This document shows, one piece after another, positions 1 to 64,000 of a stretch of 64,000 bases of DNA. The first letter of the stretch is position 1, and each line of letters starts with the position of its first letter. The notes beneath the pieces were generated by a model that saw only the letters and a list, made by a program, of their open reading frames with translations, searched no databases and was not told the DNA's origin. The translations under genes were made by a program, and so were the position numbers. This stretch comes from Runella rosea (lineage in GTDB: Bacteria; Bacteroidota; Bacteroidia; Cytophagales; Spirosomataceae): NCBI RefSeq assembly GCF_003325355.1, contig NZ_CP030850.1, positions 4,395,501-4,459,500 on the forward strand, in the 5' to 3' direction.

Positions 1-396
1 GGCACCAAAGCCGTAGGTTTGAAATACCCCGAACCGGCGCGGTATTCCACGGGGCATGAATGGATGAGTGCCGAAGAGTACAAAACCTTGGAGCAAAAAT
101 ACCTGCCACCCATCGTGAAAAAGATGGGCGAAGTCGCCAAGAAAGTCGGCGGGCACGGTGGCATGGATTTTCTGATGGACTGGCGCACGATTGACTGCCT
201 TCGCAATGGCCTACCACTCGACCAAGATGTGTACGATGCCGCGCTGTGGAGTTGTATTGCACCGCTGAGTGGCTGGTCGGTAGCCCATCGTTCCAATTCT
301 ATTGAAGTACCCGATTTTACAGGAGGCTCGTGGAAAACCAACGCGCCCGTTGATATTTCGATGACCAAAGGTGGTACCACAAAAGCGAAAGTTTGA
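1..396 (+). CDS. Gfo/Idh/MocA family oxidoreductase, GH109-like (3' part only)
   Basis: The reading frame is open from the first base, so this is the C-terminal 131 residues of a gene that begins outside the window. The stretch with GGHGGMDFLMDW, RNGLPLDQDVYDAALWS and SVAHRSNSIEVPDF is characteristic of the C-terminal part of glycoside hydrolase family 109 proteins. Those are NAD-dependent Gfo/Idh/MocA-fold enzymes, founded on alpha-N-acetylgalactosaminidase. The N-terminal Rossmann half and any signal peptide lie upstream and cannot be judged. Many family members in Bacteroidota are exported and their substrate is not established, so GH109 membership is firmer than substrate. An ATG-less start at codon 7 (TTG) is not a credible initiation site. 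Confidence 0.85.
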   Translation, partial: GTKAVGLKYPEPARYSTGHEWMSAEEYKTLEQKYLPPIVKKMGEVAKKVGGHGGMDFLMDWRTIDCLRNGLPLDQDVYDAALWSCIAPLSGWSVAHRSNSIEVPDFTGGSWKTNAPVDISMTKGGTTKAKV

Positions 397-502
397 GGAA
401 TGCCCCCAAATAGGATTTTGCCTTGACTTTTTGAATTTTATATGGCATTTTGCGTTTATTATTCTGTAAAATCAGTTCAAAAATCTAAATCTCTTACGTT
501 CC

Positions 503-1237
503 ATGGCAAATCCAACCTTATCGGAAAAATCATTTATAAAAGCCGCGCGGGAAGGTGTTGGGCAGGGCCCAATGACCGTGCAGGGTACCGTCAATAAAAT
601 CATCCTGATGGGGGCGCTCGTACTCGCCTCGGCGCTAGGAAGCTGGTTTCTGTTTGCTTCCAATCCAGCGTTGATTATGCCTTTGGCCATTGGCGGAGCC
701 ATTGCGGGCTTTGTGATAGCGTTAATTTTGGCTTTTAAACAACACCTCGCTCCTACGCTTGCGCCCCTGTATGCAGTAGTGGAAGGTGTTTTTGTAGGCG
801 CTACTACGCTTATTTTTGAAAGTATGTATCCTGGCATTGGCCTTTCGGCCGTGTTGCTCACATTTGCGATATTGGCTGGAATAGTCGGTTTGTACAAAGC
901 TGGTGTGATTCGCGCCACGCCTACATTTAAGCGGACTATTTTAGCAGCTACTGCAGGCGTTGCTATCTTCTATTTGGTCGCAATGGTGTTGAGGATGTTT
1001 AGTATTGAGATGCCGCTTATCTACGATAATGGTTGGTTTGGTATAGGCTTTTCGCTTTTTGTGGTAGGCTTAGCAGCCTTTAATTTAGTATTGGACCTCG
1101 ACATGATTGAGCAAGGTGCCGAACATGGTGCTCCTAAATACATGGAATGGTACTGTGCTTTTGGCATGATTGTGACCATTGTGTGGCTGTACATCGAAGT
1201 ACTTCGGTTGTTAGCGAAGCTTTCCAGCCGCGATTAA
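503..1237 (+). CDS. Bax inhibitor-1/YccA family membrane protein
   Basis: This 244-residue protein has a short hydrophilic N-terminus (residues 1-30) followed by seven closely spaced hydrophobic segments from about residue 32 to 240. That is the layout of the Bax inhibitor-1/YccA (UPF0005, TMBIM) family. The C-terminal region with LVLDLDMIEQGAEHGAPKYMEWYCAFG is the family signature, including the acidic residues that form the pH-sensing pair in bacterial homologues such as BsYetJ. It probably resides in the inner membrane as a calcium-leak or protease-modulating protein, but the bacterial role is poorly defined. It stands alone, 106 bp after the GH109 gene, and ends before a strong intrinsic terminator. 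Confidence 0.9.
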   Translation: MANPTLSEKSFIKAAREGVGQGPMTVQGTVNKIILMGALVLASALGSWFLFASNPALIMPLAIGGAIAGFVIALILAFKQHLAPTLAPLYAVVEGVFVGATTLIFESMYPGIGLSAVLLTFAILAGIVGLYKAGVIRATPTFKRTILAATAGVAIFYLVAMVLRMFSIEMPLIYDNGWFGIGFSLFVVGLAAFNLVLDLDMIEQGAEHGAPKYMEWYCAFGMIVTIVWLYIEVLRLLAKLSSRD

Positions 1238-1264
1238 AGAAACATATTTTAATTCCCTTTTTTC

Positions 1265-1301
1265 AAAGACGTCGGACGTAACTGTCTGGCGTCTTTTTTT
1301 T
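1265..1301 (+). terminator. Rho-independent terminator after the BI-1 gene
   Basis: A 10-bp stem (GACGTCGGAC at 1268-1277 with GTCTGGCGTC at 1284-1293, two G-U pairs) has a 6-nt loop and is followed by eight T residues. It lies 28 bp after the stop codon of the Bax-inhibitor-1 gene. Confidence 0.85.
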
Positions 1302-1724
1302 GGTGGCGTCTGATTTTTTTTAAAGTAGCGACTACTTTAAGGTATATACGTGTATTTGCGAGAAATTATAGGAATAATTATAATTTTTGTTTGTTAATAA
1401 AAAGTAAATAAGTTTTAAACAGAATAATAAGTGTTTGAGCTAAAATATTTAAGTAATTTAATTAGGTATTTTTATGAAAAAAAAGTTTATTATTTTGTAT
1501 AAATAAATATATTTAAAATAATATTTGGAATAAAGTTGTAATAAATCTAAAATTGCATCTTTATTACTGCCAAGTAAGAAAAGCTCCTCGCTCTTTAAAA
1601 TTAAGTTTTATTCAAAATGGCCGCAAACTATTAAGAATATTCAATGGCATAAATCTGTAATAGAAATGTGCTGTTTAAATTGGAAAAATACAAATATTGC
1701 CCAATAACTTAATATCCATTAACC
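1302..1724. other. AT-rich intergenic region upstream of susC, with a perfect palindrome
   Basis: About 420 bp without a credible gene. It is much more AT-rich than the flanks. It contains a perfect 9-bp inverted repeat with a 3-nt spacer, TTAAAGTAG-CGA-CTACTTTAA (1320-1340), which has no T-run after it on the plus strand and so is more likely an operator or mRNA hairpin than a terminator. The promoter for the susC gene should be here, but I could not find a full TTG plus TAnnTTTG pair. Confidence 0.5.
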
Positions 1725-4700
1725 ATGAGGAAGTTTTTTACCACAACCTGTTTAGTGGCCTCTATGCTTGTCTCTTTAGCGAGCTATGCCCAAGATCGAC
1801 TGTTGAAAGGCCGTGTCCTTTCTAAAGACGGCTCAAGCCTACCAGGCGCCAGCATCGTCATCAAAGGTTCCGACCGCGGAACCAGTGCAAATTCAACGGG
1901 AGATTTTTCCATCTCGGGCCCTCCTAACGCCGTTTTAGTTGTTTCTTTCATCGGCTACAAGCCGCAAGAAATTGCCACGGGCAATCAAACAACTTTTGAT
2001 ATTTCGTTGGATGAAGATGCCTCTATTCTGAGTGAAGTTGTCGTAACCGCTTTGGGAATTACCCGCGAGAAAAAAGCCTTGGGCTATTCGGTTCAGGAAG
2101 TAAGTGGCAAACAAATGACGCAAGCGCGTACCACCAACTTCGTAAATGCGCTTTCGGGGAAAATCGCTGGGGTGCAGGTCACTGGCTCCAACGGCGCGCC
2201 GGGTGCTTCTTCCCGGATTCTGATTCGGGGCGCAAGTTCCATCGGGAGCAACAACCAGCCTTTGTTTGTGGTTGATGGGATTCCTATTGATAATGGTAAC
2301 TATGGCTCAGGAACGGGCGTAGACTACGGCAATGGCGCGGCATCTATCAACCCCGACGACATTGAAAACGTAAGCGTTCTGAAAGGGCCAAGCGCGGCGG
2401 CTTTATACGGCTCACGAGGGGCGAATGGCGTTATTTTGATTACGACCAAAAGCGGTAAAGGCTCGAAAGGTATTGGCGTTTCGGTCAATTCAAACACCGC
2501 ATTTGACAGTCCGTTCCGTTTGCCTGAGTGGCAAAATGAATACGGACAAGGCAACAAAGGCCTGTTCTCATTTGTGGATGGAACTGGAAAAGGAGTAAAC
2601 GACGGCGTGGATGAAAGCTGGGGCCCAAAAATGGACGGCCGACTTTTGCCGCAATTTGACTCGCCGATTGCCGCCGACGGTACCCGCACGCCTACCCCTT
2701 TTATTCCGCATCCTGATAACGTCAATCAATTCTTCCAAACAGGTAAGACTTTCACCAACAACATTGCCATTACGGGTGGAAACGAAAAAGGTGATTTTCG
2801 TCTTTCATATACTGACCTGAATCAAACGGGGATTTTGCCCAACACCGATTACAAACGCCGTACTGTATCGCTGAATGCGGGTTGGAATCTGACCAAAAAA
2901 TTGAGCATTCGAGCAACGGGTAACTACGTAGTAGATGGTAGCGACAATCGTACGAACTGGGGCCTTTATTTTATCTGGTTCGGCCGTCAGGTGGACATGG
3001 AAAAATTGCAGAATTATCAGGCACCGGGCAGCATTTATCAATACAACTGGAACTACAACTACTGGACCAACCCGTATTATGTGTTGAACCTGAGCACCAA
3101 ATACAATAAGCGCGACCGCGTGTATGGCAACTTAGCCGCTACCTATAAATTTAACGATTGGCTGACGCTGACAGCACGCTCAGGAACCGACGTATACATT
3201 GACCGTCGTAAAACCAAAAACGCCGCCCGGATTGATAACCTCAACGGTTCTAAACAGTACGATAGCTACAACGAAGAGCAGATTTTTATTCGCGAATCTA
3301 ACTCAGATGTTCTGTTAACCGCTACGCATAAATTCGGTGAGTTTGACGTGGCCGCCAATTTTGGTGCCAACCACCGCAGCAATTATTATCAACGCAACTA
3401 CATGGGCGCTACGGAGTTGGCAATTCCTCGCGTATGGAACTTGGGTAACTCGCGCCAAGCCAAAGTTGCCGAAAACTCGTTTACCGAAAAACAAGTAAAC
3501 AGCGTATACGCGGCCGCAAACATCGGCTTTAGAAATTACCTCTTTCTGGATTTGACCGCTCGTAACGACTGGTCAAGCGCTCTGCCTTCCAACAACCGTT
3601 CGTACTTCTATCCTTCGGGGTCGTTGAGTGCGGTATTGACGGATATGTTTAATATCAAATCTACGGTATTATCATTTGCCAAAGTACGGGCGGGGATTGC
3701 GCGCGTAGGAAACGACACCGATGCCTATCGTTTGATTCAGGCATACAAGTACGAAAACCCGTGGGGCAGCACACCTTCATTGTCGGAAAACAACGCCATG
3801 TTGAACGCAAATTTAAAGCCAGAGTTGACCAATTCGTATGAGATTGGCGCAGAGGTTAAACTGTGGCGCAACCGCGTTGGATTGGACGTGACGTACTATG
3901 ACAAACAATCGTTCAACCAGATTTTGGACGTAAATATTTCACAATCGACGGGCTTCAATTCTAAACTTTTGAATGCGGGTAAATTGCAAAATAAAGGTAT
4001 TGAGATTCAACTGAGCGCCACTCCTGTAAAAGCGGGACCGTTTCAGTGGGACATTGCAGTCAACTGGGCGCGTAACCAAAATAAAGTCATTGAATTGGCC
4101 GAAGGCTTAACTACGTATACTTTAGGAACGGTGCGGGGAATGAGCATCGAAGCCCGGGTAGGACAGCCGTACGGAACTTTCTTCGGGCAAGGTTTTGCCC
4201 GTGATCCAAGCGGCAATATCATTTATGACAAGAGCGGTTATCCTACATTAAATCCTACCCGTCGAATTTTGGGGAATTTCACCCCTAAGTGGATTGGTGG
4301 TTTCCAGAATACTTTCACTTACAAAAATGTTTCTTTGAGTACCCTGATTGATGTGAAACAGGGCGGTGATATTTTCTCGCAATCGGTAAACATCGGCCGC
4401 TATACGGGTGTATTGGCAGAAACGGTACTGGGTCGCGAAGGAGGCATTGTCGGAGAAGGAGTTGTAAATACAGGAACTGCTACGGAGCCAGTATTCGTAC
4501 CAAATACCACGCGGATTTCTTCGGAAGAATGGCACCACAAATATTACGCGCTGACCAACAATGAAGGAACTATTTTTGACGGAAGTTTTGTGAAACTGAG
4601 AGAAGTGAAGCTGACCTATGTGATTAGCGGTCAGGTGTTTAAGAAACTTCCGTTCCGTGATATTTCGCTCTCTGTAGTGGGTAGAAACTTGCTTTTGTTG

Positions 4701-4826
4701 CATAGCAATGTGCCGCATATTGACCCCGAAACCAGTTTTTATAACGATGGAAACCTACAGGGGATTGAGAACGGACAAGTTCCAACCACCCGCAGTGTTG
4801 GTTTCAACATCAGTTTTAATCTGTAA
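1725..4826 (+). CDS. SusC/RagA family TonB-linked outer membrane protein
   Basis: This 1033-residue protein has the full SusC layout. There is a signal peptide (1-22, ending SLASYAQ), then a CarboxypepD_reg-like beta-sandwich (about 27-110, LKGRVLSKDGSSLPGASIVIKG). A TonB-box-like SEVVVTALG follows, then a plug domain (about 115-245, with ALSGKIAGVQV, ILIRGASSIG and PLFVVDGIPID) and a beta-barrel to the C-terminal SVGFNISFNL. It forms the TonB-dependent barrel of a SusCD pair, importing a large ligand across the outer membrane. The partner SusD follows directly. The dipeptidase downstream points to peptides rather than glycans, which is inference. It is preceded by a long AT-rich region and no adjacent anti-sigma or hybrid sensor gene is visible. 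Confidence 0.95.
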   Translation: MRKFFTTTCLVASMLVSLASYAQDRLLKGRVLSKDGSSLPGASIVIKGSDRGTSANSTGDFSISGPPNAVLVVSFIGYKPQEIATGNQTTFDISLDEDASILSEVVVTALGITREKKALGYSVQEVSGKQMTQARTTNFVNALSGKIAGVQVTGSNGAPGASSRILIRGASSIGSNNQPLFVVDGIPIDNGNYGSGTGVDYGNGAASINPDDIENVSVLKGPSAAALYGSRGANGVILITTKSGKGSKGIGVSVNSNTAFDSPFRLPEWQNEYGQGNKGLFSFVDGTGKGVNDGVDESWGPKMDGRLLPQFDSPIAADGTRTPTPFIPHPDNVNQFFQTGKTFTNNIAITGGNEKGDFRLSYTDLNQTGILPNTDYKRRTVSLNAGWNLTKKLSIRATGNYVVDGSDNRTNWGLYFIWFGRQVDMEKLQNYQAPGSIYQYNWNYNYWTNPYYVLNLSTKYNKRDRVYGNLAATYKFNDWLTLTARSGTDVYIDRRKTKNAARIDNLNGSKQYDSYNEEQIFIRESNSDVLLTATHKFGEFDVAANFGANHRSNYYQRNYMGATELAIPRVWNLGNSRQAKVAENSFTEKQVNSVYAAANIGFRNYLFLDLTARNDWSSALPSNNRSYFYPSGSLSAVLTDMFNIKSTVLSFAKVRAGIARVGNDTDAYRLIQAYKYENPWGSTPSLSENNAMLNANLKPELTNSYEIGAEVKLWRNRVGLDVTYYDKQSFNQILDVNISQSTGFNSKLLNAGKLQNKGIEIQLSATPVKAGPFQWDIAVNWARNQNKVIELAEGLTTYTLGTVRGMSIEARVGQPYGTFFGQGFARDPSGNIIYDKSGYPTLNPTRRILGNFTPKWIGGFQNTFTYKNVSLSTLIDVKQGGDIFSQSVNIGRYTGVLAETVLGREGGIVGEGVVNTGTATEPVFVPNTTRISSEEWHHKYYALTNNEGTIFDGSFVKLREVKLTYVISGQVFKKLPFRDISLSVVGRNLLLLHSNVPHIDPETSFYNDGNLQGIENGQVPTTRSVGFNISFNL

Positions 4827-4835
4827 CGAGTTGCT

Positions 4836-4871
4836 CAAGCTTTGGAAAGTCTACAAACTTTCCAAGGCTTG
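4836..4871 (+). promoter_or_regulatory. Strong hairpin between susC and susD
   Basis: A 15-bp stem (CAAGCTTTGGAAAGT at 4836-4850 with ACTTTCCAAGGCTTG at 4857-4871, one G-U pair) closes a 6-nt loop. No T-run follows, so it is not a canonical terminator. Its place just after the susC stop and before susD suggests an mRNA-stabilising or partial-attenuation element that would lower susD relative to susC or protect the susC message. Confidence 0.65.
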
Positions 4872-4897
4872 TTGGTTTGCTTCTAATAAATCTCAAA

Positions 4898-6370
4898 ATG
4901 AACATTCACATGAAAAATATATTTCACTCTTTTCGCTATAAAGCCCTCACTGCTGCACTCATGCTCAGCGTCACGGCTTGTACGGATAAATTTGACGAAA
5001 TCAATACCAATCCCAATGCACCTTCGGTAGCCACGGCCGACTTGTTTTTGCCGCACGGTATTCAAAGTGCCGTTGATGCCTATTGGGGCGGATCGTTGGG
5101 GATGGATATTGGCAATTTGATTCCCCAATATTGGGCGCGTATCCAATACACCGACATCGACCAGTATTCAATCTCCAGCGATGTGTACAGCGGCGCATGG
5201 CAAACCTTCCACGTGGAGGCATTGCCCGACTACCAGCGGATTTATAAGCTAGGCGTTGACACAAAAAACCCCAACTATCAGGCAGTAGCCATGATTATGC
5301 GCTCTTGGGTTTATTCATTGTTGACCGATATTTACGGGGATATTCCTTATACGCAGTCACTTCAAGGCTTAGAGGGTGTTTTACAACCCAAATATGATAC
5401 CCAAAAGGAGGTATACGCAGGTATCATCAAGGAGTTGAAGGCGGCCAATGACATGATTGACGCTGTCGATAAATCCAAAGCCATTGCGGGCGATATTCTT
5501 TTTGCCAATAACCTGACCCGTTGGAAGAAATTTGCTAATTCGTTGAGTTTGCGTCTGCTTAACCGGATGCTGAGTAAAGCCGATGCGGCAATGGATGTTA
5601 AAACCGAAATCGCTCGTATCTTGGGTGACCCCGCTAAATATCCCGTCATTGAGTCTAATGCCGACAACATTCAACTTAATTATCTGGATGCAACCAACAA
5701 TAACAATCCCATCAATCAAAACCGAAAAACCCGCGATGACCACCGCGTGAGCGCTACGATTGTGAACAAATTGGCGGCAATGAAAGATGCACGTTTGGCT
5801 GTTTATGCCGACAAGCCAGCCGATGGTGGTGATTATAAAGGTGTTCCGAACGGTCTTTCCAATGCCGATGCCAACACCTTGGGTTTATCAAAAACCTCAA
5901 AAGTAGGCGCTTATTTTGTGAGTGCCACCGCTCCTGGTGTTATTTTGAGTTACTCGGAATTACTGTTTATCAAAGCAGAAATGGCTTACAAAGGAATTAC
6001 GGCGGCGGGCGATGTCGCGGCCAATTATACCAATGCCATTACGGCTTCGCACACGCAGTATAAATTGACGGTAGGTGCTGATTATTTGGCGGCCAACGCG
6101 TTGAAAACGGGCGCAGACGGGTATACGCAAATCATGGAACAAAAATGGATTGCTTTGTACGGGCAGGGAATTGAAGCATGGACGGAGTTTCGACGCACGG
6201 GAATTCCTGCTTTGAAGCCTGCGGTGATCAACGTAAACGGAGGTGTGATTCCGACGCGTTTGCCGTACCCAGGTTCTGAAGAATCGCTGAACTATACTAA
6301 CTTTAGCGCCGCACTTAAACAACAAGGAGGAGCAAACGACATGAAGTTGAAGCTCTGGATTGCAAAGTAA
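4898..6370 (+). CDS. SusD/RagB family nutrient-binding outer membrane lipoprotein
   Basis: The protein is about 490 residues long. I chose the ATG at 4898 (MNIHMKN); an ATG at 4910 is equally possible, and a TTG at 4877 is in the hairpin spacer and less likely. A signal peptide ends in a lipobox at SVTAC followed by TDKFDEINTNPNAPS, typical of the SusD-like_2 family (PF12771). The TPR-like helical core includes MIMRSWVYSLLTDIYGDIPYTQSL. The C-terminal region has IMEQKWIALYGQGIEAWTEFRRTGIP and a closing RLPYP segment. It acts on the cell surface as the lid that captures substrate for the SusC barrel encoded just upstream. Confidence 0.92.
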   Translation: MNIHMKNIFHSFRYKALTAALMLSVTACTDKFDEINTNPNAPSVATADLFLPHGIQSAVDAYWGGSLGMDIGNLIPQYWARIQYTDIDQYSISSDVYSGAWQTFHVEALPDYQRIYKLGVDTKNPNYQAVAMIMRSWVYSLLTDIYGDIPYTQSLQGLEGVLQPKYDTQKEVYAGIIKELKAANDMIDAVDKSKAIAGDILFANNLTRWKKFANSLSLRLLNRMLSKADAAMDVKTEIARILGDPAKYPVIESNADNIQLNYLDATNNNNPINQNRKTRDDHRVSATIVNKLAAMKDARLAVYADKPADGGDYKGVPNGLSNADANTLGLSKTSKVGAYFVSATAPGVILSYSELLFIKAEMAYKGITAAGDVAANYTNAITASHTQYKLTVGADYLAANALKTGADGYTQIMEQKWIALYGQGIEAWTEFRRTGIPALKPAVINVNGGVIPTRLPYPGSEESLNYTNFSAALKQQGGANDMKLKLWIAK

Positions 6371-6481
6371 AAATACTCGGGTGGTCTGCCGGGCGGCGAG
6401 GAGCAGTTGCGGGAATGGTTTATTCTCCTTCAGCTTCTCGCTTAACTGTTGATTAACTCCTTACTTAAACAAATCATCACA

Positions 6482-7741
6482 ATGAAGACCCTTAACCAAT
6501 TTACACTCATTTCCTGTTTTGCATTTACGGCCTTATCGGTGGCAGCACAGGACGATGCCGCTTTGCTGAAAAAAGCGAAGAAAATTCACGAAAAAGCTTT
6601 TACCGTAGATACCCACGCCGACACGCCGATGTTGCTCTCTCGTGGTGGGTTTGACATTACCAAAGACAATGACGCCCGTACCAGCAATAGCAAAGTAGAT
6701 TATCCGCGTATGAAACGCGGAGGATTAGATGCTATTTTCTTTGCCGTTTATTTAGGTCAAGGACCGCGTACGTCCGAAGCCCACGAAGCAGCCAAAAAAC
6801 GTGCTTTGGGTATTTTTGATGCGGTCAATACCACGTTGAAACAAACGAGCGAATTGGCCGAACTCGCTACCACGCCCGAAGATGCCTACCGCATTGGAAA
6901 AACAGGCAAACGGGTGATTTTTATCGGGGTAGAAAATGGCTATGCTATGGGGCATGATTTACCAATGTTGCAGAAATTTTACGATTTGGGAGCCCGTTAC
7001 ATGACGCTTTGCCATTCAAGTAACAACGATATTTGCGATTCCTCGACGGACCCCAAAGGGGCCGAATACCAAGGGTTAAGCCCATTGGGTGAGCAAGTGG
7101 TCAAAGAAATGAACCGTTTGGGTATGATTATCGATGTGTCGCACGTATCAGACTCTACGTTTTATGACGTGATTCGGCAGTCTAAAGTGCCTGTTGTGGC
7201 AACGCATTCTGGCGCAAAGGCCATCTGTAATCACCCGCGTAATCTCACCGACGATATGCTCAAAGCATTGGCTAAAAATGGCGGGGTGATTCAATTAAAC
7301 TTGTTGAGCGATTATATCAAGACCATTCCGCCAAGCCCCGAAAGAGAAGGTGCGCTGAAAGAACTATACGCAAAATACAGCATCAAAGACCGCCGTGGAA
7401 TGATGACGTTGCCAGAGGCGGAGCAGCAAAAAGCGCGCGCCGATTTTATGGAATTGAATAAAAAATACCCGATTCAGTTGGCTACCGTCAAAGACGCCAT
7501 CGATCACATCGACCACATCGTGAAGGTAATCGGCATTGACCACGTGGGCATGGGGGCCGATTTTGACGGCGGCGGCGCATTGGCAGACTGCTTCGATGTG
7601 AGCCAATACGAAAACATGACCATCGAATTGGTGCGTCGGGGTTATTCTAAAAAAGACATTGAAAAAATCTGGAGTGGTAATTTCTTCCGCGTGATGAAGG
7701 CCGTTGAAAAAGGAAAAACGCGCGAATTAAGTCTCAAATAA
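6482..7741 (+). CDS. Exported membrane dipeptidase, peptidase family M19
   Basis: This 419-residue protein starts best at the ATG at 6482, which gives a clean signal peptide (MKTLNQFTLISCFAFTALSVAAQ region); a TTG at 6449 only adds a poor leader. It is a zinc amidohydrolase-fold renal-dipeptidase homologue. The metal ligands are visible: H45 and D47 in VDTHADTP, the bridging E151 in GVENGYAMG, H221 in IDVSHVSDS and H242 in ATHSGAKAICNHPRN. GMGADFDGGG also matches the family. It should cleave dipeptides in the periplasm or at the outer surface. Its place directly after a SusCD pair on the same strand suggests that the transporter imports peptides. A hairpin terminator follows. Confidence 0.93.
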   Translation: MKTLNQFTLISCFAFTALSVAAQDDAALLKKAKKIHEKAFTVDTHADTPMLLSRGGFDITKDNDARTSNSKVDYPRMKRGGLDAIFFAVYLGQGPRTSEAHEAAKKRALGIFDAVNTTLKQTSELAELATTPEDAYRIGKTGKRVIFIGVENGYAMGHDLPMLQKFYDLGARYMTLCHSSNNDICDSSTDPKGAEYQGLSPLGEQVVKEMNRLGMIIDVSHVSDSTFYDVIRQSKVPVVATHSGAKAICNHPRNLTDDMLKALAKNGGVIQLNLLSDYIKTIPPSPEREGALKELYAKYSIKDRRGMMTLPEAEQQKARADFMELNKKYPIQLATVKDAIDHIDHIVKVIGIDHVGMGADFDGGGALADCFDVSQYENMTIELVRRGYSKKDIEKIWSGNFFRVMKAVEKGKTRELSLK

Positions 7742-7804
7742 GCATAAACTGATTAAAATCCGATACCTTTAACCGTTAATTTACACTCACAACAATCTGA
7801 AACG

Positions 7805-7836
7805 AAAAGAGTCGAGCACTTGCCCGACTCTTTTTT
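7805..7836 (+). terminator. Rho-independent terminator of the susCD-dipeptidase operon
   Basis: A perfect 10-bp stem, AAAAGAGTCG (7805-7814) with CGACTCTTTT (7825-7834), has a 10-nt loop and continues into a T-run. It lies 63 bp after the dipeptidase stop codon. Confidence 0.9.
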
Positions 7837-7851
7837 ATGGAATTTTGATGA

Positions 7852-7884
7852 AAACTTCCCAAGTTTTAGAGATTTGGGAAGTTT
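7852..7884 (-). terminator. Hairpin overlapping the end of the minus-strand operon
   Basis: An 11-bp perfect inverted repeat, AAACTTCCCAA (7852-7862) with TTGGGAAGTTT (7874-7884), sits against the stop codon of the MG2/plug-like gene. On the minus strand it is followed by TTTTCATC, so it plausibly terminates the convergent operon. Confidence 0.6.
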
Positions 7885-10277
7885 CACAATGTCGATTTTT
7901 TTACCTCAAATGTAAAGGTTTTACTGCCTACGAAACCATTTTCAGTCATCCCCTGAATGACGGCTTTATAGGTGCCTGATTGGTCGGATGAATAGAAACT
8001 GAGCGATTGTCTACCCTGAGCATCCGTGATGACCTGCGGTGCCCAAAACAATAGGTTCCTTAAATCAGGAGTGCGACTTTTCTGTTGTTCGGGGGTATCA
8101 TAGACGGGCGCATAAAATGTTTTTTTCGCTTGAACACCTTCGTACGACTGCACCAATGCCCGTGGGTCGAGAGGGAAGCCCGCCAAATCTCCTTTATAGG
8201 TAGAAAAGCTCACAATACCCGAAAAAGCCATCGGCCCCAAGTAATAAATCCCAGTAATTACTTCCAATTTTTTGATTTTTAGCGGGTCAAACGCCATGAT
8301 TTTGTCGGTATCAAATACGGGCACGCCGTCAACCAGCATAAGTGGGTCTTCTTCAAAAAAGACGCTTGGTTGCAGTTTATCAAAGACTAAAAAATAGAAT
8401 TTGCCGCGACGTTTGCGAACGCCCACGCCCGGTACATATTCACGCAAAACCTCTTCTACCGTCGGAAAACGGGTAAAAGCATCTAGGAAATATTTCTCGT
8501 CGGGGATGCCGTAAAAAGCCAGCGTATCGGTTTCGCCCGTTGTGGTTTGCAGTGCCGATTTGGGCAAAAATGCGTTTTGGGCCTGCATATTGATGCTTCT
8601 TGTCAGCAAGTCGTTTTTCCAGCCAGCATCAAAGGCAAACGGAGGGAGCGAATACGACGAGATTTTATCGGAAAAAGGACTATTGATTTCGATGCGGTAG
8701 GTACTGTCGTACTGGGTGTTGGTTTGGACAATGATTTCTTTTGTCCCGAAAAAGTGTTTCACCTCGTACGAAATCCGACCAGCGGTGTCGCTGCGTGATA
8801 CAAACAGCTGCGGCCGCTTGCTTGGAGCGGAAAGATAGGTGGCAACATACGGGGCGGGCAAGCCCGTTTGGGTATGTACAACCTTTCCCGAAACAAAATG
8901 CCCACCCTGCTCGGGAAGGTGGTTATAGATTACTTTCTTATCAATATCTTCCCAATTGAACCGTCGCCATCCGTGGGTAAGCATCAAGTTATCAAGAGCT
9001 TGGTCAACTTCCTGTCCTGAATTGATAAAATAATAAGAGGGCGACTCAACGGTTCCTTTTAGGTCGGAGGTCAGGGCCAGATACGTATCAATCAGGGGCG
9101 GGTCTTCGGTGGGTAGGGAGTCTATCAAAAATACCGAAACCGACAAATCGGCCACGGTGGGCGTGTTTGATTTGAGGGAAGACGTGAGTTCAAGATTGAT
9201 TTTTTCGCGCGTATTGTACTGCTTTTTATCGGGTTGGGCCGAGAGAAGGAGCGGTTGCGTGGGGCGTTTAAAATAGAGCCGTTCACAAACGGGTTTTTGG
9301 TTTTCGTCAAAAATAGTGATGGACGTAATGCCGTCTCCTAATGCGCTTTTAGGAAGCGCAAATGTTGCTTTTCCACTGGTAAGAGCCTTCTTTTCCGTTG
9401 CCTTTGGAACAGATTTGGTATGGGCCAAGAGGTAAACTTCCGAAGTGCTGGTTTGGGTAGGTGCCGAAACCGTGACTTCTAGCGCCAACGTCGATTCTTT
9501 AACCTGCATTACATAGCCCTGCGTTTTGATGGTTGGTAGAGTATACGTAAACCATTGTCTTTTTGCATCCTGGAGCAGTACACGGTAGGCGTCGCCTTCT
9601 TTGGGCGTAAAGGAAAACGTGCCAATGCCGAACTTCAAAGGTTCAAAATGGGCAACCGTATCATTTTGTTGATTGACGATACTTCCCCTGAATTTTATCC
9701 CTTTGCCATCTTGACCCACGGCGCGAAAGGCCACATTGCTTTCCAGCCCCTGTACCAGATTTCCACCTTCGGGAAACAACTGCAAATCGTAAGCAAGCGT
9801 AGGTTTTGGAGCGGACGAAAGGCTAGGTTTGCTGAACGGATTAACGATGCTGACGGTGGATTCAAAATAAAAATCGGGACTAAAATTTTTCATCCAGTGG
9901 GTATAACTACGCACCGAATACTGCCCACTTGCGACAAAAGGCGGAATAAAAACTGAGCCGAAACCCTTGCCACCGTCCAAGGCAATTTTTGTTTGTAACA
10001 CTGGGTTATGGTCGCGGTCTAGTACTTCCAGATAGGCTACTTTGCTCATGTCTAATGGTGTATGCAACGAAGCATCCAGACAAAAAGTCTTAAACCACAT
10101 CGTTTCACCCACTAAATACAGCGGTCGGTCGAGGTGGACAAATACTTTTTCCTGCACGGCCTGTTGGTTATATTGAACAAGCTGCTGAGATAGTGATTTA
10201 CTTTGTCCAACGCCAAGGGTAGGGGTCAAAAGACTCACCCAAAGTGCTGTTTTTTTTAAGAATGAGAAAGGATTCAT
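7884..10277 (-). CDS. Exported MG2-domain protein with TonB plug-like region
   Basis: I chose the ATG at 10277, which gives 797 residues and a signal peptide (MNPFSFLKKTALWVSLLTPTLGVGQ). An ATG at 10298 would add seven residues, and longer frames run into the upstream gene. The N-terminal part (about 35-130, KVFVHLDRPLYLVGETMWFKTF) resembles the macroglobulin MG2 domain. Further Ig-like sandwich domains follow. Residues about 655-700 (LMLVDGVPVFDTDKIMAFDPLKIKKLEVITG) resemble a TonB-receptor plug but no barrel follows. The protein ends in a short macroglobulin-like strand region (DAQGRQSLSFYSSDQSGTYK). Such proteins are common in Cytophagales and are usually unnamed. It is probably periplasmic or outer-membrane associated and may work with the receptor and DUF4249 lipoprotein of the same operon. 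Function unknown. Confidence 0.8.
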   Translation of the reverse strand: MNPFSFLKKTALWVSLLTPTLGVGQSKSLSQQLVQYNQQAVQEKVFVHLDRPLYLVGETMWFKTFCLDASLHTPLDMSKVAYLEVLDRDHNPVLQTKIALDGGKGFGSVFIPPFVASGQYSVRSYTHWMKNFSPDFYFESTVSIVNPFSKPSLSSAPKPTLAYDLQLFPEGGNLVQGLESNVAFRAVGQDGKGIKFRGSIVNQQNDTVAHFEPLKFGIGTFSFTPKEGDAYRVLLQDAKRQWFTYTLPTIKTQGYVMQVKESTLALEVTVSAPTQTSTSEVYLLAHTKSVPKATEKKALTSGKATFALPKSALGDGITSITIFDENQKPVCERLYFKRPTQPLLLSAQPDKKQYNTREKINLELTSSLKSNTPTVADLSVSVFLIDSLPTEDPPLIDTYLALTSDLKGTVESPSYYFINSGQEVDQALDNLMLTHGWRRFNWEDIDKKVIYNHLPEQGGHFVSGKVVHTQTGLPAPYVATYLSAPSKRPQLFVSRSDTAGRISYEVKHFFGTKEIIVQTNTQYDSTYRIEINSPFSDKISSYSLPPFAFDAGWKNDLLTRSINMQAQNAFLPKSALQTTTGETDTLAFYGIPDEKYFLDAFTRFPTVEEVLREYVPGVGVRKRRGKFYFLVFDKLQPSVFFEEDPLMLVDGVPVFDTDKIMAFDPLKIKKLEVITGIYYLGPMAFSGIVSFSTYKGDLAGFPLDPRALVQSYEGVQAKKTFYAPVYDTPEQQKSRTPDLRNLLFWAPQVITDAQGRQSLSFYSSDQSGTYKAVIQGMTENGFVGSKTFTFEVKKSTL

Positions 10278-10305
10278 GGAGGCGGGGGAATTTATCATAA
10301 CAGCA

Positions 10306-11424
10306 TTATGGCCAAAAACTTGGACGGGTGGTGTTTCCGCCCTTGGTGCGACAATCTCCGCAGCCAGGGTCACCGGTGATGTACTCAGGAACCCGGGCAC
10401 CATCTGCCCAGTATTGTGTAAGTAGAAAACTTTGGGCTTTGATGGCGTCCGCAATACTCAGGGTATCGAGTGGTTGGCACGATTGAGGTATCCCCAAAGC
10501 GGGTGACAAGAAAATACGTTTTTCTTGCGGTACGCCTGCGCTAAAAAAGCCGAAAACAAGCTCTTGTGAGTTGGTGGTGCATTTAATGTTTCCGGTGATT
10601 TGCGAAGGCTGCGAGTCAAATAAACCGCCCGTTGTTTCGGTGGTTTTGGCGAGCGCGTTCCAATATTCATAGCCTTCCTGTGTCAATCCGAATTGCTTAA
10701 CAATGATGCTATACTTGATGAGCAACTTGCCAGCCGAGGCGGGAATGTGGGTGATAGGCGCATCCCGAATCACATCTTGGGTGAGTTTGATGGTGGAGCC
10801 AAGCAAAATGGTGGAAGGGGTTTCGGTACGCCAGCAGGTGTTAATGTTTTGAAGGCGGTCAATGATGGCATTGTTCTTTATTTCATAGAGCGAATAAAGC
10901 GGCATGTTGTACTCCCAAGTTTCTTCAAATTTCCAGCGATAAAAACGCGTTTTGTTGAGCGGGTCGTGGGTGTTGATGTTGATTTGGAGGGAGCTTCGGT
11001 CGGCGGCTATTTTGTACGTAATGCTATCAATCGGCGGCGTTTGTTTAGGGGTTGTATAGTCAGAAAGGAATTCTTTTTTACCCGTAGTTTTAACCCTGAT
11101 TCGGAAATTTTCGGCGAGGTTAAAAGTTCTGGGGGCCAATCTGTAAAGCCCTTTGCCAATTTCAGTAAAGAGAAAAGTGCTGCCTTTGTCGCCCTCCACA
11201 ATCACTTGGGCGCGTAGCTCGGGCGTGAAGGAGTTTTTGTTGGACACCAACTGCGTGTAGGTCAACGTAATGCGGCTGCTGTCTTTACCGCCTGTGTTCA
11301 GAAATCCATCGATGACTAAAAAACGGTCGGCCGCCGTAACTTCAGGCGGGGTAAATGGCAAAACGCAGCCGTCCAACATCACCAGACTGACAACCACTGC
11401 GATAAGAGATAAGAGGGTTTTCAT
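10306..11424 (-). CDS. DUF4249 family lipoprotein
   Basis: This 372-residue protein starts at the ATG at 11424; a TTG three codons upstream is less likely. The signal peptide ends in a lipobox, VMLDGC, so it should be a lipoprotein. FLVIDGFLNTGGKDSSRITLTYTQ and the later Ig-like strands fit the DUF4249 family. Those genes usually sit next to a SusC-like or STN-type TonB receptor, as here: the receptor gene ends 12 bp upstream (stop at 11446). It probably serves as the surface or periplasmic partner of that receptor. A cysteine-containing C-terminus (GDPGCGDCRTKGG) is a small oddity. No biochemical function is known for the family. Confidence 0.85.
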   Translation of the reverse strand: MKTLLSLIAVVVSLVMLDGCVLPFTPPEVTAADRFLVIDGFLNTGGKDSSRITLTYTQLVSNKNSFTPELRAQVIVEGDKGSTFLFTEIGKGLYRLAPRTFNLAENFRIRVKTTGKKEFLSDYTTPKQTPPIDSITYKIAADRSSLQININTHDPLNKTRFYRWKFEETWEYNMPLYSLYEIKNNAIIDRLQNINTCWRTETPSTILLGSTIKLTQDVIRDAPITHIPASAGKLLIKYSIIVKQFGLTQEGYEYWNALAKTTETTGGLFDSQPSQITGNIKCTTNSQELVFGFFSAGVPQEKRIFLSPALGIPQSCQPLDTLSIADAIKAQSFLLTQYWADGARVPEYITGDPGCGDCRTKGGNTTRPSFWP

Positions 11425-11445
11425 AAGAATCAATAACGATGTTGG

Positions 11446-14217
11446 CTAAAATCTAAAATTGTACGTAACGGTCGGAATCGGTTGCCCGAAAATGGACAAC
11501 ATATAGCCTTTTACGACGCCGTTTTGGCTTCTAAAATAAACGGAAGACGGGTTTTTACGGCCTAATACGTTGAAGATGGCAAAGGTCCAAGAGCTGTGTG
11601 CCAGCTTTTTGATTTTGTGATTTCCTTCAATGTTCATCGAGAAATCGACGCGGTAGTAATCAGGAATTCTGAATTGGTTGCGGTCGGCGTAGTAAATACG
11701 CGGTACGCCTTCCAAAATATATTTGCCGATGGGCGGTGTATATGGTCGGCCGCTGCTGTAGGTAAAATTGAAAGAGAGACTGAACCGGTGCGAAAACTTA
11801 TAATTGCTGACTAGGGTAAAATCGTGCGGTTTGTCGTAGTTGCTCGGATAATAATTGCCTTTGTTGGGCGCGTCGGAAGAGGTGCGGTCGTTGGCGCGCA
11901 ACAGTGAGCGGGCGTACGTGTAGCTTACCCAACCGTTGAGTTTGCCCGTCAGTTTTTTCAGCATCACTTCAATTCCATAGGCTTTTCCCGTGGTTGAAAT
12001 CACGGCAGTTTCAACACGATGATTCAGAATAAGCGAGTCACCGCCTTTGTAGTCCAGAAAATTCTGAATGTTTTTGTAATAGGCTTCGACCGAAAGTTCC
12101 AGTTTGTTGCCTCGCAAATTACGGTACACCCCCGCGGCCAATTGACTGCCCAGCTGCGGCTTAATGTACGAATCACTCAATTTCCAGATGTCGGTCGGTG
12201 ACATCACCATCGTGTTTGTAAGCAAATGAATGTACTGACGCGTGGTGTTATAGCTCACTTTGACCGAAGTGCTGTTGTTAACCAAATACCGCGCCGAAAC
12301 CCGGTATTCGGGTCCTTGGTAGGTTTTGATGTTTTGGCCTGCGGTGTAGGTTTGGCTGCCGTCACTGTAAATCTTTTCAATCGGGAGGCCGGGCGTATAG
12401 GTGTAGACGGTTTTGGGGCCAAGGTAATTGAACAATGAAAAACGAATCCCGCCGCTCAATGAAAGTCGGGCATTTACGTCAAATCGGTCTTCTAGGTACA
12501 CGGCACTTTCGATGGCTTGCTCGGATTCCATCACGTCAGAAATCAGCAGGGACTCGGGATGTGATGGCCGCAACGAGCCTGGGTACAGCTTGTAATAAAC
12601 GGTATTGACCCCAAAATCTAACGTATGCTGACGGTGTAAGAAATAAGTAAAGTCGGCTTTGGCAGTGGATTGGCTGATGTCAAATTTTAAATCAAACGCA
12701 GCGGTGGGCACCCGTTGGCTGCCGATGTCGTATTGGTAGCGGCTGTAAGCAGTCGTAAAAACGCTGTAAAACTTGGGATTAAACGTATGTTTCCATTTCA
12801 GCGAAGCCAATTGATTTTGGTAGGAATAGGCCGTATCACCAAAAAAGCGGAACTTATCTTTACTCAAATAACCCATCAGCGAAAGGCTGTTTTTTTGGTT
12901 AATTTCGTGGTTAACGTGAAGATTTACGTCATAAAAAGAAGCCGTACTTTGGCTGAACGAAGCATTCTCCAGTTTTTTGAGTACCCAATTAGAATACGTA
13001 GAGCGTCCGGCCAGAATGAACGAACTTTTTTCCTTTATAATCGGCCCCTCGATGGCAAAACGCCCAGTCAGAAGGCCAATGCCACCCGAGCCGACGAATT
13101 TTTTCTTGTTGCCGTCGCGGCTGTTGATTTCCAACACTGACGAAAGTCGCCCGCCGTATTTGGACGGGATGGTGCTTTTGTACAATTCTACTTCCTTAAT
13201 CACGTCGGGGTTGAAGGCCGAAAAGAACCCAAACAAATGCGAAGGATTATAGACCACGGCGTCATTGAAGAGAATGAGGTTTTGGTCGGTAGAACCCCCG
13301 CGAACGTTGAGCCCTACGCTGCTTTCGCTGACCGCTTTTACGCCTGGCAAGGTAAGCACGGTGCGCAGCAAATCGGTTTCGCCAAATGCCGTAGGTACTT
13401 GTTTCATGGTTTTGATGTTGAGCTTCACCTGCCCCATCTGAGTTCCTGCGATGTTGACGTCGCGGCCAGCAGTGATAGATACTTCTTTCAGAGCCGTCAC
13501 GCTTTCTTGCATTTCGATGTCGAGTTTGCCGTCGCCATACAGCACGATGCGCCGGTAGGTATCGCGCATTCCGATGCTTTTGATTTTGAGCGTTTGCTTT
13601 CCGCGCGGCATGGTCAGAGAAAATAACCCTAGTGCGTCGGTAGAAACCCCCACAGAAGGTGATTCGATGTAGACTGCCGCGCCGATGACAGGCTCGCCCG
13701 TCACGGCATTTCGGACGTAGCCCGAAACCGTCGATTTTCCTTCAGTGATGCGTTGTCGTTGGGCACCGATATTGTAGAGTTTACTCTCGGCGGTCGATAG
13801 TAGCTTGTCTTGTTCTTCCGAAGTTGGCGCTATGTATTGATTTTGATCCGACTCTTTGTTGGGCGTATTCAGGTTAAACAGGTCGTTGGGCAGTTGCGTA
13901 ATCAGTGGTTGCCCCGATGTCACAAATACCCGTTGTTGGTCATCAATTGAAAACTTAAATTCGGTGTCTTTAAATACCTGCACCAACACCGACACCAACG
14001 TTTGGTCTTTGACTTGCAGGGTGATTTTTAGGCTGTCGAGTTGCGAGGCATCGTAGTAAAAATAGTGTCCAGTTTGCGCTTCGGCTTCTTTGACAAATTG
14101 GCCAAAGCGCGCCTCGTTTAAATCCACGGTTAGACGTTTTTCTGCCTTTGTTTGGGCCAACAAAGCGGAAAATGTGAGCGAGAAAAGGAGGGTTGTAAAG
14201 AGTAAAGAGTGTTTCAT
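11446..14217 (-). CDS. TonB-dependent receptor with STN and carboxypeptidase-like domains
   Basis: This 923-residue protein begins with a signal peptide (1-21). An STN (secretin/TonB N-terminal) domain follows at about 28-110 (LTVDLNEARFGQFVKEAEAQTGHYFYYD), with a CarboxypepD_reg-like domain at about 160-245 (STVSGYVRNAVTGEPVIGAAVYIE). The plug is at about 255-370 (VSITAGRDVNIAGTQMG, RTVLTLPGVKAV, GLNVRGGSTDQNLILFNDAVVYNPSHLFGFFSAFNPDVI), and the barrel runs to the final PTVTYNFRF. An STN domain usually marks a receptor that signals to a FecR-type anti-sigma factor, but none is in this window. The start codon overlaps the end of the preceding gene by 4 nt, so the two are translationally coupled. 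The ligand is unknown. Confidence 0.93.
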   Translation of the reverse strand: MKHSLLFTTLLFSLTFSALLAQTKAEKRLTVDLNEARFGQFVKEAEAQTGHYFYYDASQLDSLKITLQVKDQTLVSVLVQVFKDTEFKFSIDDQQRVFVTSGQPLITQLPNDLFNLNTPNKESDQNQYIAPTSEEQDKLLSTAESKLYNIGAQRQRITEGKSTVSGYVRNAVTGEPVIGAAVYIESPSVGVSTDALGLFSLTMPRGKQTLKIKSIGMRDTYRRIVLYGDGKLDIEMQESVTALKEVSITAGRDVNIAGTQMGQVKLNIKTMKQVPTAFGETDLLRTVLTLPGVKAVSESSVGLNVRGGSTDQNLILFNDAVVYNPSHLFGFFSAFNPDVIKEVELYKSTIPSKYGGRLSSVLEINSRDGNKKKFVGSGGIGLLTGRFAIEGPIIKEKSSFILAGRSTYSNWVLKKLENASFSQSTASFYDVNLHVNHEINQKNSLSLMGYLSKDKFRFFGDTAYSYQNQLASLKWKHTFNPKFYSVFTTAYSRYQYDIGSQRVPTAAFDLKFDISQSTAKADFTYFLHRQHTLDFGVNTVYYKLYPGSLRPSHPESLLISDVMESEQAIESAVYLEDRFDVNARLSLSGGIRFSLFNYLGPKTVYTYTPGLPIEKIYSDGSQTYTAGQNIKTYQGPEYRVSARYLVNNSTSVKVSYNTTRQYIHLLTNTMVMSPTDIWKLSDSYIKPQLGSQLAAGVYRNLRGNKLELSVEAYYKNIQNFLDYKGGDSLILNHRVETAVISTTGKAYGIEVMLKKLTGKLNGWVSYTYARSLLRANDRTSSDAPNKGNYYPSNYDKPHDFTLVSNYKFSHRFSLSFNFTYSSGRPYTPPIGKYILEGVPRIYYADRNQFRIPDYYRVDFSMNIEGNHKIKKLAHSSWTFAIFNVLGRKNPSSVYFRSQNGVVKGYMLSIFGQPIPTVTYNFRF

Positions 14218-14942
14218 GGGCGTAGCTTATCATACTGAGTGGCCATCTGTACCAGCGCCTGTTCACGGGCTTTTCGGAAATTGATTCGGTTTTCACGGAG
14301 CGCTTTTCGGAGCGCAATTTTACGGTCGTTGTAGAGATTGAGGGCGGCTTTTTTTGAGCGAATTAGGTGATATACCCCGTCTTTTTTGATGTAAAAAAAG
14401 TTTTTTGGAGGAAAATAAACCGTCACTTTATTGTTCTCAATCTGCTCTTGTCGTTCTTTTATGCGCCGAGCAAGCACTTGCGTTTCTCCGTCGTACAAAA
14501 GCTGATAAAACCCCGTAGGTACTTCTATCCCTTTTTCTTCATTTTTTTCTATTCTGATAAAATGATTTTCGGCGACTGAAAAATAGCGGATTCGTTCGCT
14601 TTGTAACTGTACCAGTCCTGAGCGTTCTGGATGCCGCGCCACTACGTAGCCTTTTACAATGTCATAAAGGAGGGAAACATTCTCAAACAACTGCCCGTCG
14701 TAATGCACTGAGCCTTTTTGCCAATCTTCGACCTGAAAAAACTGATGTTCTTTCGAGCGGCTGTCATAAATATGATAGCGGGGACCGTTGTATAAATGCG
14801 GAGAATAAATCGTTGCCGCCTGATAAAGGGCCAATGGCGAGTTTGCCGCATTTTTAGCAATGGTGCTTGTATCTGCGCCTTGACCTCGACCCAACAAACT
14901 CATCCAAAGGGATGCTGTAAGAAGGAATAAAAATTTTTGCAT
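14214..14942 (-). CDS. Conserved exported protein of unknown function
   Basis: A 242-residue protein with a signal peptide (MQKFLFLLTASLWMSLLGRGQG). The mature part is mixed alpha/beta with a charged, lysine- and arginine-rich C-terminal third (REQALVQMATQYDKLRP) that looks helical. I do not recognise a named domain. It is the first gene of the operon that continues with the STN/TonB receptor, and its stop overlaps the receptor start by 4 nt. This suggests co-expression and a role in the envelope with that receptor. Confidence 0.7.
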   Translation of the reverse strand: MQKFLFLLTASLWMSLLGRGQGADTSTIAKNAANSPLALYQAATIYSPHLYNGPRYHIYDSRSKEHQFFQVEDWQKGSVHYDGQLFENVSLLYDIVKGYVVARHPERSGLVQLQSERIRYFSVAENHFIRIEKNEEKGIEVPTGFYQLLYDGETQVLARRIKERQEQIENNKVTVYFPPKNFFYIKKDGVYHLIRSKKAALNLYNDRKIALRKALRENRINFRKAREQALVQMATQYDKLRP

Positions 14943-15023
14943 GTGGTGTGAATAATGCAGTTTTAATAAAAATAGAAAGCACTTTGATGACTTATTTTAC
15001 TCCTTTGATTTTCACGGTTTTAA

Positions 15024-15078
15024 GGGCTACAAAAGTATTCTTGATAGCCCTTTCTACGAAGAATACTTTTGCTTTTTT
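15024..15078 (+). terminator. Hairpin pair between convergent/adjacent transcripts
   Basis: A perfect 13-bp inverted repeat, CAAAAGTATTCTT (15030-15042) with AAGAATACTTTTG (15059-15071), is followed on the plus strand by CTTTTTT. A second, mutually exclusive pairing, GGGCTA (15024-15029) with TAGCCC (15045-15050), uses part of the same bases. The hairpin sits just downstream of the minus-strand amidohydrolase gene, so it most likely helps end that transcript, although the better T-run is on the plus strand. Confidence 0.5.
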
Positions 15079-15083
15079 ACTTA

Positions 15084-18000
15084 TCACTGACGCCCTTGGC
15101 AAATGCAACGGATAGCCCCGAAACTGCGGGTTTCGGCATGCCACTCAAAAGCGGCATTGTAGCGATTGTTTTCCCAAAAAAACTTCTGTCGGGGGCGGTT
15201 ATAATTGCCCGTTTCAGTCATGGTTTCGGCATCGTACAAGCGTCCGTTTACCATTACGTACTTTATGCTTTCACTGTTGCGAAGATTCTCCAATGGATTT
15301 TTATCAAGGACCAGCAAGTCAGCTAATTTACCAACTTCTAACGAGCCAATTTCTTTGTCCAAGCCCAAGGTTTTAGCGGGGCCGATGGTGGCTTGTTTGA
15401 GCGCTTGCAGATTAGTTATGCCGCCCTGACCTAGCATCCAGAGTTCCCAATGCGCACCTAAGCCTTGCAATTGTCCGTGGGCTCCCAAATGAACACTGAC
15501 GCCTGCATCGGTCAGTTTTTTTGCAGTTTGTGAATTACCAAAGTGGCCAAAATCGTCGTCGGGCAGCATTTCGCGGCGGCGCGAGCGACTGTCGACGATG
15601 GAGCGGGGAGTAAAGCGTAACAGTCGAGATTGTTCCCAAACATTGGTTTTTTGGTACCAATAATATTCGCCCGAAACACTGCCGAAACTCACAATCAGCG
15701 TGGGTGTGTAGCCCGTTTTGCTGTTGCTCCACAAAGATACCACGTCCTTATAAATGGGATCAACGGGAATATTGTGCTCAATGGTGGTGTGACCGTCCAT
15801 AATCATGGTCATGTTGTGGTTGAAGAATGACCCACCTTCTGGAACGACCAACATGCCCAGTTCGCGGGCGGCCTGAATGATTTGCTGGCGTTGATTGCGA
15901 CGCGGTTGGTTATAGCTTTTGACCGAAAATGCTCCCACAGCTTTCATCCGACGTAAATGCGAACGCGCATCGTCGAGGCTGTTTACCACGGCTTTAAAAT
16001 CGCCGTCTGCTCCGTACAAAATAGTTCCTGTGGAGTATATACGTGGTCCAATCATCCGCCCCGATTTTACCATTTCCGATTGACTAAAGACCATTTCGGT
16101 ATTGGATGATGGGTCGTGAACGGTGGTGACGCCGTAGGCTAAATTGGCAAAATACGACCACTGCTGTTGCGCCGATTTTTCGTTGCCTGTGCCGATGTGC
16201 GCGTGGGCATCAATGATTCCAGGCATCAGTGTTTTCCCCGTAGCGTCAATGACTTTTGCTTCAGCGGGAATTTTAACCTTTCCCGCCGCACCGACGGCCA
16301 CGATTTTGTTGCCGTCAACAACCAGTGTTCCGTTTTTAATTACTTCCAACTGCCCTTGGGCGTTTTCTTTCATGGTCAGAATGGTACCGCCCTTAAAAGC
16401 GACCATGCCTTTGGGTACATCGGTCGAAAGCATGAGCCCAATGGGAATGCCCGTGGAATCAATAGCGGGCAGTTTTTCGGGCGCCCCCTCTACAAACAAA
16501 AAGCTTTGTTGTACGGAGCGTGTGAAATAATCGGGGCCGATGGTCCAGTGCAGTTTTTGGCTATCGTTGGACCAATGCAAATAATCGCCAGCGTCGCGCG
16601 TGACTTTATAAACGGGAAATGCCTTGGTATTGCCTGATAAATCTATGGCTTTGCCCGTGGCGGGGAAGGCGGCGATGTAGAGATGAAATAATTCCTGAAA
16701 GGCAATCCACTTGTTATCGGGGCTGGGAACAAACTTAGTGGCGTATTGGGAGCTAAAATGGGTTTGCTCGTCGGTATTGCTCAGGGTTACGCTTTTAAAG
16801 GATTTGGTTTGCCCGTCTTCCAGAAAGAAAATGCGGTCGCCAGTGGCGTTGAAGAGCGGCTCTTCGCCGCTGTCGCGGAGCAAGGTTCCTTCGCCGCCAG
16901 TGGCGGGCATGAGGTATAATCCGGGTTCTTTGCCGAAGGCGTAGCCCATGTAGCCGTTGCCCGTTCCTTTTCGATAAACGATTTTGGAGCCGTCGGGCGA
17001 GAACGATGGTGTTTGGTAAAAGCCTTTTTCGGTTGTCAGTGTTTCAATGGAGTTATTGGTCAGATTCAACTTTCGGATGCTGCCCGTCAACGAATCATTC
17101 CAAGTGGTGTAAAGCAAAAACTTTCCGTCGGGGCTAAACGTTGGTTCGTATTCAAACACGTCGGTGGCGGCAGTGAGGCGTTCGGGTGTGCCGTTGGGCA
17201 GGGATTTTTTGTAGAGATAGCCCGCCGCGTGGAATATCAAGGTTTTTTCGTCGGGTGAGGTTCGGGCGTGGCGAATCATTTTAGATTGGAACGTGGGTAT
17301 AAAAACGGTTTGCGGAAAACGAACCGCTTCCTGTACCGTCAGGCTGGCATTGACCGTAAACGGAATTTCGGTGGCTTTCGCGGTGGCTATGTTGACCCGA
17401 AATAATTTCCCTTTGGCCCAAATGATGATGTCTTTGCCGTCGGGGGTCCAGTCGTAGTTGGGATAAAGGCCCATGATGGCCCACGCTTCCTGCTGGTCTT
17501 TGTTCAATTGGTCAAAAACGGGAAATTCTTCGCCTGTTTTTAAGTCATGAATGTACAACACTGACTTGGTGCGCACACGTCGCACAAACGCCAATTGCCT
17601 ACCATCGGGCGAAATCTGCGGCCGTACCGCACCGCCGGGGCCTGTCACAATATTTTTTAAGGCTCCTGTTTGGCGGTCAAAACGACGAACGACATAAATT
17701 TGTCCGTTGGGGTCTTTGTTGTACTGAAAGAAAGGGCCTTGGCTCATGTCTTCGCTGAAATACACGTAGCGACCGTCGGGAGAAACACAGGGCTCGCCCG
17801 CGTCTTGTTGGTCGTTTTTACGTTTGGTCAACTGCAATCCCGCCGTACCACCGCTGGCGTGATACATCCACATTTCGCCCGCCCCCAATGAGCGTGATGC
17901 CGTAAAGTGCTTACGCGCAATGAGATACTGCCCGTCGGGTGTCCAAACGGCATTGTTGAGCAATCGAAAATCTTCGTTGGAAATTTGTTTCAGGTCTGAG

Positions 18001-18407
18001 CCATCGCGTTTCATGGTCCAGATATTGTCGCCGCCGCCTCGGTCGCTTGTAAAAGAGATGCGCTTACCATCGGGGCTGTAGCGCGGCTGTATCTCCAGCG
18101 GCAATCCGCCCGCCAGTAGTTTGGCTTCACCGCCCCCGATTGGCAGCGTATAGAGGTCACCGAGTAGGTCAAAGACGATTTCCTTGCCATCGGGACTGAC
18201 GTCGAGGTTCATCCATGTACCTTCATTGGTAGTGAATTTTACTTCTTTTGAAGGACCCTGAGGTTTGGAAACATCCCAAGTTTCTTTGGGTTTTTGGGCC
18301 ATGGCCTGACAAACGGCCAAGGCCGCTGCAAGGGCGAGGGGAGCGGTTTTTTTCAAGGGAAAAGGGGCTTGGAATGATGAAATGTATGCTAAAGATTGGC
18401 GAACCAA
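15084..18407 (-). CDS. Exported TolB-like propeller/amidohydrolase fusion protein
   Basis: Up to 1107 residues. There is no in-frame ATG near the start. TTG at 18407 gives the longest frame, and TTG at 18356 would give a neater signal peptide (KKTAPLALAAALAVCQAMAQ). Residues about 50-670 contain repeated DGKxIxF and SPDG motifs of TolB/WD40-like (PD40) propeller blades. Residues about 680-1060 form a metal-dependent amidohydrolase of the imidazolonepropionase/prolidase type, with GTLVVDGNKIVAVG, the metal motif GIIDAHAHIG near residue 732, TTIEHNIP and LGAHGQLQG. It ends with the family's KLADLLVLDKNPLEN. It is probably a periplasmic hydrolase of unknown substrate. It stands alone on the minus strand. 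Confidence 0.88.
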   Translation of the reverse strand: MVRQSLAYISSFQAPFPLKKTAPLALAAALAVCQAMAQKPKETWDVSKPQGPSKEVKFTTNEGTWMNLDVSPDGKEIVFDLLGDLYTLPIGGGEAKLLAGGLPLEIQPRYSPDGKRISFTSDRGGGDNIWTMKRDGSDLKQISNEDFRLLNNAVWTPDGQYLIARKHFTASRSLGAGEMWMYHASGGTAGLQLTKRKNDQQDAGEPCVSPDGRYVYFSEDMSQGPFFQYNKDPNGQIYVVRRFDRQTGALKNIVTGPGGAVRPQISPDGRQLAFVRRVRTKSVLYIHDLKTGEEFPVFDQLNKDQQEAWAIMGLYPNYDWTPDGKDIIIWAKGKLFRVNIATAKATEIPFTVNASLTVQEAVRFPQTVFIPTFQSKMIRHARTSPDEKTLIFHAAGYLYKKSLPNGTPERLTAATDVFEYEPTFSPDGKFLLYTTWNDSLTGSIRKLNLTNNSIETLTTEKGFYQTPSFSPDGSKIVYRKGTGNGYMGYAFGKEPGLYLMPATGGEGTLLRDSGEEPLFNATGDRIFFLEDGQTKSFKSVTLSNTDEQTHFSSQYATKFVPSPDNKWIAFQELFHLYIAAFPATGKAIDLSGNTKAFPVYKVTRDAGDYLHWSNDSQKLHWTIGPDYFTRSVQQSFLFVEGAPEKLPAIDSTGIPIGLMLSTDVPKGMVAFKGGTILTMKENAQGQLEVIKNGTLVVDGNKIVAVGAAGKVKIPAEAKVIDATGKTLMPGIIDAHAHIGTGNEKSAQQQWSYFANLAYGVTTVHDPSSNTEMVFSQSEMVKSGRMIGPRIYSTGTILYGADGDFKAVVNSLDDARSHLRRMKAVGAFSVKSYNQPRRNQRQQIIQAARELGMLVVPEGGSFFNHNMTMIMDGHTTIEHNIPVDPIYKDVVSLWSNSKTGYTPTLIVSFGSVSGEYYWYQKTNVWEQSRLLRFTPRSIVDSRSRRREMLPDDDFGHFGNSQTAKKLTDAGVSVHLGAHGQLQGLGAHWELWMLGQGGITNLQALKQATIGPAKTLGLDKEIGSLEVGKLADLLVLDKNPLENLRNSESIKYVMVNGRLYDAETMTETGNYNRPRQKFFWENNRYNAAFEWHAETRSFGAIRCICQGRQ

Positions 18408-18463
18408 AGTTTCTCAAAAATAACGTTAATGTACGGTAATGGCAAGTTGGAAGACATAATGGC

Positions 18464-19447
18464 TCAAACTACTCCTTTTTTACCCATCTGTTGCGCAATC
18501 ATGCTCCCCGCCAACAATTGCAGTGCATGATAAATCATCAGCGGTAGCAACGCTACACCCAGCGTGACGGGGTTGGGAAACAGCACTTTGCCCATCACTG
18601 CACCCTGCACTAACGATTTTTTAGAGCCGCAAAACAACACCGTGATGGTATCTGGGCGGTTGAAGCCAAGCCAACGACTGACCAAAACCATGATTCCGAA
18701 CATTACCGCAAAAAACAACAACATCCAAAAGCCTAGCGCCAGAATTTCAGTAAAGGATTGATGACTGAACATATTGTTGGCAAATGATTCGCAAAAAGAA
18801 GTGTAAACAATCAACAAAATAATGACTTGGTCAAACATCCGTAACGTGCTGTTGTAGCGCTCGGTCCATTTGCCCCATTTTTTGTGCATAAGAAAACCGA
18901 GGATAACGGGTAATAAAACTTCTAAACATAGGCGCAAAATGATGGAGGAGATGTCAAAATCGGCGTCCTGTTTTTCCAGTAACCGACTCATCCACAGCGG
19001 TGTAATAAAAATGCCGATGATGCTAGAAATACTGGCGTTGAAAATTGCAGCGGGTAGGTTCCCGCCCGCAATCGCCACCATCACCACCGAAGAAGAAACG
19101 GTGGATGGGAGCGTCGCCAAATAAAAGATACCCAACCACGTCAACGAAGAAGTATCAATGTTGAAGGCTTCTCCGATGCCAAGAATAATGAGCGGAAATA
19201 ATACAAAAGTGGTCAATTGAATCACCAAGTGGAGTTTCCAATTGCTCAAGCCACTTTTTAATTTTTCAGGATTGAGTTTCAGACCGTAAAAAAAGAAGAT
19301 AACAGAGACGCCATATTCGGCGATGTCGGGTAAGTGTAAAGGGCTTTGTTCGGTGCCGAATGAGGGAAAAAAATAGGCCAATGCTATCATTCCAAGCAAC
19401 GCGAAGAAAAATCCGTTGATGCCGACTTTTGCCAATAACTGAATCAT
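18464..19447 (-). CDS. Bile acid:sodium symporter family transporter
   Basis: This 327-residue protein consists of about ten hydrophobic segments. It has the SBF-like (PF13593) features GVSVIFFFYGLKLNPEKLKSGLSNWKLHLVIQ and TLPSTVSSSVVMVAIAGGNLPAAIFNASISSIIGIFITPLW, plus LFCGSKKSLVQGAVMGKVLFP in the second half. It should be an inner-membrane secondary transporter for an organic anion. The YfeH-like branch is not known to carry bile acids, so the substrate is open. It diverges from the acyl-CoA synthetase gene and is separated from the upstream amidohydrolase by about 56 bp. Confidence 0.88.
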   Translation of the reverse strand: MIQLLAKVGINGFFFALLGMIALAYFFPSFGTEQSPLHLPDIAEYGVSVIFFFYGLKLNPEKLKSGLSNWKLHLVIQLTTFVLFPLIILGIGEAFNIDTSSLTWLGIFYLATLPSTVSSSVVMVAIAGGNLPAAIFNASISSIIGIFITPLWMSRLLEKQDADFDISSIILRLCLEVLLPVILGFLMHKKWGKWTERYNSTLRMFDQVIILLIVYTSFCESFANNMFSHQSFTEILALGFWMLLFFAVMFGIMVLVSRWLGFNRPDTITVLFCGSKKSLVQGAVMGKVLFPNPVTLGVALLPLMIYHALQLLAGSMIAQQMGKKGVV

Positions 19448-19649
19448 TCGTATTCTATTTATCTATCGGCACAAAGTTAATCCGATAACGCAAATAAGTA
19501 TGAACGAACCTTTAGAATGGGAAGAATCAGCGAAAACAATCGGAGATTAAGTAAGAATAGGTCACTTTTAGCGGATTAGTGCTCAAAAACCAACCTTTTT
19601 TGTTCCAATAAATACATCGAACAAAAACAATTTTTTAGTGAAAAAATTA

Positions 19650-19657
19650 TATTTTTG
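19650..19657 (+). promoter_or_regulatory. Candidate Bacteroidota -7 element of the acyl-CoA synthetase gene
   Basis: TATTTTTG matches TAnnTTTG and ends 26 bp before the ATG. No clear TTG lies about 20 bp upstream, so only half of the consensus is present. The rest of the 236-bp divergent intergenic region (19448-19683) holds no gene that I can see. Confidence 0.35.
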
Positions 19658-19683
19658 TTGTAAACCCTAAATCTTTACAAACG

Positions 19684-21363
19684 ATGAGAACAACGGCAAC
19701 TTCTAACGTGTCAGAGTTGAAAACGGTCGTAGATTATTTTTATCAATGGGAAAAGACGCAGCCCGACAAGGTTTTTTTGCGCCAGCCTTTTGGAAAAAAA
19801 TTCAAAGACTTTACGTGGGCTGAAACGGGAGAGCAGGTAAGGCGATTGGCGGGATACCTTCTTTCGTTGGGTTTAGAGCCACAAAGCAACATCGGGTTGG
19901 TTTCCAAGAACTGTGCGGAGTGGATTATTGCCGACCTCGCCATCATGATGTCTGGGCACGTTTCGGTGCCGTTTTATCCCACCCTGACCAGTGATCAGTT
20001 AAATCAAGTGTTAACCCACAGTGGTTGTCAGGTGCTTTTTGTTGGAAAACTTGACAATTGGCAAGGGATGAAAAAGGGGATTCCCGCAGGCGTAAGCTGT
20101 ATTTCTTTTCCAACGTATAATCCTGACCCTGAGCATGTACAGTGGGATGATATCATTGCTTACAGCAAACCGATGACCGAGTCGCCCCGGCCGAAGTTGG
20201 AGGATTTGTTCTCCATCGTTTACACTTCTGGTACCACTGGTAATCCCAAAGGAGTAATGCTTACGTACAAAGCGATGGCATCGGTTATGCACGTCACCCA
20301 AGACATGATGCTCTATCATTTGCCCGAGACCCGTTTTTTTTCGTATCTGCCGCTATGTCATATTGCCGAGCGGAATGTGGTGGCAGTAACGGCGGTGGGC
20401 ACGGGAGGAACTGTGTACTTTGCAGAATCATTGGATACTTTTGCGGCTAATCTGGCTGCCGCACAGCCCACACACTTTTTTGCGGTCCCACGCATCTGGA
20501 CTAAATTCCAATTGGGAATTTTGGCAAAAATGCCCCAGAAAAAGCTGGATATGTTGCTCAAAATCCCTATTCTGAGTGGTATTGTCAAGAAAAAAATTCG
20601 TAAGGGTTTGGGACTCAATGACGCGAAATTTATTTTGACGGCAGCTGCTCCGATGCCGGTGTCACTGATTACGTGGTTTCGCCGCTTAGGAATAAAAATT
20701 CAGGAAGCGTACGGAATGACCGAAAACATGGGAGCGGTATGTATGGCCCCCGCCGATGCGCCCAAGGATGGAACGGTAGGAAAGGTATATCCAGGAGTGG
20801 AAGTAAAAATAATGCCCGATACGGGCGAAATCCTGACGCGCACTGAATGGAACATGACGGGCTATTATAAAGAACCTATCATGACATCTGAAACCATCGA
20901 CGAAGAAGGGTGGATTCATACGGGTGATGTAGGCGAAATTGATAGTGAAGGTTACATCAAAATTACAGGTCGGGTAAAAGAAATGTACAAAACTTCCAAA
21001 GGTGAATACGTGGCACCATCACAGATAGAATTTGGATTTGCCGACAATAAGCTGATTGAACAAATTTGCGTAGTGGGCCAAAGTTTACCGCAGCCCATTG
21101 CACTGGTGGTTTTGTCGGAAATAGCCCGGTCCGTTGAACGCGACGCCGTCGCTCAAAGTCTAGCTGCTACACTTTCAGATGTGAACCCCAAACTTAAATC
21201 TTACGAGCGCGTACAAAAGATTGTTGTAATGAGAGAAGCTTGGACAGTCGATAACAATATGCTGACGCCCACCATGAAAACCAAACGCAATGTGATTGAA
21301 AAAACCTATGGCCAAATGATGGAGCCTTGGTACGAAGGAAAAGAGAATGTCATTTGGGAATAG
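19684..21363 (+). CDS. AMP-binding long-chain acyl-CoA synthetase
   Basis: This 559-residue ANL-superfamily enzyme activates a fatty acid to its CoA thioester through an acyl-AMP intermediate in the cytoplasm. The ATP-binding P-loop motif YTSGTTGNPKGVMLTY is at residues 180-195 and IQEAYGMTEN is near 340. GWIHTGDVGEID near 410 carries the ribose-binding aspartate, followed by ITGRVKEMYKTSKGEYVAP at the hinge. The C-terminal lysine motif TPTMKTKRNVIEKTYG is present. The GEYVAPSQIE form is typical of long-chain (FadD15/FAA-like) members. It stands alone, with no beta-oxidation genes beside it. Confidence 0.92.
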   Translation: MRTTATSNVSELKTVVDYFYQWEKTQPDKVFLRQPFGKKFKDFTWAETGEQVRRLAGYLLSLGLEPQSNIGLVSKNCAEWIIADLAIMMSGHVSVPFYPTLTSDQLNQVLTHSGCQVLFVGKLDNWQGMKKGIPAGVSCISFPTYNPDPEHVQWDDIIAYSKPMTESPRPKLEDLFSIVYTSGTTGNPKGVMLTYKAMASVMHVTQDMMLYHLPETRFFSYLPLCHIAERNVVAVTAVGTGGTVYFAESLDTFAANLAAAQPTHFFAVPRIWTKFQLGILAKMPQKKLDMLLKIPILSGIVKKKIRKGLGLNDAKFILTAAAPMPVSLITWFRRLGIKIQEAYGMTENMGAVCMAPADAPKDGTVGKVYPGVEVKIMPDTGEILTRTEWNMTGYYKEPIMTSETIDEEGWIHTGDVGEIDSEGYIKITGRVKEMYKTSKGEYVAPSQIEFGFADNKLIEQICVVGQSLPQPIALVVLSEIARSVERDAVAQSLAATLSDVNPKLKSYERVQKIVVMREAWTVDNNMLTPTMKTKRNVIEKTYGQMMEPWYEGKENVIWE

Positions 21364-21412
21364 TTGGTATACAGGCTTAAATAGCGCGATTTTGTCTCTA
21401 AAGGCGTAGCCC

Positions 21413-21469
21413 TCTGCCTGTTTTTTTCAATGGGCTGGCGTTTCTGAAAAGCATTGAGCCGCAGGCAGA
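21413..21469. repeat. Nested inverted repeat after the acyl-CoA synthetase gene
   Basis: An outer pair TCTGCCTG (21413-21420) with CAGGCAGA (21462-21469) encloses an inner pair TCAATG (21427-21432) with CATTGA (21452-21457). The two stems stack around a short internal loop. It may be the 3' end structure of the upstream mRNA, but no terminal T-run follows. Confidence 0.45.
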
Positions 21470-21574
21470 AAGAAATCAGAAGTAGTAAGGGAAAAGTACT
21501 TTTTTTCCGTATGCCGAATTATCTCAAGCAAGGATGTTGCCTTTTTGCTATTTTTAAGGCAAAAAAACGACACC

Positions 21575-22954
21575 ATGTCTAAACCCCAAGGACTCCTTAC
21601 TATTGACCAACTACGCGAAGCGGTAGATCAACAAACCATTGAAACCATCATTGTAGCCTTTACTGACCATTACGGGCGGCTCGTCGGAAAACGTTTCGAC
21701 GCTGATTTTTTTGTCGATGATATTTATAAACACGGCACCCACGGTTGCAATTACCTACTCACCACCGATATGGCCATGGACCCAGTGCCAGGGTTTTCGT
21801 TTGCGAACTGGGAACTCGGCTACGGTGATTTTCATTTAGTGCCCGATCTTTCTACGCTGCGGGTAGCGGCGTGGCTTGACCGCACCGCTATGATTATCTG
21901 CGATGTTAAAAATGAAAAATCGCACCAATACGTTGAAATCGCGCCCCGCTCCATCCTGAGAAAACAGCTTGATAAAGCCGCTCAACATGAATTTGACGTT
22001 TTGGCTGCTTCCGAGTTGGAATATTATTTATTTGAAAACAGTTTTCGCGAAGCCCACGAAACAGGCTTTGCCCAACTGCGCCCCGTAGGCTGGTACATCG
22101 AAGATTATCATATTTTGCAAGGCACCCGCACCGAGCCGTTCAACGCGGCGGCGCGGCGTTATTTGAAGCAATCGGGCGTGCCCGTTGAAAACTCCAAAGG
22201 AGAATGGGGCTTGGGCCAACACGAACTCAATGTACGCTACGCCGAAATACTGGACATGGCTGATCGCCACGTGGTGTACAAACAATGCCTAAAAGAAGTG
22301 GCCGATGCCATGGGTTGGAGCATTACGTTTATGGCCAAATTTGCCGCTGACCGCGCAGGTTCTAGTTGCCACATTCACATCAGTTTGTGGAAAGATGGCG
22401 AAACGGCCTTTGCAGGCGACAATACGCTGGGGCCCGTTCAGTGCTCGGATACATTTCGTTGGTTTTTAGGGGGTTGTATTGCCCATGCCCCTGATGTTAT
22501 GGTATTTTATGCTCCAACCATCAACTCATACAAGCGCTATGTAGACGGTTCTTGGGCCCCTACGCGTCTGGCGTGGAGTTATGATAATCGTACTGCTGGT
22601 TTTCGGGTAGTAGGTCAAGGCAAAAGCCTACGGATTGAGTGCCGGATTCCAGGTGCAGATTGTAATCCTTACCTAGCTTTTGCGGGATTGTTGGCGTGTG
22701 GATTGGAAGGAATTGAAAAACAGATTGAACCACCGGCCATTTTTGAGGGTGATATCTATGCCGCAGCGCATTTGCCAAGGGTTCCATACACATTGGCCGA
22801 ATCCATTGCGATTTTCTCCAACAGCGAGTTTGCCAAGCGGAGTTTTGGACCCGAAGTAGTGGAGCACTACACGCATTTTTATAAAACAGAGCAGGCCGCC
22901 TATAATGCATCAGTGACGGACTGGGAGCGGAAACGGTATTTTGAGCAGATTTAA
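21575..22954 (+). CDS. Glutamine synthetase family protein (GlnA-like ligase)
   Basis: A 459-residue protein starting at the ATG at 21575; an upstream in-frame start at 21545 adds ten unlikely residues. The N-terminal beta-grasp (about 15-110) is followed by the catalytic barrel, with ASELEYYLF for the first metal-ligand glutamate and GLGQHELNVRYAE for the second. It also has FMAKFAADRAGSSCHIHISLW, NSYKRYVDGSWAPTRLAWSYDNRTAGFR for the ATP and glutamate site, and LRIECRIPGADCNPYLAFAGLLA. It resembles the gamma-glutamylpolyamine/PuuA-like branch rather than a nitrogen-regulated GSI, and I see no C-terminal adenylylation tyrosine motif. The amine substrate cannot be told from sequence. No polyamine genes are adjacent. 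Confidence 0.85.
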   Translation: MSKPQGLLTIDQLREAVDQQTIETIIVAFTDHYGRLVGKRFDADFFVDDIYKHGTHGCNYLLTTDMAMDPVPGFSFANWELGYGDFHLVPDLSTLRVAAWLDRTAMIICDVKNEKSHQYVEIAPRSILRKQLDKAAQHEFDVLAASELEYYLFENSFREAHETGFAQLRPVGWYIEDYHILQGTRTEPFNAAARRYLKQSGVPVENSKGEWGLGQHELNVRYAEILDMADRHVVYKQCLKEVADAMGWSITFMAKFAADRAGSSCHIHISLWKDGETAFAGDNTLGPVQCSDTFRWFLGGCIAHAPDVMVFYAPTINSYKRYVDGSWAPTRLAWSYDNRTAGFRVVGQGKSLRIECRIPGADCNPYLAFAGLLACGLEGIEKQIEPPAIFEGDIYAAAHLPRVPYTLAESIAIFSNSEFAKRSFGPEVVEHYTHFYKTEQAAYNASVTDWERKRYFEQI

Positions 22955-23027
22955 GGGAGGGGGGAATCGTTGTTAAGTGAATTTTTAAATTTTTTCTTGA
23001 AATAATTCATTTAATCAATTTATCTAC

Positions 23028-23035
23028 TACTTTTG
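23028..23035 (+). promoter_or_regulatory. Candidate -7 element upstream of a terminator and the sod gene
   Basis: TACTTTTG matches TAnnTTTG exactly. There is no good -33 TTG at the usual distance. Transcripts from here would meet the hairpin at 23072-23104 within about 60 nt. Confidence 0.3.
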
Positions 23036-23071
23036 CAACGATTATTTCTAAACCTCTACTACAAATACTTA

Positions 23072-23104
23072 AAAAAGCCTTCTGCATCGCGCAGAAGGTT
23101 TTTT
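23072..23104 (+). terminator. Rho-independent terminator upstream of sod
   Basis: A perfect 8-bp GC-rich stem, CCTTCTGC (23078-23085) with GCAGAAGG (23091-23098), has a 5-nt loop. It is followed by six T residues and preceded by six A residues, so it could act in both directions. It lies about 120 bp after the glutamine-synthetase-family gene and 93 bp before the superoxide dismutase start. Confidence 0.8.
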
Positions 23105-23196
23105 ATTTTTACGCAGAAAATAACTTTCGCTGCTTTTCTTGCGTTGTATTCTACGTAATATTGCACATCATTCATTAATCAACTTTTTTTAGCAAA

Positions 23197-23874
23197 ATGA
23201 CAACTAAATTTCTCCGCAATGCATTTGCAATAGCATTGGCCGCAGGTTCGTTGCAGGCTATGGCACAATTTACGCAGGCTCCGCTTCCGTACGCATCTGA
23301 TGCACTTGAGCCAAATATTGATAAGACTACCATGGAAATCCACTATGGACGTCACCATAAAGCCTATATCGACAACTTGAACAAGGCCTTGGCGGGTAAG
23401 CCAGAAGAAAAATTGACTCCTGATGCGCTGGTAAAGGGAATTACGAAAGAAACCGCTCCAGCAGTGCGTAACAACGGTGGGGGGCATTGGAATCACACCT
23501 TCTTTTGGAGCATCATGGGCCCTGGAAAAGGCGGCGCGCCCAAAGGAGCCTTGGCCGATGCCATTACCAAAGATTTTGGTTCGTTGGATGAGTTCAAAAA
23601 GAAATTTAAAGAGGCTGGTACTACCCGTTTTGGTTCAGGGTGGGCGTGGTTGATTGTAAAAGACAAAAAACTGGTGGTAACTTCTACGCCAAACCAAGAT
23701 AATCCATTGATGCCTGTAGCGGATGTACAGGGCGCGCCGATTTTGGGCGTTGATGTGTGGGAGCACGCATATTACCTCAAGTACCAAAACAAACGTCCTG
23801 ATTACCTAGACGCTTTTTGGAATGTCGTGAATTGGGATAAAGTAGCCGAATTATATGCGGCAGCGATGAAATAA
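23197..23874 (+). CDS. Exported Fe/Mn superoxide dismutase
   Basis: This 225-residue protein has a signal peptide (about 1-24, [14 protein letters not shown]), so it should act outside the cytoplasm, which is less common than a cytosolic enzyme. The mature part is a complete Fe/Mn SOD with metal ligands H49 (in [12 protein letters not shown]), H100 (in [10 protein letters not shown]), D186 and H190 (in [23 protein letters not shown]). It converts superoxide to oxygen and hydrogen peroxide. Sequence alone does not settle Fe versus Mn. It is monocistronic, bracketed by terminators on both sides. Confidence 0.93.
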
Positions 23875-23897
23875 AAACTTAATTTTATCCGTAATAT

Positions 23898-23933
23898 AAA
23901 AAAAGAGAATGCCGCAGGGCATTCTCTTTTTTT
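23898..23933. terminator. Bidirectional terminator between sod and lspA
   Basis: A 16-bp perfect stem, AAAAAAAGAGAATGCC (23898-23913) with GGCATTCTCTTTTTTT (23918-23933), has a 4-nt loop. The A and T flanks give a T-run on either strand, so it serves both sod and the convergent lspA gene. Confidence 0.92.
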
Positions 23934-23952
23934 ATTGAGTTAATTTTGTAAT

Positions 23953-24774
23953 CTATTCTTTAGTAGGCACTTGTGTGCTAGTGTTGTCGTTTGTTGGTGG
24001 AAGGGCCTCCAAGGCAGATTCGGGCGTTTCTTCTTCCAACGTTGAAGTAGGCTCGGTGACATCTTGTGTTGAGATTACCTCCGTTTCTGAAGCGGGTGTT
24101 TCGGGTTCCTCTTCGGATGAAACGATTGATGGAACCTCGGCTATTTCATCCGTTTTCGGAGCCTCTTCAATCTCTTCGTGCTCATCCAAACGCGGAAAAA
24201 AAGTGCCCTGAAACATCAAAATGATACAAACACCGATGAAAATGCAGGCGTCGGCAAAGTTGAAAATAGGCGTTGTGTAGTATTGGCCGCCCCAAACAGG
24301 AACCCAATCGGGTACAAAACCTTCCCAAAAATCAATGAATACCATATCAATGACCTGTCCGTGAAACCACGGAGTAGGAGAGCCGTAAGGGGCATTATCA
24401 ATGAGTACTCCGTAAAAGATACTGTCGATCAAGTTGCCGATGGCTCCCGCCAAAATCATGGCCATAGCCCAGAGGAGTCCGTTGGAGGCCCCTTTTTGGG
24501 CAAGGCGTAACATGTAGCCCGCAATAAAAATCATGGCTCCCAGCCGAAATACCGTCAGGAACAATTTACCGTATTCGTGGTCAATTTGCATCCCAAACGC
24601 CATGCCTGGGTTGGTTACGTAATACAGCTTGAACCAATCTCCGATGAGTCTGATTTGTCCAGCAAATCCTGGAGACATATACTGGTGTACGAGCAATTTT
24701 GAAGCTTGATCTACACCGATAAGCAACAGGGCGAACAAAAAGAATTTGAGTGGGCCTTTGGGGGATTGAGTCAT
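23953..24774 (-). CDS. lspA: Lipoprotein signal peptidase with acidic C-terminal tail
   Basis: A 273-residue protein whose first 195 residues are a signal peptidase II, the inner-membrane aspartyl protease that removes the signal peptide from diacylated prolipoproteins. It has four membrane segments, the motif VTNPGMAFG and the catalytic aspartates D117 in GNLIDSIF and D175 in FNFADA. A loop of roughly 40 residues (125-165) between the two aspartates is typical of Bacteroidota forms. Residues about 196-273 form an unusual tail rich in Glu, Thr, Ser and Pro with no predicted fold. The gene is 10 bp downstream of the proline dehydrogenase gene and probably co-transcribed with it. Confidence 0.93.
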   Translation of the reverse strand: MTQSPKGPLKFFLFALLLIGVDQASKLLVHQYMSPGFAGQIRLIGDWFKLYYVTNPGMAFGMQIDHEYGKLFLTVFRLGAMIFIAGYMLRLAQKGASNGLLWAMAMILAGAIGNLIDSIFYGVLIDNAPYGSPTPWFHGQVIDMVFIDFWEGFVPDWVPVWGGQYYTTPIFNFADACIFIGVCIILMFQGTFFPRLDEHEEIEEAPKTDEIAEVPSIVSSEEEPETPASETEVISTQDVTEPTSTLEEETPESALEALPPTNDNTSTQVPTKE

Positions 24775-24784
24775 GGAATGGGGA

Positions 24785-25993
24785 TTAATGAATAACTTTC
24801 ATGGTGTGGCGACGACCCACTTCACGTTTGATAAGCAAAAACTCGCGGCTGCTTTGTCCAGCAATGGATTTATTTTCTTCGGCACGACGGAACAAATACG
24901 GCATAACCGTCTCAACAGGCCCATAAGGCACGTATTTGGCTACGTTATAGCCTGCATTGGCCAAATTGTAGGAAATATTGTCACTCATTCCGAGCAACTG
25001 CGCAAACCATACGTGCGGGTCGTTGTGCGGAATGTTGAGTTTTTGCATTAATTCGATACAGTAAAAACAACTGCTTTCGTTATGGGTACCCAAACAAATC
25101 GAAATTACGTCACGATTTTCGAGGGCAAACAAAATGGATTTGTTGTAGTCGGAGTCGGTGTCTTCTTTGGTAGCGTGGATTGGGTCTTGGTATTCGCTTT
25201 CGTAGGCGCGTTGGCGTTCTTTTTCGAAATAGGCACCTCTTACCAATTTAGCTCCTAAAAAATACCCATCTACTTTTGCTTCGTGAGTGGCTTTTTTCAG
25301 ATTTTCCAGCATATCGCGGCGGTACATCTGGAATGTATTGTAGACGATGGGCTTTTTGGTGTTGTATTTTTGCATTGCCTTGTAAGCCAGTTGGTCAATT
25401 ACGTCTTGAATCCAGCTTTCTTCAGCATCGACAAAAATTTTGACATCTAGGTCATGGGCTTTTTGGCATAATTGGTCCACACGTACTTTGAGGCGTTCAA
25501 AAGCAGCCTGCTCGTTGGAAGTAAGGGGCTCTCCCGCCTGAATTTTCTCCATTAGAGGGGTTGAACCAATACCCGTTACCTTAAAAACAGAAAAAGGAAT
25601 CCCTTCGGTTTGGCTCGCTTTTTCGATAGTTAGCAGAATTTCGCTAGCAGTTTTATCAAAACTCTGCTCATTGTCTTCCCCCTCGACAGAATAGTCTAAA
25701 ATTGTTCCAATTTTAGATTTTGCCAAATTATTTATGGTTTTGTTGCACTCTTTAATGTCTTCACCTCCACAAAATTGGCCAAACAAAGTTGCTTTTATGA
25801 GGTTTTTGACGGGGAGTCGTAACAAAAGCGCGAGTTTTATAAAAAAAGTTCCTAATTTTACAAGCCAAGGTTGATTCATTAATGCAAATAGCCAGTAAGT
25901 TTTCTTTAACTGGAAATTTGACTTTGATGAGAATGCAACCGAAGTGTCATCAAATGAAACCCCTACTTGGGGCGAAGCAACACTTATAGACAT
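24785..25993 (-). CDS. Proline dehydrogenase family protein
   Basis: A 402-residue FAD-dependent TIM-barrel enzyme oxidising proline to delta-1-pyrroline-5-carboxylate. The family core is visible in FSVFKVTGIGSTPLMEKIQAGE, VKIFVDAEESWIQDVIDQLA, PIVYNTFQMYRRDML, GAKLVRGAYFEKERQRAYESEYQDPIHATKEDTDSDYN, CLGTHNESS and the C-terminal FRRAEENKSIAGQSSREFLLI. The last carries the paired arginines that bind the substrate carboxylate. It is a stand-alone ProDH domain with no aldehyde dehydrogenase fused to it. The start is preceded by a good promoter. It shares a transcript with lspA, an odd pairing without an obvious functional link. Confidence 0.92.
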   Translation of the reverse strand: MSISVASPQVGVSFDDTSVAFSSKSNFQLKKTYWLFALMNQPWLVKLGTFFIKLALLLRLPVKNLIKATLFGQFCGGEDIKECNKTINNLAKSKIGTILDYSVEGEDNEQSFDKTASEILLTIEKASQTEGIPFSVFKVTGIGSTPLMEKIQAGEPLTSNEQAAFERLKVRVDQLCQKAHDLDVKIFVDAEESWIQDVIDQLAYKAMQKYNTKKPIVYNTFQMYRRDMLENLKKATHEAKVDGYFLGAKLVRGAYFEKERQRAYESEYQDPIHATKEDTDSDYNKSILFALENRDVISICLGTHNESSCFYCIELMQKLNIPHNDPHVWFAQLLGMSDNISYNLANAGYNVAKYVPYGPVETVMPYLFRRAEENKSIAGQSSREFLLIKREVGRRHTMKVIH

Positions 25994-26034
25994 AATTTTA
26001 ACGTGTGTTTGTTGTTATAACAATAAAACAAATG

Positions 26035-26066
26035 CAAAATTACAAAAGTTGTCCTTAGCTATCAAA
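26035..26066 (-). promoter_or_regulatory. Bacteroidota-type promoter of the proline dehydrogenase-lspA operon
   Basis: On the minus strand TTTG (26063-26066) is separated by 20 nt from TAATTTTG (26035-26042). This fits the -33 TTTG and -7 TAnnTTTG consensus of the primary sigma factor of Bacteroidota. The ATG lies about 40 bp downstream. Confidence 0.65.
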
Positions 26067-26118
26067 TTGTTAATATCAGATTGTTGTACTTAATTAATTT
26101 TTTTAATTTTTCTCGATT

Positions 26119-27216
26119 ATGAGTGCCACCTTAGAAATTTTACCGATGAGTTCGTGGGTTGATACGGGAGGGAAACCACTCGTCATTGCAGGCCCATGCA
26201 GTGCCGAAACTGAAGAGCAGGTTTGGGAAACCGCGACCCAGATCAAAGCTTTAGGATATGCTAACGTACTGCGCGCGGGCGTGTGGAAGCCGCGTACCCG
26301 TCCTGGAAGCTTTGAAGGAATGGGCGAGGCTGCGTTGCCTTGGCTTGCTGCCGTAAAAAAAGAAACAGGTTTGCCGATTGCCGTTGAAGTAGCTACTCCT
26401 CAGCACGTTGAACTTGCCCTTAAATACGGAATTGATATTTTATGGATTGGAGCCCGTACCACCGTTAACCCGTTCAATGTTCAAGATTTGGCGGATGCGT
26501 TGCAAGGGGTAGATGTGCCAGTGTTGATCAAAAACCCAGTCAATCCAGATTTAGCATTGTGGATTGGAGCATTTGAGCGTATTAACCGTGCTGGTATCAA
26601 AAAACTCGGAGCTATTCACCGTGGATTTTCGAATGCCCAAGAAACAAAATACCGCAACTCTCCCATGTGGAACATTGCCATCGAACTCAAAACGATGTTT
26701 CCAGAGTTGCCGATGATTGGTGACCCTAGCCACATGGCTGGAAAACGTGCGTATTTGTTCGAAATCGCCCAACGGGCGTTGGATTTAAACTACGATGGGC
26801 TCATCATTGAGTCACACTGCAACCCCGACAAAGCTTGGTCGGATGCGGCTCAACAATTGACGCCAGCTGCCTTGGGCGAAATGCTGCACGAACTTCACGT
26901 GCGTAAGCCTGAGTATGGCACAGATTATATCAATCAGTTGGAACAACTGCGCAGTAAACTCGATAATCTTGACCGTGAATTGTTAGAGATTTTGGGTACA
27001 CGGATGTCGTTGGTGGAGCAATTGGGTGAATATAAGCGTGATAACAACGTGGCCGTTTTACAAATGGATCGTTGGAGACAACTTCGTAAAAACCGCGCCG
27101 ATTTGGGTAAACAAATGAATTTGTACCCTGATTTTGTGGAAGAGTTGTTTGAACTGATTCACATGGCTTCTATCCGTAAGCAAACAGAAGTAATGAACTC
27201 TACGCCAGCTGCTTAA
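26119..27216 (+). CDS. Bifunctional DAHP synthase/chorismate mutase (type II)
   Basis: A 365-residue fusion. Residues about 15-265 are a type I-beta DAHP synthase, joining phosphoenolpyruvate and erythrose 4-phosphate as the first step of the shikimate pathway. Signatures are VIAGPCSAETEEQ, LRAGVWKPRTRPGSFEGMG, IGARTTVNPFNVQ, LIKNPVNPD, AIHRGFSN and GDPSHMAGKR. Residues about 275-355 are an AroQ-type chorismate mutase (LRSKLDNLDRELLEILGTRMSLVEQLGEYKRDNNVAVLQMDRW). The mutase probably acts as catalyst and as the prephenate/chorismate-responsive regulatory part, as in other such fusions. The order synthase-mutase is standard in Bacteroidota. A strong terminator follows. Confidence 0.94.
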   Translation: MSATLEILPMSSWVDTGGKPLVIAGPCSAETEEQVWETATQIKALGYANVLRAGVWKPRTRPGSFEGMGEAALPWLAAVKKETGLPIAVEVATPQHVELALKYGIDILWIGARTTVNPFNVQDLADALQGVDVPVLIKNPVNPDLALWIGAFERINRAGIKKLGAIHRGFSNAQETKYRNSPMWNIAIELKTMFPELPMIGDPSHMAGKRAYLFEIAQRALDLNYDGLIIESHCNPDKAWSDAAQQLTPAALGEMLHELHVRKPEYGTDYINQLEQLRSKLDNLDRELLEILGTRMSLVEQLGEYKRDNNVAVLQMDRWRQLRKNRADLGKQMNLYPDFVEELFELIHMASIRKQTEVMNSTPAA

Positions 27217-27243
27217 TTTCGGCTTAGGCATGATTATACCACG

Positions 27244-27271
27244 AGGCCGCCCCAATTGGGCGGCCTTTTTT
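27244..27271 (+). terminator. Rho-independent terminator of the DAHP synthase gene
   Basis: A 9-bp GC-rich stem, AGGCCGCCC (27244-27252) with GGGCGGCCT (27258-27266), is followed by a T-run 28 bp after the stop codon. Confidence 0.92.
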
Positions 27272-27291
27272 ATTTCTTAGAAAAATTAGAA

Positions 27292-28224
27292 CTACGTTTT
27301 TTTGGGGGCGGGGTTGTCGTTGTTGACTTCCAATCGATACCCGACGCCGTGTACCGCCGCGATTTTTAGCGAAGTATCTTCTTGAAGCAACTTCCGCAGG
27401 CGCGACACAAAAACATCAATGCTGCGTCCTACCGTAACACCTTCATCTTCCCAAACGGATTTAAGAATGAAATCTCGTTCCAAAACCTGATTTTGGTATT
27501 TGATGAACAAGTGCAGCAATTTAGCTTCTCGGAAAGTAAGATTGTGTTGTGTATGGGAAGTATACAACATTTGATTGTCCAAGTCCATGCTTGATTCACC
27601 GAAACGAATTCGGGTAGATTTTTCAATCGGCTTTTCATCAGGTGTTTCAATAAGCGGAGCGAGGGGCGTTTTTCTTCGAGAAAGTACAACATACGAAACG
27701 CCAATAAAGGCAATTCCCAACCCCAAAGTCCACCAAACAGGGTTGGACTTTGGGTTGTTTGCGGTAGCCAAGAAAGTTATTTTTACATTATAACAATCTA
27801 TGACTTGGTCGCGCCCGACGCAGGCTACTTCCTTGCTTTTGGAGTAATCGAGAAAGTTATAGCCCAATTGTACCTCGTTTGTTTTGCAGTCCATGACCGT
27901 TACATCGTAGTTGTTTTTGATACCATGAAGGTCGAATGATTCCTGCAATAAGGAAGGTAACTGGTTGTAATCGAACGATTTGCTTAATTGAAGCACAAAT
28001 GTACCCTCCTCTAATTTTTTAACCGCAGGAATATGGGAAGTGGAATCGCCGCTTGCCAACAACAGGCGGTGGCCTGTGCGGCGAAGCGCGAGGTTCGTCT
28101 TTTCTTCAAATCGTTGCGAGTTAGTGGCATCAGTGTCAGGAGTTATCCAGGCAAACTGCCCAAACAGTAAGCTGATCACTAAAAACGAAGCCACGATTGC
28201 CAATTTACCTGCCATGATTTCCAT
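27292..28224 (-). CDS. Membrane-anchored winged-helix transcriptional regulator (ToxR-like)
   Basis: A 310-residue protein with an N-terminal hydrophobic segment (about 5-28), a probably periplasmic region of about 140 residues (30-165, containing two cysteine-bearing motifs) and a second membrane segment (about 168-186). The C-terminus is an OmpR/PhoB-type winged helix (about 205-302, with LTFREAKLLHLFIKYQNQVLERDFILKSVW, GRSIDVFVSRLRKLLQED and GVGYRLEV). There is no receiver or kinase domain. It therefore looks like a one-component sensor that binds DNA from the membrane. Unlike ToxR, the DNA-binding domain is at the C-terminal end. ATG at 28224 or 28215 could start it. It lies downstream of the Reg_prop operon on the same strand and could regulate it. 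Confidence 0.8.
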   Translation of the reverse strand: MEIMAGKLAIVASFLVISLLFGQFAWITPDTDATNSQRFEEKTNLALRRTGHRLLLASGDSTSHIPAVKKLEEGTFVLQLSKSFDYNQLPSLLQESFDLHGIKNNYDVTVMDCKTNEVQLGYNFLDYSKSKEVACVGRDQVIDCYNVKITFLATANNPKSNPVWWTLGLGIAFIGVSYVVLSRRKTPLAPLIETPDEKPIEKSTRIRFGESSMDLDNQMLYTSHTQHNLTFREAKLLHLFIKYQNQVLERDFILKSVWEDEGVTVGRSIDVFVSRLRKLLQEDTSLKIAAVHGVGYRLEVNNDNPAPKKT

Positions 28225-28235
28225 AAGTTCTTTAT

Positions 28236-28243
28236 CAAATTTA
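28236..28243 (-). promoter_or_regulatory. Candidate -7 element of the membrane-anchored regulator gene
   Basis: TAAATTTG on the minus strand matches TAnnTTTG. It leaves a very short leader before ATG 28224 and a better one before ATG 28215, which slightly favours the later start. The -33 position has TTC rather than TTG. Confidence 0.35.
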
Positions 28244-28271
28244 GCAGAAATAGCTTAATGGTCGAATCTTT

Positions 28272-28529
28272 CTATTGAGTTATTTCTACGAAGTTAGAGG
28301 TTAAATCGTTGTATTTTATGTCGATGACAAAACTTCCGCCGGTGATTTTGCTATTGGCAGATTGGGTCAGCATTCCTGATAAAAACTGCAAGGTTCCTTC
28401 GTGGCCATTACTTCCAACTGCATAATTTCCTTTTCCCAAAATCGTGCTTTCTTTGACGGATAAATCCGCTTTTCACTGCGAATAGGCAGAAAAATGGATT
28501 AATAAAGTGAGGATAAATAGTTTTTTCAT
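28272..28529 (-). pseudogene. Truncated YceI-like secreted protein with internal stop
   Basis: The frame opens with ATG at 28529, immediately after the TAA of the preceding Reg_prop gene, and encodes a signal peptide (MKKLFILTLLIHFSAYSQ). It then hits TGA at codon 19. After it the frame continues for 66 codons (KADLSVKEST, GSNGHEGTLQFLSGML, SKITGGSFVIDI, DLTSNFVEITQ) to TAG at 28272. The continuation resembles the beginning of a YceI/polyisoprenoid-binding lipocalin-like domain, in which a tryptophan is expected where TGA stands, so TGG to TGA is the simplest change. About half the domain (normally roughly 170 residues) is missing. Probably a decayed gene at the end of the operon. Confidence 0.65.
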
Positions 28530-29681
28530 TTATTCCGAAAAGTTAGTAAAGGTTTTGCCATTATAACGGCTCAAACCAAAGCCCCTTGTGCCAAACCAAA
28601 TGTTTCCGTTTTTGTCTTCTAAAATACTTTTAACAGAATCGTTGATTAGCCCGTCTTTTGTAGTAAAATTTTTGAAAGTTTTTCCATCATAAGAAAACAC
28701 GCCATTCTTATCTGTAGCAAGCCAAATATTTCCCTTTTTATCTTCTAAAATTGAAGATATTCCATAACTTACAAAGCCTTCCTTTTCTCCAAAACTTGTA
28801 AAGGTTTTCCCATCATAACGGCAGGCTCCGTGCCTTCTGGTGGCAAACCAAATATTTCCTGCTTTATCTTCGGTGGCAGAGAAAATCATATCATCTGTGA
28901 TATGGTCTTTCGATGGAGAATAGAAGGTACTTGAAAGATAATCGGAAGTATTCTGTGGATAATTGTGGTTTCTTTGGTCTTGGTTTGTTTTATAATAGTT
29001 TGCAGATGGAAGAAAGCTCTTAAAAGATTTTCCGTCATATCTCCATACACCACCGCCATTCCAGGAACTAAACCAAATATTCCCATTTTTATCTTGTATA
29101 ATATCACTGATATATTTCTCGTGCCTATCACCATAGAATGGATGCTCATACTTATAAAGAAAATTTGAAACATTTGTTCCATCATACCGATAAATTCCTT
29201 TATTTATCACGCCAAACCAAATGTTGCCCTCTCGGTCTTCTAAAAGGCTGGTGATTCCAAATTTAGTCAAACTATCTGATTTGAAATATTTACTAAATTT
29301 TCCCCCATCATACTTACAGATTCCACTTTTAGTGCCGAACAAAATATTTCCTGTTCTATCTTCTATTATTGCACTCACATCATTGCTACTCAGTCCATCT
29401 TTCGTTGTAAAATTGGTAAATGACTTCCCGTCGAAGCGATAAACACCTTCGCCAGACGTGCTGAACCAGAGGTTTCCTGCTTTATCCTGCAATTCACAAC
29501 CCACATTCCCAGATACGACACCCTGTGTACGTATCATTTTCGGCGGACTGTTCGTGATCGTTTTTGGCGCACTTAAATCATCTTTTGACAAATTAGTTTT
29601 CACCTGTCCGTTGCAGACCATTATACCTACAAACAAAAGTAGGAATGTGTAGATTTGAGTTGGTAAATAATGCTTTTTCAT
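28530..29681 (-). CDS. Secreted seven-bladed Reg_prop propeller protein (paralogue 4)
   Basis: A 383-residue protein with an N-terminal signal (VGIMVCNGQ, possibly a lipobox cysteine). Seven repeats of the two-component regulator propeller type follow (PF07494; consensus EDKxGNIWFGT...YDGKSFTNF), giving a complete beta-propeller and nothing else. In known hybrid sensors of Bacteroidota this propeller is the periplasmic ligand-binding half, but here no membrane segment, kinase or response regulator follows. It is therefore a free secreted or lipid-anchored propeller. It is the only one of the four paralogues whose repeats never carry the PRRAV insertion. The stop abuts the start of the YceI-like remnant. 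Confidence 0.85.
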   Translation of the reverse strand: MKKHYLPTQIYTFLLLFVGIMVCNGQVKTNLSKDDLSAPKTITNSPPKMIRTQGVVSGNVGCELQDKAGNLWFSTSGEGVYRFDGKSFTNFTTKDGLSSNDVSAIIEDRTGNILFGTKSGICKYDGGKFSKYFKSDSLTKFGITSLLEDREGNIWFGVINKGIYRYDGTNVSNFLYKYEHPFYGDRHEKYISDIIQDKNGNIWFSSWNGGGVWRYDGKSFKSFLPSANYYKTNQDQRNHNYPQNTSDYLSSTFYSPSKDHITDDMIFSATEDKAGNIWFATRRHGACRYDGKTFTSFGEKEGFVSYGISSILEDKKGNIWLATDKNGVFSYDGKTFKNFTTKDGLINDSVKSILEDKNGNIWFGTRGFGLSRYNGKTFTNFSE

Positions 29682-29709
29682 TTTTTTGTCAATTATTTTA
29701 GTTCGTGTT

Positions 29710-30786
29710 CTATTCAGAAAAACTGGTAAAGGTTTTTCCGACTGCCCGTCTGGGATCGTAGCGGCACAAGCCAGTGTTTCTTGTGCCTACCCAAATATTG
29801 CCCGATTTATCTTCAAGAATTGACCATACATCATTATTGATTAACCCATCTTTTGTGGTAAAACAAGTAAAGGTTTGTCCAACTGCCCGATTGGGATCGT
29901 AACGACAAATTCCACGACCACCACCTCCAAACCAAAGATTACCTTTTTTGTCTTCTATAATTCGGGTAACAGGATTATTAGATAAACCATCCATTTTTGT
30001 AAATGACTTGCCATCATAGCGGTAAGCTCCGCTCCAATTGCTGAACCAAATGTCTCCTTTTTTGTCTTGCAAAACAGGCCAAGCCCAACTGTCACCATTT
30101 GGTTTAAGATTGGTCATAGATTTACCAACTGCCCGTTTGGGATCATAACGATACACACCTTCATTACCTCGCCCACCAAACCAAAAGTGGCCTGCTTTAT
30201 CTTCTAAAATGTATTCCACGTTATTGTTACTGTTCCGATAGCCACCTGCTCCCTCACTAATTATAAATGGAGTAAAGGTTTGGCCATCTGCTCGTCTGGG
30301 ATCGTAGATATAAACACCGTCAATTGTTGCGAACCATAGTTTTCCGCTTTTGTCCTGCATTATACTGAATACATCATGCGTGTTTTGAAACTTGTTCGCA
30401 GGCATTTTTTTCCGTAAAGGAATCCGGATTTCAGCAAATGTTTTACCATCGTAAAGAACAAGCCCCGCTTCAGTGCCTATCCAAATTTTACCATCTTTAT
30501 CTTCCAATATATGGTTAACCGAATTACTGTTAAGCCCATTTTTCGCTGTGATTTGGGTGAATGATCTCCCATCATATTTATAAACGCCATCGCCTGTCGT
30601 GCCGAACCAAATGTTACCCGCTTTGTCTTGCAAACCGCAATGAACATTGTCGCCAGGGTTTGTACTTTGTGATTTAATCAGGCTCAACTGACCTGATTTT
30701 AAGCTGGTTTTCATTTGCCCATAGCCAGAAGAGGCCAATAAGGCCAACCCTTGCCATAAAATGAAAAGATATTTTATTGGTTTCAT
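29710..30786 (-). CDS. Secreted seven-bladed Reg_prop propeller protein (paralogue 3)
   Basis: A 358-residue protein with a signal peptide (about 1-23, LALLASSGYGQ) and seven propeller repeats (DKAGNIWFGT, EDKDGKIWIGT, QDKSGKLWFAT, EDKAGHFWFGG, QDKKGDIWFSN, EDKKGNLWFGG, EDKSGNIWVGT). Four of the YDGKSF strands carry an extra PRRAV/PKRAV/PNRAV-type pentapeptide, encoded by near-identical DNA. No effector domain is present. It is 28 bp upstream of the next paralogue in the operon. Ligand unknown. Confidence 0.85.
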   Translation of the reverse strand: MKPIKYLFILWQGLALLASSGYGQMKTSLKSGQLSLIKSQSTNPGDNVHCGLQDKAGNIWFGTTGDGVYKYDGRSFTQITAKNGLNSNSVNHILEDKDGKIWIGTEAGLVLYDGKTFAEIRIPLRKKMPANKFQNTHDVFSIMQDKSGKLWFATIDGVYIYDPRRADGQTFTPFIISEGAGGYRNSNNNVEYILEDKAGHFWFGGRGNEGVYRYDPKRAVGKSMTNLKPNGDSWAWPVLQDKKGDIWFSNWSGAYRYDGKSFTKMDGLSNNPVTRIIEDKKGNLWFGGGGRGICRYDPNRAVGQTFTCFTTKDGLINNDVWSILEDKSGNIWVGTRNTGLCRYDPRRAVGKTFTSFSE

Positions 30787-30825
30787 TTTATGTGTTTTGT
30801 ATTCTGTCGTCTCGATTTGCTTATA

Positions 30826-31932
30826 CTACCAAGGGCCTTTCTTTTTAACTTGATAAAAGCGTTTGCCATCAAAGCGATAGAGCCCTTGCCCCGTACCCCA
30901 CCACATATTTCCTGACCTGTCCTGATACATACTTTGAACGCAGCAGTTTAAGCCGTCGGCAGGTGTAAACACAGTAAATGCTTGGGGATTGGGCAAGGGA
31001 ATGGAAGGGTCAAATCTCGTAGTGGCGCCTCGGGCGGTAATCCAAATGATACCCGACTGTTCAATAATGAGTCCCCAAAACTCCGTTCCGCCTAATCCGT
31101 CTTTGGCGGTGTAGTCGGTGAACGTTTTTCCATCATACTTGCAAATGCCGTTTTTCATGGTAAACCACATATTCCCGTCCTTATCCTCTGCTATGCCTCC
31201 GGCATAGTTTTCCCCCAAACCTTCCTTTTCATTGAAGTTTACAATCGTTTTTCCGACTGCCCGTCTGGGATCATACCGAAAGACACCTTTATCAGACGAG
31301 GCAAACCAGATGTTGCCGGCTTTGTCCTCCATAATGCCTGACACATTTATCGGAGGAAGCTGTTGAAATAAGGAAAAACTTTTATCGCCCTTGCCATCAG
31401 CCGTTGGGTTATATTGATAAACGCCGCCGTGGGTGCCTACCCAAACGGTACCCGACTTGTCAACAAGGATGCTTTTGCGACTTATATCAATATGGTTTAG
31501 CCCATCTTTTTGACTATAATTTTTAAAGCTTTTTCCGACTGCCCGTCTGGGATCATACCTGTACACGCCTTGATCGGTACCAAACCACATATTGCCATCT
31601 TTATCTTCATTGATAGCATAAACAGTTTGGTTATAGAAACCATCCGGATTGGAAAAGTAGGTCAAGGTTTTTTCATCATACCGCACTACGCCTTCGCCTA
31701 AGGAACCAAACCATAAATTTCCTTTCGAATCCTGAAAAATACTTCGGAAGTATTGACTGACTAAGGTAGTGTCAAAATCGGGAGACAAGCCAACGGCTTT
31801 AAAGTTTTTGATAACTGTTGGGCTTGGTTTTGATGCCTTAGTCGTCTCCTTTGGCTGACCATTGCAGGAATTTATAATCAACCCCACTAAAAGCCAGAGG
31901 TAAATTGGATGGTGAAACTCATGTTTTGTCAT
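30826..31932 (-). CDS. Seven-bladed Reg_prop propeller lipoprotein (paralogue 2)
   Basis: I start this at the ATG at 31932 (MTKHEFHHPIYLWLLVGLII), which gives a signal peptide ending in NSC followed by NGQP, a plausible lipobox; a start at 31974 adds a non-signal-like leader. The 368-residue product has seven Reg_prop blades (QDSKGNLWFGS through QDRSGNMWWGT). Two blades carry the DPRRAVGK insertion. It ends soon after the last blade with no kinase domain. It is probably an outer-membrane or periplasm-facing lipoprotein, co-transcribed with its paralogues. Confidence 0.83.
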   Translation of the reverse strand: MTKHEFHHPIYLWLLVGLIINSCNGQPKETTKASKPSPTVIKNFKAVGLSPDFDTTLVSQYFRSIFQDSKGNLWFGSLGEGVVRYDEKTLTYFSNPDGFYNQTVYAINEDKDGNMWFGTDQGVYRYDPRRAVGKSFKNYSQKDGLNHIDISRKSILVDKSGTVWVGTHGGVYQYNPTADGKGDKSFSLFQQLPPINVSGIMEDKAGNIWFASSDKGVFRYDPRRAVGKTIVNFNEKEGLGENYAGGIAEDKDGNMWFTMKNGICKYDGKTFTDYTAKDGLGGTEFWGLIIEQSGIIWITARGATTRFDPSIPLPNPQAFTVFTPADGLNCCVQSMYQDRSGNMWWGTGQGLYRFDGKRFYQVKKKGPW

Positions 31933-31974
31933 TTTTCTCTGTTTTTTGGCTGTAAAAATGTTCGTAAAAAGCAC

Positions 31975-32985
31975 TTATTTCTGACCGGCTGCACTTTTAA
32001 AGTCCGTTAGGGTCTTTCCATCATAACGGTAACGGTTAGCTCCAATCCAAATACTTCCATCATTGGCCCATAACATCCCAAAAGGCAGATTCCTAGGCCC
32101 TTCATATTTTGTCTTTATTACTGTTACATGCGGCTTTTTATCAGACAATGACTGTTCATCATAACGGAAAATAGGCCCACCTATACTGGTCAAAACGTTT
32201 CCCTTTTTATCTTCGATTATAACGCCAGCGCCAACCTGATCGATTTGAGTAAAGGAACTGCCGTCATAGCGCCAAAGACCATCGGCGCCGAACCAGATAT
32301 TGTCTTTTTTGTCTTTAATCATAGACCATACGTTCCTGAAAGTTTTGCCATCTTTATCGGTGAGAGTGGTAAATGATTTTCCATCATAAACGGAAATATC
32401 ACCCCGTGATCCAAACCAAATTTTGCCTGTTTTGTCTTCAACAATAGCGTGAACATCATTATTGGACAGTCCATCCGCAGTTGTAAAATTTCGAAACGAT
32501 TTACCAACTGCCCGTCTGGGATCATAGCGGCTTACACCACCTGCAGTGCCAAGCCAAATAATGCCGGCTTTATCTTCATAAATAGGCATAACAGAATTAT
32601 CGGCAAGTCCGTCTTTTGTTGTAAAATGTTGAAAGGATTTTCCGTCTGTCCGTCTGGGATCGTAATAAAAAACACCTGAGCCATACGTGCCGAACCAAAA
32701 ATTTCCCTTACTATCTTCAAAAACAGAAAAAAAAGGCTCTGAGACCAGTTGGCCTGTGATTTTGGTAAACGATTTTCCATCTCTGGGATCGTATCGAAAA
32801 ACACCATCGCTCGCTGCAAACCAAATATTCCCATTTCTATCTTGCTCGATATCCCAAATGTTAGAAGTGAGTGTGTCTGTGGTTTCAGACTTGATATTAT
32901 CTTTTGATGTGTTTGTTTGGTCTTGTCCATAGGATGTGTGAAAAACAAACATCAAGAACAAAACATACACGTGTGCGTATTTCAT
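31975..32985 (-). CDS. Secreted seven-bladed Reg_prop propeller protein (paralogue 1)
   Basis: A 336-residue protein with a signal peptide (MKYAHVYVLFLMFVFHTSYGQ) and seven blades, the first being DIEQDRNGNIWFAASDGVFRYDP. The last two blades are degenerate (EDKKGNVLTSI, ANDGSIWIGA). The first blade has a shortened insertion (YDPRDGKSF) and two others have the full form (DPRRTDGK, DPRRAVGK). It begins 11 bp after the stop of the preceding small-protein gene. As in the other three, there is no signalling domain. Confidence 0.85.
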   Translation of the reverse strand: MKYAHVYVLFLMFVFHTSYGQDQTNTSKDNIKSETTDTLTSNIWDIEQDRNGNIWFAASDGVFRYDPRDGKSFTKITGQLVSEPFFSVFEDSKGNFWFGTYGSGVFYYDPRRTDGKSFQHFTTKDGLADNSVMPIYEDKAGIIWLGTAGGVSRYDPRRAVGKSFRNFTTADGLSNNDVHAIVEDKTGKIWFGSRGDISVYDGKSFTTLTDKDGKTFRNVWSMIKDKKDNIWFGADGLWRYDGSSFTQIDQVGAGVIIEDKKGNVLTSIGGPIFRYDEQSLSDKKPHVTVIKTKYEGPRNLPFGMLWANDGSIWIGANRYRYDGKTLTDFKSAAGQK

Positions 32986-32996
32986 AATTTATTTAC

Positions 32997-33551
32997 TTAG
33001 CAACGGCCTTTGCGAGGTGTACGTTTAAAAATTACTTTACCATCTAGCTCTACATATTCGCCTGATACTATTGGATAGGCATACTTGGGCGCGTGCGAAA
33101 CGCTATGGCTTCTTATAATTATTTTGTCGTTAACTTTCAGGCTATGCAATTGCTCAAGTTGAGACTTTTCTGGCTCAAATTTTACAATATAATCGTCACC
33201 ATTAATCCTTACCATCACTCCGAAACCTAATCTTGAGCCCAGTGGGAGAGAAAGAGAGGTTACAACAGCCTCCATATTGGTAAAAGCACTTATATGCTTT
33301 CTTATTTTAGCTTCACCTGCATACACTTTTTTACCTGCGGGAGACGCTTCCCATTTTTTGAACATTACACCATCAGGGGTAGCCTCCCATTTTTTCAATG
33401 CAGATTTCCTTTCAGCATCAGAGAGAGGAACGCCGCCCGACGGCTTTGGGGTTGATTTTTTAGAAGTTTCATTTTTGATTTCGCGATTAGCAAATACCGC
33501 TCCGCCTACCACAACCAGCGGTAATAGCAGCGTATAAATGATTTTTTTCAT
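32997..33551 (-). CDS. Small secreted protein of unknown function
   Basis: Starting at the ATG at 33551 gives 184 residues with a signal peptide (MKKIIYTLLLPLVVVGGAVFA). After a lysine- and proline-rich linker there is an imperfect tandem motif (LKKWEATPDGVMFKKWEASP). A roughly 100-residue beta-rich region follows, ending in KRTPRKGRC. I recognise no family. It is the third gene of the operon that leads into the four Reg_prop genes, so a joint envelope function is likely but undefined. Confidence 0.7.
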   Translation of the reverse strand: MKKIIYTLLLPLVVVGGAVFANREIKNETSKKSTPKPSGGVPLSDAERKSALKKWEATPDGVMFKKWEASPAGKKVYAGEAKIRKHISAFTNMEAVVTSLSLPLGSRLGFGVMVRINGDDYIVKFEPEKSQLEQLHSLKVNDKIIIRSHSVSHAPKYAYPIVSGEYVELDGKVIFKRTPRKGRC

Positions 33552-33610
33552 GTTTTTTACAGGTTTAAATTTCATGGCTGTTCATTTCTTCCAAAATGAT
33601 AAAAGAGAAT

Positions 33611-34075
33611 TTAGCAACCGTCGCCGCTTTTTTGTTTTGCCAACAACGGGCCTAAGATCATGTACATTAGGTCAATTTTTGCAAGTTTAATAACGCGCTT
33701 GGCCTTTGCATCACTTTTCTGAGCGGGTTCGATGATGAGTTCATCGCCAAAATGGGCTAATGCTAGAATATGGGCTATTTCTACTTCGTATAATTCTCGC
33801 GTATCAGAAGATAGCCCCTTGTTGACAACCTGTCCTTCGTGTTTAAGATAAACTTTAAAGGGAACTCTTGTGGCATCTGATGAACTGGGATTTCCTTTGA
33901 CTAACGCCAATACGCCTTTAGTTCCTTTCCAAAAAGTGCTGTAATCCAAGGGTTTTCCGTTCAGCACCAACGGGTTTCCATAAAAGTAGTTTTCTCCGCC
34001 TTTGGAAAAGGTAGTGGTGCCAACCATGAATAAAATCAGGACAATAGCTAGTCGGTAGGTGTTAGTGTATCTCAT
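33611..34075 (-). CDS. Small secreted protein of unknown function
   Basis: A 154-residue protein with a signal peptide (MRYTNTYRLAIVLILFMVGTTTFS). The mature part begins GGENYFYGNPLVLNGKPLDYSTFWKG and ends with a single cysteine. I do not recognise a domain. The repeated pattern of a beta-rich stretch followed by HFGDELIIEP is similar in style to KKGDSIVL in the next gene upstream and VNDKIII in the next downstream. The three may therefore be distant relatives, which is inference. Confidence 0.65.
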   Translation of the reverse strand: MRYTNTYRLAIVLILFMVGTTTFSKGGENYFYGNPLVLNGKPLDYSTFWKGTKGVLALVKGNPSSSDATRVPFKVYLKHEGQVVNKGLSSDTRELYEVEIAHILALAHFGDELIIEPAQKSDAKAKRVIKLAKIDLMYMILGPLLAKQKSGDGC

Positions 34076-34095
34076 TGTTTTGGTAGTTTAAATAA

Positions 34096-34497
34096 TTACT
34101 TGATTAGAATCTCATTGTGCGGCAACGCATATTGTTTTTCTAAGGTAAGCAGCACGATAGAATCACCTTTCTTGCATTTTGCCAACACCTTTTGAATTTC
34201 AATTTTTCGGAAATCGTCGCCAGAAAACATCGTCAGCGTTCGCGTGTTTTCGTCACGAATGGCAATTTTGAACGAGACGATATCAACGGCTTTGCTTTCA
34301 TTGGAAGATAGCTCGGCTGTTGCTACCGTCAGCTCGCCTCGGGCTGTTAAGGGTAAACTGCATTTGCCTTTTGGAGTGTATTCATCCACCACCATTTTAT
34401 TGTTTAAAAAAGCGGCGGAACAAACTTGCTGACCGTGGCTTACGAGTGCGAGGCCAGAAAGAAGGAGACCTCCCATTAGTGCTTTTACTGTTTTCAT
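34096..34497 (-). CDS. Small secreted protein of unknown function, first gene of operon
   Basis: A 133-residue protein with a signal peptide (MKTVKALMGGLLLSGLALVSHGQ) and two cysteines in the first half (C26 and C46). The C-terminal half (VDIVSFKIAIRDENTRTLTMFSGDDFRKIEIQKVLAKCKKGDSIVLLTLE) loosely resembles the Ig-like C-terminal domain of the gliding motility protein GldM, but the match is too weak to name. It begins about 37 bp downstream of a -7 promoter element and heads the operon continuing to 28272. Confidence 0.65.
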   Translation of the reverse strand: MKTVKALMGGLLLSGLALVSHGQQVCSAAFLNNKMVVDEYTPKGKCSLPLTARGELTVATAELSSNESKAVDIVSFKIAIRDENTRTLTMFSGDDFRKIEIQKVLAKCKKGDSIVLLTLEKQYALPHNEILIK

Positions 34498-34533
34498 TTT
34501 TGTTGGTTGTTTTTGGCTTTACTTTGATGTAAG

Positions 34534-34541
34534 CAAAAGTA
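34534..34541 (-). promoter_or_regulatory. Candidate -7 element of the small-protein/Reg_prop operon
   Basis: TACTTTTG on the minus strand matches TAnnTTTG and would put the transcript start about 30 nt before the ATG at 34497. TTG triplets lie 12 and 15 nt upstream, closer than the usual 19-21. Confidence 0.45.
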
Positions 34542-34605
34542 GGAGGCCGAAACCAACAAAAAGAAAAACGCCCGTAAAAGAATGTAAACGAAATGTAAAA
34601 GTTTG

Positions 34606-37017
34606 TTATTCGGAGCGTAACGACTGGGTTGGGTTCATTAAAGCGACTTTAAACGTCTGAAAACCAACCAAAAAAACGATGATAATTCCAAAACTCAGAA
34701 CGACTGCGGCAAACGAAAGCCCACTGACCTCAATGCGGTAAGCGTAGTTTTGGAGCCATTGGTTCATGGCCATCAGTAGCAACGGAAAAGAGATGAAAGC
34801 TGCAATGCCGATGACAATCAAAAATTCCTTCAAAAACAGCAGCACCAACCCTACTCCCGAAGCGCCCAATACCTTGCGAATACCCAATTCTTTGGTACGC
34901 CGTGCTACGCTCAACGACACCATCCCGATAACCCCCAATAAGACAATAATGATTGCCAAAGCGGTTGCCAATTGAGCCGCTTTTTTGAGTCTTACTTCCG
35001 ATTGGTACAAATTCTGAAGCATTTCATCCAAAAAAGTAAACTCAAACGGCGCTCCAGGCAATAGTTTATTCCACTTTTTTTCGAGTGCCGCAACCGATTT
35101 ATTTAAGGACGATGATTGAATTTTGAAGGACAAATAACGGTAATTGTTGAGCGTATTGAGGTGAATAAACGCCAGAGGGCCAATGTTTTGACGCATGGAT
35201 TCAAAATGAAAATCATCGGTTACGCCAGCCACGGTAAAGGTTTGTGGGAAGCTCTGCAACCTCACTTGCTGTCCGATTGCCGCCGCAGACGTGGCAAAGT
35301 TGAGCATTTTGGCCGCTTTGGCGTTCAGTACAATGAGGTTGGGGGCTACAGCCTGTTGGGATTCCTGAAAAAATACGCCGTTGCGTACGGGGATTTGGTA
35401 AGTACGTGCGTAATGTTCGTCCGTTTGTAAAACAGGGACAAAGACCGCTTGAGTGGAGTCCTGCCCCGCGCGGAAAAGACCCGTTTGAAATCCCGTTTTT
35501 CCGTTTGGAATTTCAAACGAAAGGCTGGCTTCGCGCACGTCGGGCAGGCGCATCATTTCTTTGCGGATGGTTTCCATTTTTTCAACGCCCTTCACCGACC
35601 AGTCGCGCGGAACGGGCGCCCAAACGATGGATTCTTTGGAATAACCCAAGTCTTTTTCGAAGAAATAGTTGACTTGTCGGGCAATGACCACGGCCGCCCC
35701 AAACACAAACAGCGCAATGGCAAACTGCCCAGTCATTAACGAATAGCGCAAAAGGCTTTTTTCCTTAACGGTTTTTAATTTTCCTTTCATCGAATCAATG
35801 GAAGGCAACGCCGACAGCACGAAGGCCGGATACGCCCCGGCAATCAGCCCGACAAAAAGCCCTAAAAGAATCGCACTGCCTAAAAACGTCGGAAGCGCAC
35901 TGAAAATAGAACGGAGTTCTTTCTCAAGAATTTCGGCAAAAAACGACCGTGTACCTTCGTATAAAACCAAAGATAAAAGCGTGCTAAAAGAGGCAATCAG
36001 GATTGATTCGGTTAAAAACTGCCCTATCACCTGCCCTTTTTTGCTACCCAATACTTTCCGAATGCCGATTTCTTTTAGTCGGCTCGAAGAGCTGCCGATG
36101 GAAATATTGACAAAGTTAACCACCGCCATAAACACAATAAACAGAGCCACTAAGCCGAGCGTAAGGAGTGTTTTGTTGACCAAGCCATTGTTGCTTTCCC
36201 GGTGGAGCGAGCTCAGGGGTTTGAGCATTACTTCAAGGTTTTCTTTGACCTGAGCTGAAGCATGGGTAGAGATGAGTTGGGCAATGGGTTTTTGTAAATC
36301 AATGGGGCGTATCCCCTTTTTCAGTTCTATATAATTGGCTACATAGGCGTTGTCCCACACCGTCATGGCGGCATCGCGGCCAAAAAATGCCAGACTGCTC
36401 ATCGGCAGCAACACTGGAATGTCGGTACTAACATAATGGGTGATAGAGTTGAAGGAAATCGGGGCCAGTACGGCCGTAATCATAAAATCCTTACGTTCTC
36501 TCGTAAAAGATTCGATTTGAATGGTTTGGCCAATAACATCCGTTTTTCCGAAGTACTTGAGGGCCATTTTATCTGATAGTACTACCGAGTTGGGTTGATT
36601 CAGCGCCGTGCGGGCATCTCCGTGCAGCAGCGGAAACCCGTACATGGTCAGCAGTGTAGAATCACCGATTTGAATATCTTCCCTAAAATGTTTGTCGCCT
36701 TTAGAAATTGTAGTGGAAACCCCATCAAAACGGTAATAATTTTCAATCAAATTGGGGTATTGCTCTTTCAGGGTTTTGGCCAACGGTGCTAAGGAGGTAA
36801 TTTCTATGCCCATGTTGGGCTGCTTCCACTTGCTTTGGATAATGTATTGATTATCAATATTTCGTAAATCGGCATTGACCTGCCATTCGTCCCATACGTA
36901 GCTGCCAATCAGCAATGTAAACGTCAGCCCCACCGATAGCCCCAAAATGTTGATGAGGGTGTAAATTTTGTTTTTGCGCAGGTGGCGCCAACCGATTTTG
37001 AAGTAGTTTTGGAGCAT
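34606..37017 (-). CDS. ABC permease, double MacB_PCD/FtsX (paralogue A)
   Basis: An 803-residue inner-membrane permease of the MacB/LolCE (type VII) class. It has an N-terminal helix (about 20-42), a first periplasmic MacB core with SVVLSDKMALKYFG near 150 and a first FtsX block with RLKEIGIRKVLGSKKG near 317. A second membrane helix near 425 is followed by a second periplasmic core. The final FtsX block has ARRTKELGIRKVLGASG near 712 and ends NPTQSLRSE. Each EIGIRKVLG motif lies where MacB contacts its ATPase, yet no ATPase gene is nearby. This is the most divergent paralogue in the set and stands apart from the tandem array. An inverted repeat lies just before its ATG and a REP-like element further upstream. 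Confidence 0.9.
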   Translation of the reverse strand: MLQNYFKIGWRHLRKNKIYTLINILGLSVGLTFTLLIGSYVWDEWQVNADLRNIDNQYIIQSKWKQPNMGIEITSLAPLAKTLKEQYPNLIENYYRFDGVSTTISKGDKHFREDIQIGDSTLLTMYGFPLLHGDARTALNQPNSVVLSDKMALKYFGKTDVIGQTIQIESFTRERKDFMITAVLAPISFNSITHYVSTDIPVLLPMSSLAFFGRDAAMTVWDNAYVANYIELKKGIRPIDLQKPIAQLISTHASAQVKENLEVMLKPLSSLHRESNNGLVNKTLLTLGLVALFIVFMAVVNFVNISIGSSSSRLKEIGIRKVLGSKKGQVIGQFLTESILIASFSTLLSLVLYEGTRSFFAEILEKELRSIFSALPTFLGSAILLGLFVGLIAGAYPAFVLSALPSIDSMKGKLKTVKEKSLLRYSLMTGQFAIALFVFGAAVVIARQVNYFFEKDLGYSKESIVWAPVPRDWSVKGVEKMETIRKEMMRLPDVREASLSFEIPNGKTGFQTGLFRAGQDSTQAVFVPVLQTDEHYARTYQIPVRNGVFFQESQQAVAPNLIVLNAKAAKMLNFATSAAAIGQQVRLQSFPQTFTVAGVTDDFHFESMRQNIGPLAFIHLNTLNNYRYLSFKIQSSSLNKSVAALEKKWNKLLPGAPFEFTFLDEMLQNLYQSEVRLKKAAQLATALAIIIVLLGVIGMVSLSVARRTKELGIRKVLGASGVGLVLLFLKEFLIVIGIAAFISFPLLLMAMNQWLQNYAYRIEVSGLSFAAVVLSFGIIIVFLVGFQTFKVALMNPTQSLRSE

Positions 37018-37020
37018 GGT

Positions 37021-37058
37021 TTTGTACGTTTAAAATGGCCTTGCAAGGTACGTACAAA
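37021..37058 (-). promoter_or_regulatory. Inverted repeat adjoining the start of permease A
   Basis: TTTGTACGT (37021-37029) pairs with ACGTACAAA (37050-37058), and the palindrome CCTTGCAAGG (37039-37048) lies between them. The pair begins 4 bp upstream of the ATG at 37017, so it could be an operator or a structure masking ribosome access. Confidence 0.4.
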
Positions 37059-37090
37059 ACATTTTTGGGGTTTGTTAAAAAACCTTAATT

Positions 37091-37203
37091 GTAGGGGTGG
37101 GCTTTACGTCCGTCCTCTTGTTTACAAGCCGGGCAGACGTGAAGCTGGGCAGACGTAAAGCTGGGCAGACGTAAAGCCGGGCAGACGTGAAGCCTGCCCC
37201 TAC
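37091..37203. repeat. REP-like palindromic element, copy 1, with four 16-bp units
   Basis: Termini GTAGGGGTGGGCTTTACGTC and GACGTGAAGCCTGCCCCTAC are imperfect inverted repeats. Between them GGGCAGACGT(A/G)AAGC(T/C) recurs at 16-bp steps (37131, 37147, 37163, 37179). The same termini recur at 40428, 54462 and 56957. Confidence 0.85.
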
Positions 37204-37219
37204 CTTGACGGGGGGGTAA

Positions 37220-37435
37220 TTACTTTTTACACTCCCCCTTTGAAACAATGGCAATACCTACCCGGCCTGCTTCGCAGGAGTTTCCATAAGTTTTGCCGTT
37301 GCACCCGCAAACTGGGTCATATAGGGTATAACAGGCCATTCCGTTGTCTGGTTTTTCCACACATTCACTGGCTACTTCTTCTTTTTGACAACCCGCCAAG
37401 GCCGCAATCAAAACGGCAGCAAATACTTTTTTCAT
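37220..37435 (-). CDS. Kazal-type protease inhibitor domain lipoprotein
   Basis: A 71-residue protein. The signal peptide ends in LAGC (lipobox cysteine C16). The mature part is one Kazal domain with six cysteines at 25, 35, 43, 45, 54 and 69 and the core DPVCGCNGKTYGNSCEAG. Kazal domains inhibit serine proteases; a lipid-anchored one could protect the cell envelope, but the target is unknown. It lies between the unknown lipoprotein at 37466 and permease A on the same strand. Confidence 0.85.
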   Translation of the reverse strand: MKKVFAAVLIAALAGCQKEEVASECVEKPDNGMACYTLYDPVCGCNGKTYGNSCEAGRVGIAIVSKGECKK

Positions 37436-37465
37436 GGGATTTTGGAATTATTTAAATCTATGTCA

Positions 37466-37831
37466 TTAGCGTATTATGCGTATTTCTGAAATCTCAATTT
37501 CGTCCATTTCGTTGGTTTTTCCCCAGCCGCATTTAACGGTTTGTTTTTTGCCCGTAAGCGTGTATTTCATCTCTACATCAACCGAATACACCCCGTACTG
37601 GGCAGTGGCAGCCTGAATGATGGAATTTACTTTTTCCTTCGACGAATCGCTCGGTAAGTAAGAAACCATTTCATCTTTCAGGTCAACTGTAAAGTGCCAG
37701 TCGCAGCCATCAACCGCCAGCGCGTTCACTAGTTTAGCCTTGGTAATTGTCGTTTCCTGAGGCTGAACTTTGGAGCAAGAGCTAAAAGTGATTGCCAGTA
37801 GCAAAATATTGAGAAAAGTAATCGGTTTCAT
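37466..37831 (-). CDS. Small lipoprotein of unknown function
   Basis: A 121-residue protein with a lipobox (ITFSSC, C20). The mature part has two further cysteines (in GCDW and KCGWG) and no family that I recognise. It is the first gene of a small same-strand group with the Kazal lipoprotein, starting about 90 bp downstream of the terminator that closes the neighbouring permease operon. Confidence 0.65.
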   Translation of the reverse strand: MKPITFLNILLLAITFSSCSKVQPQETTITKAKLVNALAVDGCDWHFTVDLKDEMVSYLPSDSSKEKVNSIIQAATAQYGVYSVDVEMKYTLTGKKQTVKCGWGKTNEMDEIEISEIRIIR

Positions 37832-37915
37832 GTTCGTTGGTTTTTAGCTAGGACGAAATTGGAGAATAAAAAGTTGTAATCCGAAGAAAGAAAGCCGCCA
37901 ATGGATAATTTCTCT

Positions 37916-37959
37916 AAAAAAAAATCCAAGCTTGATTTCTGAGAAATCAAGCTTGGATT
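37916..37959 (-). terminator. Intrinsic terminator of the permease B operon
   Basis: An 18-bp perfect inverted repeat (37923-37940 with 37942-37959) is centred on the single base 37941. On the minus strand it runs into a nine-T tract. It lies 28 bp after the stop of permease B. Confidence 0.92.
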
Positions 37960-37986
37960 GGAATGGGTAGAATTTCTCTTTTAGCC

Positions 37987-40401
37987 TTATTCGGAGCGCA
38001 AAGAAGTGGTCGGATTGGTTAGCGCCGCACGAATGGCTTGAAAACTAACGGTCAAAAATGCAATCGCGATAGCGATAAAGGCCGTGAGGGCAAATACCCA
38101 CCACTGAATTGGGGTACGATAAGCAAAATCGGATAACCACTGACTCATGAGCCACCACGCCGACGGCGACGCAATGAGAATGGCAACGCCGACCATTTTG
38201 AGAAAATCGAACGATAACAGTGTCATAATGCTCATGACCGACGCCCCCAACACTTTGCGCACACCGATTTCTTTGGTGCGTTGCGATATGACCATGATAG
38301 CAATGGCAAACAGCCCCAAGCAGGATAAAATAATGGCCAAGGTGGCGGCGCTGAAAAATATCTGAGAGATGCGTTCTTCCTTTTGGTATTGTTTATTGGT
38401 GTTTTCGTCCAAAAATGAACCCAGAAATTCAGATTTGGGGGCCACTTCGTTGTACGTTTTTCGCAATAAGCCAATCGTCTCATCCACGTGGTCGGGGGCA
38501 ATTTTGACGAAAATATAATTGATGGGAAAACCATTCATAAAAAAGGAAACGGCTTCAATTTCGCGGTGTAGCGATTCAAAATGAAAGTCTTTGACCACAC
38601 CGATGACTTTGTGTTTTTCTTCGGTATTGAGCGTCACGCCAATCGGGTTTTTTACGCCCAATTGTTTGGCCATTGTTTCATTGATGACGGAGGCGCCTGC
38701 GGTATCGGTGGCGAATGCTTCCGAAAAATCCCGTCCATCAATCAGCTTCAGGTCGAGGGTTTTTACGTATTCATAATCTGCCGTCCGCATGTTGGTTTTA
38801 ATGCTTTTGCCATTTTGTTCAAAACTCAAGACCGACTTAGAAAAAGAGCCGTCTTGCCCGCGTCCTAGATTGACATCGGAGCCTGTCATGCTCAAGATGC
38901 GCGGCTGATTGGCCAATCGAGTGCGAAAATGTTGCAAAAGACGTTTGCCCGAGATTTCATGCCCAATCGGAATGCTGTATACTTGGGTAGTGTTAAATCC
39001 TAACGGTTTGGAACGCAGGTACTTGATTTGGGTCCAGACAATCATCGTACAAGCAATCAGCAGGACTGACATCGTAAACTGGAAGATAATGAGCATGTTG
39101 CGAATACCCCCCGAGCTGCCGCTTACTTTAATTTTTCCTTTCAATACCTCCACCGTATTGAACCGTGTTACGGCCCAAGCGGGATAACCACCCGCAATCA
39201 GCGTAATGAGGACAAAACACAAGAAAATAATACCGACTAAAGCAGGCGTTTTTAGCATATCAAGCGAGAGGGTCGTGCGGAAAATGGCATTATATTGGGG
39301 GATAAACAGATAGGCCAAAACGATTCCTGTCCCAAAAGCGGCCACGCAAATCAGAAAAGCTTCTCCCCAAAACTGCCCCACAATTTGAGACTTAAACGCC
39401 CCGAGTGCCTTGCGCATACCTACTTCTTTGGCGCGGGTAAACGATTTCGCGATGGATAAGTTAATAAAATTGATGGCCGCAATCAGCAAAATCACGATAC
39501 CGACAATGAGTAGCGTATAGGGATATATTTTGTTAATGGCTTGTCCGCGCCCACCTACTTTGGTGTCAAAATGGCTATCGGCCAATCCCATAATTCTGGT
39601 GCTGATGATTTCGCCTCGGGCATCGGGTTTAGCTCCTTCTTTTTTCAGTTGCTCGATGTTGCCTTTGTAATATTTGGCCGTGAAAGGTTTCAGGCGATTT
39701 TCAAAAGCGGCCAACGATGTTTTTTCGTCAAGTTTAAGATAAAGTGCGTGTTGAACGTTGTCCCATCGGTCTTTATTGAGACTATAATCACTGACATTTT
39801 CGATACGAACCAGTATTTCATTGTCAATGCTGGTATTTTCTGGGCCTTTTTCCAGAATACCCGTCACCAAAAATGATTGCTCTTTGTTGTCATGATTGAT
39901 GGTGAGGGTTTTCCCCATCGGGTCTTGGTCCCCAAAAATATTCTTTGCGATGTCTTCGCGCAACACTACATTGCTTAAATCCTTCAGTGCAGTATTGGGG
40001 TCGCCTTTCAACAATTTATATCCAAAAACCTGAAAGTATTCCGGGTCGGTGAATATAATAACTTCGTTGATAAGCTTGTCACTTTTCAGCAATTGCGCAT
40101 TTCCAGTCAGGATACGTGCCGCTAGTTTCACTTCTGGGTATTCTGCTTTCAGGGCAGCGCGCATGGGTAGAGGCATGTTGTTGCCGTATTGTTCACCCTG
40201 TGGCTCGATTACTTTCTGGTAAACGCGGTATACAGCACTATTTTCCTCGTGAAATTGGTCAAATGTTAATAATCCGAATGCTGTCAAAAGCAATAGGGTA
40301 CTGATGCCGAATGCTACCGAAAGGCCTATCAGATTAATAAAGAGGTAGGTCTTGTTTTTCCACAAGTTGCGGAAAGCGATTTTGAGGTAATTGCGTATCA
40401 T
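37987..40401 (-). CDS. ABC permease, double MacB_PCD/FtsX (paralogue B)
   Basis: The true start is the ATG at 40401 (MIRNYLKIAFRNLWKNKT), matching the N-terminus of every paralogue. An upstream in-frame ATG at 40608 merely reads through a 15-bp tandem repeat. The 804-residue product has an N-terminal helix near 22-45, a first core with NVVLREDIAKNIFG, a first FtsX block with RAKEVGMRKALGAFK near 327 and a second core with VINETMAKQLG. The last FtsX block has SQRTKEIGVRKVLGASV near 714 and ends NPTTSLRSE. It is the last gene of an operon headed by two duplicated small genes. That operon has a sigma-54-like promoter at 41347 and a strong terminator at 37916. Confidence 0.9.
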   Translation of the reverse strand: MIRNYLKIAFRNLWKNKTYLFINLIGLSVAFGISTLLLLTAFGLLTFDQFHEENSAVYRVYQKVIEPQGEQYGNNMPLPMRAALKAEYPEVKLAARILTGNAQLLKSDKLINEVIIFTDPEYFQVFGYKLLKGDPNTALKDLSNVVLREDIAKNIFGDQDPMGKTLTINHDNKEQSFLVTGILEKGPENTSIDNEILVRIENVSDYSLNKDRWDNVQHALYLKLDEKTSLAAFENRLKPFTAKYYKGNIEQLKKEGAKPDARGEIISTRIMGLADSHFDTKVGGRGQAINKIYPYTLLIVGIVILLIAAINFINLSIAKSFTRAKEVGMRKALGAFKSQIVGQFWGEAFLICVAAFGTGIVLAYLFIPQYNAIFRTTLSLDMLKTPALVGIIFLCFVLITLIAGGYPAWAVTRFNTVEVLKGKIKVSGSSGGIRNMLIIFQFTMSVLLIACTMIVWTQIKYLRSKPLGFNTTQVYSIPIGHEISGKRLLQHFRTRLANQPRILSMTGSDVNLGRGQDGSFSKSVLSFEQNGKSIKTNMRTADYEYVKTLDLKLIDGRDFSEAFATDTAGASVINETMAKQLGVKNPIGVTLNTEEKHKVIGVVKDFHFESLHREIEAVSFFMNGFPINYIFVKIAPDHVDETIGLLRKTYNEVAPKSEFLGSFLDENTNKQYQKEERISQIFFSAATLAIILSCLGLFAIAIMVISQRTKEIGVRKVLGASVMSIMTLLSFDFLKMVGVAILIASPSAWWLMSQWLSDFAYRTPIQWWVFALTAFIAIAIAFLTVSFQAIRAALTNPTTSLRSE

Positions 40402-40427
40402 GGTTGTTAGATTAAAACAAAAAATTC

Positions 40428-40687
40428 GTAGGGGCAGGCCTTGCGTCTGCCCGCCTTGCGTCTGCCCGCCTTGCGTCTGCCCGCCTTGCGTCTCGTCTGC
40501 CCGCCTTGCGTCTGCCCGCCTTGCGTCTGCCCGCCTTGCGTCTGCCCGCCTTGCGTCTGCCCGCCTTGCGTCTGCCCGCCTTGCGTCTGCTCTGTATTTT
40601 GGCGACATGGGGTATGCCTTGCGTCGAAAATGTTTATTTGGGCTCTATATCTTGTCGATATTGGGCAGACGTAAAGCCTGCCCCTAC
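40428..40687. repeat. REP-like palindromic element, copy 2, greatly expanded
   Basis: A 260-bp element. It begins GTAGGGGCAGGCCTTGCG (40428) and ends GACGTAAAGCCTGCCCCTAC (40687), the same inverted termini as the other copies. The 5' arm is expanded into the tandem array at 40441-40591. It lies between the second small gene and permease B, so it would be transcribed within that operon. Confidence 0.88.
40441..40591. repeat. 15-bp tandem repeat array, about ten units
   Basis: The unit TTGCGTCTGCCCGCC is repeated nine times from 40441 to 40580, with a partial tenth after that. Unit 4 (40486-40505) carries a 5-bp insertion. Because 15 is divisible by three, the array stays open and encodes a repetitive ADARR peptide on the minus strand. 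Confidence 0.95.
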
Positions 40688-40696
40688 GGCAGGATG

Positions 40697-40993
40697 TTAA
40701 TTTGCCCCCGTCAAAATTTGTCGTTGTTTGATTAAATCTTCTTTTTTTACGAACGTAATAGGTACGAATTCATCTGTGGGTGCGCCTATATAATAGAGCG
40801 TCCAGTCTTGATCGTACTTGGAAAGAATGTGACGAAGGCAATCTGCCCGGTCAACGGTCGGAATACCGCAATCCTCCCAGTAGAAAAGCTCTACACGATA
40901 GTGCAGCGCCTGTTTTTGGCCATTGATAGTGACTTCGATTTCGATGTCCTGCTTCCCCAATTGGGTCGGAATTGGAATTGCAATATGTGCCAT
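40697..40993 (-). CDS. Small conserved protein of unknown function (duplicate 2)
   Basis: A 98-residue soluble protein without signal peptide, about 75% identical by eye to the next gene upstream over its first 85 residues. Both start MAHIAIPIP and share DIExEVxINGQ, ALHYRVELFYW, CGxPTVDRAxCLRHILSxYDxDWTLYY and FxPITFV. I do not recognise the family. The two genes are a tandem duplication, 4 bp apart, and precede permease B in one operon under a sigma-54-like promoter. A cytoplasmic partner for the permease is possible but not shown. Confidence 0.75.
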   Translation of the reverse strand: MAHIAIPIPTQLGKQDIEIEVTINGQKQALHYRVELFYWEDCGIPTVDRADCLRHILSKYDQDWTLYYIGAPTDEFVPITFVKKEDLIKQRQILTGAN

Positions 40994-40997
40994 GTGT

Positions 40998-41300
40998 TTA
41001 AAGGTTTAATAAGGAGTATAAAAAAGGAGATAACAGCAAAGTCTCTTTTTTTCGAACAAACGTAATCGGAATGAATTGCTCCGTGGGCGAACCCATATAA
41101 TAAAGCGTCCAATCTTTGTCATACTCAGAAAGGATATGGCGCAAGCATTCAGCGCGGTCAACGGTTGGCATACCGCACTCATTCCAATAAAATAACTCAA
41201 CACGGTAGTGCAGTGCCTGCCGTTGACCATTGATGGAAACCTCCACTTCAATGTCCTGTTTTCCGATTTGAGAAGGAATTGGAATCGCAATGTGTGCCAT
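40998..41300 (-). CDS. Small conserved protein of unknown function (duplicate 1)
   Basis: A 100-residue paralogue of the following gene, with the same cysteine pair (in NECGMPT and AECLRHI) and a divergent hydrophobic C-terminus (LLLSPFLYSLLNL) that may reflect a shifted end of the duplication. It starts 47 bp downstream of the sigma-54-like element at 41347-41364, making it the first gene of that operon. No known domain was recognised. Confidence 0.75.
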   Translation of the reverse strand: MAHIAIPIPSQIGKQDIEVEVSINGQRQALHYRVELFYWNECGMPTVDRAECLRHILSEYDKDWTLYYMGSPTEQFIPITFVRKKETLLLSPFLYSLLNL

Positions 41301-41346
41301 ACGTTATGAATATAATAGGAATTTTAAAATGGCTGTTTTTACAATA

Positions 41347-41364
41347 GCTCAAACCTTGTACCAA
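41347..41364 (-). promoter_or_regulatory. Sigma-54-like -24/-12 promoter, locus 1
   Basis: On the minus strand TTGGTACAAGGTTTGAGC has GG and GA separated by 10 nt, the spacing of -24 GG and -12 GC in sigma-54 promoters, with A for C at the last position. It is nearly identical to the element at 43906 and lies 47 bp from the ATG. Confidence 0.6.
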
Positions 41365-41418
41365 ATAGTGAATATCGCTGATTGACAGTGTTTTGCGTGT
41401 AGAGGAAAAATGAATAAT

Positions 41419-41455
41419 TGTCCGAATATGGACACTGTTTGTTCGTTGATGGACA
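41419..41455 (-). promoter_or_regulatory. Tandem palindromic activator-type sites, locus 1
   Basis: TGTCC-N6-GGACA (41419-41434) and TGTTC-N6-GGACA (41440-41455) have centres 21 bp apart, two helical turns, and lie 55 bp upstream of the sigma-54-like element. An 11-bp inverted repeat, ACACTGTTTGT (41432-41442) with ACAAACAGTGT (41460-41470), overlaps the second site and may end the neighbouring permease C transcript. Confidence 0.6.
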
Positions 41456-41501
41456 GCGGACAAACAGTGTAAATCATATGGGTGAAGATACCGCCGTTTG
41501 A

Positions 41502-43859
41502 TTATTCTGAACGGAGTGCTTTGACGGGATTGGCAATGGCAGAGCGGTACGTTTGAAGACCGATGGTCAGGCCGCCGATGAGAAACAAGAGCGCAAGACA
41601 AGGCCCAAAGGTTTCGATACCAATGGAAACATGGTACGAGAAATTGAGTAAAATAGCCATGCCCGCGAGGTACCCCAACGGAATCGCAACGGCCGAGGCA
41701 ATGAGCAACAACCGTACAAAATCCCAGGATAGGCTCCAAATAATTTGGTGAACAGCGGCCCCCATTACTTTCCGGATACCTACTTCTTTGGTGCGGGTTT
41801 CGGTATTATATGTCACCATTCCCAGCAAACCCATGCAGGCAATGGAAAACGCAATGGCCGTCAAAACACCCAGAAAATTATTATCATCGTCGTGAGAATG
41901 GCGCTCCAGAAGGTAATCGTTGTACCACTGCCCAGCAAACGGTTCGTAAGGATACAGTTGTTTCCAAACTTTCTCAATCGCGGCCAGAGAAGTGGCAGCG
42001 GTACCAGTGGCCACTTTTACGTTCAGGTACTGAAATCGTTCGGGCTGGTACTGAAGCAGCAATGGTTTTAAGGCCCAAACAAAACTGGCATAATTGAAAT
42101 TTTTCACCACACCCGCAACACTGACCTCACGGTTGTCGCTCAATATAATTGTTTTGCCAAGGGCCTCTTTGGCCGTTCCCAACCCGAAACCTTTAAGCGC
42201 TTCTTCGTTGATAATGACCCGATTTTTGGAGGCGTCGATGGGCCTAAAGTTCTGCCCCGCCAGCAGTTTTAACCCCAAAGCGGGTATCAATTGATGGTTG
42301 ATGGAAAAGCAGTCAATCAGTATTGAGTCGGTTTTGCTGCGTTGACGGTACGCCCATTGGGTATCCTGTGGGTGCGAGCCAAATAAATCGGAAGTTGTCG
42401 CTACCTGCGTAACGCCCGCCTGCTGATGAAGGGCATTTACTAATTTATCAGCAGATTGGCCGGGCAGAATAGGAATTGTCAAAACCTGTTCGCGCACAAA
42501 ACCGTAATCTCCTTCTGCCATGTAGGTCTGCTGACGATCTAGTACATACAGCGTAATCATGGCTAACAAAGACACCGAAAATTGCACCACAATCAGCGAT
42601 TTTCGCAACGAAATCCCCCGAATAACCTTCAGGCCAGTGTGGCTGCGGAGTACTTGAGCTGGTTCAAAATTGGAAAGAATACGGGCAGGAACCCATCCTG
42701 CCAGCAGGCCCGCTACAATACTGAAAACCACAAACAACAGACCCGTTTCCCAGCCCCACTTTACGCCACCAATGAGCCAACGCTGTACAAATTCCATCGG
42801 CTCAATCATTTTTAGCCCCACAAAAGCCAACGCTAATCCCAACAAAGACAAAATCACCGATTCGGCCATAAACTGCGCCATCACCTGCCAGCGTAGCCCG
42901 CCGACCACTTTGCGAATGCCTACTTCCCGCGCCCGGCTCAGCGAACGGGCCAGTGTAAGGTTGATGTAATTGAAAACGGCCAGTAAAAGGGTCAGTAAAC
43001 CCACGCCCATTTCTGTGGCCAATTTGCCGTAGGTCGGTTCGTAGGTGCCGCGCATCAACTCTTCATGCGAGGGCGCAATGGCCGATAGCGCCTGAGCGCG
43101 AAAGTGGTAGGAGTTGATTTTAGCATTTTGAATAATTTTGGTCGTACGAGATGCCACCGACGCGAGACTTTTCTCGAATGTCTCCTGCGTTACACCTGGC
43201 TTGAGCAGAATGTACGTATAGCCTTCCTGGTGGTTTTTCCAGTCGGTGAGGGCTTCACTTTTTAGGCTTTGGGCCGAAAGCAGCAGGTCAAACCTCTGGT
43301 GCGACCTTCCGGGCGTGGTGTTGTCAATGATGCCAGTCACGGTAAATGCCCCAGCTTCACCATATTGAATCACTTTCCCGATTGGGTTGGCTTTTCCGAA
43401 AAACTTCTCGGCCATACTCTTAGTAATGACTGCCGTGTGCGGTGCAGTCGCTGCTGTGCCTGAAATAATCGGGTAACCAAAAACCCTGAAAAAATCCGCA
43501 TCTACCCAAAAGGTCATGGGCTGTAGGCGTTTGCGTCCGTCGTCAAACTCGCCGTAGGCACGTATAAAATGCGTAGCACCTTCGACAAAATCATAGTCTT
43601 TTTTTAGTACATCGGCCAATGGCAACGGTGCTGTGGCAAAAGCCATCCGGTCGTTGGTTTTGCTGACTACATCCGTCAGCAGCCGATACGTGCGTTCGGG
43701 ATGCGGATGGAAATTGTCGTAATCAAAAGAGCCTTTGATGTCAATCAGTGCCAATAGACAAATCATCATTCCCGACGCCAGCCCAAAGATGTTGATGAAC
43801 GAAAATAGCTTGTATTTTCGAAGATTACGAAAGGCGATTTTGAAGTAGTTGTAGAGCAT
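41502..43859 (-). CDS. ABC permease, double MacB_PCD/FtsX (paralogue C)
   Basis: A 785-residue permease, the shortest complete one. It starts MLYNYFKIAFRNLRKYK. It has a first core with TAVITKSMAEKFFG, FtsX block 1 with RAREVGIRKVVGGLR near 316 and a second core with VIINEEALKGFGLG. FtsX block 2 has ETRTKEVGIRKVMGAAV near 695, and the protein ends NPVKALRSE. It differs from the others in the second MacB core, which includes HPQDTQWAYRQR. It is monocistronic: the sigma-54-like promoter at 43906 lies 47 bp upstream and an inverted repeat lies about 30 bp downstream. Confidence 0.9.
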   Translation of the reverse strand: MLYNYFKIAFRNLRKYKLFSFINIFGLASGMMICLLALIDIKGSFDYDNFHPHPERTYRLLTDVVSKTNDRMAFATAPLPLADVLKKDYDFVEGATHFIRAYGEFDDGRKRLQPMTFWVDADFFRVFGYPIISGTAATAPHTAVITKSMAEKFFGKANPIGKVIQYGEAGAFTVTGIIDNTTPGRSHQRFDLLLSAQSLKSEALTDWKNHQEGYTYILLKPGVTQETFEKSLASVASRTTKIIQNAKINSYHFRAQALSAIAPSHEELMRGTYEPTYGKLATEMGVGLLTLLLAVFNYINLTLARSLSRAREVGIRKVVGGLRWQVMAQFMAESVILSLLGLALAFVGLKMIEPMEFVQRWLIGGVKWGWETGLLFVVFSIVAGLLAGWVPARILSNFEPAQVLRSHTGLKVIRGISLRKSLIVVQFSVSLLAMITLYVLDRQQTYMAEGDYGFVREQVLTIPILPGQSADKLVNALHQQAGVTQVATTSDLFGSHPQDTQWAYRQRSKTDSILIDCFSINHQLIPALGLKLLAGQNFRPIDASKNRVIINEEALKGFGLGTAKEALGKTIILSDNREVSVAGVVKNFNYASFVWALKPLLLQYQPERFQYLNVKVATGTAATSLAAIEKVWKQLYPYEPFAGQWYNDYLLERHSHDDDNNFLGVLTAIAFSIACMGLLGMVTYNTETRTKEVGIRKVMGAAVHQIIWSLSWDFVRLLLIASAVAIPLGYLAGMAILLNFSYHVSIGIETFGPCLALLFLIGGLTIGLQTYRSAIANPVKALRSE

Positions 43860-43905
43860 ATCGGGTAACTGCTAAATGAACTTTTTCTGATTGATGCTTT
43901 TATTC

Positions 43906-43923
43906 GCTCAAACCTCGTACCAA
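43906..43923 (-). promoter_or_regulatory. Sigma-54-like -24/-12 promoter, locus 2
   Basis: On the minus strand TTGGTACGAGGTTTGAGC fits TTGGCACG-N4-TTGC with the 10-nt GG-to-GA spacing and two substitutions (C to T, C to A). Its distance to the ATG of permease C (47 bp) equals that at locus 1. Confidence 0.62.
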
Positions 43924-43975
43924 GAAATTAATGCATTGATTATTAGTGGTTTGTTGAATGGAAAAGGCGTTTGTT

Positions 43976-44011
43976 TGTCCGATTTTGGACATGTCTGTGC
44001 GGTTATGGACA
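43976..44011 (-). promoter_or_regulatory. Tandem palindromic activator-type sites, locus 2
   Basis: TGTCC-N6-GGACA (43976-43991) and TGTGC-N6-GGACA (43996-44011) have centres 20 bp apart and lie 53 bp upstream of the sigma-54-like element at 43906. Confidence 0.6.
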
Positions 44012-44033
44012 ACCGTAAATGGGGTTTGTAAAG

Positions 44034-45059
44034 CTATCGAAGAATCAATTCGACGCGGCGGTTTTGGGCACGCTCCGTTTCATTGGCATTGGACGTGAGC
44101 GGCCGCGTGCCGCCGTAACCTTGAGCCGTAATTCGATCTTCTGCAATTCCTTTTTCAATAATATAATGACGAACTACCTTGGCGCGATTTTCAGACAAGG
44201 CCAGATTCAGGCGTGGGTCGCCGACGTTGTCGGTGTGGCCGACAATTTCTACCGTCAGGTTAGGATTCTTAGTTAAATAATCAGCCAATTTATCCAATTC
44301 TGGATAAGAACTTGGAAGTAGATTGTAGCTACTCTGCTCAAAAGTAACGTTGTTCAAAACCATTGGCTGCCCTTTTTCGGGGGGGAAACCCACTTTCTCA
44401 ACAGCGTCTTTGGGTAGCTCAGGGGTTTTGATGGGGGGCGTATTGACCTCCCTTTTTAGGGGCAAAGAAGTGGGTGATTTAGAGGTTTTAGGGCTTGGTT
44501 TCAGCGTTGATTTAACCACAATAGGGGGCAAATCTGTTTCTGGTTTATCGGGGACGACAACGGGTTTTGGAATCGATGCTCCAGCTTTGTATAAAAAGCT
44601 GGTTTGGATAGGTTGCGGTTCCAACGCATTGGGCATTTGCCAATAAATCTGCACTTCGCCTTCCAGCATCGCGTTGAAGTATTCGATTTTTAAATCATAG
44701 AATTTTCCTCCTTCAAGTTTTACATTTCCCCGAAAACTGCCCGAATCGTGCAAGCCCCACGCGTCCATGATTAGTTTTCCGCCGACCCATATTCGAACGC
44801 CATCATCTACTTTGGCCGAAAACTGATACACGCCCGTGGTGGGAGGATGTAATTTGCCCGTCCACCGTACGGAATAATAACTGTTGTCCATGTTAGGCCC
44901 AGGATTGCGGCCACGCCACGAAAAATTGATCTGAGGATCGACGCGGGTAAATACCTTGCGTTCAAAATTTTGTCCATTGTAGTACTCTCCTTGCAAGCCG
45001 TGCTGCGCCCGTAGTTGCATTGCCAGCAAGGCAAGGCTTAAAAATAATATCGTTTTCAT
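44034..45059 (-). CDS. PA14 domain-OmpA fusion protein
   Basis: A 341-residue exported protein. A signal peptide (1-18) is followed by a PA14 domain (about 20-145: GLQGEYYNGQNFERKVFTRVDPQINFSWRG, VRWTGKLHPPTTGVYQFSAKVDDGVRIWVGGKLIMDAW, DLKIEYFNAMLEGEVQIYW). A proline-rich linker follows (150-220). The C-terminal OmpA-like peptidoglycan-binding domain (about 230-341) has VEIVGHTDNVGDPRLNLALSENRAKVVRHYI and the arginine-rich end. PA14 usually binds carbohydrate, so the protein could tie a surface glycan or envelope polymer to peptidoglycan. It is separately transcribed between two permease loci. Confidence 0.9.
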   Translation of the reverse strand: MKTILFLSLALLAMQLRAQHGLQGEYYNGQNFERKVFTRVDPQINFSWRGRNPGPNMDNSYYSVRWTGKLHPPTTGVYQFSAKVDDGVRIWVGGKLIMDAWGLHDSGSFRGNVKLEGGKFYDLKIEYFNAMLEGEVQIYWQMPNALEPQPIQTSFLYKAGASIPKPVVVPDKPETDLPPIVVKSTLKPSPKTSKSPTSLPLKREVNTPPIKTPELPKDAVEKVGFPPEKGQPMVLNNVTFEQSSYNLLPSSYPELDKLADYLTKNPNLTVEIVGHTDNVGDPRLNLALSENRAKVVRHYIIEKGIAEDRITAQGYGGTRPLTSNANETERAQNRRVELILR

Positions 45060-45176
45060 GCTGTTTTCTTAAAGGCTGCGTGTCGTTCTGACTAAACGAA
45101 AATAACACAACTTTCAGAAATGACGAAACAAGAAATGATGAGCGGTGGCCGTGAGTTTTGGGAAATGAGGGTAGCG

Positions 45177-46379
45177 CTATTTTTTTAGCGCATAAACGGT
45201 CCCGTCAAAGCAGGTAACGACCAATAAATCGTCGAACAGTGCAGGAGTGGAAAAAATGGCACCCAATTGTTGATACATTGTTAATTGGTCTTCGGGAAAG
45301 GGTAACAGCTGCCCGATGTCGTCGCGGTAATCGCCGTTTTCTTTGAAATACTTGGCTTGATGGGCACGTGAGGCGTTGTTGGTAAAAGTCCATTTAACCG
45401 CCCCTGTTTTCAGTTCTATCCCAACTAATTGGCCTTTCAATGTGCCGAAATAACCCATTGTTTTTCCCAAAGCCGTTCCTCCGAAAATATTAAAATTCGC
45501 ATCTGCTTTCCAATGAACTTTACCCGAAGCAATGTCAACGGCAAACAGCTGTCGGTCATCGGATGTGCCGAGGTAAATCACTGAATCATTGGGCGTAACT
45601 GGCAGCGCCCAACCACGCGGGAAGGTTTTTGTCCAATGGCAATACCCACTGTTTTCATCAATGGCGTAAAAGTTAAAATCGCGGGAGCCAACCAATACCA
45701 AGCCCTTCGCGACCACAGGGTTGCCCATGATTTCCCCCTTAGGAAAATAACGTTGTCCCGTTGATTTGAACTTCCAGTGAAGCGCCCCAGTTTGGGCATT
45801 CAGGGCGTATAAATAGCCATCAAAAGAGCCAATAAAAAGTCGATTATTGTGCAGGAACGGTTTGGTATGCACGACGTCATCGGTTTTGTAGTTCCAAATC
45901 AATTCGCCATTGTTGCTTTTGAGGGCGTAAACATAGCCATCGCCCGAACCAAAATAAACGATGCCATTTTGAACGATGGGCGAGGAATGGTAATAGTCGG
46001 CAAAGTCGTTGTGGCGGTCTCCTAAGTAGCCCGTTGCAGTTTGAAACTTCCAGTTTTGTTTCCCCGACTTTTTGTTTAAACAGTACAAAACGCCGTTGCC
46101 GCTGTAGAAAAATAGGTTGTCATTTTCGAGGCAAACGGAAGAGCGAATCACGCCGGAGGTCGGGTATTCCCATTTTAAGATACCAGTCTTTGTTTCAATA
46201 GCATACAGGCGTCGGTCGAGGCTGCCAAAGTAGACCCAATCTCCATCTATGACAGGCGAAGAAATAATGGGTCCGGCTTTGAATTGCCAAGCTGGAGAAG
46301 GAAGTTTTTCAAAATCAGTAGATTGTGAGAAGGTATTTCCTGCACACGCAAGTAGAAGAAAAAGGAAGATTTTCTGCAT
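45177..46379 (-). CDS. PQQ-type beta-propeller repeat protein
   Basis: Starting at the ATG at 46379 gives 400 residues with a signal peptide (MQKIFLFLLLACAGNTFSQ). The mature part is about eight repeats of the PQQ/BamB type, with DGDWVYFGSLDRRLYAIETKTGILKWEYPT, GIVYFGSGDGYVYALKSNNGELIWNYKT and similar units. It lacks the quinoprotein active-site residues that I would expect in a dehydrogenase, so a structural or binding propeller is more likely. It starts just after the stop of the ankyrin-like gene. Confidence 0.88.
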   Translation of the reverse strand: MQKIFLFLLLACAGNTFSQSTDFEKLPSPAWQFKAGPIISSPVIDGDWVYFGSLDRRLYAIETKTGILKWEYPTSGVIRSSVCLENDNLFFYSGNGVLYCLNKKSGKQNWKFQTATGYLGDRHNDFADYYHSSPIVQNGIVYFGSGDGYVYALKSNNGELIWNYKTDDVVHTKPFLHNNRLFIGSFDGYLYALNAQTGALHWKFKSTGQRYFPKGEIMGNPVVAKGLVLVGSRDFNFYAIDENSGYCHWTKTFPRGWALPVTPNDSVIYLGTSDDRQLFAVDIASGKVHWKADANFNIFGGTALGKTMGYFGTLKGQLVGIELKTGAVKWTFTNNASRAHQAKYFKENGDYRDDIGQLLPFPEDQLTMYQQLGAIFSTPALFDDLLVVTCFDGTVYALKK

Positions 46380-46388
46380 TGGACTCAA

Positions 46389-46889
46389 TTACCATAGTTT
46401 AAATCTGAGCTCTTTTAGTCCTTTTGATTGCAGATAATCGAGCATTTCTCTAGCATCTTCGCCGCCGCGTTGAGCATGATGAAGCAACGAAAATCCGTGC
46501 GCACCTTTGGAGGTTATGAGTTGGGGCATAGCTTCAAGTTGTGGCTTGACCAAAGCGGTTTTGCCAAGCATGGTCAACACGAAAATATTGGGACGTGCAC
46601 CTTGGCTTAGTAGATAATTCGCAATTTCTTTGTTGCCCACGTGTCCAGCGGCTTCGAGCGCCGTTTCAAAATCACCGCCGCCCCAATCCCATGCCGCAAA
46701 GAGTAAATTAGGGTGTTCCTTGTGCATGGCCTGAATTTTTGTCAAATCTTTATGCCCAGCTCCCACAAAATCGCGTACCAAGTCTGGGGCGTAGGCAGCA
46801 GGCTTTTCTTGTTGGGCCATAATCAGTTGCGGAGCGGTGGCAAGGCCCGTTCCGAAGGCTATTTTCTGTAAAAAATCAATTCTTTTCAT
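46389..46889 (-). CDS. Exported ankyrin-repeat-like protein
   Basis: A 166-residue protein whose N-terminus (MKRIDFLQKIAFGTGLATAPQLIMAQQ) looks like a signal sequence of the twin-arginine-like style, though without two adjacent arginines. The rest contains about three ankyrin-type helix pairs (ETALEAAGHVGNKEIANYLLSQGARPN, GFSLLHHAQRGGEDAREMLDYLQSKG). It is probably a protein-binding scaffold outside the cytoplasm, co-transcribed with the PQQ-type propeller gene 9 bp downstream. Partner unknown. Confidence 0.8.
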   Translation of the reverse strand: MKRIDFLQKIAFGTGLATAPQLIMAQQEKPAAYAPDLVRDFVGAGHKDLTKIQAMHKEHPNLLFAAWDWGGGDFETALEAAGHVGNKEIANYLLSQGARPNIFVLTMLGKTALVKPQLEAMPQLITSKGAHGFSLLHHAQRGGEDAREMLDYLQSKGLKELRFKLW

Positions 46890-47017
46890 GAAGTGTAAAA
46901 AGGTTTATCACTAAAGGGCGTCTGCTAAAGGCAATTTAATCAGAAACCCTCATAACTAGTGAATCAGCGTGTTTAAGTTGTGCTAAAATCCCACGATTTG
47001 GGGGAGGTTTTAGGATG

Positions 47018-49459
47018 CTATTCTGATTTTAATGACTTCACGGGATTCATCAACGCGGCTTTGATACTCTGAAAACTCACGGTCAAAACGGCGATTCCCA
47101 TCGACAACACACCTGCCGCCACAAATACCCACCATTCGATGTCGATGCGGTAGGCAAAGTTTTGCAGCCATCTATCCACGGCGTACCACGCAATGGGAGA
47201 AGCGATGACTATCGCAATCAGTACCAACTTGATGAAATCTTTAGAGAGCAGCGTTGTGATACTCAACACCGAAGCACCCAGCACTTTTCGAATACCTATT
47301 TCTTTGGTGCGCTGCTGAATCACGTAGATAGCCAAGCCCAGCAAACCCATGCAGGCAATGAAAATGGCCAATAACGAAAACACCCCGAAAATACGTTGCG
47401 ATACCTGCTCCGATTGGTACAGGGCATTCCAATCGGAATCTAAAAAGGAATAATGAAATGGCTGGTCGGGCTGGTAGCGTTTCCAGATACTTTCTATTTG
47501 ACTGACCAACGGCTTGGCTTCCTGCGACTTGACCCGCACCACGATTTCGTTGTTAAACCGCCTGATTAAGCGGTCGTTAAGGATAAACAAAGGGACGATT
47601 TTTTCGTGCAATGAACTGAAATGGAAGTTTTTAACCACACCCACTATCGTATAAAAAACGGGTGGGCCGTCCTGTTGTGCAAAATTGTCGGGACTGATGA
47701 TTTGCTTGCCTATGGGGTCGGTTAGGCCTAGTTTAGTGACGGCTTCTTCGTTGAGAATGACCGATACGGAGTCGTTGAACGTACGCTCAAAGGGTCTGCC
47801 AGCCAGCATGGTCATGCACATGGTTTGCAGGTATTGCTCATCCACGAGCGTCCCGCGTCCAGTCACGCTTTCATTATCGCCGTTTTTACGGAAGGTAATT
47901 CCGAAAAATCCTTGTTTTTCGCCAGGCGTTGACGAAGTTCCTCCTACACTTTCTACTCCCGAAATCTGCTCCACTTCCCGCTTAAAGGTTTCGGTTTTGT
48001 TCCCTAGAAAACCAACGCCTTGTAATTTAATGATGGATTCTTTGGTAAAACCGAGTTCCTTTTCCTGCAAATAGTTCAGCTGACTGTACACGATGATGGT
48101 GCCGATAATGAGAATGATGGAAATGGAAAACTGAAAAACCACCAGGCCATTGCGCAGCCAATAGCCTTGACGAGTAGATAAAAATTTGCCTTTCAACACC
48201 TTAATAGGCTCAAACGCTGAAAGCACACCCGCTGGGTAACTTCCCGCCAGCAAACCCACAAAAATGGCCAAAGCTGGTAAGAATGGTAATAAAGACCAAT
48301 TGAAAAAATAGCTAAGAGCCAATTGCTTGCCTGCCAGATTGTTGAAAGAAGGAAGAAACAACGCCACCAAACCAACGGAAACCAAGAAACTGAACACACT
48401 CAGCAAAACTGATTCGGTCAAAAACTGTGCCGCCAACTGCGCTTTCGTGGAGCCCATGGCTTTACGAATGCCTACTTCGCGGGCGCGCTCAGATGAGCGG
48501 GCAGTGGCTAGATTCATGAAATTGATGCACGCAATCAGCAAAATAAACAGCGCGATGACCGAAAATAAATAAACCAGCGTGCGGCTACCGTTGGGTTGTA
48601 GTTCTGCTTCTATGTTGGAGTCAAGATGAATGTTGCGGATGGGTTGTAAGAAATAGAAATAGCCGTTTCCAGATTTGACGTAATCTTTGTACGAAACCCC
48701 GAAATTGCGCTCTACTTCCCCAGCGGCGTATTTTTCGACCACCTTTGGAAACTTCGCTTCTACGGCAGTGGCCTGTGTATGCGGTTTCAATAATAGATAT
48801 GTGTAGGCTGAAAAACTAATGTGGTTAATTTGGTCAGCGGGTTGTAAGTTGACCGTAGAAGTCAGAAAATCAAAGGTAAAATGCGCATTGGTTGGCACAT
48901 CTTCGCAAACACCAGAGATTTCTAGTTTCGGCCCCTGAACGAGTTCGACGAATTTGCCGATGGGACTCACTGTGCCGAATAAACGTCGGGCGGTACGTTG
49001 GGTTAACACGACCGTATTGGGCCGAGATAGTACTTTGGTCGGTGCACCTTCGATTAGCGGAATTTGAAATACTTGAAAAAAGGCCGAATCGGCAAAAAGA
49101 AAAGCGCGCTCTTCGAGGGTTTTGTTGTTATGACGCAGCAGCGTGGCGCCTTCTCCATTAAAATTAAAGACGCGAATCGATTGCTCTATTTCGGGGATTT
49201 CCTTGCGAACCGACTGCGCATAAGACGCGGGTATGATGGCGTATTTGGTGCTGCGGTCGGGGTATTTTCGTTCCAAAGCCATGCGGTAGATGCGCTCGCC
49301 CTGCGGCCAAAAACGGTCAAAATTCAGTTCGTCGGCTACGTACAGCACAATCAGCATACAACAGGTCATACCGATGGACAGCCCCGTAATGTTTATGAAC
49401 GTATTCGTTTTGTTTTTCAACAGATTACGAAGCGCGATTTTGAAGTAGTTTTTTAGCAT
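47018..49459 (-). CDS. ABC permease, double MacB_PCD/FtsX (paralogue D)
   Basis: An 813-residue permease at the downstream end of the seven-gene tandem array. It has an N-terminal helix near 22-44, a first core with TVVLTQRTARRLFG, FtsX block 1 with RAREVGIRKAMGSTK near 331 and a second core with VILNEEAVTKLG. FtsX block 2 has QQRTKEIGIRKVLGASV near 723. It ends NPVKSLKSE, the ending of most array members. A terminator-like hairpin (49489-49542) separates it from paralogue E, so it may have its own promoter, which I could not locate. Confidence 0.9.
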   Translation of the reverse strand: MLKNYFKIALRNLLKNKTNTFINITGLSIGMTCCMLIVLYVADELNFDRFWPQGERIYRMALERKYPDRSTKYAIIPASYAQSVRKEIPEIEQSIRVFNFNGEGATLLRHNNKTLEERAFLFADSAFFQVFQIPLIEGAPTKVLSRPNTVVLTQRTARRLFGTVSPIGKFVELVQGPKLEISGVCEDVPTNAHFTFDFLTSTVNLQPADQINHISFSAYTYLLLKPHTQATAVEAKFPKVVEKYAAGEVERNFGVSYKDYVKSGNGYFYFLQPIRNIHLDSNIEAELQPNGSRTLVYLFSVIALFILLIACINFMNLATARSSERAREVGIRKAMGSTKAQLAAQFLTESVLLSVFSFLVSVGLVALFLPSFNNLAGKQLALSYFFNWSLLPFLPALAIFVGLLAGSYPAGVLSAFEPIKVLKGKFLSTRQGYWLRNGLVVFQFSISIILIIGTIIVYSQLNYLQEKELGFTKESIIKLQGVGFLGNKTETFKREVEQISGVESVGGTSSTPGEKQGFFGITFRKNGDNESVTGRGTLVDEQYLQTMCMTMLAGRPFERTFNDSVSVILNEEAVTKLGLTDPIGKQIISPDNFAQQDGPPVFYTIVGVVKNFHFSSLHEKIVPLFILNDRLIRRFNNEIVVRVKSQEAKPLVSQIESIWKRYQPDQPFHYSFLDSDWNALYQSEQVSQRIFGVFSLLAIFIACMGLLGLAIYVIQQRTKEIGIRKVLGASVLSITTLLSKDFIKLVLIAIVIASPIAWYAVDRWLQNFAYRIDIEWWVFVAAGVLSMGIAVLTVSFQSIKAALMNPVKSLKSE

Positions 49460-49488
49460 GGGTTTTAGGGTTTGTCTATTGGAACAGG

Positions 49489-49542
49489 GAAAAACGGAAC
49501 ACGTAGAAAGTAGGGGTTCATAATTCCGTTCTTCGTGTTCTG
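49489..49542 (-). terminator. Terminator-like hairpin after permease E
   Basis: An imperfect 14-bp stem (49495-49508 with 49529-49542, two mismatches) has a long loop and is followed on the minus strand by TTTTTCC. It lies 20 bp beyond the stop of paralogue E. Confidence 0.5.
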
Positions 49543-49561
49543 TTTCTTCCGTTTTGCAATT

Positions 49562-51997
49562 TTATTCCGATTTTAGCGACTTAACTGGATTCATTAACGC
49601 TGCTTTGATGGCTTGAAAACTGACGGTTAATAGGGAAATAACCACTGCTAAAACTCCCGCAAGGAGAAACATCCACCACGAGATTTCGATGCGGTATGCA
49701 AACTCCGTCAGCCATTGGCGCATGGCAAAATAAGCGATGGGTGAAGCAATAACGACCGCAATGACGACCAACACCAAAAACTCTGCTGAGAGTAAACTCA
49801 CAATATTAGGGACACTCGCACCCAATACTTTGCGGATGCCGATTTCTTTGGTGCGTTGCTCAGCCATGTACGTAACCAGCCCAAAAAGCCCCAAACAGGC
49901 AATCAAAATGGTAAGAATAGCAAAGGTGAGGGCTACCTTGCCCACGCGCTGCTCGGCGCGGTACATTTGGTCAAATGATTGGTCTAAAAATTGGTAGCTG
50001 AAGGGCATGTCAGGGGCCATTTTTTTCCATTTGGCCTCCACTTTACTCACCAATCCTGGTACATCATTAGTGTTGATTTTGAAGGCCGTAGACCAATTGT
50101 TGTTGCCCAAACGCATGCATAAAGGCCCGACCGTTTGGCGGAGCGATTCGTAATGGAAGTTTTTCACTACTCCCACGATTTCGTACACCATGTCCAGACC
50201 AACAGACGGGCCACTTGAAGTATATATTTTTTTGCCGATAGGATCGTCGTAGCCCAGTAGTTTGGCGGTGGTTTCGTTGATAATCACGGCCGAAGAATCT
50301 GAACCGAATGATTTTGAGAAGTTTCGGCCTTTGATGATTTCCATGCCCAGCGTAGGTACGTACTCATAATCTACCCTCCAAACCTGCATATTAAAGCCGT
50401 TTTTCATGTCCATAACGGCCTCTTTAGAAAACGTATTATCGTTGCGAGAAGAGCCCGCAACGGGTAAAAAACCCGCGAATGAAGCACTTTTTACGCCCGC
50501 TATTTGCGCTATTTCATTTTTGAAAACTTCAGCGTTGGTAGCCAAGGCGCCTGTGCCATTGATGATGAGTACTTGGTCTTTATCAAAGCCCAGTTTTTTG
50601 GTTTGGATATAGTTGAGTTGTTGGTAAACAATAATGGTCCCGATGACCAAAACCAGCGAGGTTACAAACTGAAACGTAACGAGCAAATTGCGGAGATTGC
50701 TGCGCTTAAAACCTGCATTGAGCTTGCCTTTCAGGACTTCAATGGGCCGAAACGATGACAGGAAAAAAGCAGGGTAATAACCAGCTAAAAGCCCCACCGC
50801 AAAAGGTAACAGAAGCAGAAAGGGCAAAAGACTGGGTTGAAGCAGTGAGAAAACCGAAAAAGTCTTGGCCGAAATATCATTAAAATAAGGCAGTAATATA
50901 AACGTCATAAGCAGGGCGAAGGTAAACGCTAGGTAACTCGTCAGGGTGGATTCGGCAATGAACTGACCGATGAGTGTTTGCCGTTCGGTGCCCAGCACTT
51001 TTCGGATACCCACTTCTTTGGCGCGATTGGAGGAGCGGGCGGTGCTCAAATTCATAAAATTGATGCAGGCAATGAGCAACAAAAACAACGCTACTGCCGA
51101 GAAAATGTACACGTATTGAATATTGCCATTAACGCCCAGTTCGGCCGTAAGATCTGAATGTAAGTGAATGTCGGTTAGTGGCATCAGGCTGTATTCCAGT
51201 TTGTTGCCTGCTTTTTTAAATTCATCCATCGTCTCAACCTGCATAAATTGTTTGGCCTGCGGGAGGATATACCGTACTACATATTCGTCAAATTTTTTCT
51301 CAAAAGCCTTATAATCAGTGTCTTCTCGGAGCAAAAGGTACGTTTGGAAATTGTGGCTTAGATAACTCCCGAACCGATAATCAACATTGTCCATCGAGAA
51401 AATGAAGTCAAAATGGAAATGTGAATTGACGGGAATGTCCTTAATGACCGCCGTGATATTGTACATCGTTTTATCTTCCAGACCTACCTCAATGGATTTT
51501 CCGACGACATTGGTGGTGCCAAAATACTTATGGGCGGCGCTTTCGCTGATGACGGCGGTGTTGGGGTTATCGAGCGCCGTTTTGGTATTTCCGGCGATGG
51601 CTGGCAGCGTAAACACATCAAACAACGTTGAGTCGGCATAGGCAACACGTTCTTCCACAATGTACTCATTGCCCTTTTTGATGTGCCTTGAGCCGCTCGA
51701 CGCATAAAAACGGACGAACTGTTCTACCTGCGGATAGTCTTTTTTGAGCGTTGCACCCATCGGGTCGGAGGTGACGGCGAGGTTTAAATCAGTGCCACCA
51801 AAACGGATACTGGAGTGAATGCGGTAAATCCGGTCGGCTTTTTCATGAAAACGGTCATAGCTTAGTTCGTCGGTCACGTAGAGCGCAATCAGCATAAAAC
51901 AGCACAGACCAATGGCCAAACCCGCAATGTTGATGAATGAGAAAGTCTTGTTCTTCATCAAGTTTCTCCAAGCGATTTTGAAATAGTTTGTCAGCAT
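49562..51997 (-). CDS. ABC permease, double MacB_PCD/FtsX (paralogue E)
   Basis: An 811-residue permease. It has a first core with TAVISESAAHKYFG, FtsX block 1 with RAKEVGIRKVLGTER near 331 and a second core with VIINETTAKLLGYDDPIG. FtsX block 2 has EQRTKEIGIRKVLGASV near 721, and the protein ends NPVKSLKSE. By eye it is closest to paralogues D and G in the INFMNLSTARSS segment. It lies 54 bp downstream of paralogue F with no hairpin between, so the two are probably co-transcribed. Confidence 0.9.
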   Translation of the reverse strand: MLTNYFKIAWRNLMKNKTFSFINIAGLAIGLCCFMLIALYVTDELSYDRFHEKADRIYRIHSSIRFGGTDLNLAVTSDPMGATLKKDYPQVEQFVRFYASSGSRHIKKGNEYIVEERVAYADSTLFDVFTLPAIAGNTKTALDNPNTAVISESAAHKYFGTTNVVGKSIEVGLEDKTMYNITAVIKDIPVNSHFHFDFIFSMDNVDYRFGSYLSHNFQTYLLLREDTDYKAFEKKFDEYVVRYILPQAKQFMQVETMDEFKKAGNKLEYSLMPLTDIHLHSDLTAELGVNGNIQYVYIFSAVALFLLLIACINFMNLSTARSSNRAKEVGIRKVLGTERQTLIGQFIAESTLTSYLAFTFALLMTFILLPYFNDISAKTFSVFSLLQPSLLPFLLLLPFAVGLLAGYYPAFFLSSFRPIEVLKGKLNAGFKRSNLRNLLVTFQFVTSLVLVIGTIIVYQQLNYIQTKKLGFDKDQVLIINGTGALATNAEVFKNEIAQIAGVKSASFAGFLPVAGSSRNDNTFSKEAVMDMKNGFNMQVWRVDYEYVPTLGMEIIKGRNFSKSFGSDSSAVIINETTAKLLGYDDPIGKKIYTSSGPSVGLDMVYEIVGVVKNFHYESLRQTVGPLCMRLGNNNWSTAFKINTNDVPGLVSKVEAKWKKMAPDMPFSYQFLDQSFDQMYRAEQRVGKVALTFAILTILIACLGLFGLVTYMAEQRTKEIGIRKVLGASVPNIVSLLSAEFLVLVVIAVVIASPIAYFAMRQWLTEFAYRIEISWWMFLLAGVLAVVISLLTVSFQAIKAALMNPVKSLKSE

Positions 51998-52051
51998 GAT
52001 TTTAGGTTTTCAATATAAGATGAACTGCCTGCCTTAAGGGTTACACTTACA

Positions 52052-54442
52052 TTACTCCGATTTCAATGATTTTACTGGATTCATCAGCGCGGCTTTGACG
52101 GTATGAAAACTGACCGTCAATAAAGTAATCAGCAATACCAAGCCCGCAGAAAGCAGAAAAGTAACGGGACTGATGTCGGTTTTGTACGGAAACGGTTCAA
52201 GCCATTGATTCATAAAATACCACGCAATTGGAAATGCAATCAGGCAGGAAAGACCTACTAAATAAATAAACCCTTTGGAAATCAGTGTAACGATGTGTCC
52301 AGTTTCGGCACCCATCACTTTACGAACGCTGATTTCTTTGCGGCGTTGCTCAGTTGTGAAAGCCACTAAGCCCAATAGCCCTAAACAGGCAATTAGCACT
52401 GTCAGTGATGAAAAGGCGGTGAAAATGGTGCCGCGTTTTTGATCGGCGGCAAATTGCGATTGAAAATCTTGGTCCAGAAAATTATACTGAAACGAATGCT
52501 GCGGGAATACCTTTTTGTAAGACTTCTCCAAATGAGCCAATGTGCCGGGAATGTCGTTAGGGCTGATTTTGGCTTGTACAGAGCCATTATTTTCACGGTA
52601 CATCAAAATGAGCGGTTCGATAGGATTGTAAAGCGATTTTTGGTGAAAATCTTTGAATACGCCTACCACTTCCGCTAAGTTGGCAGTATCGCCCGCGAAA
52701 CGAATTTTCTTTCCCAACGCATCGGCCCAACCCATTTTTTTGATGAGGGCTTCGTTGACAATCATACGACGCAGCGAATCGGCTCGGTCTAATTCGGTGA
52801 AATTGCGTCCTTTGGAGAGTTGAATGCCCAATGTTTGTAAATAATGAGGGTCAACACCATACACTTCAACGCCCAAGTTGACAAAGCCTGTTTTTCCTTC
52901 GATTTCCATCAAATTGAAACTCTGGCCGTTGCTGTTGGGTGTATACCACGACGAACTCGCCGAAAGTACCTTCGGATTTTTCAGAAACTCTGATTTCATC
53001 AACTTGATTTCGTTGCGGCCGTCGCGGTTGATGGGCGGCATGTTTATCACCAACACTTGGTCTTTGCTGTAGCCCAAGTCTTTGTTTTTCATAAAGTTGA
53101 GTTGGTCATATACCACCCACGTGCTGATGAGCATTACCATCGAAATGGTAAACTGGAGTATCACCAAGGTCTGCCGCAAAGGGGCATTGCTAGATGCTTT
53201 GGCTAGGTTGCCTTTTAGCACCACCAAGGGATTGAATTTGGCCAAATAAAACGCTGGATAACTGCCTCCCAATAGGCCCACGACCACCACAATGGTCAAG
53301 ATACTGATGAGGGTAATGGGCTGAAAAATGGTGCCGAACGTGAACGTTTTGCCCGAAATATCATTGAAAACAGGCAACAATACGGCAATCAAAAGAAGGC
53401 TTAAAATAAGTGAGGCAAGCGTAATCACGGTCGATTCGGTCAAAAACTGCGCAATCAAGTGCCGCTGCAATGACCCCGATACTTTTCGAATGCCGATTTC
53501 CTTGGCCCGTCGTGCGGAGCGTGCCGTTGTGAGGTTCATGTAATTGATACAGGCAATCAAAATCATGAACAGCGCCACCGCCGAAAAGGTATAAATATAC
53601 GACATAGTGCCCAGTTCTTCTGGCTCATTGTTGAGGTCTGAGCGCAGGTGAATATCAACAATGGGCTGAACAACGTAGTTTATTTTGACATTATAAGGAG
53701 AAAAAATAGAGGCCATGTATTTTTCGTACATCGGCACTAATTTTTTCTCAAATGACTTATAATCACTGTTTTTGGTGAGTAAAGCGTAAGTGTAAAACCC
53801 AAAATTGCCCCAGTTATTGCCAAAGTCTTTTCCCAAACTTGAGGCAGAAATTAGCGCGTTAAATCGTAGATGCGAATTTTGCGGTACATCTTCGATAATG
53901 GCGGTGATGTTGTAAGTGTCCTTTTTTCCTTGCAATGATTTCCCTACCACATTGTCGGTTGTTTGGAAGTACTTTTCAGCCACTGACCTTGTTAGCACGA
54001 GCGAGTTGGGAGCAATAAGCGCTCTTTTGGCATCGCCAGCAATGAATTTGTACGTAAATACATCGAATAGATTGCTGTCGGCAAAGAAAACCTTGTCTTC
54101 AAAAAATTGCGTATCGCCTTTCTTAAATAACGTTTTATCGCCATTTCTCACAAAACGAACCGCGTGCTCTACCTCAGGGAATTCTTTTTTGAGGGTAGGC
54201 CCTAACGGAAATTGTGTAACGGCGACTTTGTCTGCCCGCTCGGGTTCTTTGATAGCGGCTCCCACGCGATAAATACGGTCGGCTTTTTCGTGGTAACGGT
54301 CGTAACTGAGTTCGTCGGTGATGTAAAAAACCAAAAATAGGCTGAAAGTCAGCCCAATGGTGAGGCCCAAGATGTTGAGGGCGGCGTAGCCTTTGTCCTT
54401 CAAAAGGCTTCGTACGGCGATTTTAAAATAGTTCTTTAACAT
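52052..54442 (-). CDS. ABC permease, double MacB_PCD/FtsX (paralogue F)
   Basis: A 796-residue permease. It has a first core with SLVLTRSVAEKYFQ, where the usual final glycine is replaced by glutamine. FtsX block 1 has RAKEIGIRKVSGSLQ near 319, with serine in place of the usual leucine/valine. The second core has MIVNEALIKKMGWADALG. FtsX block 2 has EQRRKEISVRKVMGAET near 706, where the conserved EIGIRK is EISVRK. These changes fall in the putative ATPase-contact motif, so its partner specificity may differ. It ends NPVKSLKSE. Confidence 0.9.
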   Translation of the reverse strand: MLKNYFKIAVRSLLKDKGYAALNILGLTIGLTFSLFLVFYITDELSYDRYHEKADRIYRVGAAIKEPERADKVAVTQFPLGPTLKKEFPEVEHAVRFVRNGDKTLFKKGDTQFFEDKVFFADSNLFDVFTYKFIAGDAKRALIAPNSLVLTRSVAEKYFQTTDNVVGKSLQGKKDTYNITAIIEDVPQNSHLRFNALISASSLGKDFGNNWGNFGFYTYALLTKNSDYKSFEKKLVPMYEKYMASIFSPYNVKINYVVQPIVDIHLRSDLNNEPEELGTMSYIYTFSAVALFMILIACINYMNLTTARSARRAKEIGIRKVSGSLQRHLIAQFLTESTVITLASLILSLLLIAVLLPVFNDISGKTFTFGTIFQPITLISILTIVVVVGLLGGSYPAFYLAKFNPLVVLKGNLAKASSNAPLRQTLVILQFTISMVMLISTWVVYDQLNFMKNKDLGYSKDQVLVINMPPINRDGRNEIKLMKSEFLKNPKVLSASSSWYTPNSNGQSFNLMEIEGKTGFVNLGVEVYGVDPHYLQTLGIQLSKGRNFTELDRADSLRRMIVNEALIKKMGWADALGKKIRFAGDTANLAEVVGVFKDFHQKSLYNPIEPLILMYRENNGSVQAKISPNDIPGTLAHLEKSYKKVFPQHSFQYNFLDQDFQSQFAADQKRGTIFTAFSSLTVLIACLGLLGLVAFTTEQRRKEISVRKVMGAETGHIVTLISKGFIYLVGLSCLIAFPIAWYFMNQWLEPFPYKTDISPVTFLLSAGLVLLITLLTVSFHTVKAALMNPVKSLKSE

Positions 54443-54461
54443 GGCTTTGGGTTATTAATTG

Positions 54462-54519
54462 GTAGGGGCAGGGCTTGTCTCCGCCCAGTTTTTTGGGTAG
54501 ATGCAGGCCGCACCCCTAC
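54462..54519. repeat. REP-like palindromic element, copy 3
   Basis: GTAGGGGCAGGGCTTGTCTC starts it and GCAGGCCGCACCCCTAC ends it, the same termini as the other copies but with more decayed arms. It fills the gap between paralogues G and F. Confidence 0.75.
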
Positions 54520-54521
54520 GA

Positions 54522-56939
54522 TTACTCTGATTTCAACGATTTCACGGGGTTCATTAATGCGGCTTTAATACTTTGAAAACTCACTGTCAGTAAGGCAATG
54601 ACAATTGCCGCGATTCCCGCCAATACAAATATCCACGCGCTGATTTCGATGCGGTAGGCAAAATCCTGCAACCATTGATTCATGCCCCAGTAGCCCAATG
54701 GAAACGCCACGACGCAAGCAATGACAATCAGTTTCAGAAAATCTTTGGATAACAAACCGATGATTTGTCCCACGTTGGCACCCAGCACTTTGCGTACGCC
54801 GATTTCTTTGGTGCGTTGTTCAGCGGTAAAAGTAGCCAAGCCAAACAATCCCAAACAGGCAATAAAAATGGTTAATCCCGAAAAAAGACTCAGGATGGTG
54901 CCTGTTTTCTGTTCGGCGACGTAGGTTTTTGCGAAAAGGTCATCCATAAATGCGTACTCAAACGGCTCATCGACGCCAAATGCTGCCCAACGACTTTTCA
55001 TAGAGGCCAGCAATTCAGACACGTCGCGGGTTTTTACCTTTACGATAAGCCCCCAGTTGTTTTCATAGACCATCAGCAGCGGTGAAATGGACTCGTGGAG
55101 CGATTTAAAGTGAAAATCTTGCACGACGCCAATCACTTTATAGACTTTCTTGAAGCTGTTGTTACGTGTGATATGATGGCCTACGGCGTTGTTGCCCCAA
55201 CCAAAGGCTTTTGCGGCGGCCTCGTTGATGATGATTCCCGCTGAGTCGGAAGCAAACGCTTTCGAGAAGTTACGGCCTTCAACGATTTTCATGCCCAACG
55301 TGGGAATGTATTGGTCGTCAATGCCGTATTGTAGCGTACGCATGATTTGCGCTTCGTTGTTTTCGGGATACGCCAGCGAATTGTTGGAGTTGGTGGGGCC
55401 AGCGGGTCGATAGGGTGAGGCTGTTACGTTCACCACCCGTGAATCTTTTAAGAGTTCTTCTCGAAAAATGGCTTCGTTTTTACCCAACGCCCACGAGTTT
55501 TGCAACACCAGCAATTGGTCTTTATCGTAGCCGAGCTTTTTGTTTTGAATGTACGAAAGCTGTTGGTAGACCACCGTGGTACCCACAATAAGGCAAATCG
55601 AAATGCAAAACTGAAACACTACCAAACCGCTACGCAGGCCAATGGTTTTTTTGCTACCTGTAAACCGGCCTTTTAGCACGGCAACGGGCTTAAAAGAAGA
55701 AAGAAAAAAGGCAGGGTAGCTCCCCGCCAAAACGCCGACCACCAGACCAAAAGCCAACAGTCCCGCCAACGTGAGCGGATTAGCCATAAAGTCAAGGTGC
55801 AGGTTTTTACCAGACAAATCGTTAAAAATAGGCAACGCCACTTGAACCAAAAGCATCGAGAGTGCCACCGCAAACGACGTCAGTAAGATAGATTCGAGCA
55901 GAAATTGGCGTACTAATTCAAGCTTAACGGAGCCGAGTACCTTCCGAACCCCCACTTCACGAGCGCGTTTGGAAGCCCCCGCCGTGGCCAAATTCATAAA
56001 GTTAATGCAGGCAATAAGCAGCATAAACAGGGCAATGGCCCCAAAAATATACACGTATTTTATATCCCCACTTGCCTCCAACTCATTGGTGCCTTCGGAA
56101 TAAAAGTGAATATCGGCCAATTTCTGTAAGTGTAAGCCCAGTTCATTGCCTTTGGTGCGAAACTGTGATAGGCTCATACCCATGGCCTGCAGAATCTGTG
56201 GACCCATGTATTTTTCGACCGTAGCGGGTAGTTTGGCTTCCAGTTTTTTGTAATCGACACCTTCTGCCAATACCAAGTAGGTGAAGTAATTGGAGGTCAG
56301 CCAAGAGGTTGATTTTGCCTCGTCGTCCGACGCCATTGAACCCAATAAATCGAAATGAAAATGAGAGTTAGACGGAATTTTATCAAACAGCCCCGTCACT
56401 CTAAACGCTGGCGCATCGGCGCCTTTTTTAAAATAAATGACTTTGCCAATGGGGTTTTCGTTGCCAAAATACCTTTGAGCCGCCGCCTTGGAAAGCACTA
56501 CACAGTTGGGTTGAATCAAGGCCGTTTTTGGGTCTCCTTGCAAAAAAGGAATGGTGAATACGTCAAAAAAGTTGGCGTCAACGTACGCCATTGGGGCATC
56601 GTTGAATAGTTTTTCGCCTATAACTACCCTCGGTGTGCCCAAATTGCGCAGTCGAGTGGCCTCTTGTACTTCTGTATAATCATTTTTTAATGCCTGTGCT
56701 GTGGGAGGCATTACACACGATTCGTTGATTTTTCCGCCGTTGATATTAGCTTTAAAAACAACCCGTACAATTCGGTCAGCTTTTTCGTTGAAACGGTCGT
56801 AGCTCAATTCATCCTGCACAAATAGGCTGATGACCAAGCACGTAGCAATCCCGATGGCTAAGCCGAAAATATTAATAAACGAATAGACCTTGTTTTTGAT
56901 AAGGTTACGGTAGGCGATTTTGAGGTAATTTTGTAGCAT
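54522..56939 (-). CDS. ABC permease, double MacB_PCD/FtsX (paralogue G)
   Basis: An 805-residue permease. It has a first core with CVVLSKAAAQRYFGNENPIG, FtsX block 1 with RAREVGVRKVLGSVK near 331 and a second core with IIINEAAAKAFGWGNNAVG. FtsX block 2 has EQRTKEIGVRKVLGANV near 715, and the protein ends NPVKSLKSE. REP-like elements flank it on both sides (54462-54519 and 56957-57016). Recombination between them could remove or duplicate the gene. Confidence 0.9.
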   Translation of the reverse strand: MLQNYLKIAYRNLIKNKVYSFINIFGLAIGIATCLVISLFVQDELSYDRFNEKADRIVRVVFKANINGGKINESCVMPPTAQALKNDYTEVQEATRLRNLGTPRVVIGEKLFNDAPMAYVDANFFDVFTIPFLQGDPKTALIQPNCVVLSKAAAQRYFGNENPIGKVIYFKKGADAPAFRVTGLFDKIPSNSHFHFDLLGSMASDDEAKSTSWLTSNYFTYLVLAEGVDYKKLEAKLPATVEKYMGPQILQAMGMSLSQFRTKGNELGLHLQKLADIHFYSEGTNELEASGDIKYVYIFGAIALFMLLIACINFMNLATAGASKRAREVGVRKVLGSVKLELVRQFLLESILLTSFAVALSMLLVQVALPIFNDLSGKNLHLDFMANPLTLAGLLAFGLVVGVLAGSYPAFFLSSFKPVAVLKGRFTGSKKTIGLRSGLVVFQFCISICLIVGTTVVYQQLSYIQNKKLGYDKDQLLVLQNSWALGKNEAIFREELLKDSRVVNVTASPYRPAGPTNSNNSLAYPENNEAQIMRTLQYGIDDQYIPTLGMKIVEGRNFSKAFASDSAGIIINEAAAKAFGWGNNAVGHHITRNNSFKKVYKVIGVVQDFHFKSLHESISPLLMVYENNWGLIVKVKTRDVSELLASMKSRWAAFGVDEPFEYAFMDDLFAKTYVAEQKTGTILSLFSGLTIFIACLGLFGLATFTAEQRTKEIGVRKVLGANVGQIIGLLSKDFLKLIVIACVVAFPLGYWGMNQWLQDFAYRIEISAWIFVLAGIAAIVIALLTVSFQSIKAALMNPVKSLKSE

Positions 56940-56956
56940 AATTTTTACGTTTTTAG

Positions 56957-57016
56957 GTAGGGGCAGGCCTTGCGTCTGCCCTATCAGAGCTGGGCAGACG
57001 CAAGGCCTGTCCCTAC
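56957..57016. repeat. REP-like palindromic element, copy 4, minimal form
   Basis: The cleanest copy. A 25-nt arm (56957-56981) and a 25-nt arm (56992-57016) pair with one G-U around a 10-nt loop, and no tandem units are present. It overlaps the end of paralogue H, whose TAG stop (57013-57015) lies in the terminal GTAGGG. Confidence 0.92.
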
Positions 57017-59442
57017 TCCGATTTCAATGACTTCACTGGATTCATCAAAGCCGCTTTAATGCTTTGAAAACCAACGGTTAAAAACGCAATCAGTACGGCC
57101 AGACTACCCGCGACGGCAAATACCCACCACGAAATGGAAATTCGGTACGCAAAATCTTGTAACCATTTGTCCATGAAATAATAGGCAATGGGCGAGGCAA
57201 TCAAAATGGCCAACAGCACCAACAACAGAAAGTCTTTGGATAGCAGCGCTGTAATGCTTGCCACTGAAGCGCCCAGCACTTTGCGGATACCGATTTCTTT
57301 GGTGCGCGACTCTACCGTAAAAGTAGCCAAGCCAAACAGACCCAAGCAGGCAATGAAAATCGCCCAAAGCGAGGCTGTGGTGAAGATACGGCTATATTGC
57401 TGCTCTGAAACGTAGAGTTTGTTGAAGTTCTCATCGACAAAAAAGTAGTCAAACGGATTGCCAGTAAAGTACGTTTTATAGAGTTTGTTCAAAGACGCTA
57501 TTTTTTCGGGCATCCGGTCAGCAGTCAGACGAACGGTGAAGTAGGCGTTGTTGTTTTGCGGATAAAAAATAATGGGGTCAATGGCTTTCTGTAAGCTGGT
57601 ATGGTGGTAGTCTTTGACCACGCCGATGATTTCGAGGTAGCGCTCATCCCATTTGATTTTGGTGCGAAGTGCCTGCTCGGCGGAGGTGAATCCCAATTGT
57701 TGAATGGCACGCTCGTTCATGAGCACTTTGCTGTTTTGATTCCACTCTACTTTACATTCTTCGGCGGTAAAATTGCGTCCGGCTTTGAGGCCGATTTCGT
57801 AGGTTTTCAGAAAACGCTCGCCGATGATGGCAAACGAATAAGTTTTGAATTCATCGCCCGACTTGGAATTGGGCTGGGTAAAACCAGCGGTGGAAAAATT
57901 GTACCAACCACTGGGAATTGTTCCCGATGTACAATAGTCTTTTATGAAGCTCTGTTGCGTCAATTCGTTCCAAAAAGCGTTTTTACGCGCTGCGTAGGTG
58001 CTGTCTTTGCCGATTTCGGGTCCGCGTATGACCAATAACTGCTGCGTGTTCATGCCCAGATTCTGGCTTTGCATGAAATTCAACTGGTTGTAAATCACTA
58101 TCGTTGCCAACACCAGCGTAATGGAAATGGAAAACTGGACCACCACCAGCGATTTGCGGAGAAAAACCCCTTTAGCTGTTTTATTCAACTGTCCTTTCAT
58201 CGTTTTGATAGGGTTGAAATTGGATAGCGCAAAGGCGGTATACGCGCCTGATGCCAACGACCCAATCAATACAACGGCCAATCCCCATATCCAAACGGGA
58301 GTATAGCCTAATGTTTTGAGAGACAGTGGTTTGTCAAGCAATTCGTTGAAGAAAGGTTGTAGCGCCGATACCAGCACAAGCGCTAAGACAAAACCCAATA
58401 GATTGACCAACATGGACTCGCCCAAAAACTGCTTTACCAAATGCCACTGGGTGGCTCCGATAACTTTCCGCACACCTACTTCATTGGCACGTTTGAGCGA
58501 ATTGGCGGTTGAAAGATTAACGTAATTGAACCATCCGATGATTAAAATCAAAAAGGCGATTCCCCCGAGCATGTATACGTATTTGAGGTTGCCCAAGGTT
58601 TGAAGGGTATCGTTGAGCGATGCCGACAAATGGGTATTTTTGAACGCCTGTAATCGAAAGCGTACGCCGTCGTTTTCTTTGCTCAATTCGTTGCGCATGG
58701 CCGTCAATTTAGCTTCAAACGCGCTAGGATTTACACCTTTATTGAGCAAAAAGAACATGTTTATGTATTGAGAATCAATATTTTCGGTGTCGGCCCAGCC
58801 GTTGCCGACCAAATTGGCGGAGATTTTTAGGGTTTCCAATGAAAACACCAAGTCGTACCGAATGTCGGAGTTGGCAGGCATATCGGCGTAAATGCCCTGG
58901 ACGGTAAAGGGCATCGTACCAAATTGATTTGACAACGTCAGCACTTTGCCCATCGGGTTTTCGGTGCCAAAATATTTTTTTGCGCTGGTTTCCGACACAA
59001 AAACTACGTTAGGCTTGGCCAGTGAGGTGGGCTGTCCAGATTTGAGCGGAAAGCTGAAAAATGAGAAGAAATTACCTTCGGCGTAGGAGATGTTCGTTTC
59101 ACGAAATGATTCGTTGGTGGGTCCTTCTTTTTTGACAATTCCTTGCGCCATGCCATCGGCAAAACGGCAGTAGGATTGAATATCGGGAAAGCGCTGCTTG
59201 GCCCGCGAAGCCCAACCGGGCTCCACTTCGCCCCAAGTAACTCCTTTGGGGTCTTCATTGAGCAGCCGGTACATATCTGGCAGATTGGTATGAAACTGAT
59301 TGAAGCTTTTTTCGTGGCTAACGTATTGGAGTATCAACAAAAAAGCCGAAATGCCCATGGCCAACCCAGCGATGTTGATGAAGCTGTACACCTTGTGGCG
59401 AAGCAGGTTACGGAATGCTATTTTGAGGTAGTTGTGGAGCAT
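57013..59442 (-). CDS. ABC permease, double MacB_PCD/FtsX (paralogue H)
   Basis: The start is best placed at the ATG at 59442 (MLHNYLKIAFRNLLRHK), in line with all paralogues; an upstream TTG frame to 59484 is a read-through of a terminator region. The 809-residue product has a first core with VVFVSETSAKKYFG and FtsX block 1 with RANEVGVRKVIGATQ near 325. The second core has VLMNERAIQQLGF. FtsX block 2 has ESRTKEIGIRKVLGASV near 717, and the protein ends NPVKSLKSE. Its stop codon is supplied by a REP-like element. It is the first gene after the sigma-54-like promoter at 59657, from which a 215-nt leader with a hairpin terminator separates it. Confidence 0.9.
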   Translation of the reverse strand: MLHNYLKIAFRNLLRHKVYSFINIAGLAMGISAFLLILQYVSHEKSFNQFHTNLPDMYRLLNEDPKGVTWGEVEPGWASRAKQRFPDIQSYCRFADGMAQGIVKKEGPTNESFRETNISYAEGNFFSFFSFPLKSGQPTSLAKPNVVFVSETSAKKYFGTENPMGKVLTLSNQFGTMPFTVQGIYADMPANSDIRYDLVFSLETLKISANLVGNGWADTENIDSQYINMFFLLNKGVNPSAFEAKLTAMRNELSKENDGVRFRLQAFKNTHLSASLNDTLQTLGNLKYVYMLGGIAFLILIIGWFNYVNLSTANSLKRANEVGVRKVIGATQWHLVKQFLGESMLVNLLGFVLALVLVSALQPFFNELLDKPLSLKTLGYTPVWIWGLAVVLIGSLASGAYTAFALSNFNPIKTMKGQLNKTAKGVFLRKSLVVVQFSISITLVLATIVIYNQLNFMQSQNLGMNTQQLLVIRGPEIGKDSTYAARKNAFWNELTQQSFIKDYCTSGTIPSGWYNFSTAGFTQPNSKSGDEFKTYSFAIIGERFLKTYEIGLKAGRNFTAEECKVEWNQNSKVLMNERAIQQLGFTSAEQALRTKIKWDERYLEIIGVVKDYHHTSLQKAIDPIIFYPQNNNAYFTVRLTADRMPEKIASLNKLYKTYFTGNPFDYFFVDENFNKLYVSEQQYSRIFTTASLWAIFIACLGLFGLATFTVESRTKEIGIRKVLGASVASITALLSKDFLLLVLLAILIASPIAYYFMDKWLQDFAYRISISWWVFAVAGSLAVLIAFLTVGFQSIKAALMNPVKSLKSE

Positions 59443-59463
59443 GGTTTCATGAGTTTGGGCGAG

Positions 59464-59502
59464 AAAAAAAGAAGGAAAGAACAAAGATTCATTCTTTCCT
59501 TC
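59464..59502 (-). terminator. Intrinsic terminator inside the leader of permease H
   Basis: An 11-bp perfect stem (GAAGGAAAGAA at 59471-59481 with TTCTTTCCTTC at 59492-59502) is followed on the minus strand by seven T residues, ending 21 bp before the ATG at 59442. It lies downstream of the sigma-54-like promoter, as an attenuator would. Confidence 0.8.
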
Positions 59503-59514
59503 ACAGGCTTTTGT

Positions 59515-59568
59515 TTACAGATTACACGATGGCGTGCATGGGTTGATTAAAATACAAAATTCGTTCAT
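59515..59568 (-). CDS. Possible 17-codon leader peptide upstream of the terminator
   Basis: ATG at 59568 opens a short frame, MNEFCILINPCTPSCNL, ending in TAA 12 nt before the terminator stem at 59464-59502. It has three cysteines and two prolines. The place between a promoter and a terminator-hairpin fits a translated attenuator leader, but a short ORF of this size can occur by chance and no Shine-Dalgarno is evident. Confidence 0.3.
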   Translation of the reverse strand: MNEFCILINPCTPSCNL

Positions 59569-59656
59569 GGCTGTATGAAACGGAAAATGCTTTATAATGA
59601 TTGAGAGGTAATGAATGGCTGTTAGTAACCTCTATTAATTGCTTACTACTCTTGTT

Positions 59657-59672
59657 TCCAAATCCGTACCAA
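59657..59672 (-). promoter_or_regulatory. Sigma-54-like -24/-12 promoter, locus 3
   Basis: On the minus strand TTGGTACGGATTTGGA shares TTGGTACG with loci 1 and 2 and keeps the 10-nt GG-to-GA spacing. The -12 side (TTTGGA) is weaker. Confidence 0.5.
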
Positions 59673-59724
59673 AAATATAAGTATTTGATAATCAATAATT
59701 AAAAAAAATGTCAGGGTAAAAAAA

Positions 59725-59761
59725 TGTCCATAAACGGACATTTTCAGTTCGTTTATGGACA
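59725..59761 (-). promoter_or_regulatory. Tandem palindromic activator-type sites, locus 3
   Basis: TGTCC-N6-GGACA (59725-59740) and AGTTC-N6-GGACA (59746-59761) have centres 21 bp apart and lie 53 bp upstream of the sigma-54-like element at 59657. Confidence 0.6.
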
Positions 59762-59775
59762 AAGAGATTCGTAAA

Positions 59776-59808
59776 CATAAAACACGGAGAACGTACCCAT
59801 TCCGTGTT
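59776..59808 (-). terminator. Terminator after permease I
   Basis: An 8-bp stem, AACACGGA (59781-59788) with TCCGTGTT (59801-59808), has a 12-nt loop and is followed on the minus strand by TTTATG. It lies 9 bp after the stop of paralogue I and separates it from the locus 3 promoter. Confidence 0.65.
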
Positions 59809-59816
59809 CCGAATAC

Positions 59817-62243
59817 TTACTCCGATTTCAAACTCGTCACAGGATTCATCAACGCGGCCTTGATGCTCTGAAAACTGACCGTGAGAAAGGCAACACTTAC
59901 CGCAAGGAGCGCCGTGGCCGCAAAAACCCACCATTCAATGTCAATTTTATAAGGAAAATCAGCCAGCCACTTGTTCATCACGTACCACGCCACTGGCGAC
60001 GCAATAATCAACGCAATTAAGACAAGACCGATGAATTCGACAGAAAACAGGCTCACAATTTGACCCGTAGAAGCGCCCAATACTTTGCGGATTCCCACCT
60101 CTTTGGTTCTTGATTCGGCCATGAAAGCCACGACGCCATATAGCCCTAAGCAGCCAATAAAAATGGCAATGCTTGCCAGCAATCGGAAGAGCGCATACAT
60201 GCGTTCTTCGTTTTTATAAAAGTTATTCAGTTTGTCGTCCAAAAACTCATACTTAAACGCAAAATCAGGAAAAGTGGCATTCCAAGTAGTTTCTACTTGG
60301 CCGATTAATTGGCTGATGGCTTCAGTTCCACCCCGTTGCGTCGAAAGTTTAATACCGAGCGATTGGTACGTATCGCGTCGGGTGGTTAGTACACACGGAT
60401 TGGTCTCTTGGTGGAGCGAAAAAGTGTTAAAATCTTTGACCACTCCAACAATCGGCTTTTTTACCCTGCTGCGGCCGCCGACACTTAGGTGCTTGCCGAT
60501 AATATCGTTCGGGTTTTGAAAGCCCATTTTTTTTACAAACGATTCATTGACAATAACTTCTCGTATTGTGTCAGCGGGTAGGTACATTCGCCCCGCAATC
60601 AATTTCAACCCGTAGGTGTTGATATAGGAGGTGTCTGCCATGCGCATCACGATGCTGAAATCGGCTGGCTTTTCGGCGTTTTCAAACCGAAAACTCGACC
60701 ACCAGTTGCCGTCTGAAGAGGGAACCGAAATGCCGTAGCTTAAAGACTTCACGTTGGGCAAGGCGGCCAATTGGGCCCGTAGTGTTTCGAGTTGACCAGG
60801 CTTGCGTTCGGGGATATTGATTGTGAGCACTGCTTCTTTGTCATAGCCTAAATCCGCCGAACGAAGGTGGGTCATTTGGTTGTAAGCGATGATGGTGCCG
60901 ATAACAAGCATCTGTGAAATGGCAAATTGAAATATAATCAGCCCTCGGCGAAGCGATAACTGGTTGCCACCTGTCGTGCGCATTTTGCCCTTCAGTGCCA
61001 AAATAGGTTGATAACCAGATAAAACCAATGCCGGGTAAAAACCAGCTAGCACGGTTGTGACCAAAGCCAATAATAGTACAAAACCAACAACGACGGGGTC
61101 GAACAGCACGAGTGCAGAAGCTTTAATATCAAGTAATTCGGCCACGTGGGACATGGATAAATACGCTACTAAAAAGGCCAACACAATGGCGAAACCCGTC
61201 ATCAGGCCCGTTTCGCTCAAAAATTGACGCACCAACTGAAATCTGGAGCTGCCTAGTACTTTGCGTACCCCTACTTCTTTGGCGCGGCGCAGTGCTTGGG
61301 CGGTAGCCAGATTGATGAAATTGACGCAGGCCGTAATCAGGATAAACAACCCAATCAGAGCCATGGCCCAAATCATCTGTTTGCTGACGGTTCGGCTCGC
61401 AGGGTTCTCGGTACGGGTATCAAAATGGAGGTCAGTCAGTGGCTGTAATTCATATTGGATCTCTTTGGCATCGTCGGATTCGAGGTATTTGTTGACAAAT
61501 GGCACCAACCGTTGCTGCATTCGGGCGGCGGTTACTTTTTCGGGTAAAGCCAGATAAATCTGAGCACCGCTGTAGGTGGAGCCCCAAGATTCCCAGTCTC
61601 CGTTGGCACCGTATTGTTTGAGTGAAGCAAATGATAGCAGAACCTCAAATGGGAGACTCGTCGTGGCTGGTGGGTCCTTTACAATGCCCGTTACGACGAA
61701 ATCCATTTTGTTTTCAATCTTGATGGATTTTCCCATCGGGTCAGCGTCGCCGAAATATTTCTTCGCAATGCGTTCCGTCAACACAACCGTATTTGGATTC
61801 TTCAAGGCCGCTTTTGCATTTCCCGCTTTCCATTGATAGTCAAACAATTGGAAGTACTCAGGCTCTATAAAAGCGATAACGCTGCCTTCTTCCTGAAACT
61901 TGTTCGCTTTTTGATTATTGACCCTTACCAGTGCACCGTAGAGGTCATAAACCATCGTCACTTGGTGTTTTAGCTCGGGAAAATCATTGCGGAGAGCGGC
62001 TAAAGCGGGCAACGGAAGGCCAGTGTTTCGGTCATCTCCTTCAGAAGTTTTGTTGAAGGTAATGATTCGGTACGTGCGGTCGGCATTGGCGTTGTGTTGG
62101 TCGTAGCTTAATTCGTAGCGAATGGCCAAAAACAACATGAGGCAGCAGGCCAGCGCGAATGTGAGTCCGGCGATGTTGATGAGCGAGTAATTCCAATCGC
62201 GCTTGAGGGCGCGGAGGGCAGTTGTGACATAATTTTTTAACAT
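59817..62243 (-). CDS. ABC permease, double MacB_PCD/FtsX (paralogue I)
   Basis: An 808-residue permease. It starts MLKNYVTTALRALKRDWNYS, an N-terminus less like the common KIAFRNLLKNK form. It has a first core with TVVLTERIAKKYFGDADPMG, FtsX block 1 with RAKEVGVRKVLGSSR near 326 and a second core with VIVNESFVKKMGFQNPNDIIG. FtsX block 2 has ESRTKEVGIRKVLGAST near 716, and the protein ends NPVTSLKSE. It follows paralogue J by 16 bp, so both are on one transcript that ends at the hairpin at 59776. Confidence 0.9.
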   Translation of the reverse strand: MLKNYVTTALRALKRDWNYSLINIAGLTFALACCLMLFLAIRYELSYDQHNANADRTYRIITFNKTSEGDDRNTGLPLPALAALRNDFPELKHQVTMVYDLYGALVRVNNQKANKFQEEGSVIAFIEPEYFQLFDYQWKAGNAKAALKNPNTVVLTERIAKKYFGDADPMGKSIKIENKMDFVVTGIVKDPPATTSLPFEVLLSFASLKQYGANGDWESWGSTYSGAQIYLALPEKVTAARMQQRLVPFVNKYLESDDAKEIQYELQPLTDLHFDTRTENPASRTVSKQMIWAMALIGLFILITACVNFINLATAQALRRAKEVGVRKVLGSSRFQLVRQFLSETGLMTGFAIVLAFLVAYLSMSHVAELLDIKASALVLFDPVVVGFVLLLALVTTVLAGFYPALVLSGYQPILALKGKMRTTGGNQLSLRRGLIIFQFAISQMLVIGTIIAYNQMTHLRSADLGYDKEAVLTINIPERKPGQLETLRAQLAALPNVKSLSYGISVPSSDGNWWSSFRFENAEKPADFSIVMRMADTSYINTYGLKLIAGRMYLPADTIREVIVNESFVKKMGFQNPNDIIGKHLSVGGRSRVKKPIVGVVKDFNTFSLHQETNPCVLTTRRDTYQSLGIKLSTQRGGTEAISQLIGQVETTWNATFPDFAFKYEFLDDKLNNFYKNEERMYALFRLLASIAIFIGCLGLYGVVAFMAESRTKEVGIRKVLGASTGQIVSLFSVEFIGLVLIALIIASPVAWYVMNKWLADFPYKIDIEWWVFAATALLAVSVAFLTVSFQSIKAALMNPVTSLKSE

Positions 62244-62259
62244 GGCTGTTGGGATTGTA

Positions 62260-64000
62260 TTATTCTGATTTTAAAGATTTTACGGGATTCATTAGGGCGG
62301 CTTTGATACTCTGAAAACTCACCGTCAGAAATGCGATGCCAACCGCCAGAAAGGCAGTTACGCCAAAGACCCACCACGGAATATCAATTCGGTACGCAAA
62401 GTCCTTGAGCCACAGGTGCATGGCATACCAAGCAACTGGCGAAGCGATGAGGAGAGCGATAAGAACGAGTTTGATAAAATCAGTTGAAAGGAGCGTTACG
62501 ACGCTGCCCACGCTGGCACCCAGCACTTTCCGAATGCCAATCTCCTTAGCGCGTTGCTCGGCGGTGTAGGTGGCCAGTGCAAATAGGCCCAAACAAGAAA
62601 TGAAAATCGAAATGGCCGCAAAAATCAAAAAGAGTGTGCGCTGTTTTTGTTCGGCTTGGTACTGGTCGTTGAAGCGTTCATCCAAGAAGGTGTATTCAAA
62701 CGGATTGTTCGGAAAAAACTGTTTCCACACCTTTTCAACGTGAGCAATGGCCGCGGGCAAATCGCCCGTTTTAGCGCTCACCGATAGCCGACTACGCCAG
62801 CTTGGACGCATAAACATCACCATCGGGGCAATTTTCTGGTGCAGCGATTCAAAATGAAAGTCCCTGACCACGCCAACCACTTGTCCGTCGAGGTTGCCGT
62901 ATTTGAAGCGTTGACCAATGGCCGCTTCGTTGTTTTTCCAACCAATTGCTTTTATGGCCGCCTCATTCAGAATAAAATTGGTGGTATCAGCCCCGAAAGT
63001 CCGTGAGAAATCACGGCCAGCGGCGAGTTGTATTTCGTAGGTGTTGATAAAATCATAATCGGTCGAAAGTCCCTTGATTTCGGTGCTGACGGGCGTGGTG
63101 GTATCACCTTTGGCAACGGAAGCTCCCATCGAATCCAACAGCCGAATCGTAGGCACGCGCGAAGAATGCGTCACGTTGGTAATGCCCGAATGTTGTTTGA
63201 GTTGTTGCTTAAGTGTCTCAAAATCAGCCGCAGAACTTCCCACGCCCGACATGACCAAAATCTGCTCCTTTTTATAACCCGTCTTTTGGTTCATCATAAA
63301 ATCAAGCTGATTGTAGACTACGCTCGTGCAAATAATCAAGGGGCAGGCAATGGCAAACTGCGTGATTACCAGTACTTGGCGTAGTTTGCCGTTTTTGAGG
63401 GCATTCACAATACTGCCTTTCAGGACTTGAATAGGTTGGTAGGCAGTTAGGAAAAAAGCGGGGTAACTTCCCGCGGCTAAACCCGTGATTAATACCGCTA
63501 AGGTGGCCGTTAATAAAAATTGTCCGCTGAATAATTGCGTGAAAGAGAGGTTTTTGTTGGTAAAATTATTGAGTGCAGGAAGCAACGTCGCCGTGGCAAT
63601 CAGCGCCAATACCAACGCAAAAAACGTCACCAAAATAGATTCGCTCAAAAACTGCCCAATGAGCTGTTGCCGCAATGCCCCCACTGCTTTCCGCATTCCT
63701 ACTTCCTTGGCGCGGCTGGCCGAGCGGGCCGTGGCCAAATTCATGTAATTGATGCAGGCAATCAGCAAAATAAACAACGCAATGGCCGAGAAAATGTAGA
63801 CGTATTTGATGTCACCGCCTGGCTCAATTTCGTAGTCTAAGTGTGAATAAAGGTGAATATCAGGCACTTTTGTCAAATGAAGTTCAGAGTATTTGGAGCC
63901 TTTGGTACCGTTATGTTCGGGCAGGTGCTTGTCCTGAAACGCCGGAAAGGCTTTTTCTAGTTTGGCGGGGTCGTAGTTGGCAGGGAGTAAAAAATAGGTG
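62260..64000 (-). CDS. ABC permease, double MacB_PCD/FtsX (paralogue J, 5' end outside)
   Basis: The frame stays open to the last base of the window, so the N-terminal helix and part of the first periplasmic core (roughly 230 residues) lie outside. The visible 579 residues contain the end of core 1 (YFLLPANYDPAKLEKAF, LTKVPDIHLYSHLD), FtsX block 1 with RAKEVGMRKAVGALR and a second core with FILNEAAIKAIGWKNNEAAIG. FtsX block 2 has EQRAKEIGIRKVLGASV, and the protein ends NPVKSLKSE. The array therefore continues beyond the window. Confidence 0.88.
   Translation of the reverse strand, partial: TYFLLPANYDPAKLEKAFPAFQDKHLPEHNGTKGSKYSELHLTKVPDIHLYSHLDYEIEPGGDIKYVYIFSAIALFILLIACINYMNLATARSASRAKEVGMRKAVGALRQQLIGQFLSESILVTFFALVLALIATATLLPALNNFTNKNLSFTQLFSGQFLLTATLAVLITGLAAGSYPAFFLTAYQPIQVLKGSIVNALKNGKLRQVLVITQFAIACPLIICTSVVYNQLDFMMNQKTGYKKEQILVMSGVGSSAADFETLKQQLKQHSGITNVTHSSRVPTIRLLDSMGASVAKGDTTTPVSTEIKGLSTDYDFINTYEIQLAAGRDFSRTFGADTTNFILNEAAIKAIGWKNNEAAIGQRFKYGNLDGQVVGVVRDFHFESLHQKIAPMVMFMRPSWRSRLSVSAKTGDLPAAIAHVEKVWKQFFPNNPFEYTFLDERFNDQYQAEQKQRTLFLIFAAISIFISCLGLFALATYTAEQRAKEIGIRKVLGASVGSVVTLLSTDFIKLVLIALLIASPVAWYAMHLWLKDFAYRIDIPWWVFGVTAFLAVGIAFLTVSFQSIKAALMNPVKSLKSE

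Follow-up and report, generated by a model that had tools for sequence, protein, structure and literature searches.

A putative sigma-54-type regulon linking a two-component regulator to duplicated FtsX/MacB-type permeases in Runella rosea

Permease genes and paired palindromes in the window

The window, a 64,000-nt stretch of the Runella rosea genome, holds a run of duplicated FtsX/MacB_PCD permease genes on the minus strand, and three intergenic regions (P1, P2 and P3) carry on the same strand a paired TGTCC-N6-GGACA site followed 54–56 nt downstream by GG-N10-GA, an element of the sigma-54 -24/-12 type (Table 1). MacB_PCD and FtsX domains score above the Pfam gathering threshold in all 10 window permeases scanned, the one cut by the window edge barely so for MacB_PCD (27.2 vs 27). 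Within each pair, the palindromes start 21 (P1), 20 (P2) and 21 (P3) positions apart. P3 is separated from its permease by a leader of ~170 nt or more, an arrangement that recurs in the relatives' loci L075 and L077. The four tandem permeases likely belong to P3's transcription unit, and the last two genes in Table 1 are likely read from P4, which lies beyond the window at 72437 (continued numbering).

Table 1. Sites, promoter elements and genes around P1–P3, numbered from the first nucleotide of the window
Feature	Position	Strand	Remark
803-aa FtsX/MacB_PCD permease	34606..37017	-	array end
873-aa duplicated FtsX/MacB_PCD permease	37987..40608	-	downstream of P1
100-aa ORF	40998..41300	-	first after P1; no Pfam family
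P1 sigma-54-type -24/-12 element, TTGGTAC...GG-N10-GA	41349..41364	-	proximal palindrome end to GG, 56 nt
P1 proximal palindrome, putative activator site	41419..41434	-	exact
P1 distal paired-site member, TGTCC-N6-GGACA-like	41440..41455	-	1 mismatch
785-aa FtsX/MacB_PCD permease	41502..43859	-	first gene behind P2
P2 -24/-12 element, GG-N10-GA	43908..43923	-	proximal palindrome end to GG, 54 nt
P2 IHF-like 13-mer AATCAATGCATTA	43929..43941	-	same place before GG as at P3
P2 proximal palindrome, putative activator site	43976..43991	-	exact
P2 distal paired-site member	43996..44011	-	1 mismatch
Four tandem FtsX/MacB_PCD permeases	47018-49459, 49562-51997, 52052-54442, 54522-56939	-	likely P3 unit
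823-aa FtsX/MacB_PCD permease	57013..59484	-	first long ORF behind P3
P3 -24/-12 element, GG-N10-GA	59657..59672	-	proximal palindrome end to GG, 54 nt
P3 IHF-like 13-mer TATCAAATACTTA	59678..59690	-	same place before GG as at P2
P3 proximal palindrome, putative activator site	59725..59740	-	exact
P3 distal paired-site member	59746..59761	-	2 mismatches
Two further array permeases	59817..63876	-	second cut by window edge; likely read from P4

A sequence-only reading of the window had described the three paired sites and the GG-N10-GA elements, and a direct check of the sequence confirmed their presence, strand and positions. Two of its details need correction. The spacing given as TTGGTACG-N4-TTTG is really N3 at P1 and P2 and N2 at P3, the constant feature being GG-N10-G; and the statement that nothing else is conserved overlooks an IHF-like 13-mer common to P2 and P3, at the same place before GG, that P1 lacks. 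Neither half of the motif is evidence alone, because the window holds no excess of palindromes with up to two mismatches (17 found vs 20.35 expected) and TTGGTAC is common there (19 found vs 6.96 expected), with 16 copies outside P1–P3; each was dropped as stand-alone evidence.

The combined motif in the genome and its likely regulator

A search of the 7.16-Mb Runella genome for the exact palindrome gives 10 places, compared with 1 for the reversed control; nine are clustered within 78 kb, the last of these nine lying just upstream of the gene for the likely regulator, EBP1. An exact palindrome followed after 40–70 nt by TTGGTAC occurs three times, at P1–P3, and never in the control. Seven exact palindromes lie beyond P1–P3, two of them forming one pair, and all six independent loci that they define, found by the palindrome alone, have a GG-N10-G promoter. 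GG[CT]A-N8-G is present 44–67 nt downstream in 6/6 of these loci vs 4.5% of intergenic windows (p ~9e-9, for overlapping windows and a 43–67 nt range fixed after the sites had been seen). A scan with a model of 11 own sites recovered all 11, along with an opposite-strand promoter that reads the EBP1 gene (E 3.7e-9) and, as new loci, 5207444 (E 1.7e-8) and 3560690 (E 3.3e-6), the next match reaching only E 0.02. MacB-type permeases outside the cluster lack the motif except for the operon at 3560690. The genome scan with the two-part motif and the enrichment test at genes for FtsX permeases, adaptors and ATPases, both proposed by the sequence-only reading, had favourable outcomes.

GG-N10-G is found in 14/14 own sites and in 38/42 strong sites of relatives. 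The GA at -12, previously regarded as a weakness, is ordinary here, as C follows the -12 G in merely 3/14 own sites and 3/38 relatives' sites with a recognisable promoter. The palindrome-to-GG gap is 43, 44, 65 or 67 nt in other own sites and 63, 64 or 67 nt in some relatives; helical phasing was dropped as proof because these odd gaps are about one turn off 54–56 nt, not exactly so. The IHF-like consensus, which was applied after the spacers had been inspected, is exact in 8/14 own and 14/38 relatives' spacers at set positions, compared with means of 0.12 and 0.41 and maxima of 2 and 4 in 300 rounds of a control that shuffles single letters only. The block is also absent at P7 and P8.

EBP1 is an NtrC-type response regulator of 456 aa (C1:4514594-4515961) with a receiver (PF00072), a sigma-54 AAA+ domain (PF00158) and a Fis-type HTH (PF02954). 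Its gene is adjoined by that of its histidine kinase and is divergent from an adaptor-ATPase-permease operon, with one paired site between them and a promoter facing each way. The regulator had been expected to be encoded elsewhere; the likely one does lie outside the window, 55 kb beyond its right end, but still belongs to this gene cluster. A search of the genome for an NtrC-family gene and rpoN, as had been suggested, yielded EBP1 and two rpoN genes (PF04552), both with the RpoN box ARRTVAKYRE. With the NtrC-family activators AtoC, ZraR and PrsR, EBP1 shares its domain composition, the combination of a -24/-12 promoter with an IHF-like site and paired inverted repeats, a target operon read divergently and apparent autoregulation; solved relatives are 4l4u and ZraR (1ojl). 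It differs from AtoC, ZraR and PrsR in its permease-array targets and in its sigma-54 contact loop, which in EBP1 orthologues reads GAFTDA (17/19 loci) or GAYTDA (2/19) in place of GAFTGA. Among the best 25 of 71 matched NCBIfam models, EBP1 stays below every curated cut-off, the highest score being 375.5 bits for PEP_resp_reg (cut-off 502.6). In the excerpted text of PMC4641369, natural GAFTDA and GAYTDA activators of Desulfovibrio vulgaris are listed as able to activate, and one of them, DVU1419, is tied to envelope stress and an ncRNA; as described there, these activators belong to another lineage and have other targets.

The whole gene cluster has 24 duplicated permeases vs two ABC ATPases; the latter are the only ones in C1:4430000-4536000, and each lies in an operon behind a paired site. 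Other genes behind sites encode an adaptor, an outer-membrane channel, PadR-like regulators (P5 and P7) and EBP1. The earlier notion of one regulon for ATPase-less permeases is supported as to one regulon, but the regulon also takes in the two ATPases and these other genes. To our knowledge, duplicated permease arrays without their own ATPases have no settled function. ADOP proteins are orphan permeases, and the array permeases share their duplicated MacB_PCD-FtsX layout and PadR neighbour. Three of them score 242.7, 273.6 and 275.3 bits with TIGR03434 (cut-off 622.3), and PadR scores 35.9 with the partner model TIGR03433 (cut-off 101.8), while one protein passes permease prefix domain 2 (NF038404; 92.1 vs 35); by these scores the array permeases are related to ADOP, not members. 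The predicted pump has the adaptor, ATPase, permease and outer-membrane channel of MacAB-TolC and of the darobactin exporter DarBCD, yet differs from both in having 24 permeases per two ATPases. The ATPase matches DarD (279.8, cut-off 375) and MacB (229.0) best, both below cut-off; the adaptor's best match, DarC, stays below cut-off as well (204.3 vs 450), whereas with TIGR01730, a general model of RND adaptors, it scores above the cut-off (138.8 vs 94.9), and DarB scores of 117.9–120.8 fall short of 700.

Conservation of site and regulator in other genomes

Among 59 genomes, R. rosea included, sites are present in 41/41 with the regulator vs 2/18 without a match to it (G008 and G026; Fisher 1.4e-12). 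In a phylum-wide set of 296 genomes, the regulator is found in 34/38 site-bearing vs 49/258 site-less genomes (p 1.5e-17), which leaves 4/38 site-bearing genomes without a regulator match. Both ancestry and genome size confound these co-occurrence figures, and the threshold used for the regulator, E<=1e-100, is loose enough to admit the paralogue EBP2. Because 49/83 regulator-bearing genomes of the phylum-wide set are site-less at E<=1e-4 under stricter filters, either the operator drifts or it escapes the model.

A double-facing site lies directly upstream of EBP1 in 8/8 named Runella loci. Of the 19 named orthologue loci, L122–L125 have no site at E<=0.1, L129 has a weak one and L128 is cut off; in the distant loci, any site is found in 0/60. 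The conservation in relatives that the sequence-only reading had named as a test was borne out: 40/42 strong relatives' sites lie in front of a gene for a permease, ATPase, adaptor, regulator, PadR or DUF3244 protein. The 42 are the best-scoring sites under a model trained on own sites, and many relatives' sites are orthologous and not independent. At one relative site, L099, there is neither promoter nor gene. Such genes also follow sites in further genera and beyond the order, and of the 62 matches listed from outside the family, 13 are no more than 506 nt upstream of a gene start of the regulator.

No gene lies behind the own site at 2156138, where a strong hairpin and T-run are conserved. 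A search of L030–L032 against Rfam gave no match, and a simple terminator scan behind the site found none. Because the hairpin could instead terminate transcription of the convergent gene L032:10339-10929, the small RNA, with a predicted length of ~90–100 nt, is a candidate. Its model, R2, matches in 29/59 genomes at E<=0.01, but strong matches (E<=2.8e-13) are confined to 5 Runella genomes; the weaker matches (E 2.3e-6 and weaker) are probably terminators.

Alternative readings and proposed mechanism

Could the palindromes be bound by another regulator, PadR-like or EBP2, with EBP1 adjacent by chance? PadR-like genes do lie behind P5 and P7, and for EBP2, 44% identical to EBP1, TGTTCG...CGAACA halves are similarly arranged upstream of its own pump operon. 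Set against this are the double-facing site in every named Runella locus, the prediction of sites by regulator presence across genomes and the regulator starts near matches outside the family. Because a PadR gene is first behind merely 2/42 relatives' sites, PadR genes look like targets, and we regard a different regulator as improbable. It is less probable still that the promoters are of the ordinary housekeeping type and the GG element incidental. Bacteroidota housekeeping promoters have a TTTG-rich -7 box, and most sites do end in TTTG, with the T before G nearly invariant; however, across the 11 aligned own sites GG, A and G(-12) at fixed N10 are invariant while TTTG is lost at P6, P9 and P10, relatives largely keep GG-N10-G, the spacing to the putative activator sites is near-fixed with the IHF-like block between, and the neighbouring EBP1 is a sigma-54 activator by its domains.

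Duplication of permease genes together with their upstream DNA, without selection for a shared operator, would also produce alike sites; the permeases are tandem paralogues, and P4 resembles P3 in both arms as well as in the T-run that follows. Yet the spacers differ apart from the IHF-like block, and the same site recurs in front of unrelated genes (adaptor, ATPase, PadR, DUF3244 and regulator), a pattern repeated in further genera and beyond the order. The sites before non-permease genes largely refute this explanation, to which we give almost no credence.

We consider it highly probable that a single conserved sigma-54/two-component regulon induces a tripartite export pump for which many duplicated permeases serve as alternatives, in support of the earlier one-regulon interpretation. 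The sites, spacing, gene content, co-occurrence and conservation come from sequence, and the following steps are proposed on that basis. The histidine kinase and EBP1 would sense a signal, probably envelope-related, and phosphorylated EBP1 would bind the paired TGTCC-N6-GGACA sites. Sigma-54 RNA polymerase would wait at the GG-N10-G promoter, where transcripts are presumed to start, usually ~54 nt downstream of the sites; a DNA bend at the IHF-like spacer site may help EBP1 to reach it, and EBP1, as an AAA+ enhancer-binding protein, would open the promoter. Depending on the predicted operon extents, co-induction would take in a large part or the whole of the 24-permease cluster along with the outer-membrane channel, two ABC ATPases and the periplasmic adaptor, and EBP1 would induce its own gene, giving positive feedback. 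The adaptor and the few co-induced ATPases are probably common to all the permeases, which would then be interchangeable membrane parts of a single export machine.

The excerpted passages of PMC12316311 report predicted sigma-54 promoters enriched at FtsX-like/COG0577 permease genes in Bacteroidia and call this link the first evidence of its kind. As seen in these passages, that study is a statistical promoter survey that gives no operator, no regulator and no operon structure; the names Runella and Spirosoma occur 0 times in it, and because only GAFTGA-containing activators were kept, a GAFTDA activator would drop out. A word search of PMC3162934 gave no mention of Bacteroidetes or ABC export, and among the matches listed in open-access full text we recognised no description of a TGTCC-N6-GGACA operator or of EBP1.

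A broader idea is tentative and, we think, rather unlikely to hold in full: that a distinct sigma-54 branch for envelope export exists across much of Bacteroidota, with a GAFTDA activator matched to -12 G(A/G) promoters through co-evolution of loop and -12 element, a mix-and-match pump of few ATPases and many interchangeable permeases, positive feedback and, in certain Runella, a small RNA under sigma-54 control. Variants of the contact loop and the -12 element would provide a natural test case. For the sigma-54/FtsX link, statistical in the excerpted passages of PMC12316311, our analysis offers a concrete putative operator and regulator. With the array assigned to a single two-component system and operator and to two ATPases, its function would become testable through the presumed kinase signal and pump substrate.

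Paired putative operators in the window and the genome

The three minus-strand sites that the sequence-only reading had described in the window (P1-P3), each with two TGTCC-N6-GGACA-like 16-mers upstream of a sigma-54-type GG-N10-G element, are present as described. Their proximal palindromes are perfect, the distal partners carry one, one and two mismatches, respectively, the two palindromes start 20-21 nt apart, and 56, 54 and 54 nt separate the proximal palindrome from the GG. Taken singly, neither the palindrome with up to two mismatches, which is not enriched in the window (17 against 20.35 expected), nor TTGGTAC, which is frequent (19 against 6.96), is unusual there. The exact palindrome genome-wide and its coupling to the promoter are beyond chance: in the 7.16-Mb assembly, of which the window spans C1:4395501-4459500, it occurs at 10 places, nine of them between 4436919 and 4514430.

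Further paired sites lie beyond the right edge, where we continued the window numbering across the next 76.5 kb. In the alignment of 11 own sites the GG, an A and the G at -12 are invariant, and the proposed genome scan, run with the resulting model, returned two further loci, 5207444 and 3560690. Together with a divergent promoter this gives 14 own sites, with an operator-promoter gap of 54-56 nt in 10 and of 43, 44, 65 and 67 nt in the remaining four. In the P3 and P4 operators the outer palindrome arms are complementary at 12/12 positions and are followed by seven T, so these operators could fold into a hairpin resembling a terminator; at the nine remaining aligned own sites 5-9 of 12 positions match.

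Positions of paired sites, associated genes and further elements (paired sites in continued window numbering unless marked C1)
Feature	Position	Strand	Remark
Paired site	72437	minus	distal member a half site
Paired site	90629	minus	precedes PadR-like gene
Paired site	103223	minus	
Paired site	106518	minus	precedes PadR-like gene
Paired site	114112	minus	
Paired site	118915	minus	separates adaptor operon from regulator gene
Paired site	137738	plus	ABC ATPase downstream
Eleventh paired site	C1:2156138		outside cluster
Unit at 118915		minus	adaptor (432 aa), ABC ATPase (225 aa), permease
Unit at 118915		plus	456-aa protein (receiver, sigma-54 AAA+, HTH_8), then 442-aa kinase
ABC ATPase 1			in adaptor operon
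ABC ATPase 2			behind site 137738, then outer-membrane efflux protein
rpoN genes	C1:3752619-3753095; C1:6269770-6270249		one adjoins a different sigma-54 activator
Paralogous pump operon	L065:5683-13282; C1:3560683 onward		own GAFTDA regulator and kinase
P3/P4 hairpin arms	window 59725-59761; L028:8937-8974		
PadR promoters	P7, L030:4947-5054; L206:1511-1625; L196:1637-1751		
ACAGCCAT places	window 41300-41345, 59560-59630; L030 near 17315; L066 near 4600		
Candidate small RNA	L032:10117-10313 (C1:2156117-2156313)		outside window
Peptide repeats	window 40500-40608; L065:7195-7320		ADARR, GQRQT

The probable regulator and the genes behind the sites

Site 118915 has a divergent unit on either side. 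Because its plus strand also scores as a promoter (E 3.7e-9), the regulator probably activates its own gene; the PAS and HATPase_c domains of the kinase were read from the orthologue in L112. A regulator encoded elsewhere had been predicted, and an NtrC-family gene does lie outside the window, yet at a site of the same cluster. The genome also has the expected rpoN, in two copies. Among 12 PF00158 matches, seven are strong sigma-54 activators, and of these seven only the regulator and its 44% identical paralogue carry a GAFTDA loop. The loop reads GAFTDA in 17 and GAYTDA in two of 19 named orthologue loci, and two Acidobacteria homologues (40%) have GAFTGA. The closest named loci, 98-99% identical in the regulator, point to Runella as the genus. 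In the available text of PMC2941729, NorR G266D (GAFTGA to GAFTDA) frees activity from the sensor domain; because natural GAFTDA/GAYTDA activators are known (available text of PMC4641369), the loop does not necessarily make this regulator constitutively active.

In the cluster, 24 long permease ORFs match MacB_PCD, and the 10 in the window match FtsX as well. The genome has 10 other matched permease ORFs, two long (C6; 6452753, with its own ATPase) and eight of ~400 aa. A model match lies close to just two of these 10, the pair behind 3560690, so the motif marks the cluster and not every permease of the type. As for the proposed regulon of ATPase-less permeases, the permeases stand, but the content extends to ATPases (two between 4430000 and 4536000), the adaptor, an outer-membrane efflux protein and PadR-like genes, which at 90629 and 106518 are followed by long permeases. 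Downstream of 5207444, which lies outside the cluster, are genes for three DUF3244-like proteins, small and secreted, two of which score above the Pfam cut-off. The 3560690 site, likewise outside it, is followed by another pump operon, made up of adaptor, channel, ATPase and two permeases and accompanied by the paralogous regulator and a kinase; the palindrome of this site is TGTTCG...CGAACA, one base changed in the half-site. Short tandem peptide repeats at the starts of long ORFs may reflect DNA repeats wrongly included as N-terminal extensions.

Conservation among relatives

The expected conservation was borne out: of 59 genomes, 43 bear sites at E<=1e-3, namely 13/13 in the genus (own included), 21/24 in the rest of the family and 9/22 in the rest of the order. 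All 41 genomes with the regulator (E<=1e-100) bear sites, as do two of the 18 without a match. From 78 rows we kept the 53 above 32 bits, which after removal of 11 duplicates left 42 distinct sites (14 from the genus and 28 from 17 others), a biased sample because these score best; most of the 25 weaker rows repeated the same palindromes on the opposite strand. The first downstream ORF encodes a permease (23), ATPase (6 by reading; the Pfam tally of 7 presumably includes one cross-match), adaptor (4), regulator (3), PadR (2), DUF3244 (2) or another protein (1, L210), with none at L099; in all, 40 of the 42 precede a gene of one of the first six kinds. A promoter is recognisable at 38 of the 42, with gaps of 52-56 nt in 35 and of 63, 64 and 67 nt in the others. 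The -12/-11 dinucleotide is GG in 18, GA in 13, GT in four and GC in three of these, and GA in seven, GC in three, GT in two and GG in two of the 14 own sites, so GA for GC is no weakness, contrary to the sequence-only reading.

Among the 19 orthologue loci, a double-facing site lies upstream of the regulator in 8/8 Runella and, with a weaker second side, in Emticicia (L119) and two MAGs (L120, L130). The L129 site is weak (E 0.026), in L126 the site sits by the adaptor and is 2 kb away from the regulator, L127 has a model match at the same distance, and L122-L125 have no site at E<=0.1; L128 begins inside the regulator gene. None of 60 distant loci scanned had a site; in many of these the match to the query is confined to the receiver domain, and some are short-flanked. 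In a sample of 296 genomes from across the phylum, the own one among them, a site at E<=1e-4 occurs in 38, the regulator in 83 and both in 34. Of the 62 matches listed for genomes outside the family, 13 are at most 506 nt from a regulator start, and another 22 at most 30 kb. Twelve of these loci were inspected by eye, and in 11, L243 being the exception, permease, adaptor/ATPase or regulator genes adjoin the site; at least three of the regulators there have GAFTDA.

Spacer elements and proposed mode of action

That nothing else is conserved in the three intergenic regions does not hold for P2 and P3, which share an IHF-like block; P1, like P7 and P8, lacks it. Between operator and promoter, WATCAANNNNTTR, which we take to be the IHF consensus, is exact in 8/14 own sites and has at most one mismatch in 11/14 (shuffled, 0.12 and 2.8), and in 14/38 and 32/38 relatives' spacers (shuffled, 0.41 and 7.5); 0/300 shuffles reached these counts. 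Most copies lie at one of two positions, 22 or ~34 nt from the end of the GG. Sigma-54 promoters are classically ordered as activator site, bend site and -24/-12 element, and the putative sites with the IHF-like block share this order. Three PadR promoters (P7, L206, L196) are without a good block and have a terminator-like hairpin with a T-run in the spacer instead.

The word ACAGCCAT recurs in the leaders after P1, P3 (twice), P9 and the 5207444 site. It has 19 copies on both strands of 283.5 kb of own sequence, and because seven are intergenic, most intergenic copies are the leader ones. At 2156138, where the word reads CAGCCAT, a paired site and GG-N10-GA promoter precede no convincing ORF; ~90 nt further lies a conserved hairpin with a T-run. 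Five genomes of the genus keep the arrangement, with an unchanged gap of 44 nt and an invariant core. We regard the transcript as a candidate small RNA driven by sigma-54, though the hairpin may instead be the terminator of the convergent gene.

We propose that the kinase/regulator pair would activate sigma-54 polymerase at the array promoters and at the regulator's own gene, whereby ATPases, adaptor, channel and permeases would rise together; judging from gene content, the permeases may share the few ATPases. This mechanism is the standard sigma-54 one and not itself new. In its available text, the survey PMC12316311 describes sigma-54 promoters enriched at FtsX-like permeases in Bacteroidia and retains only GAFTGA-containing activators, so that this GAFTDA regulator would have been missed. 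To that account, as far as its available text goes, our analysis adds operator, regulator, feedback and regulon content, and the cluster operator and the paralogue's TGTTCG...CGAACA form a natural pair for the study of operator specificity.
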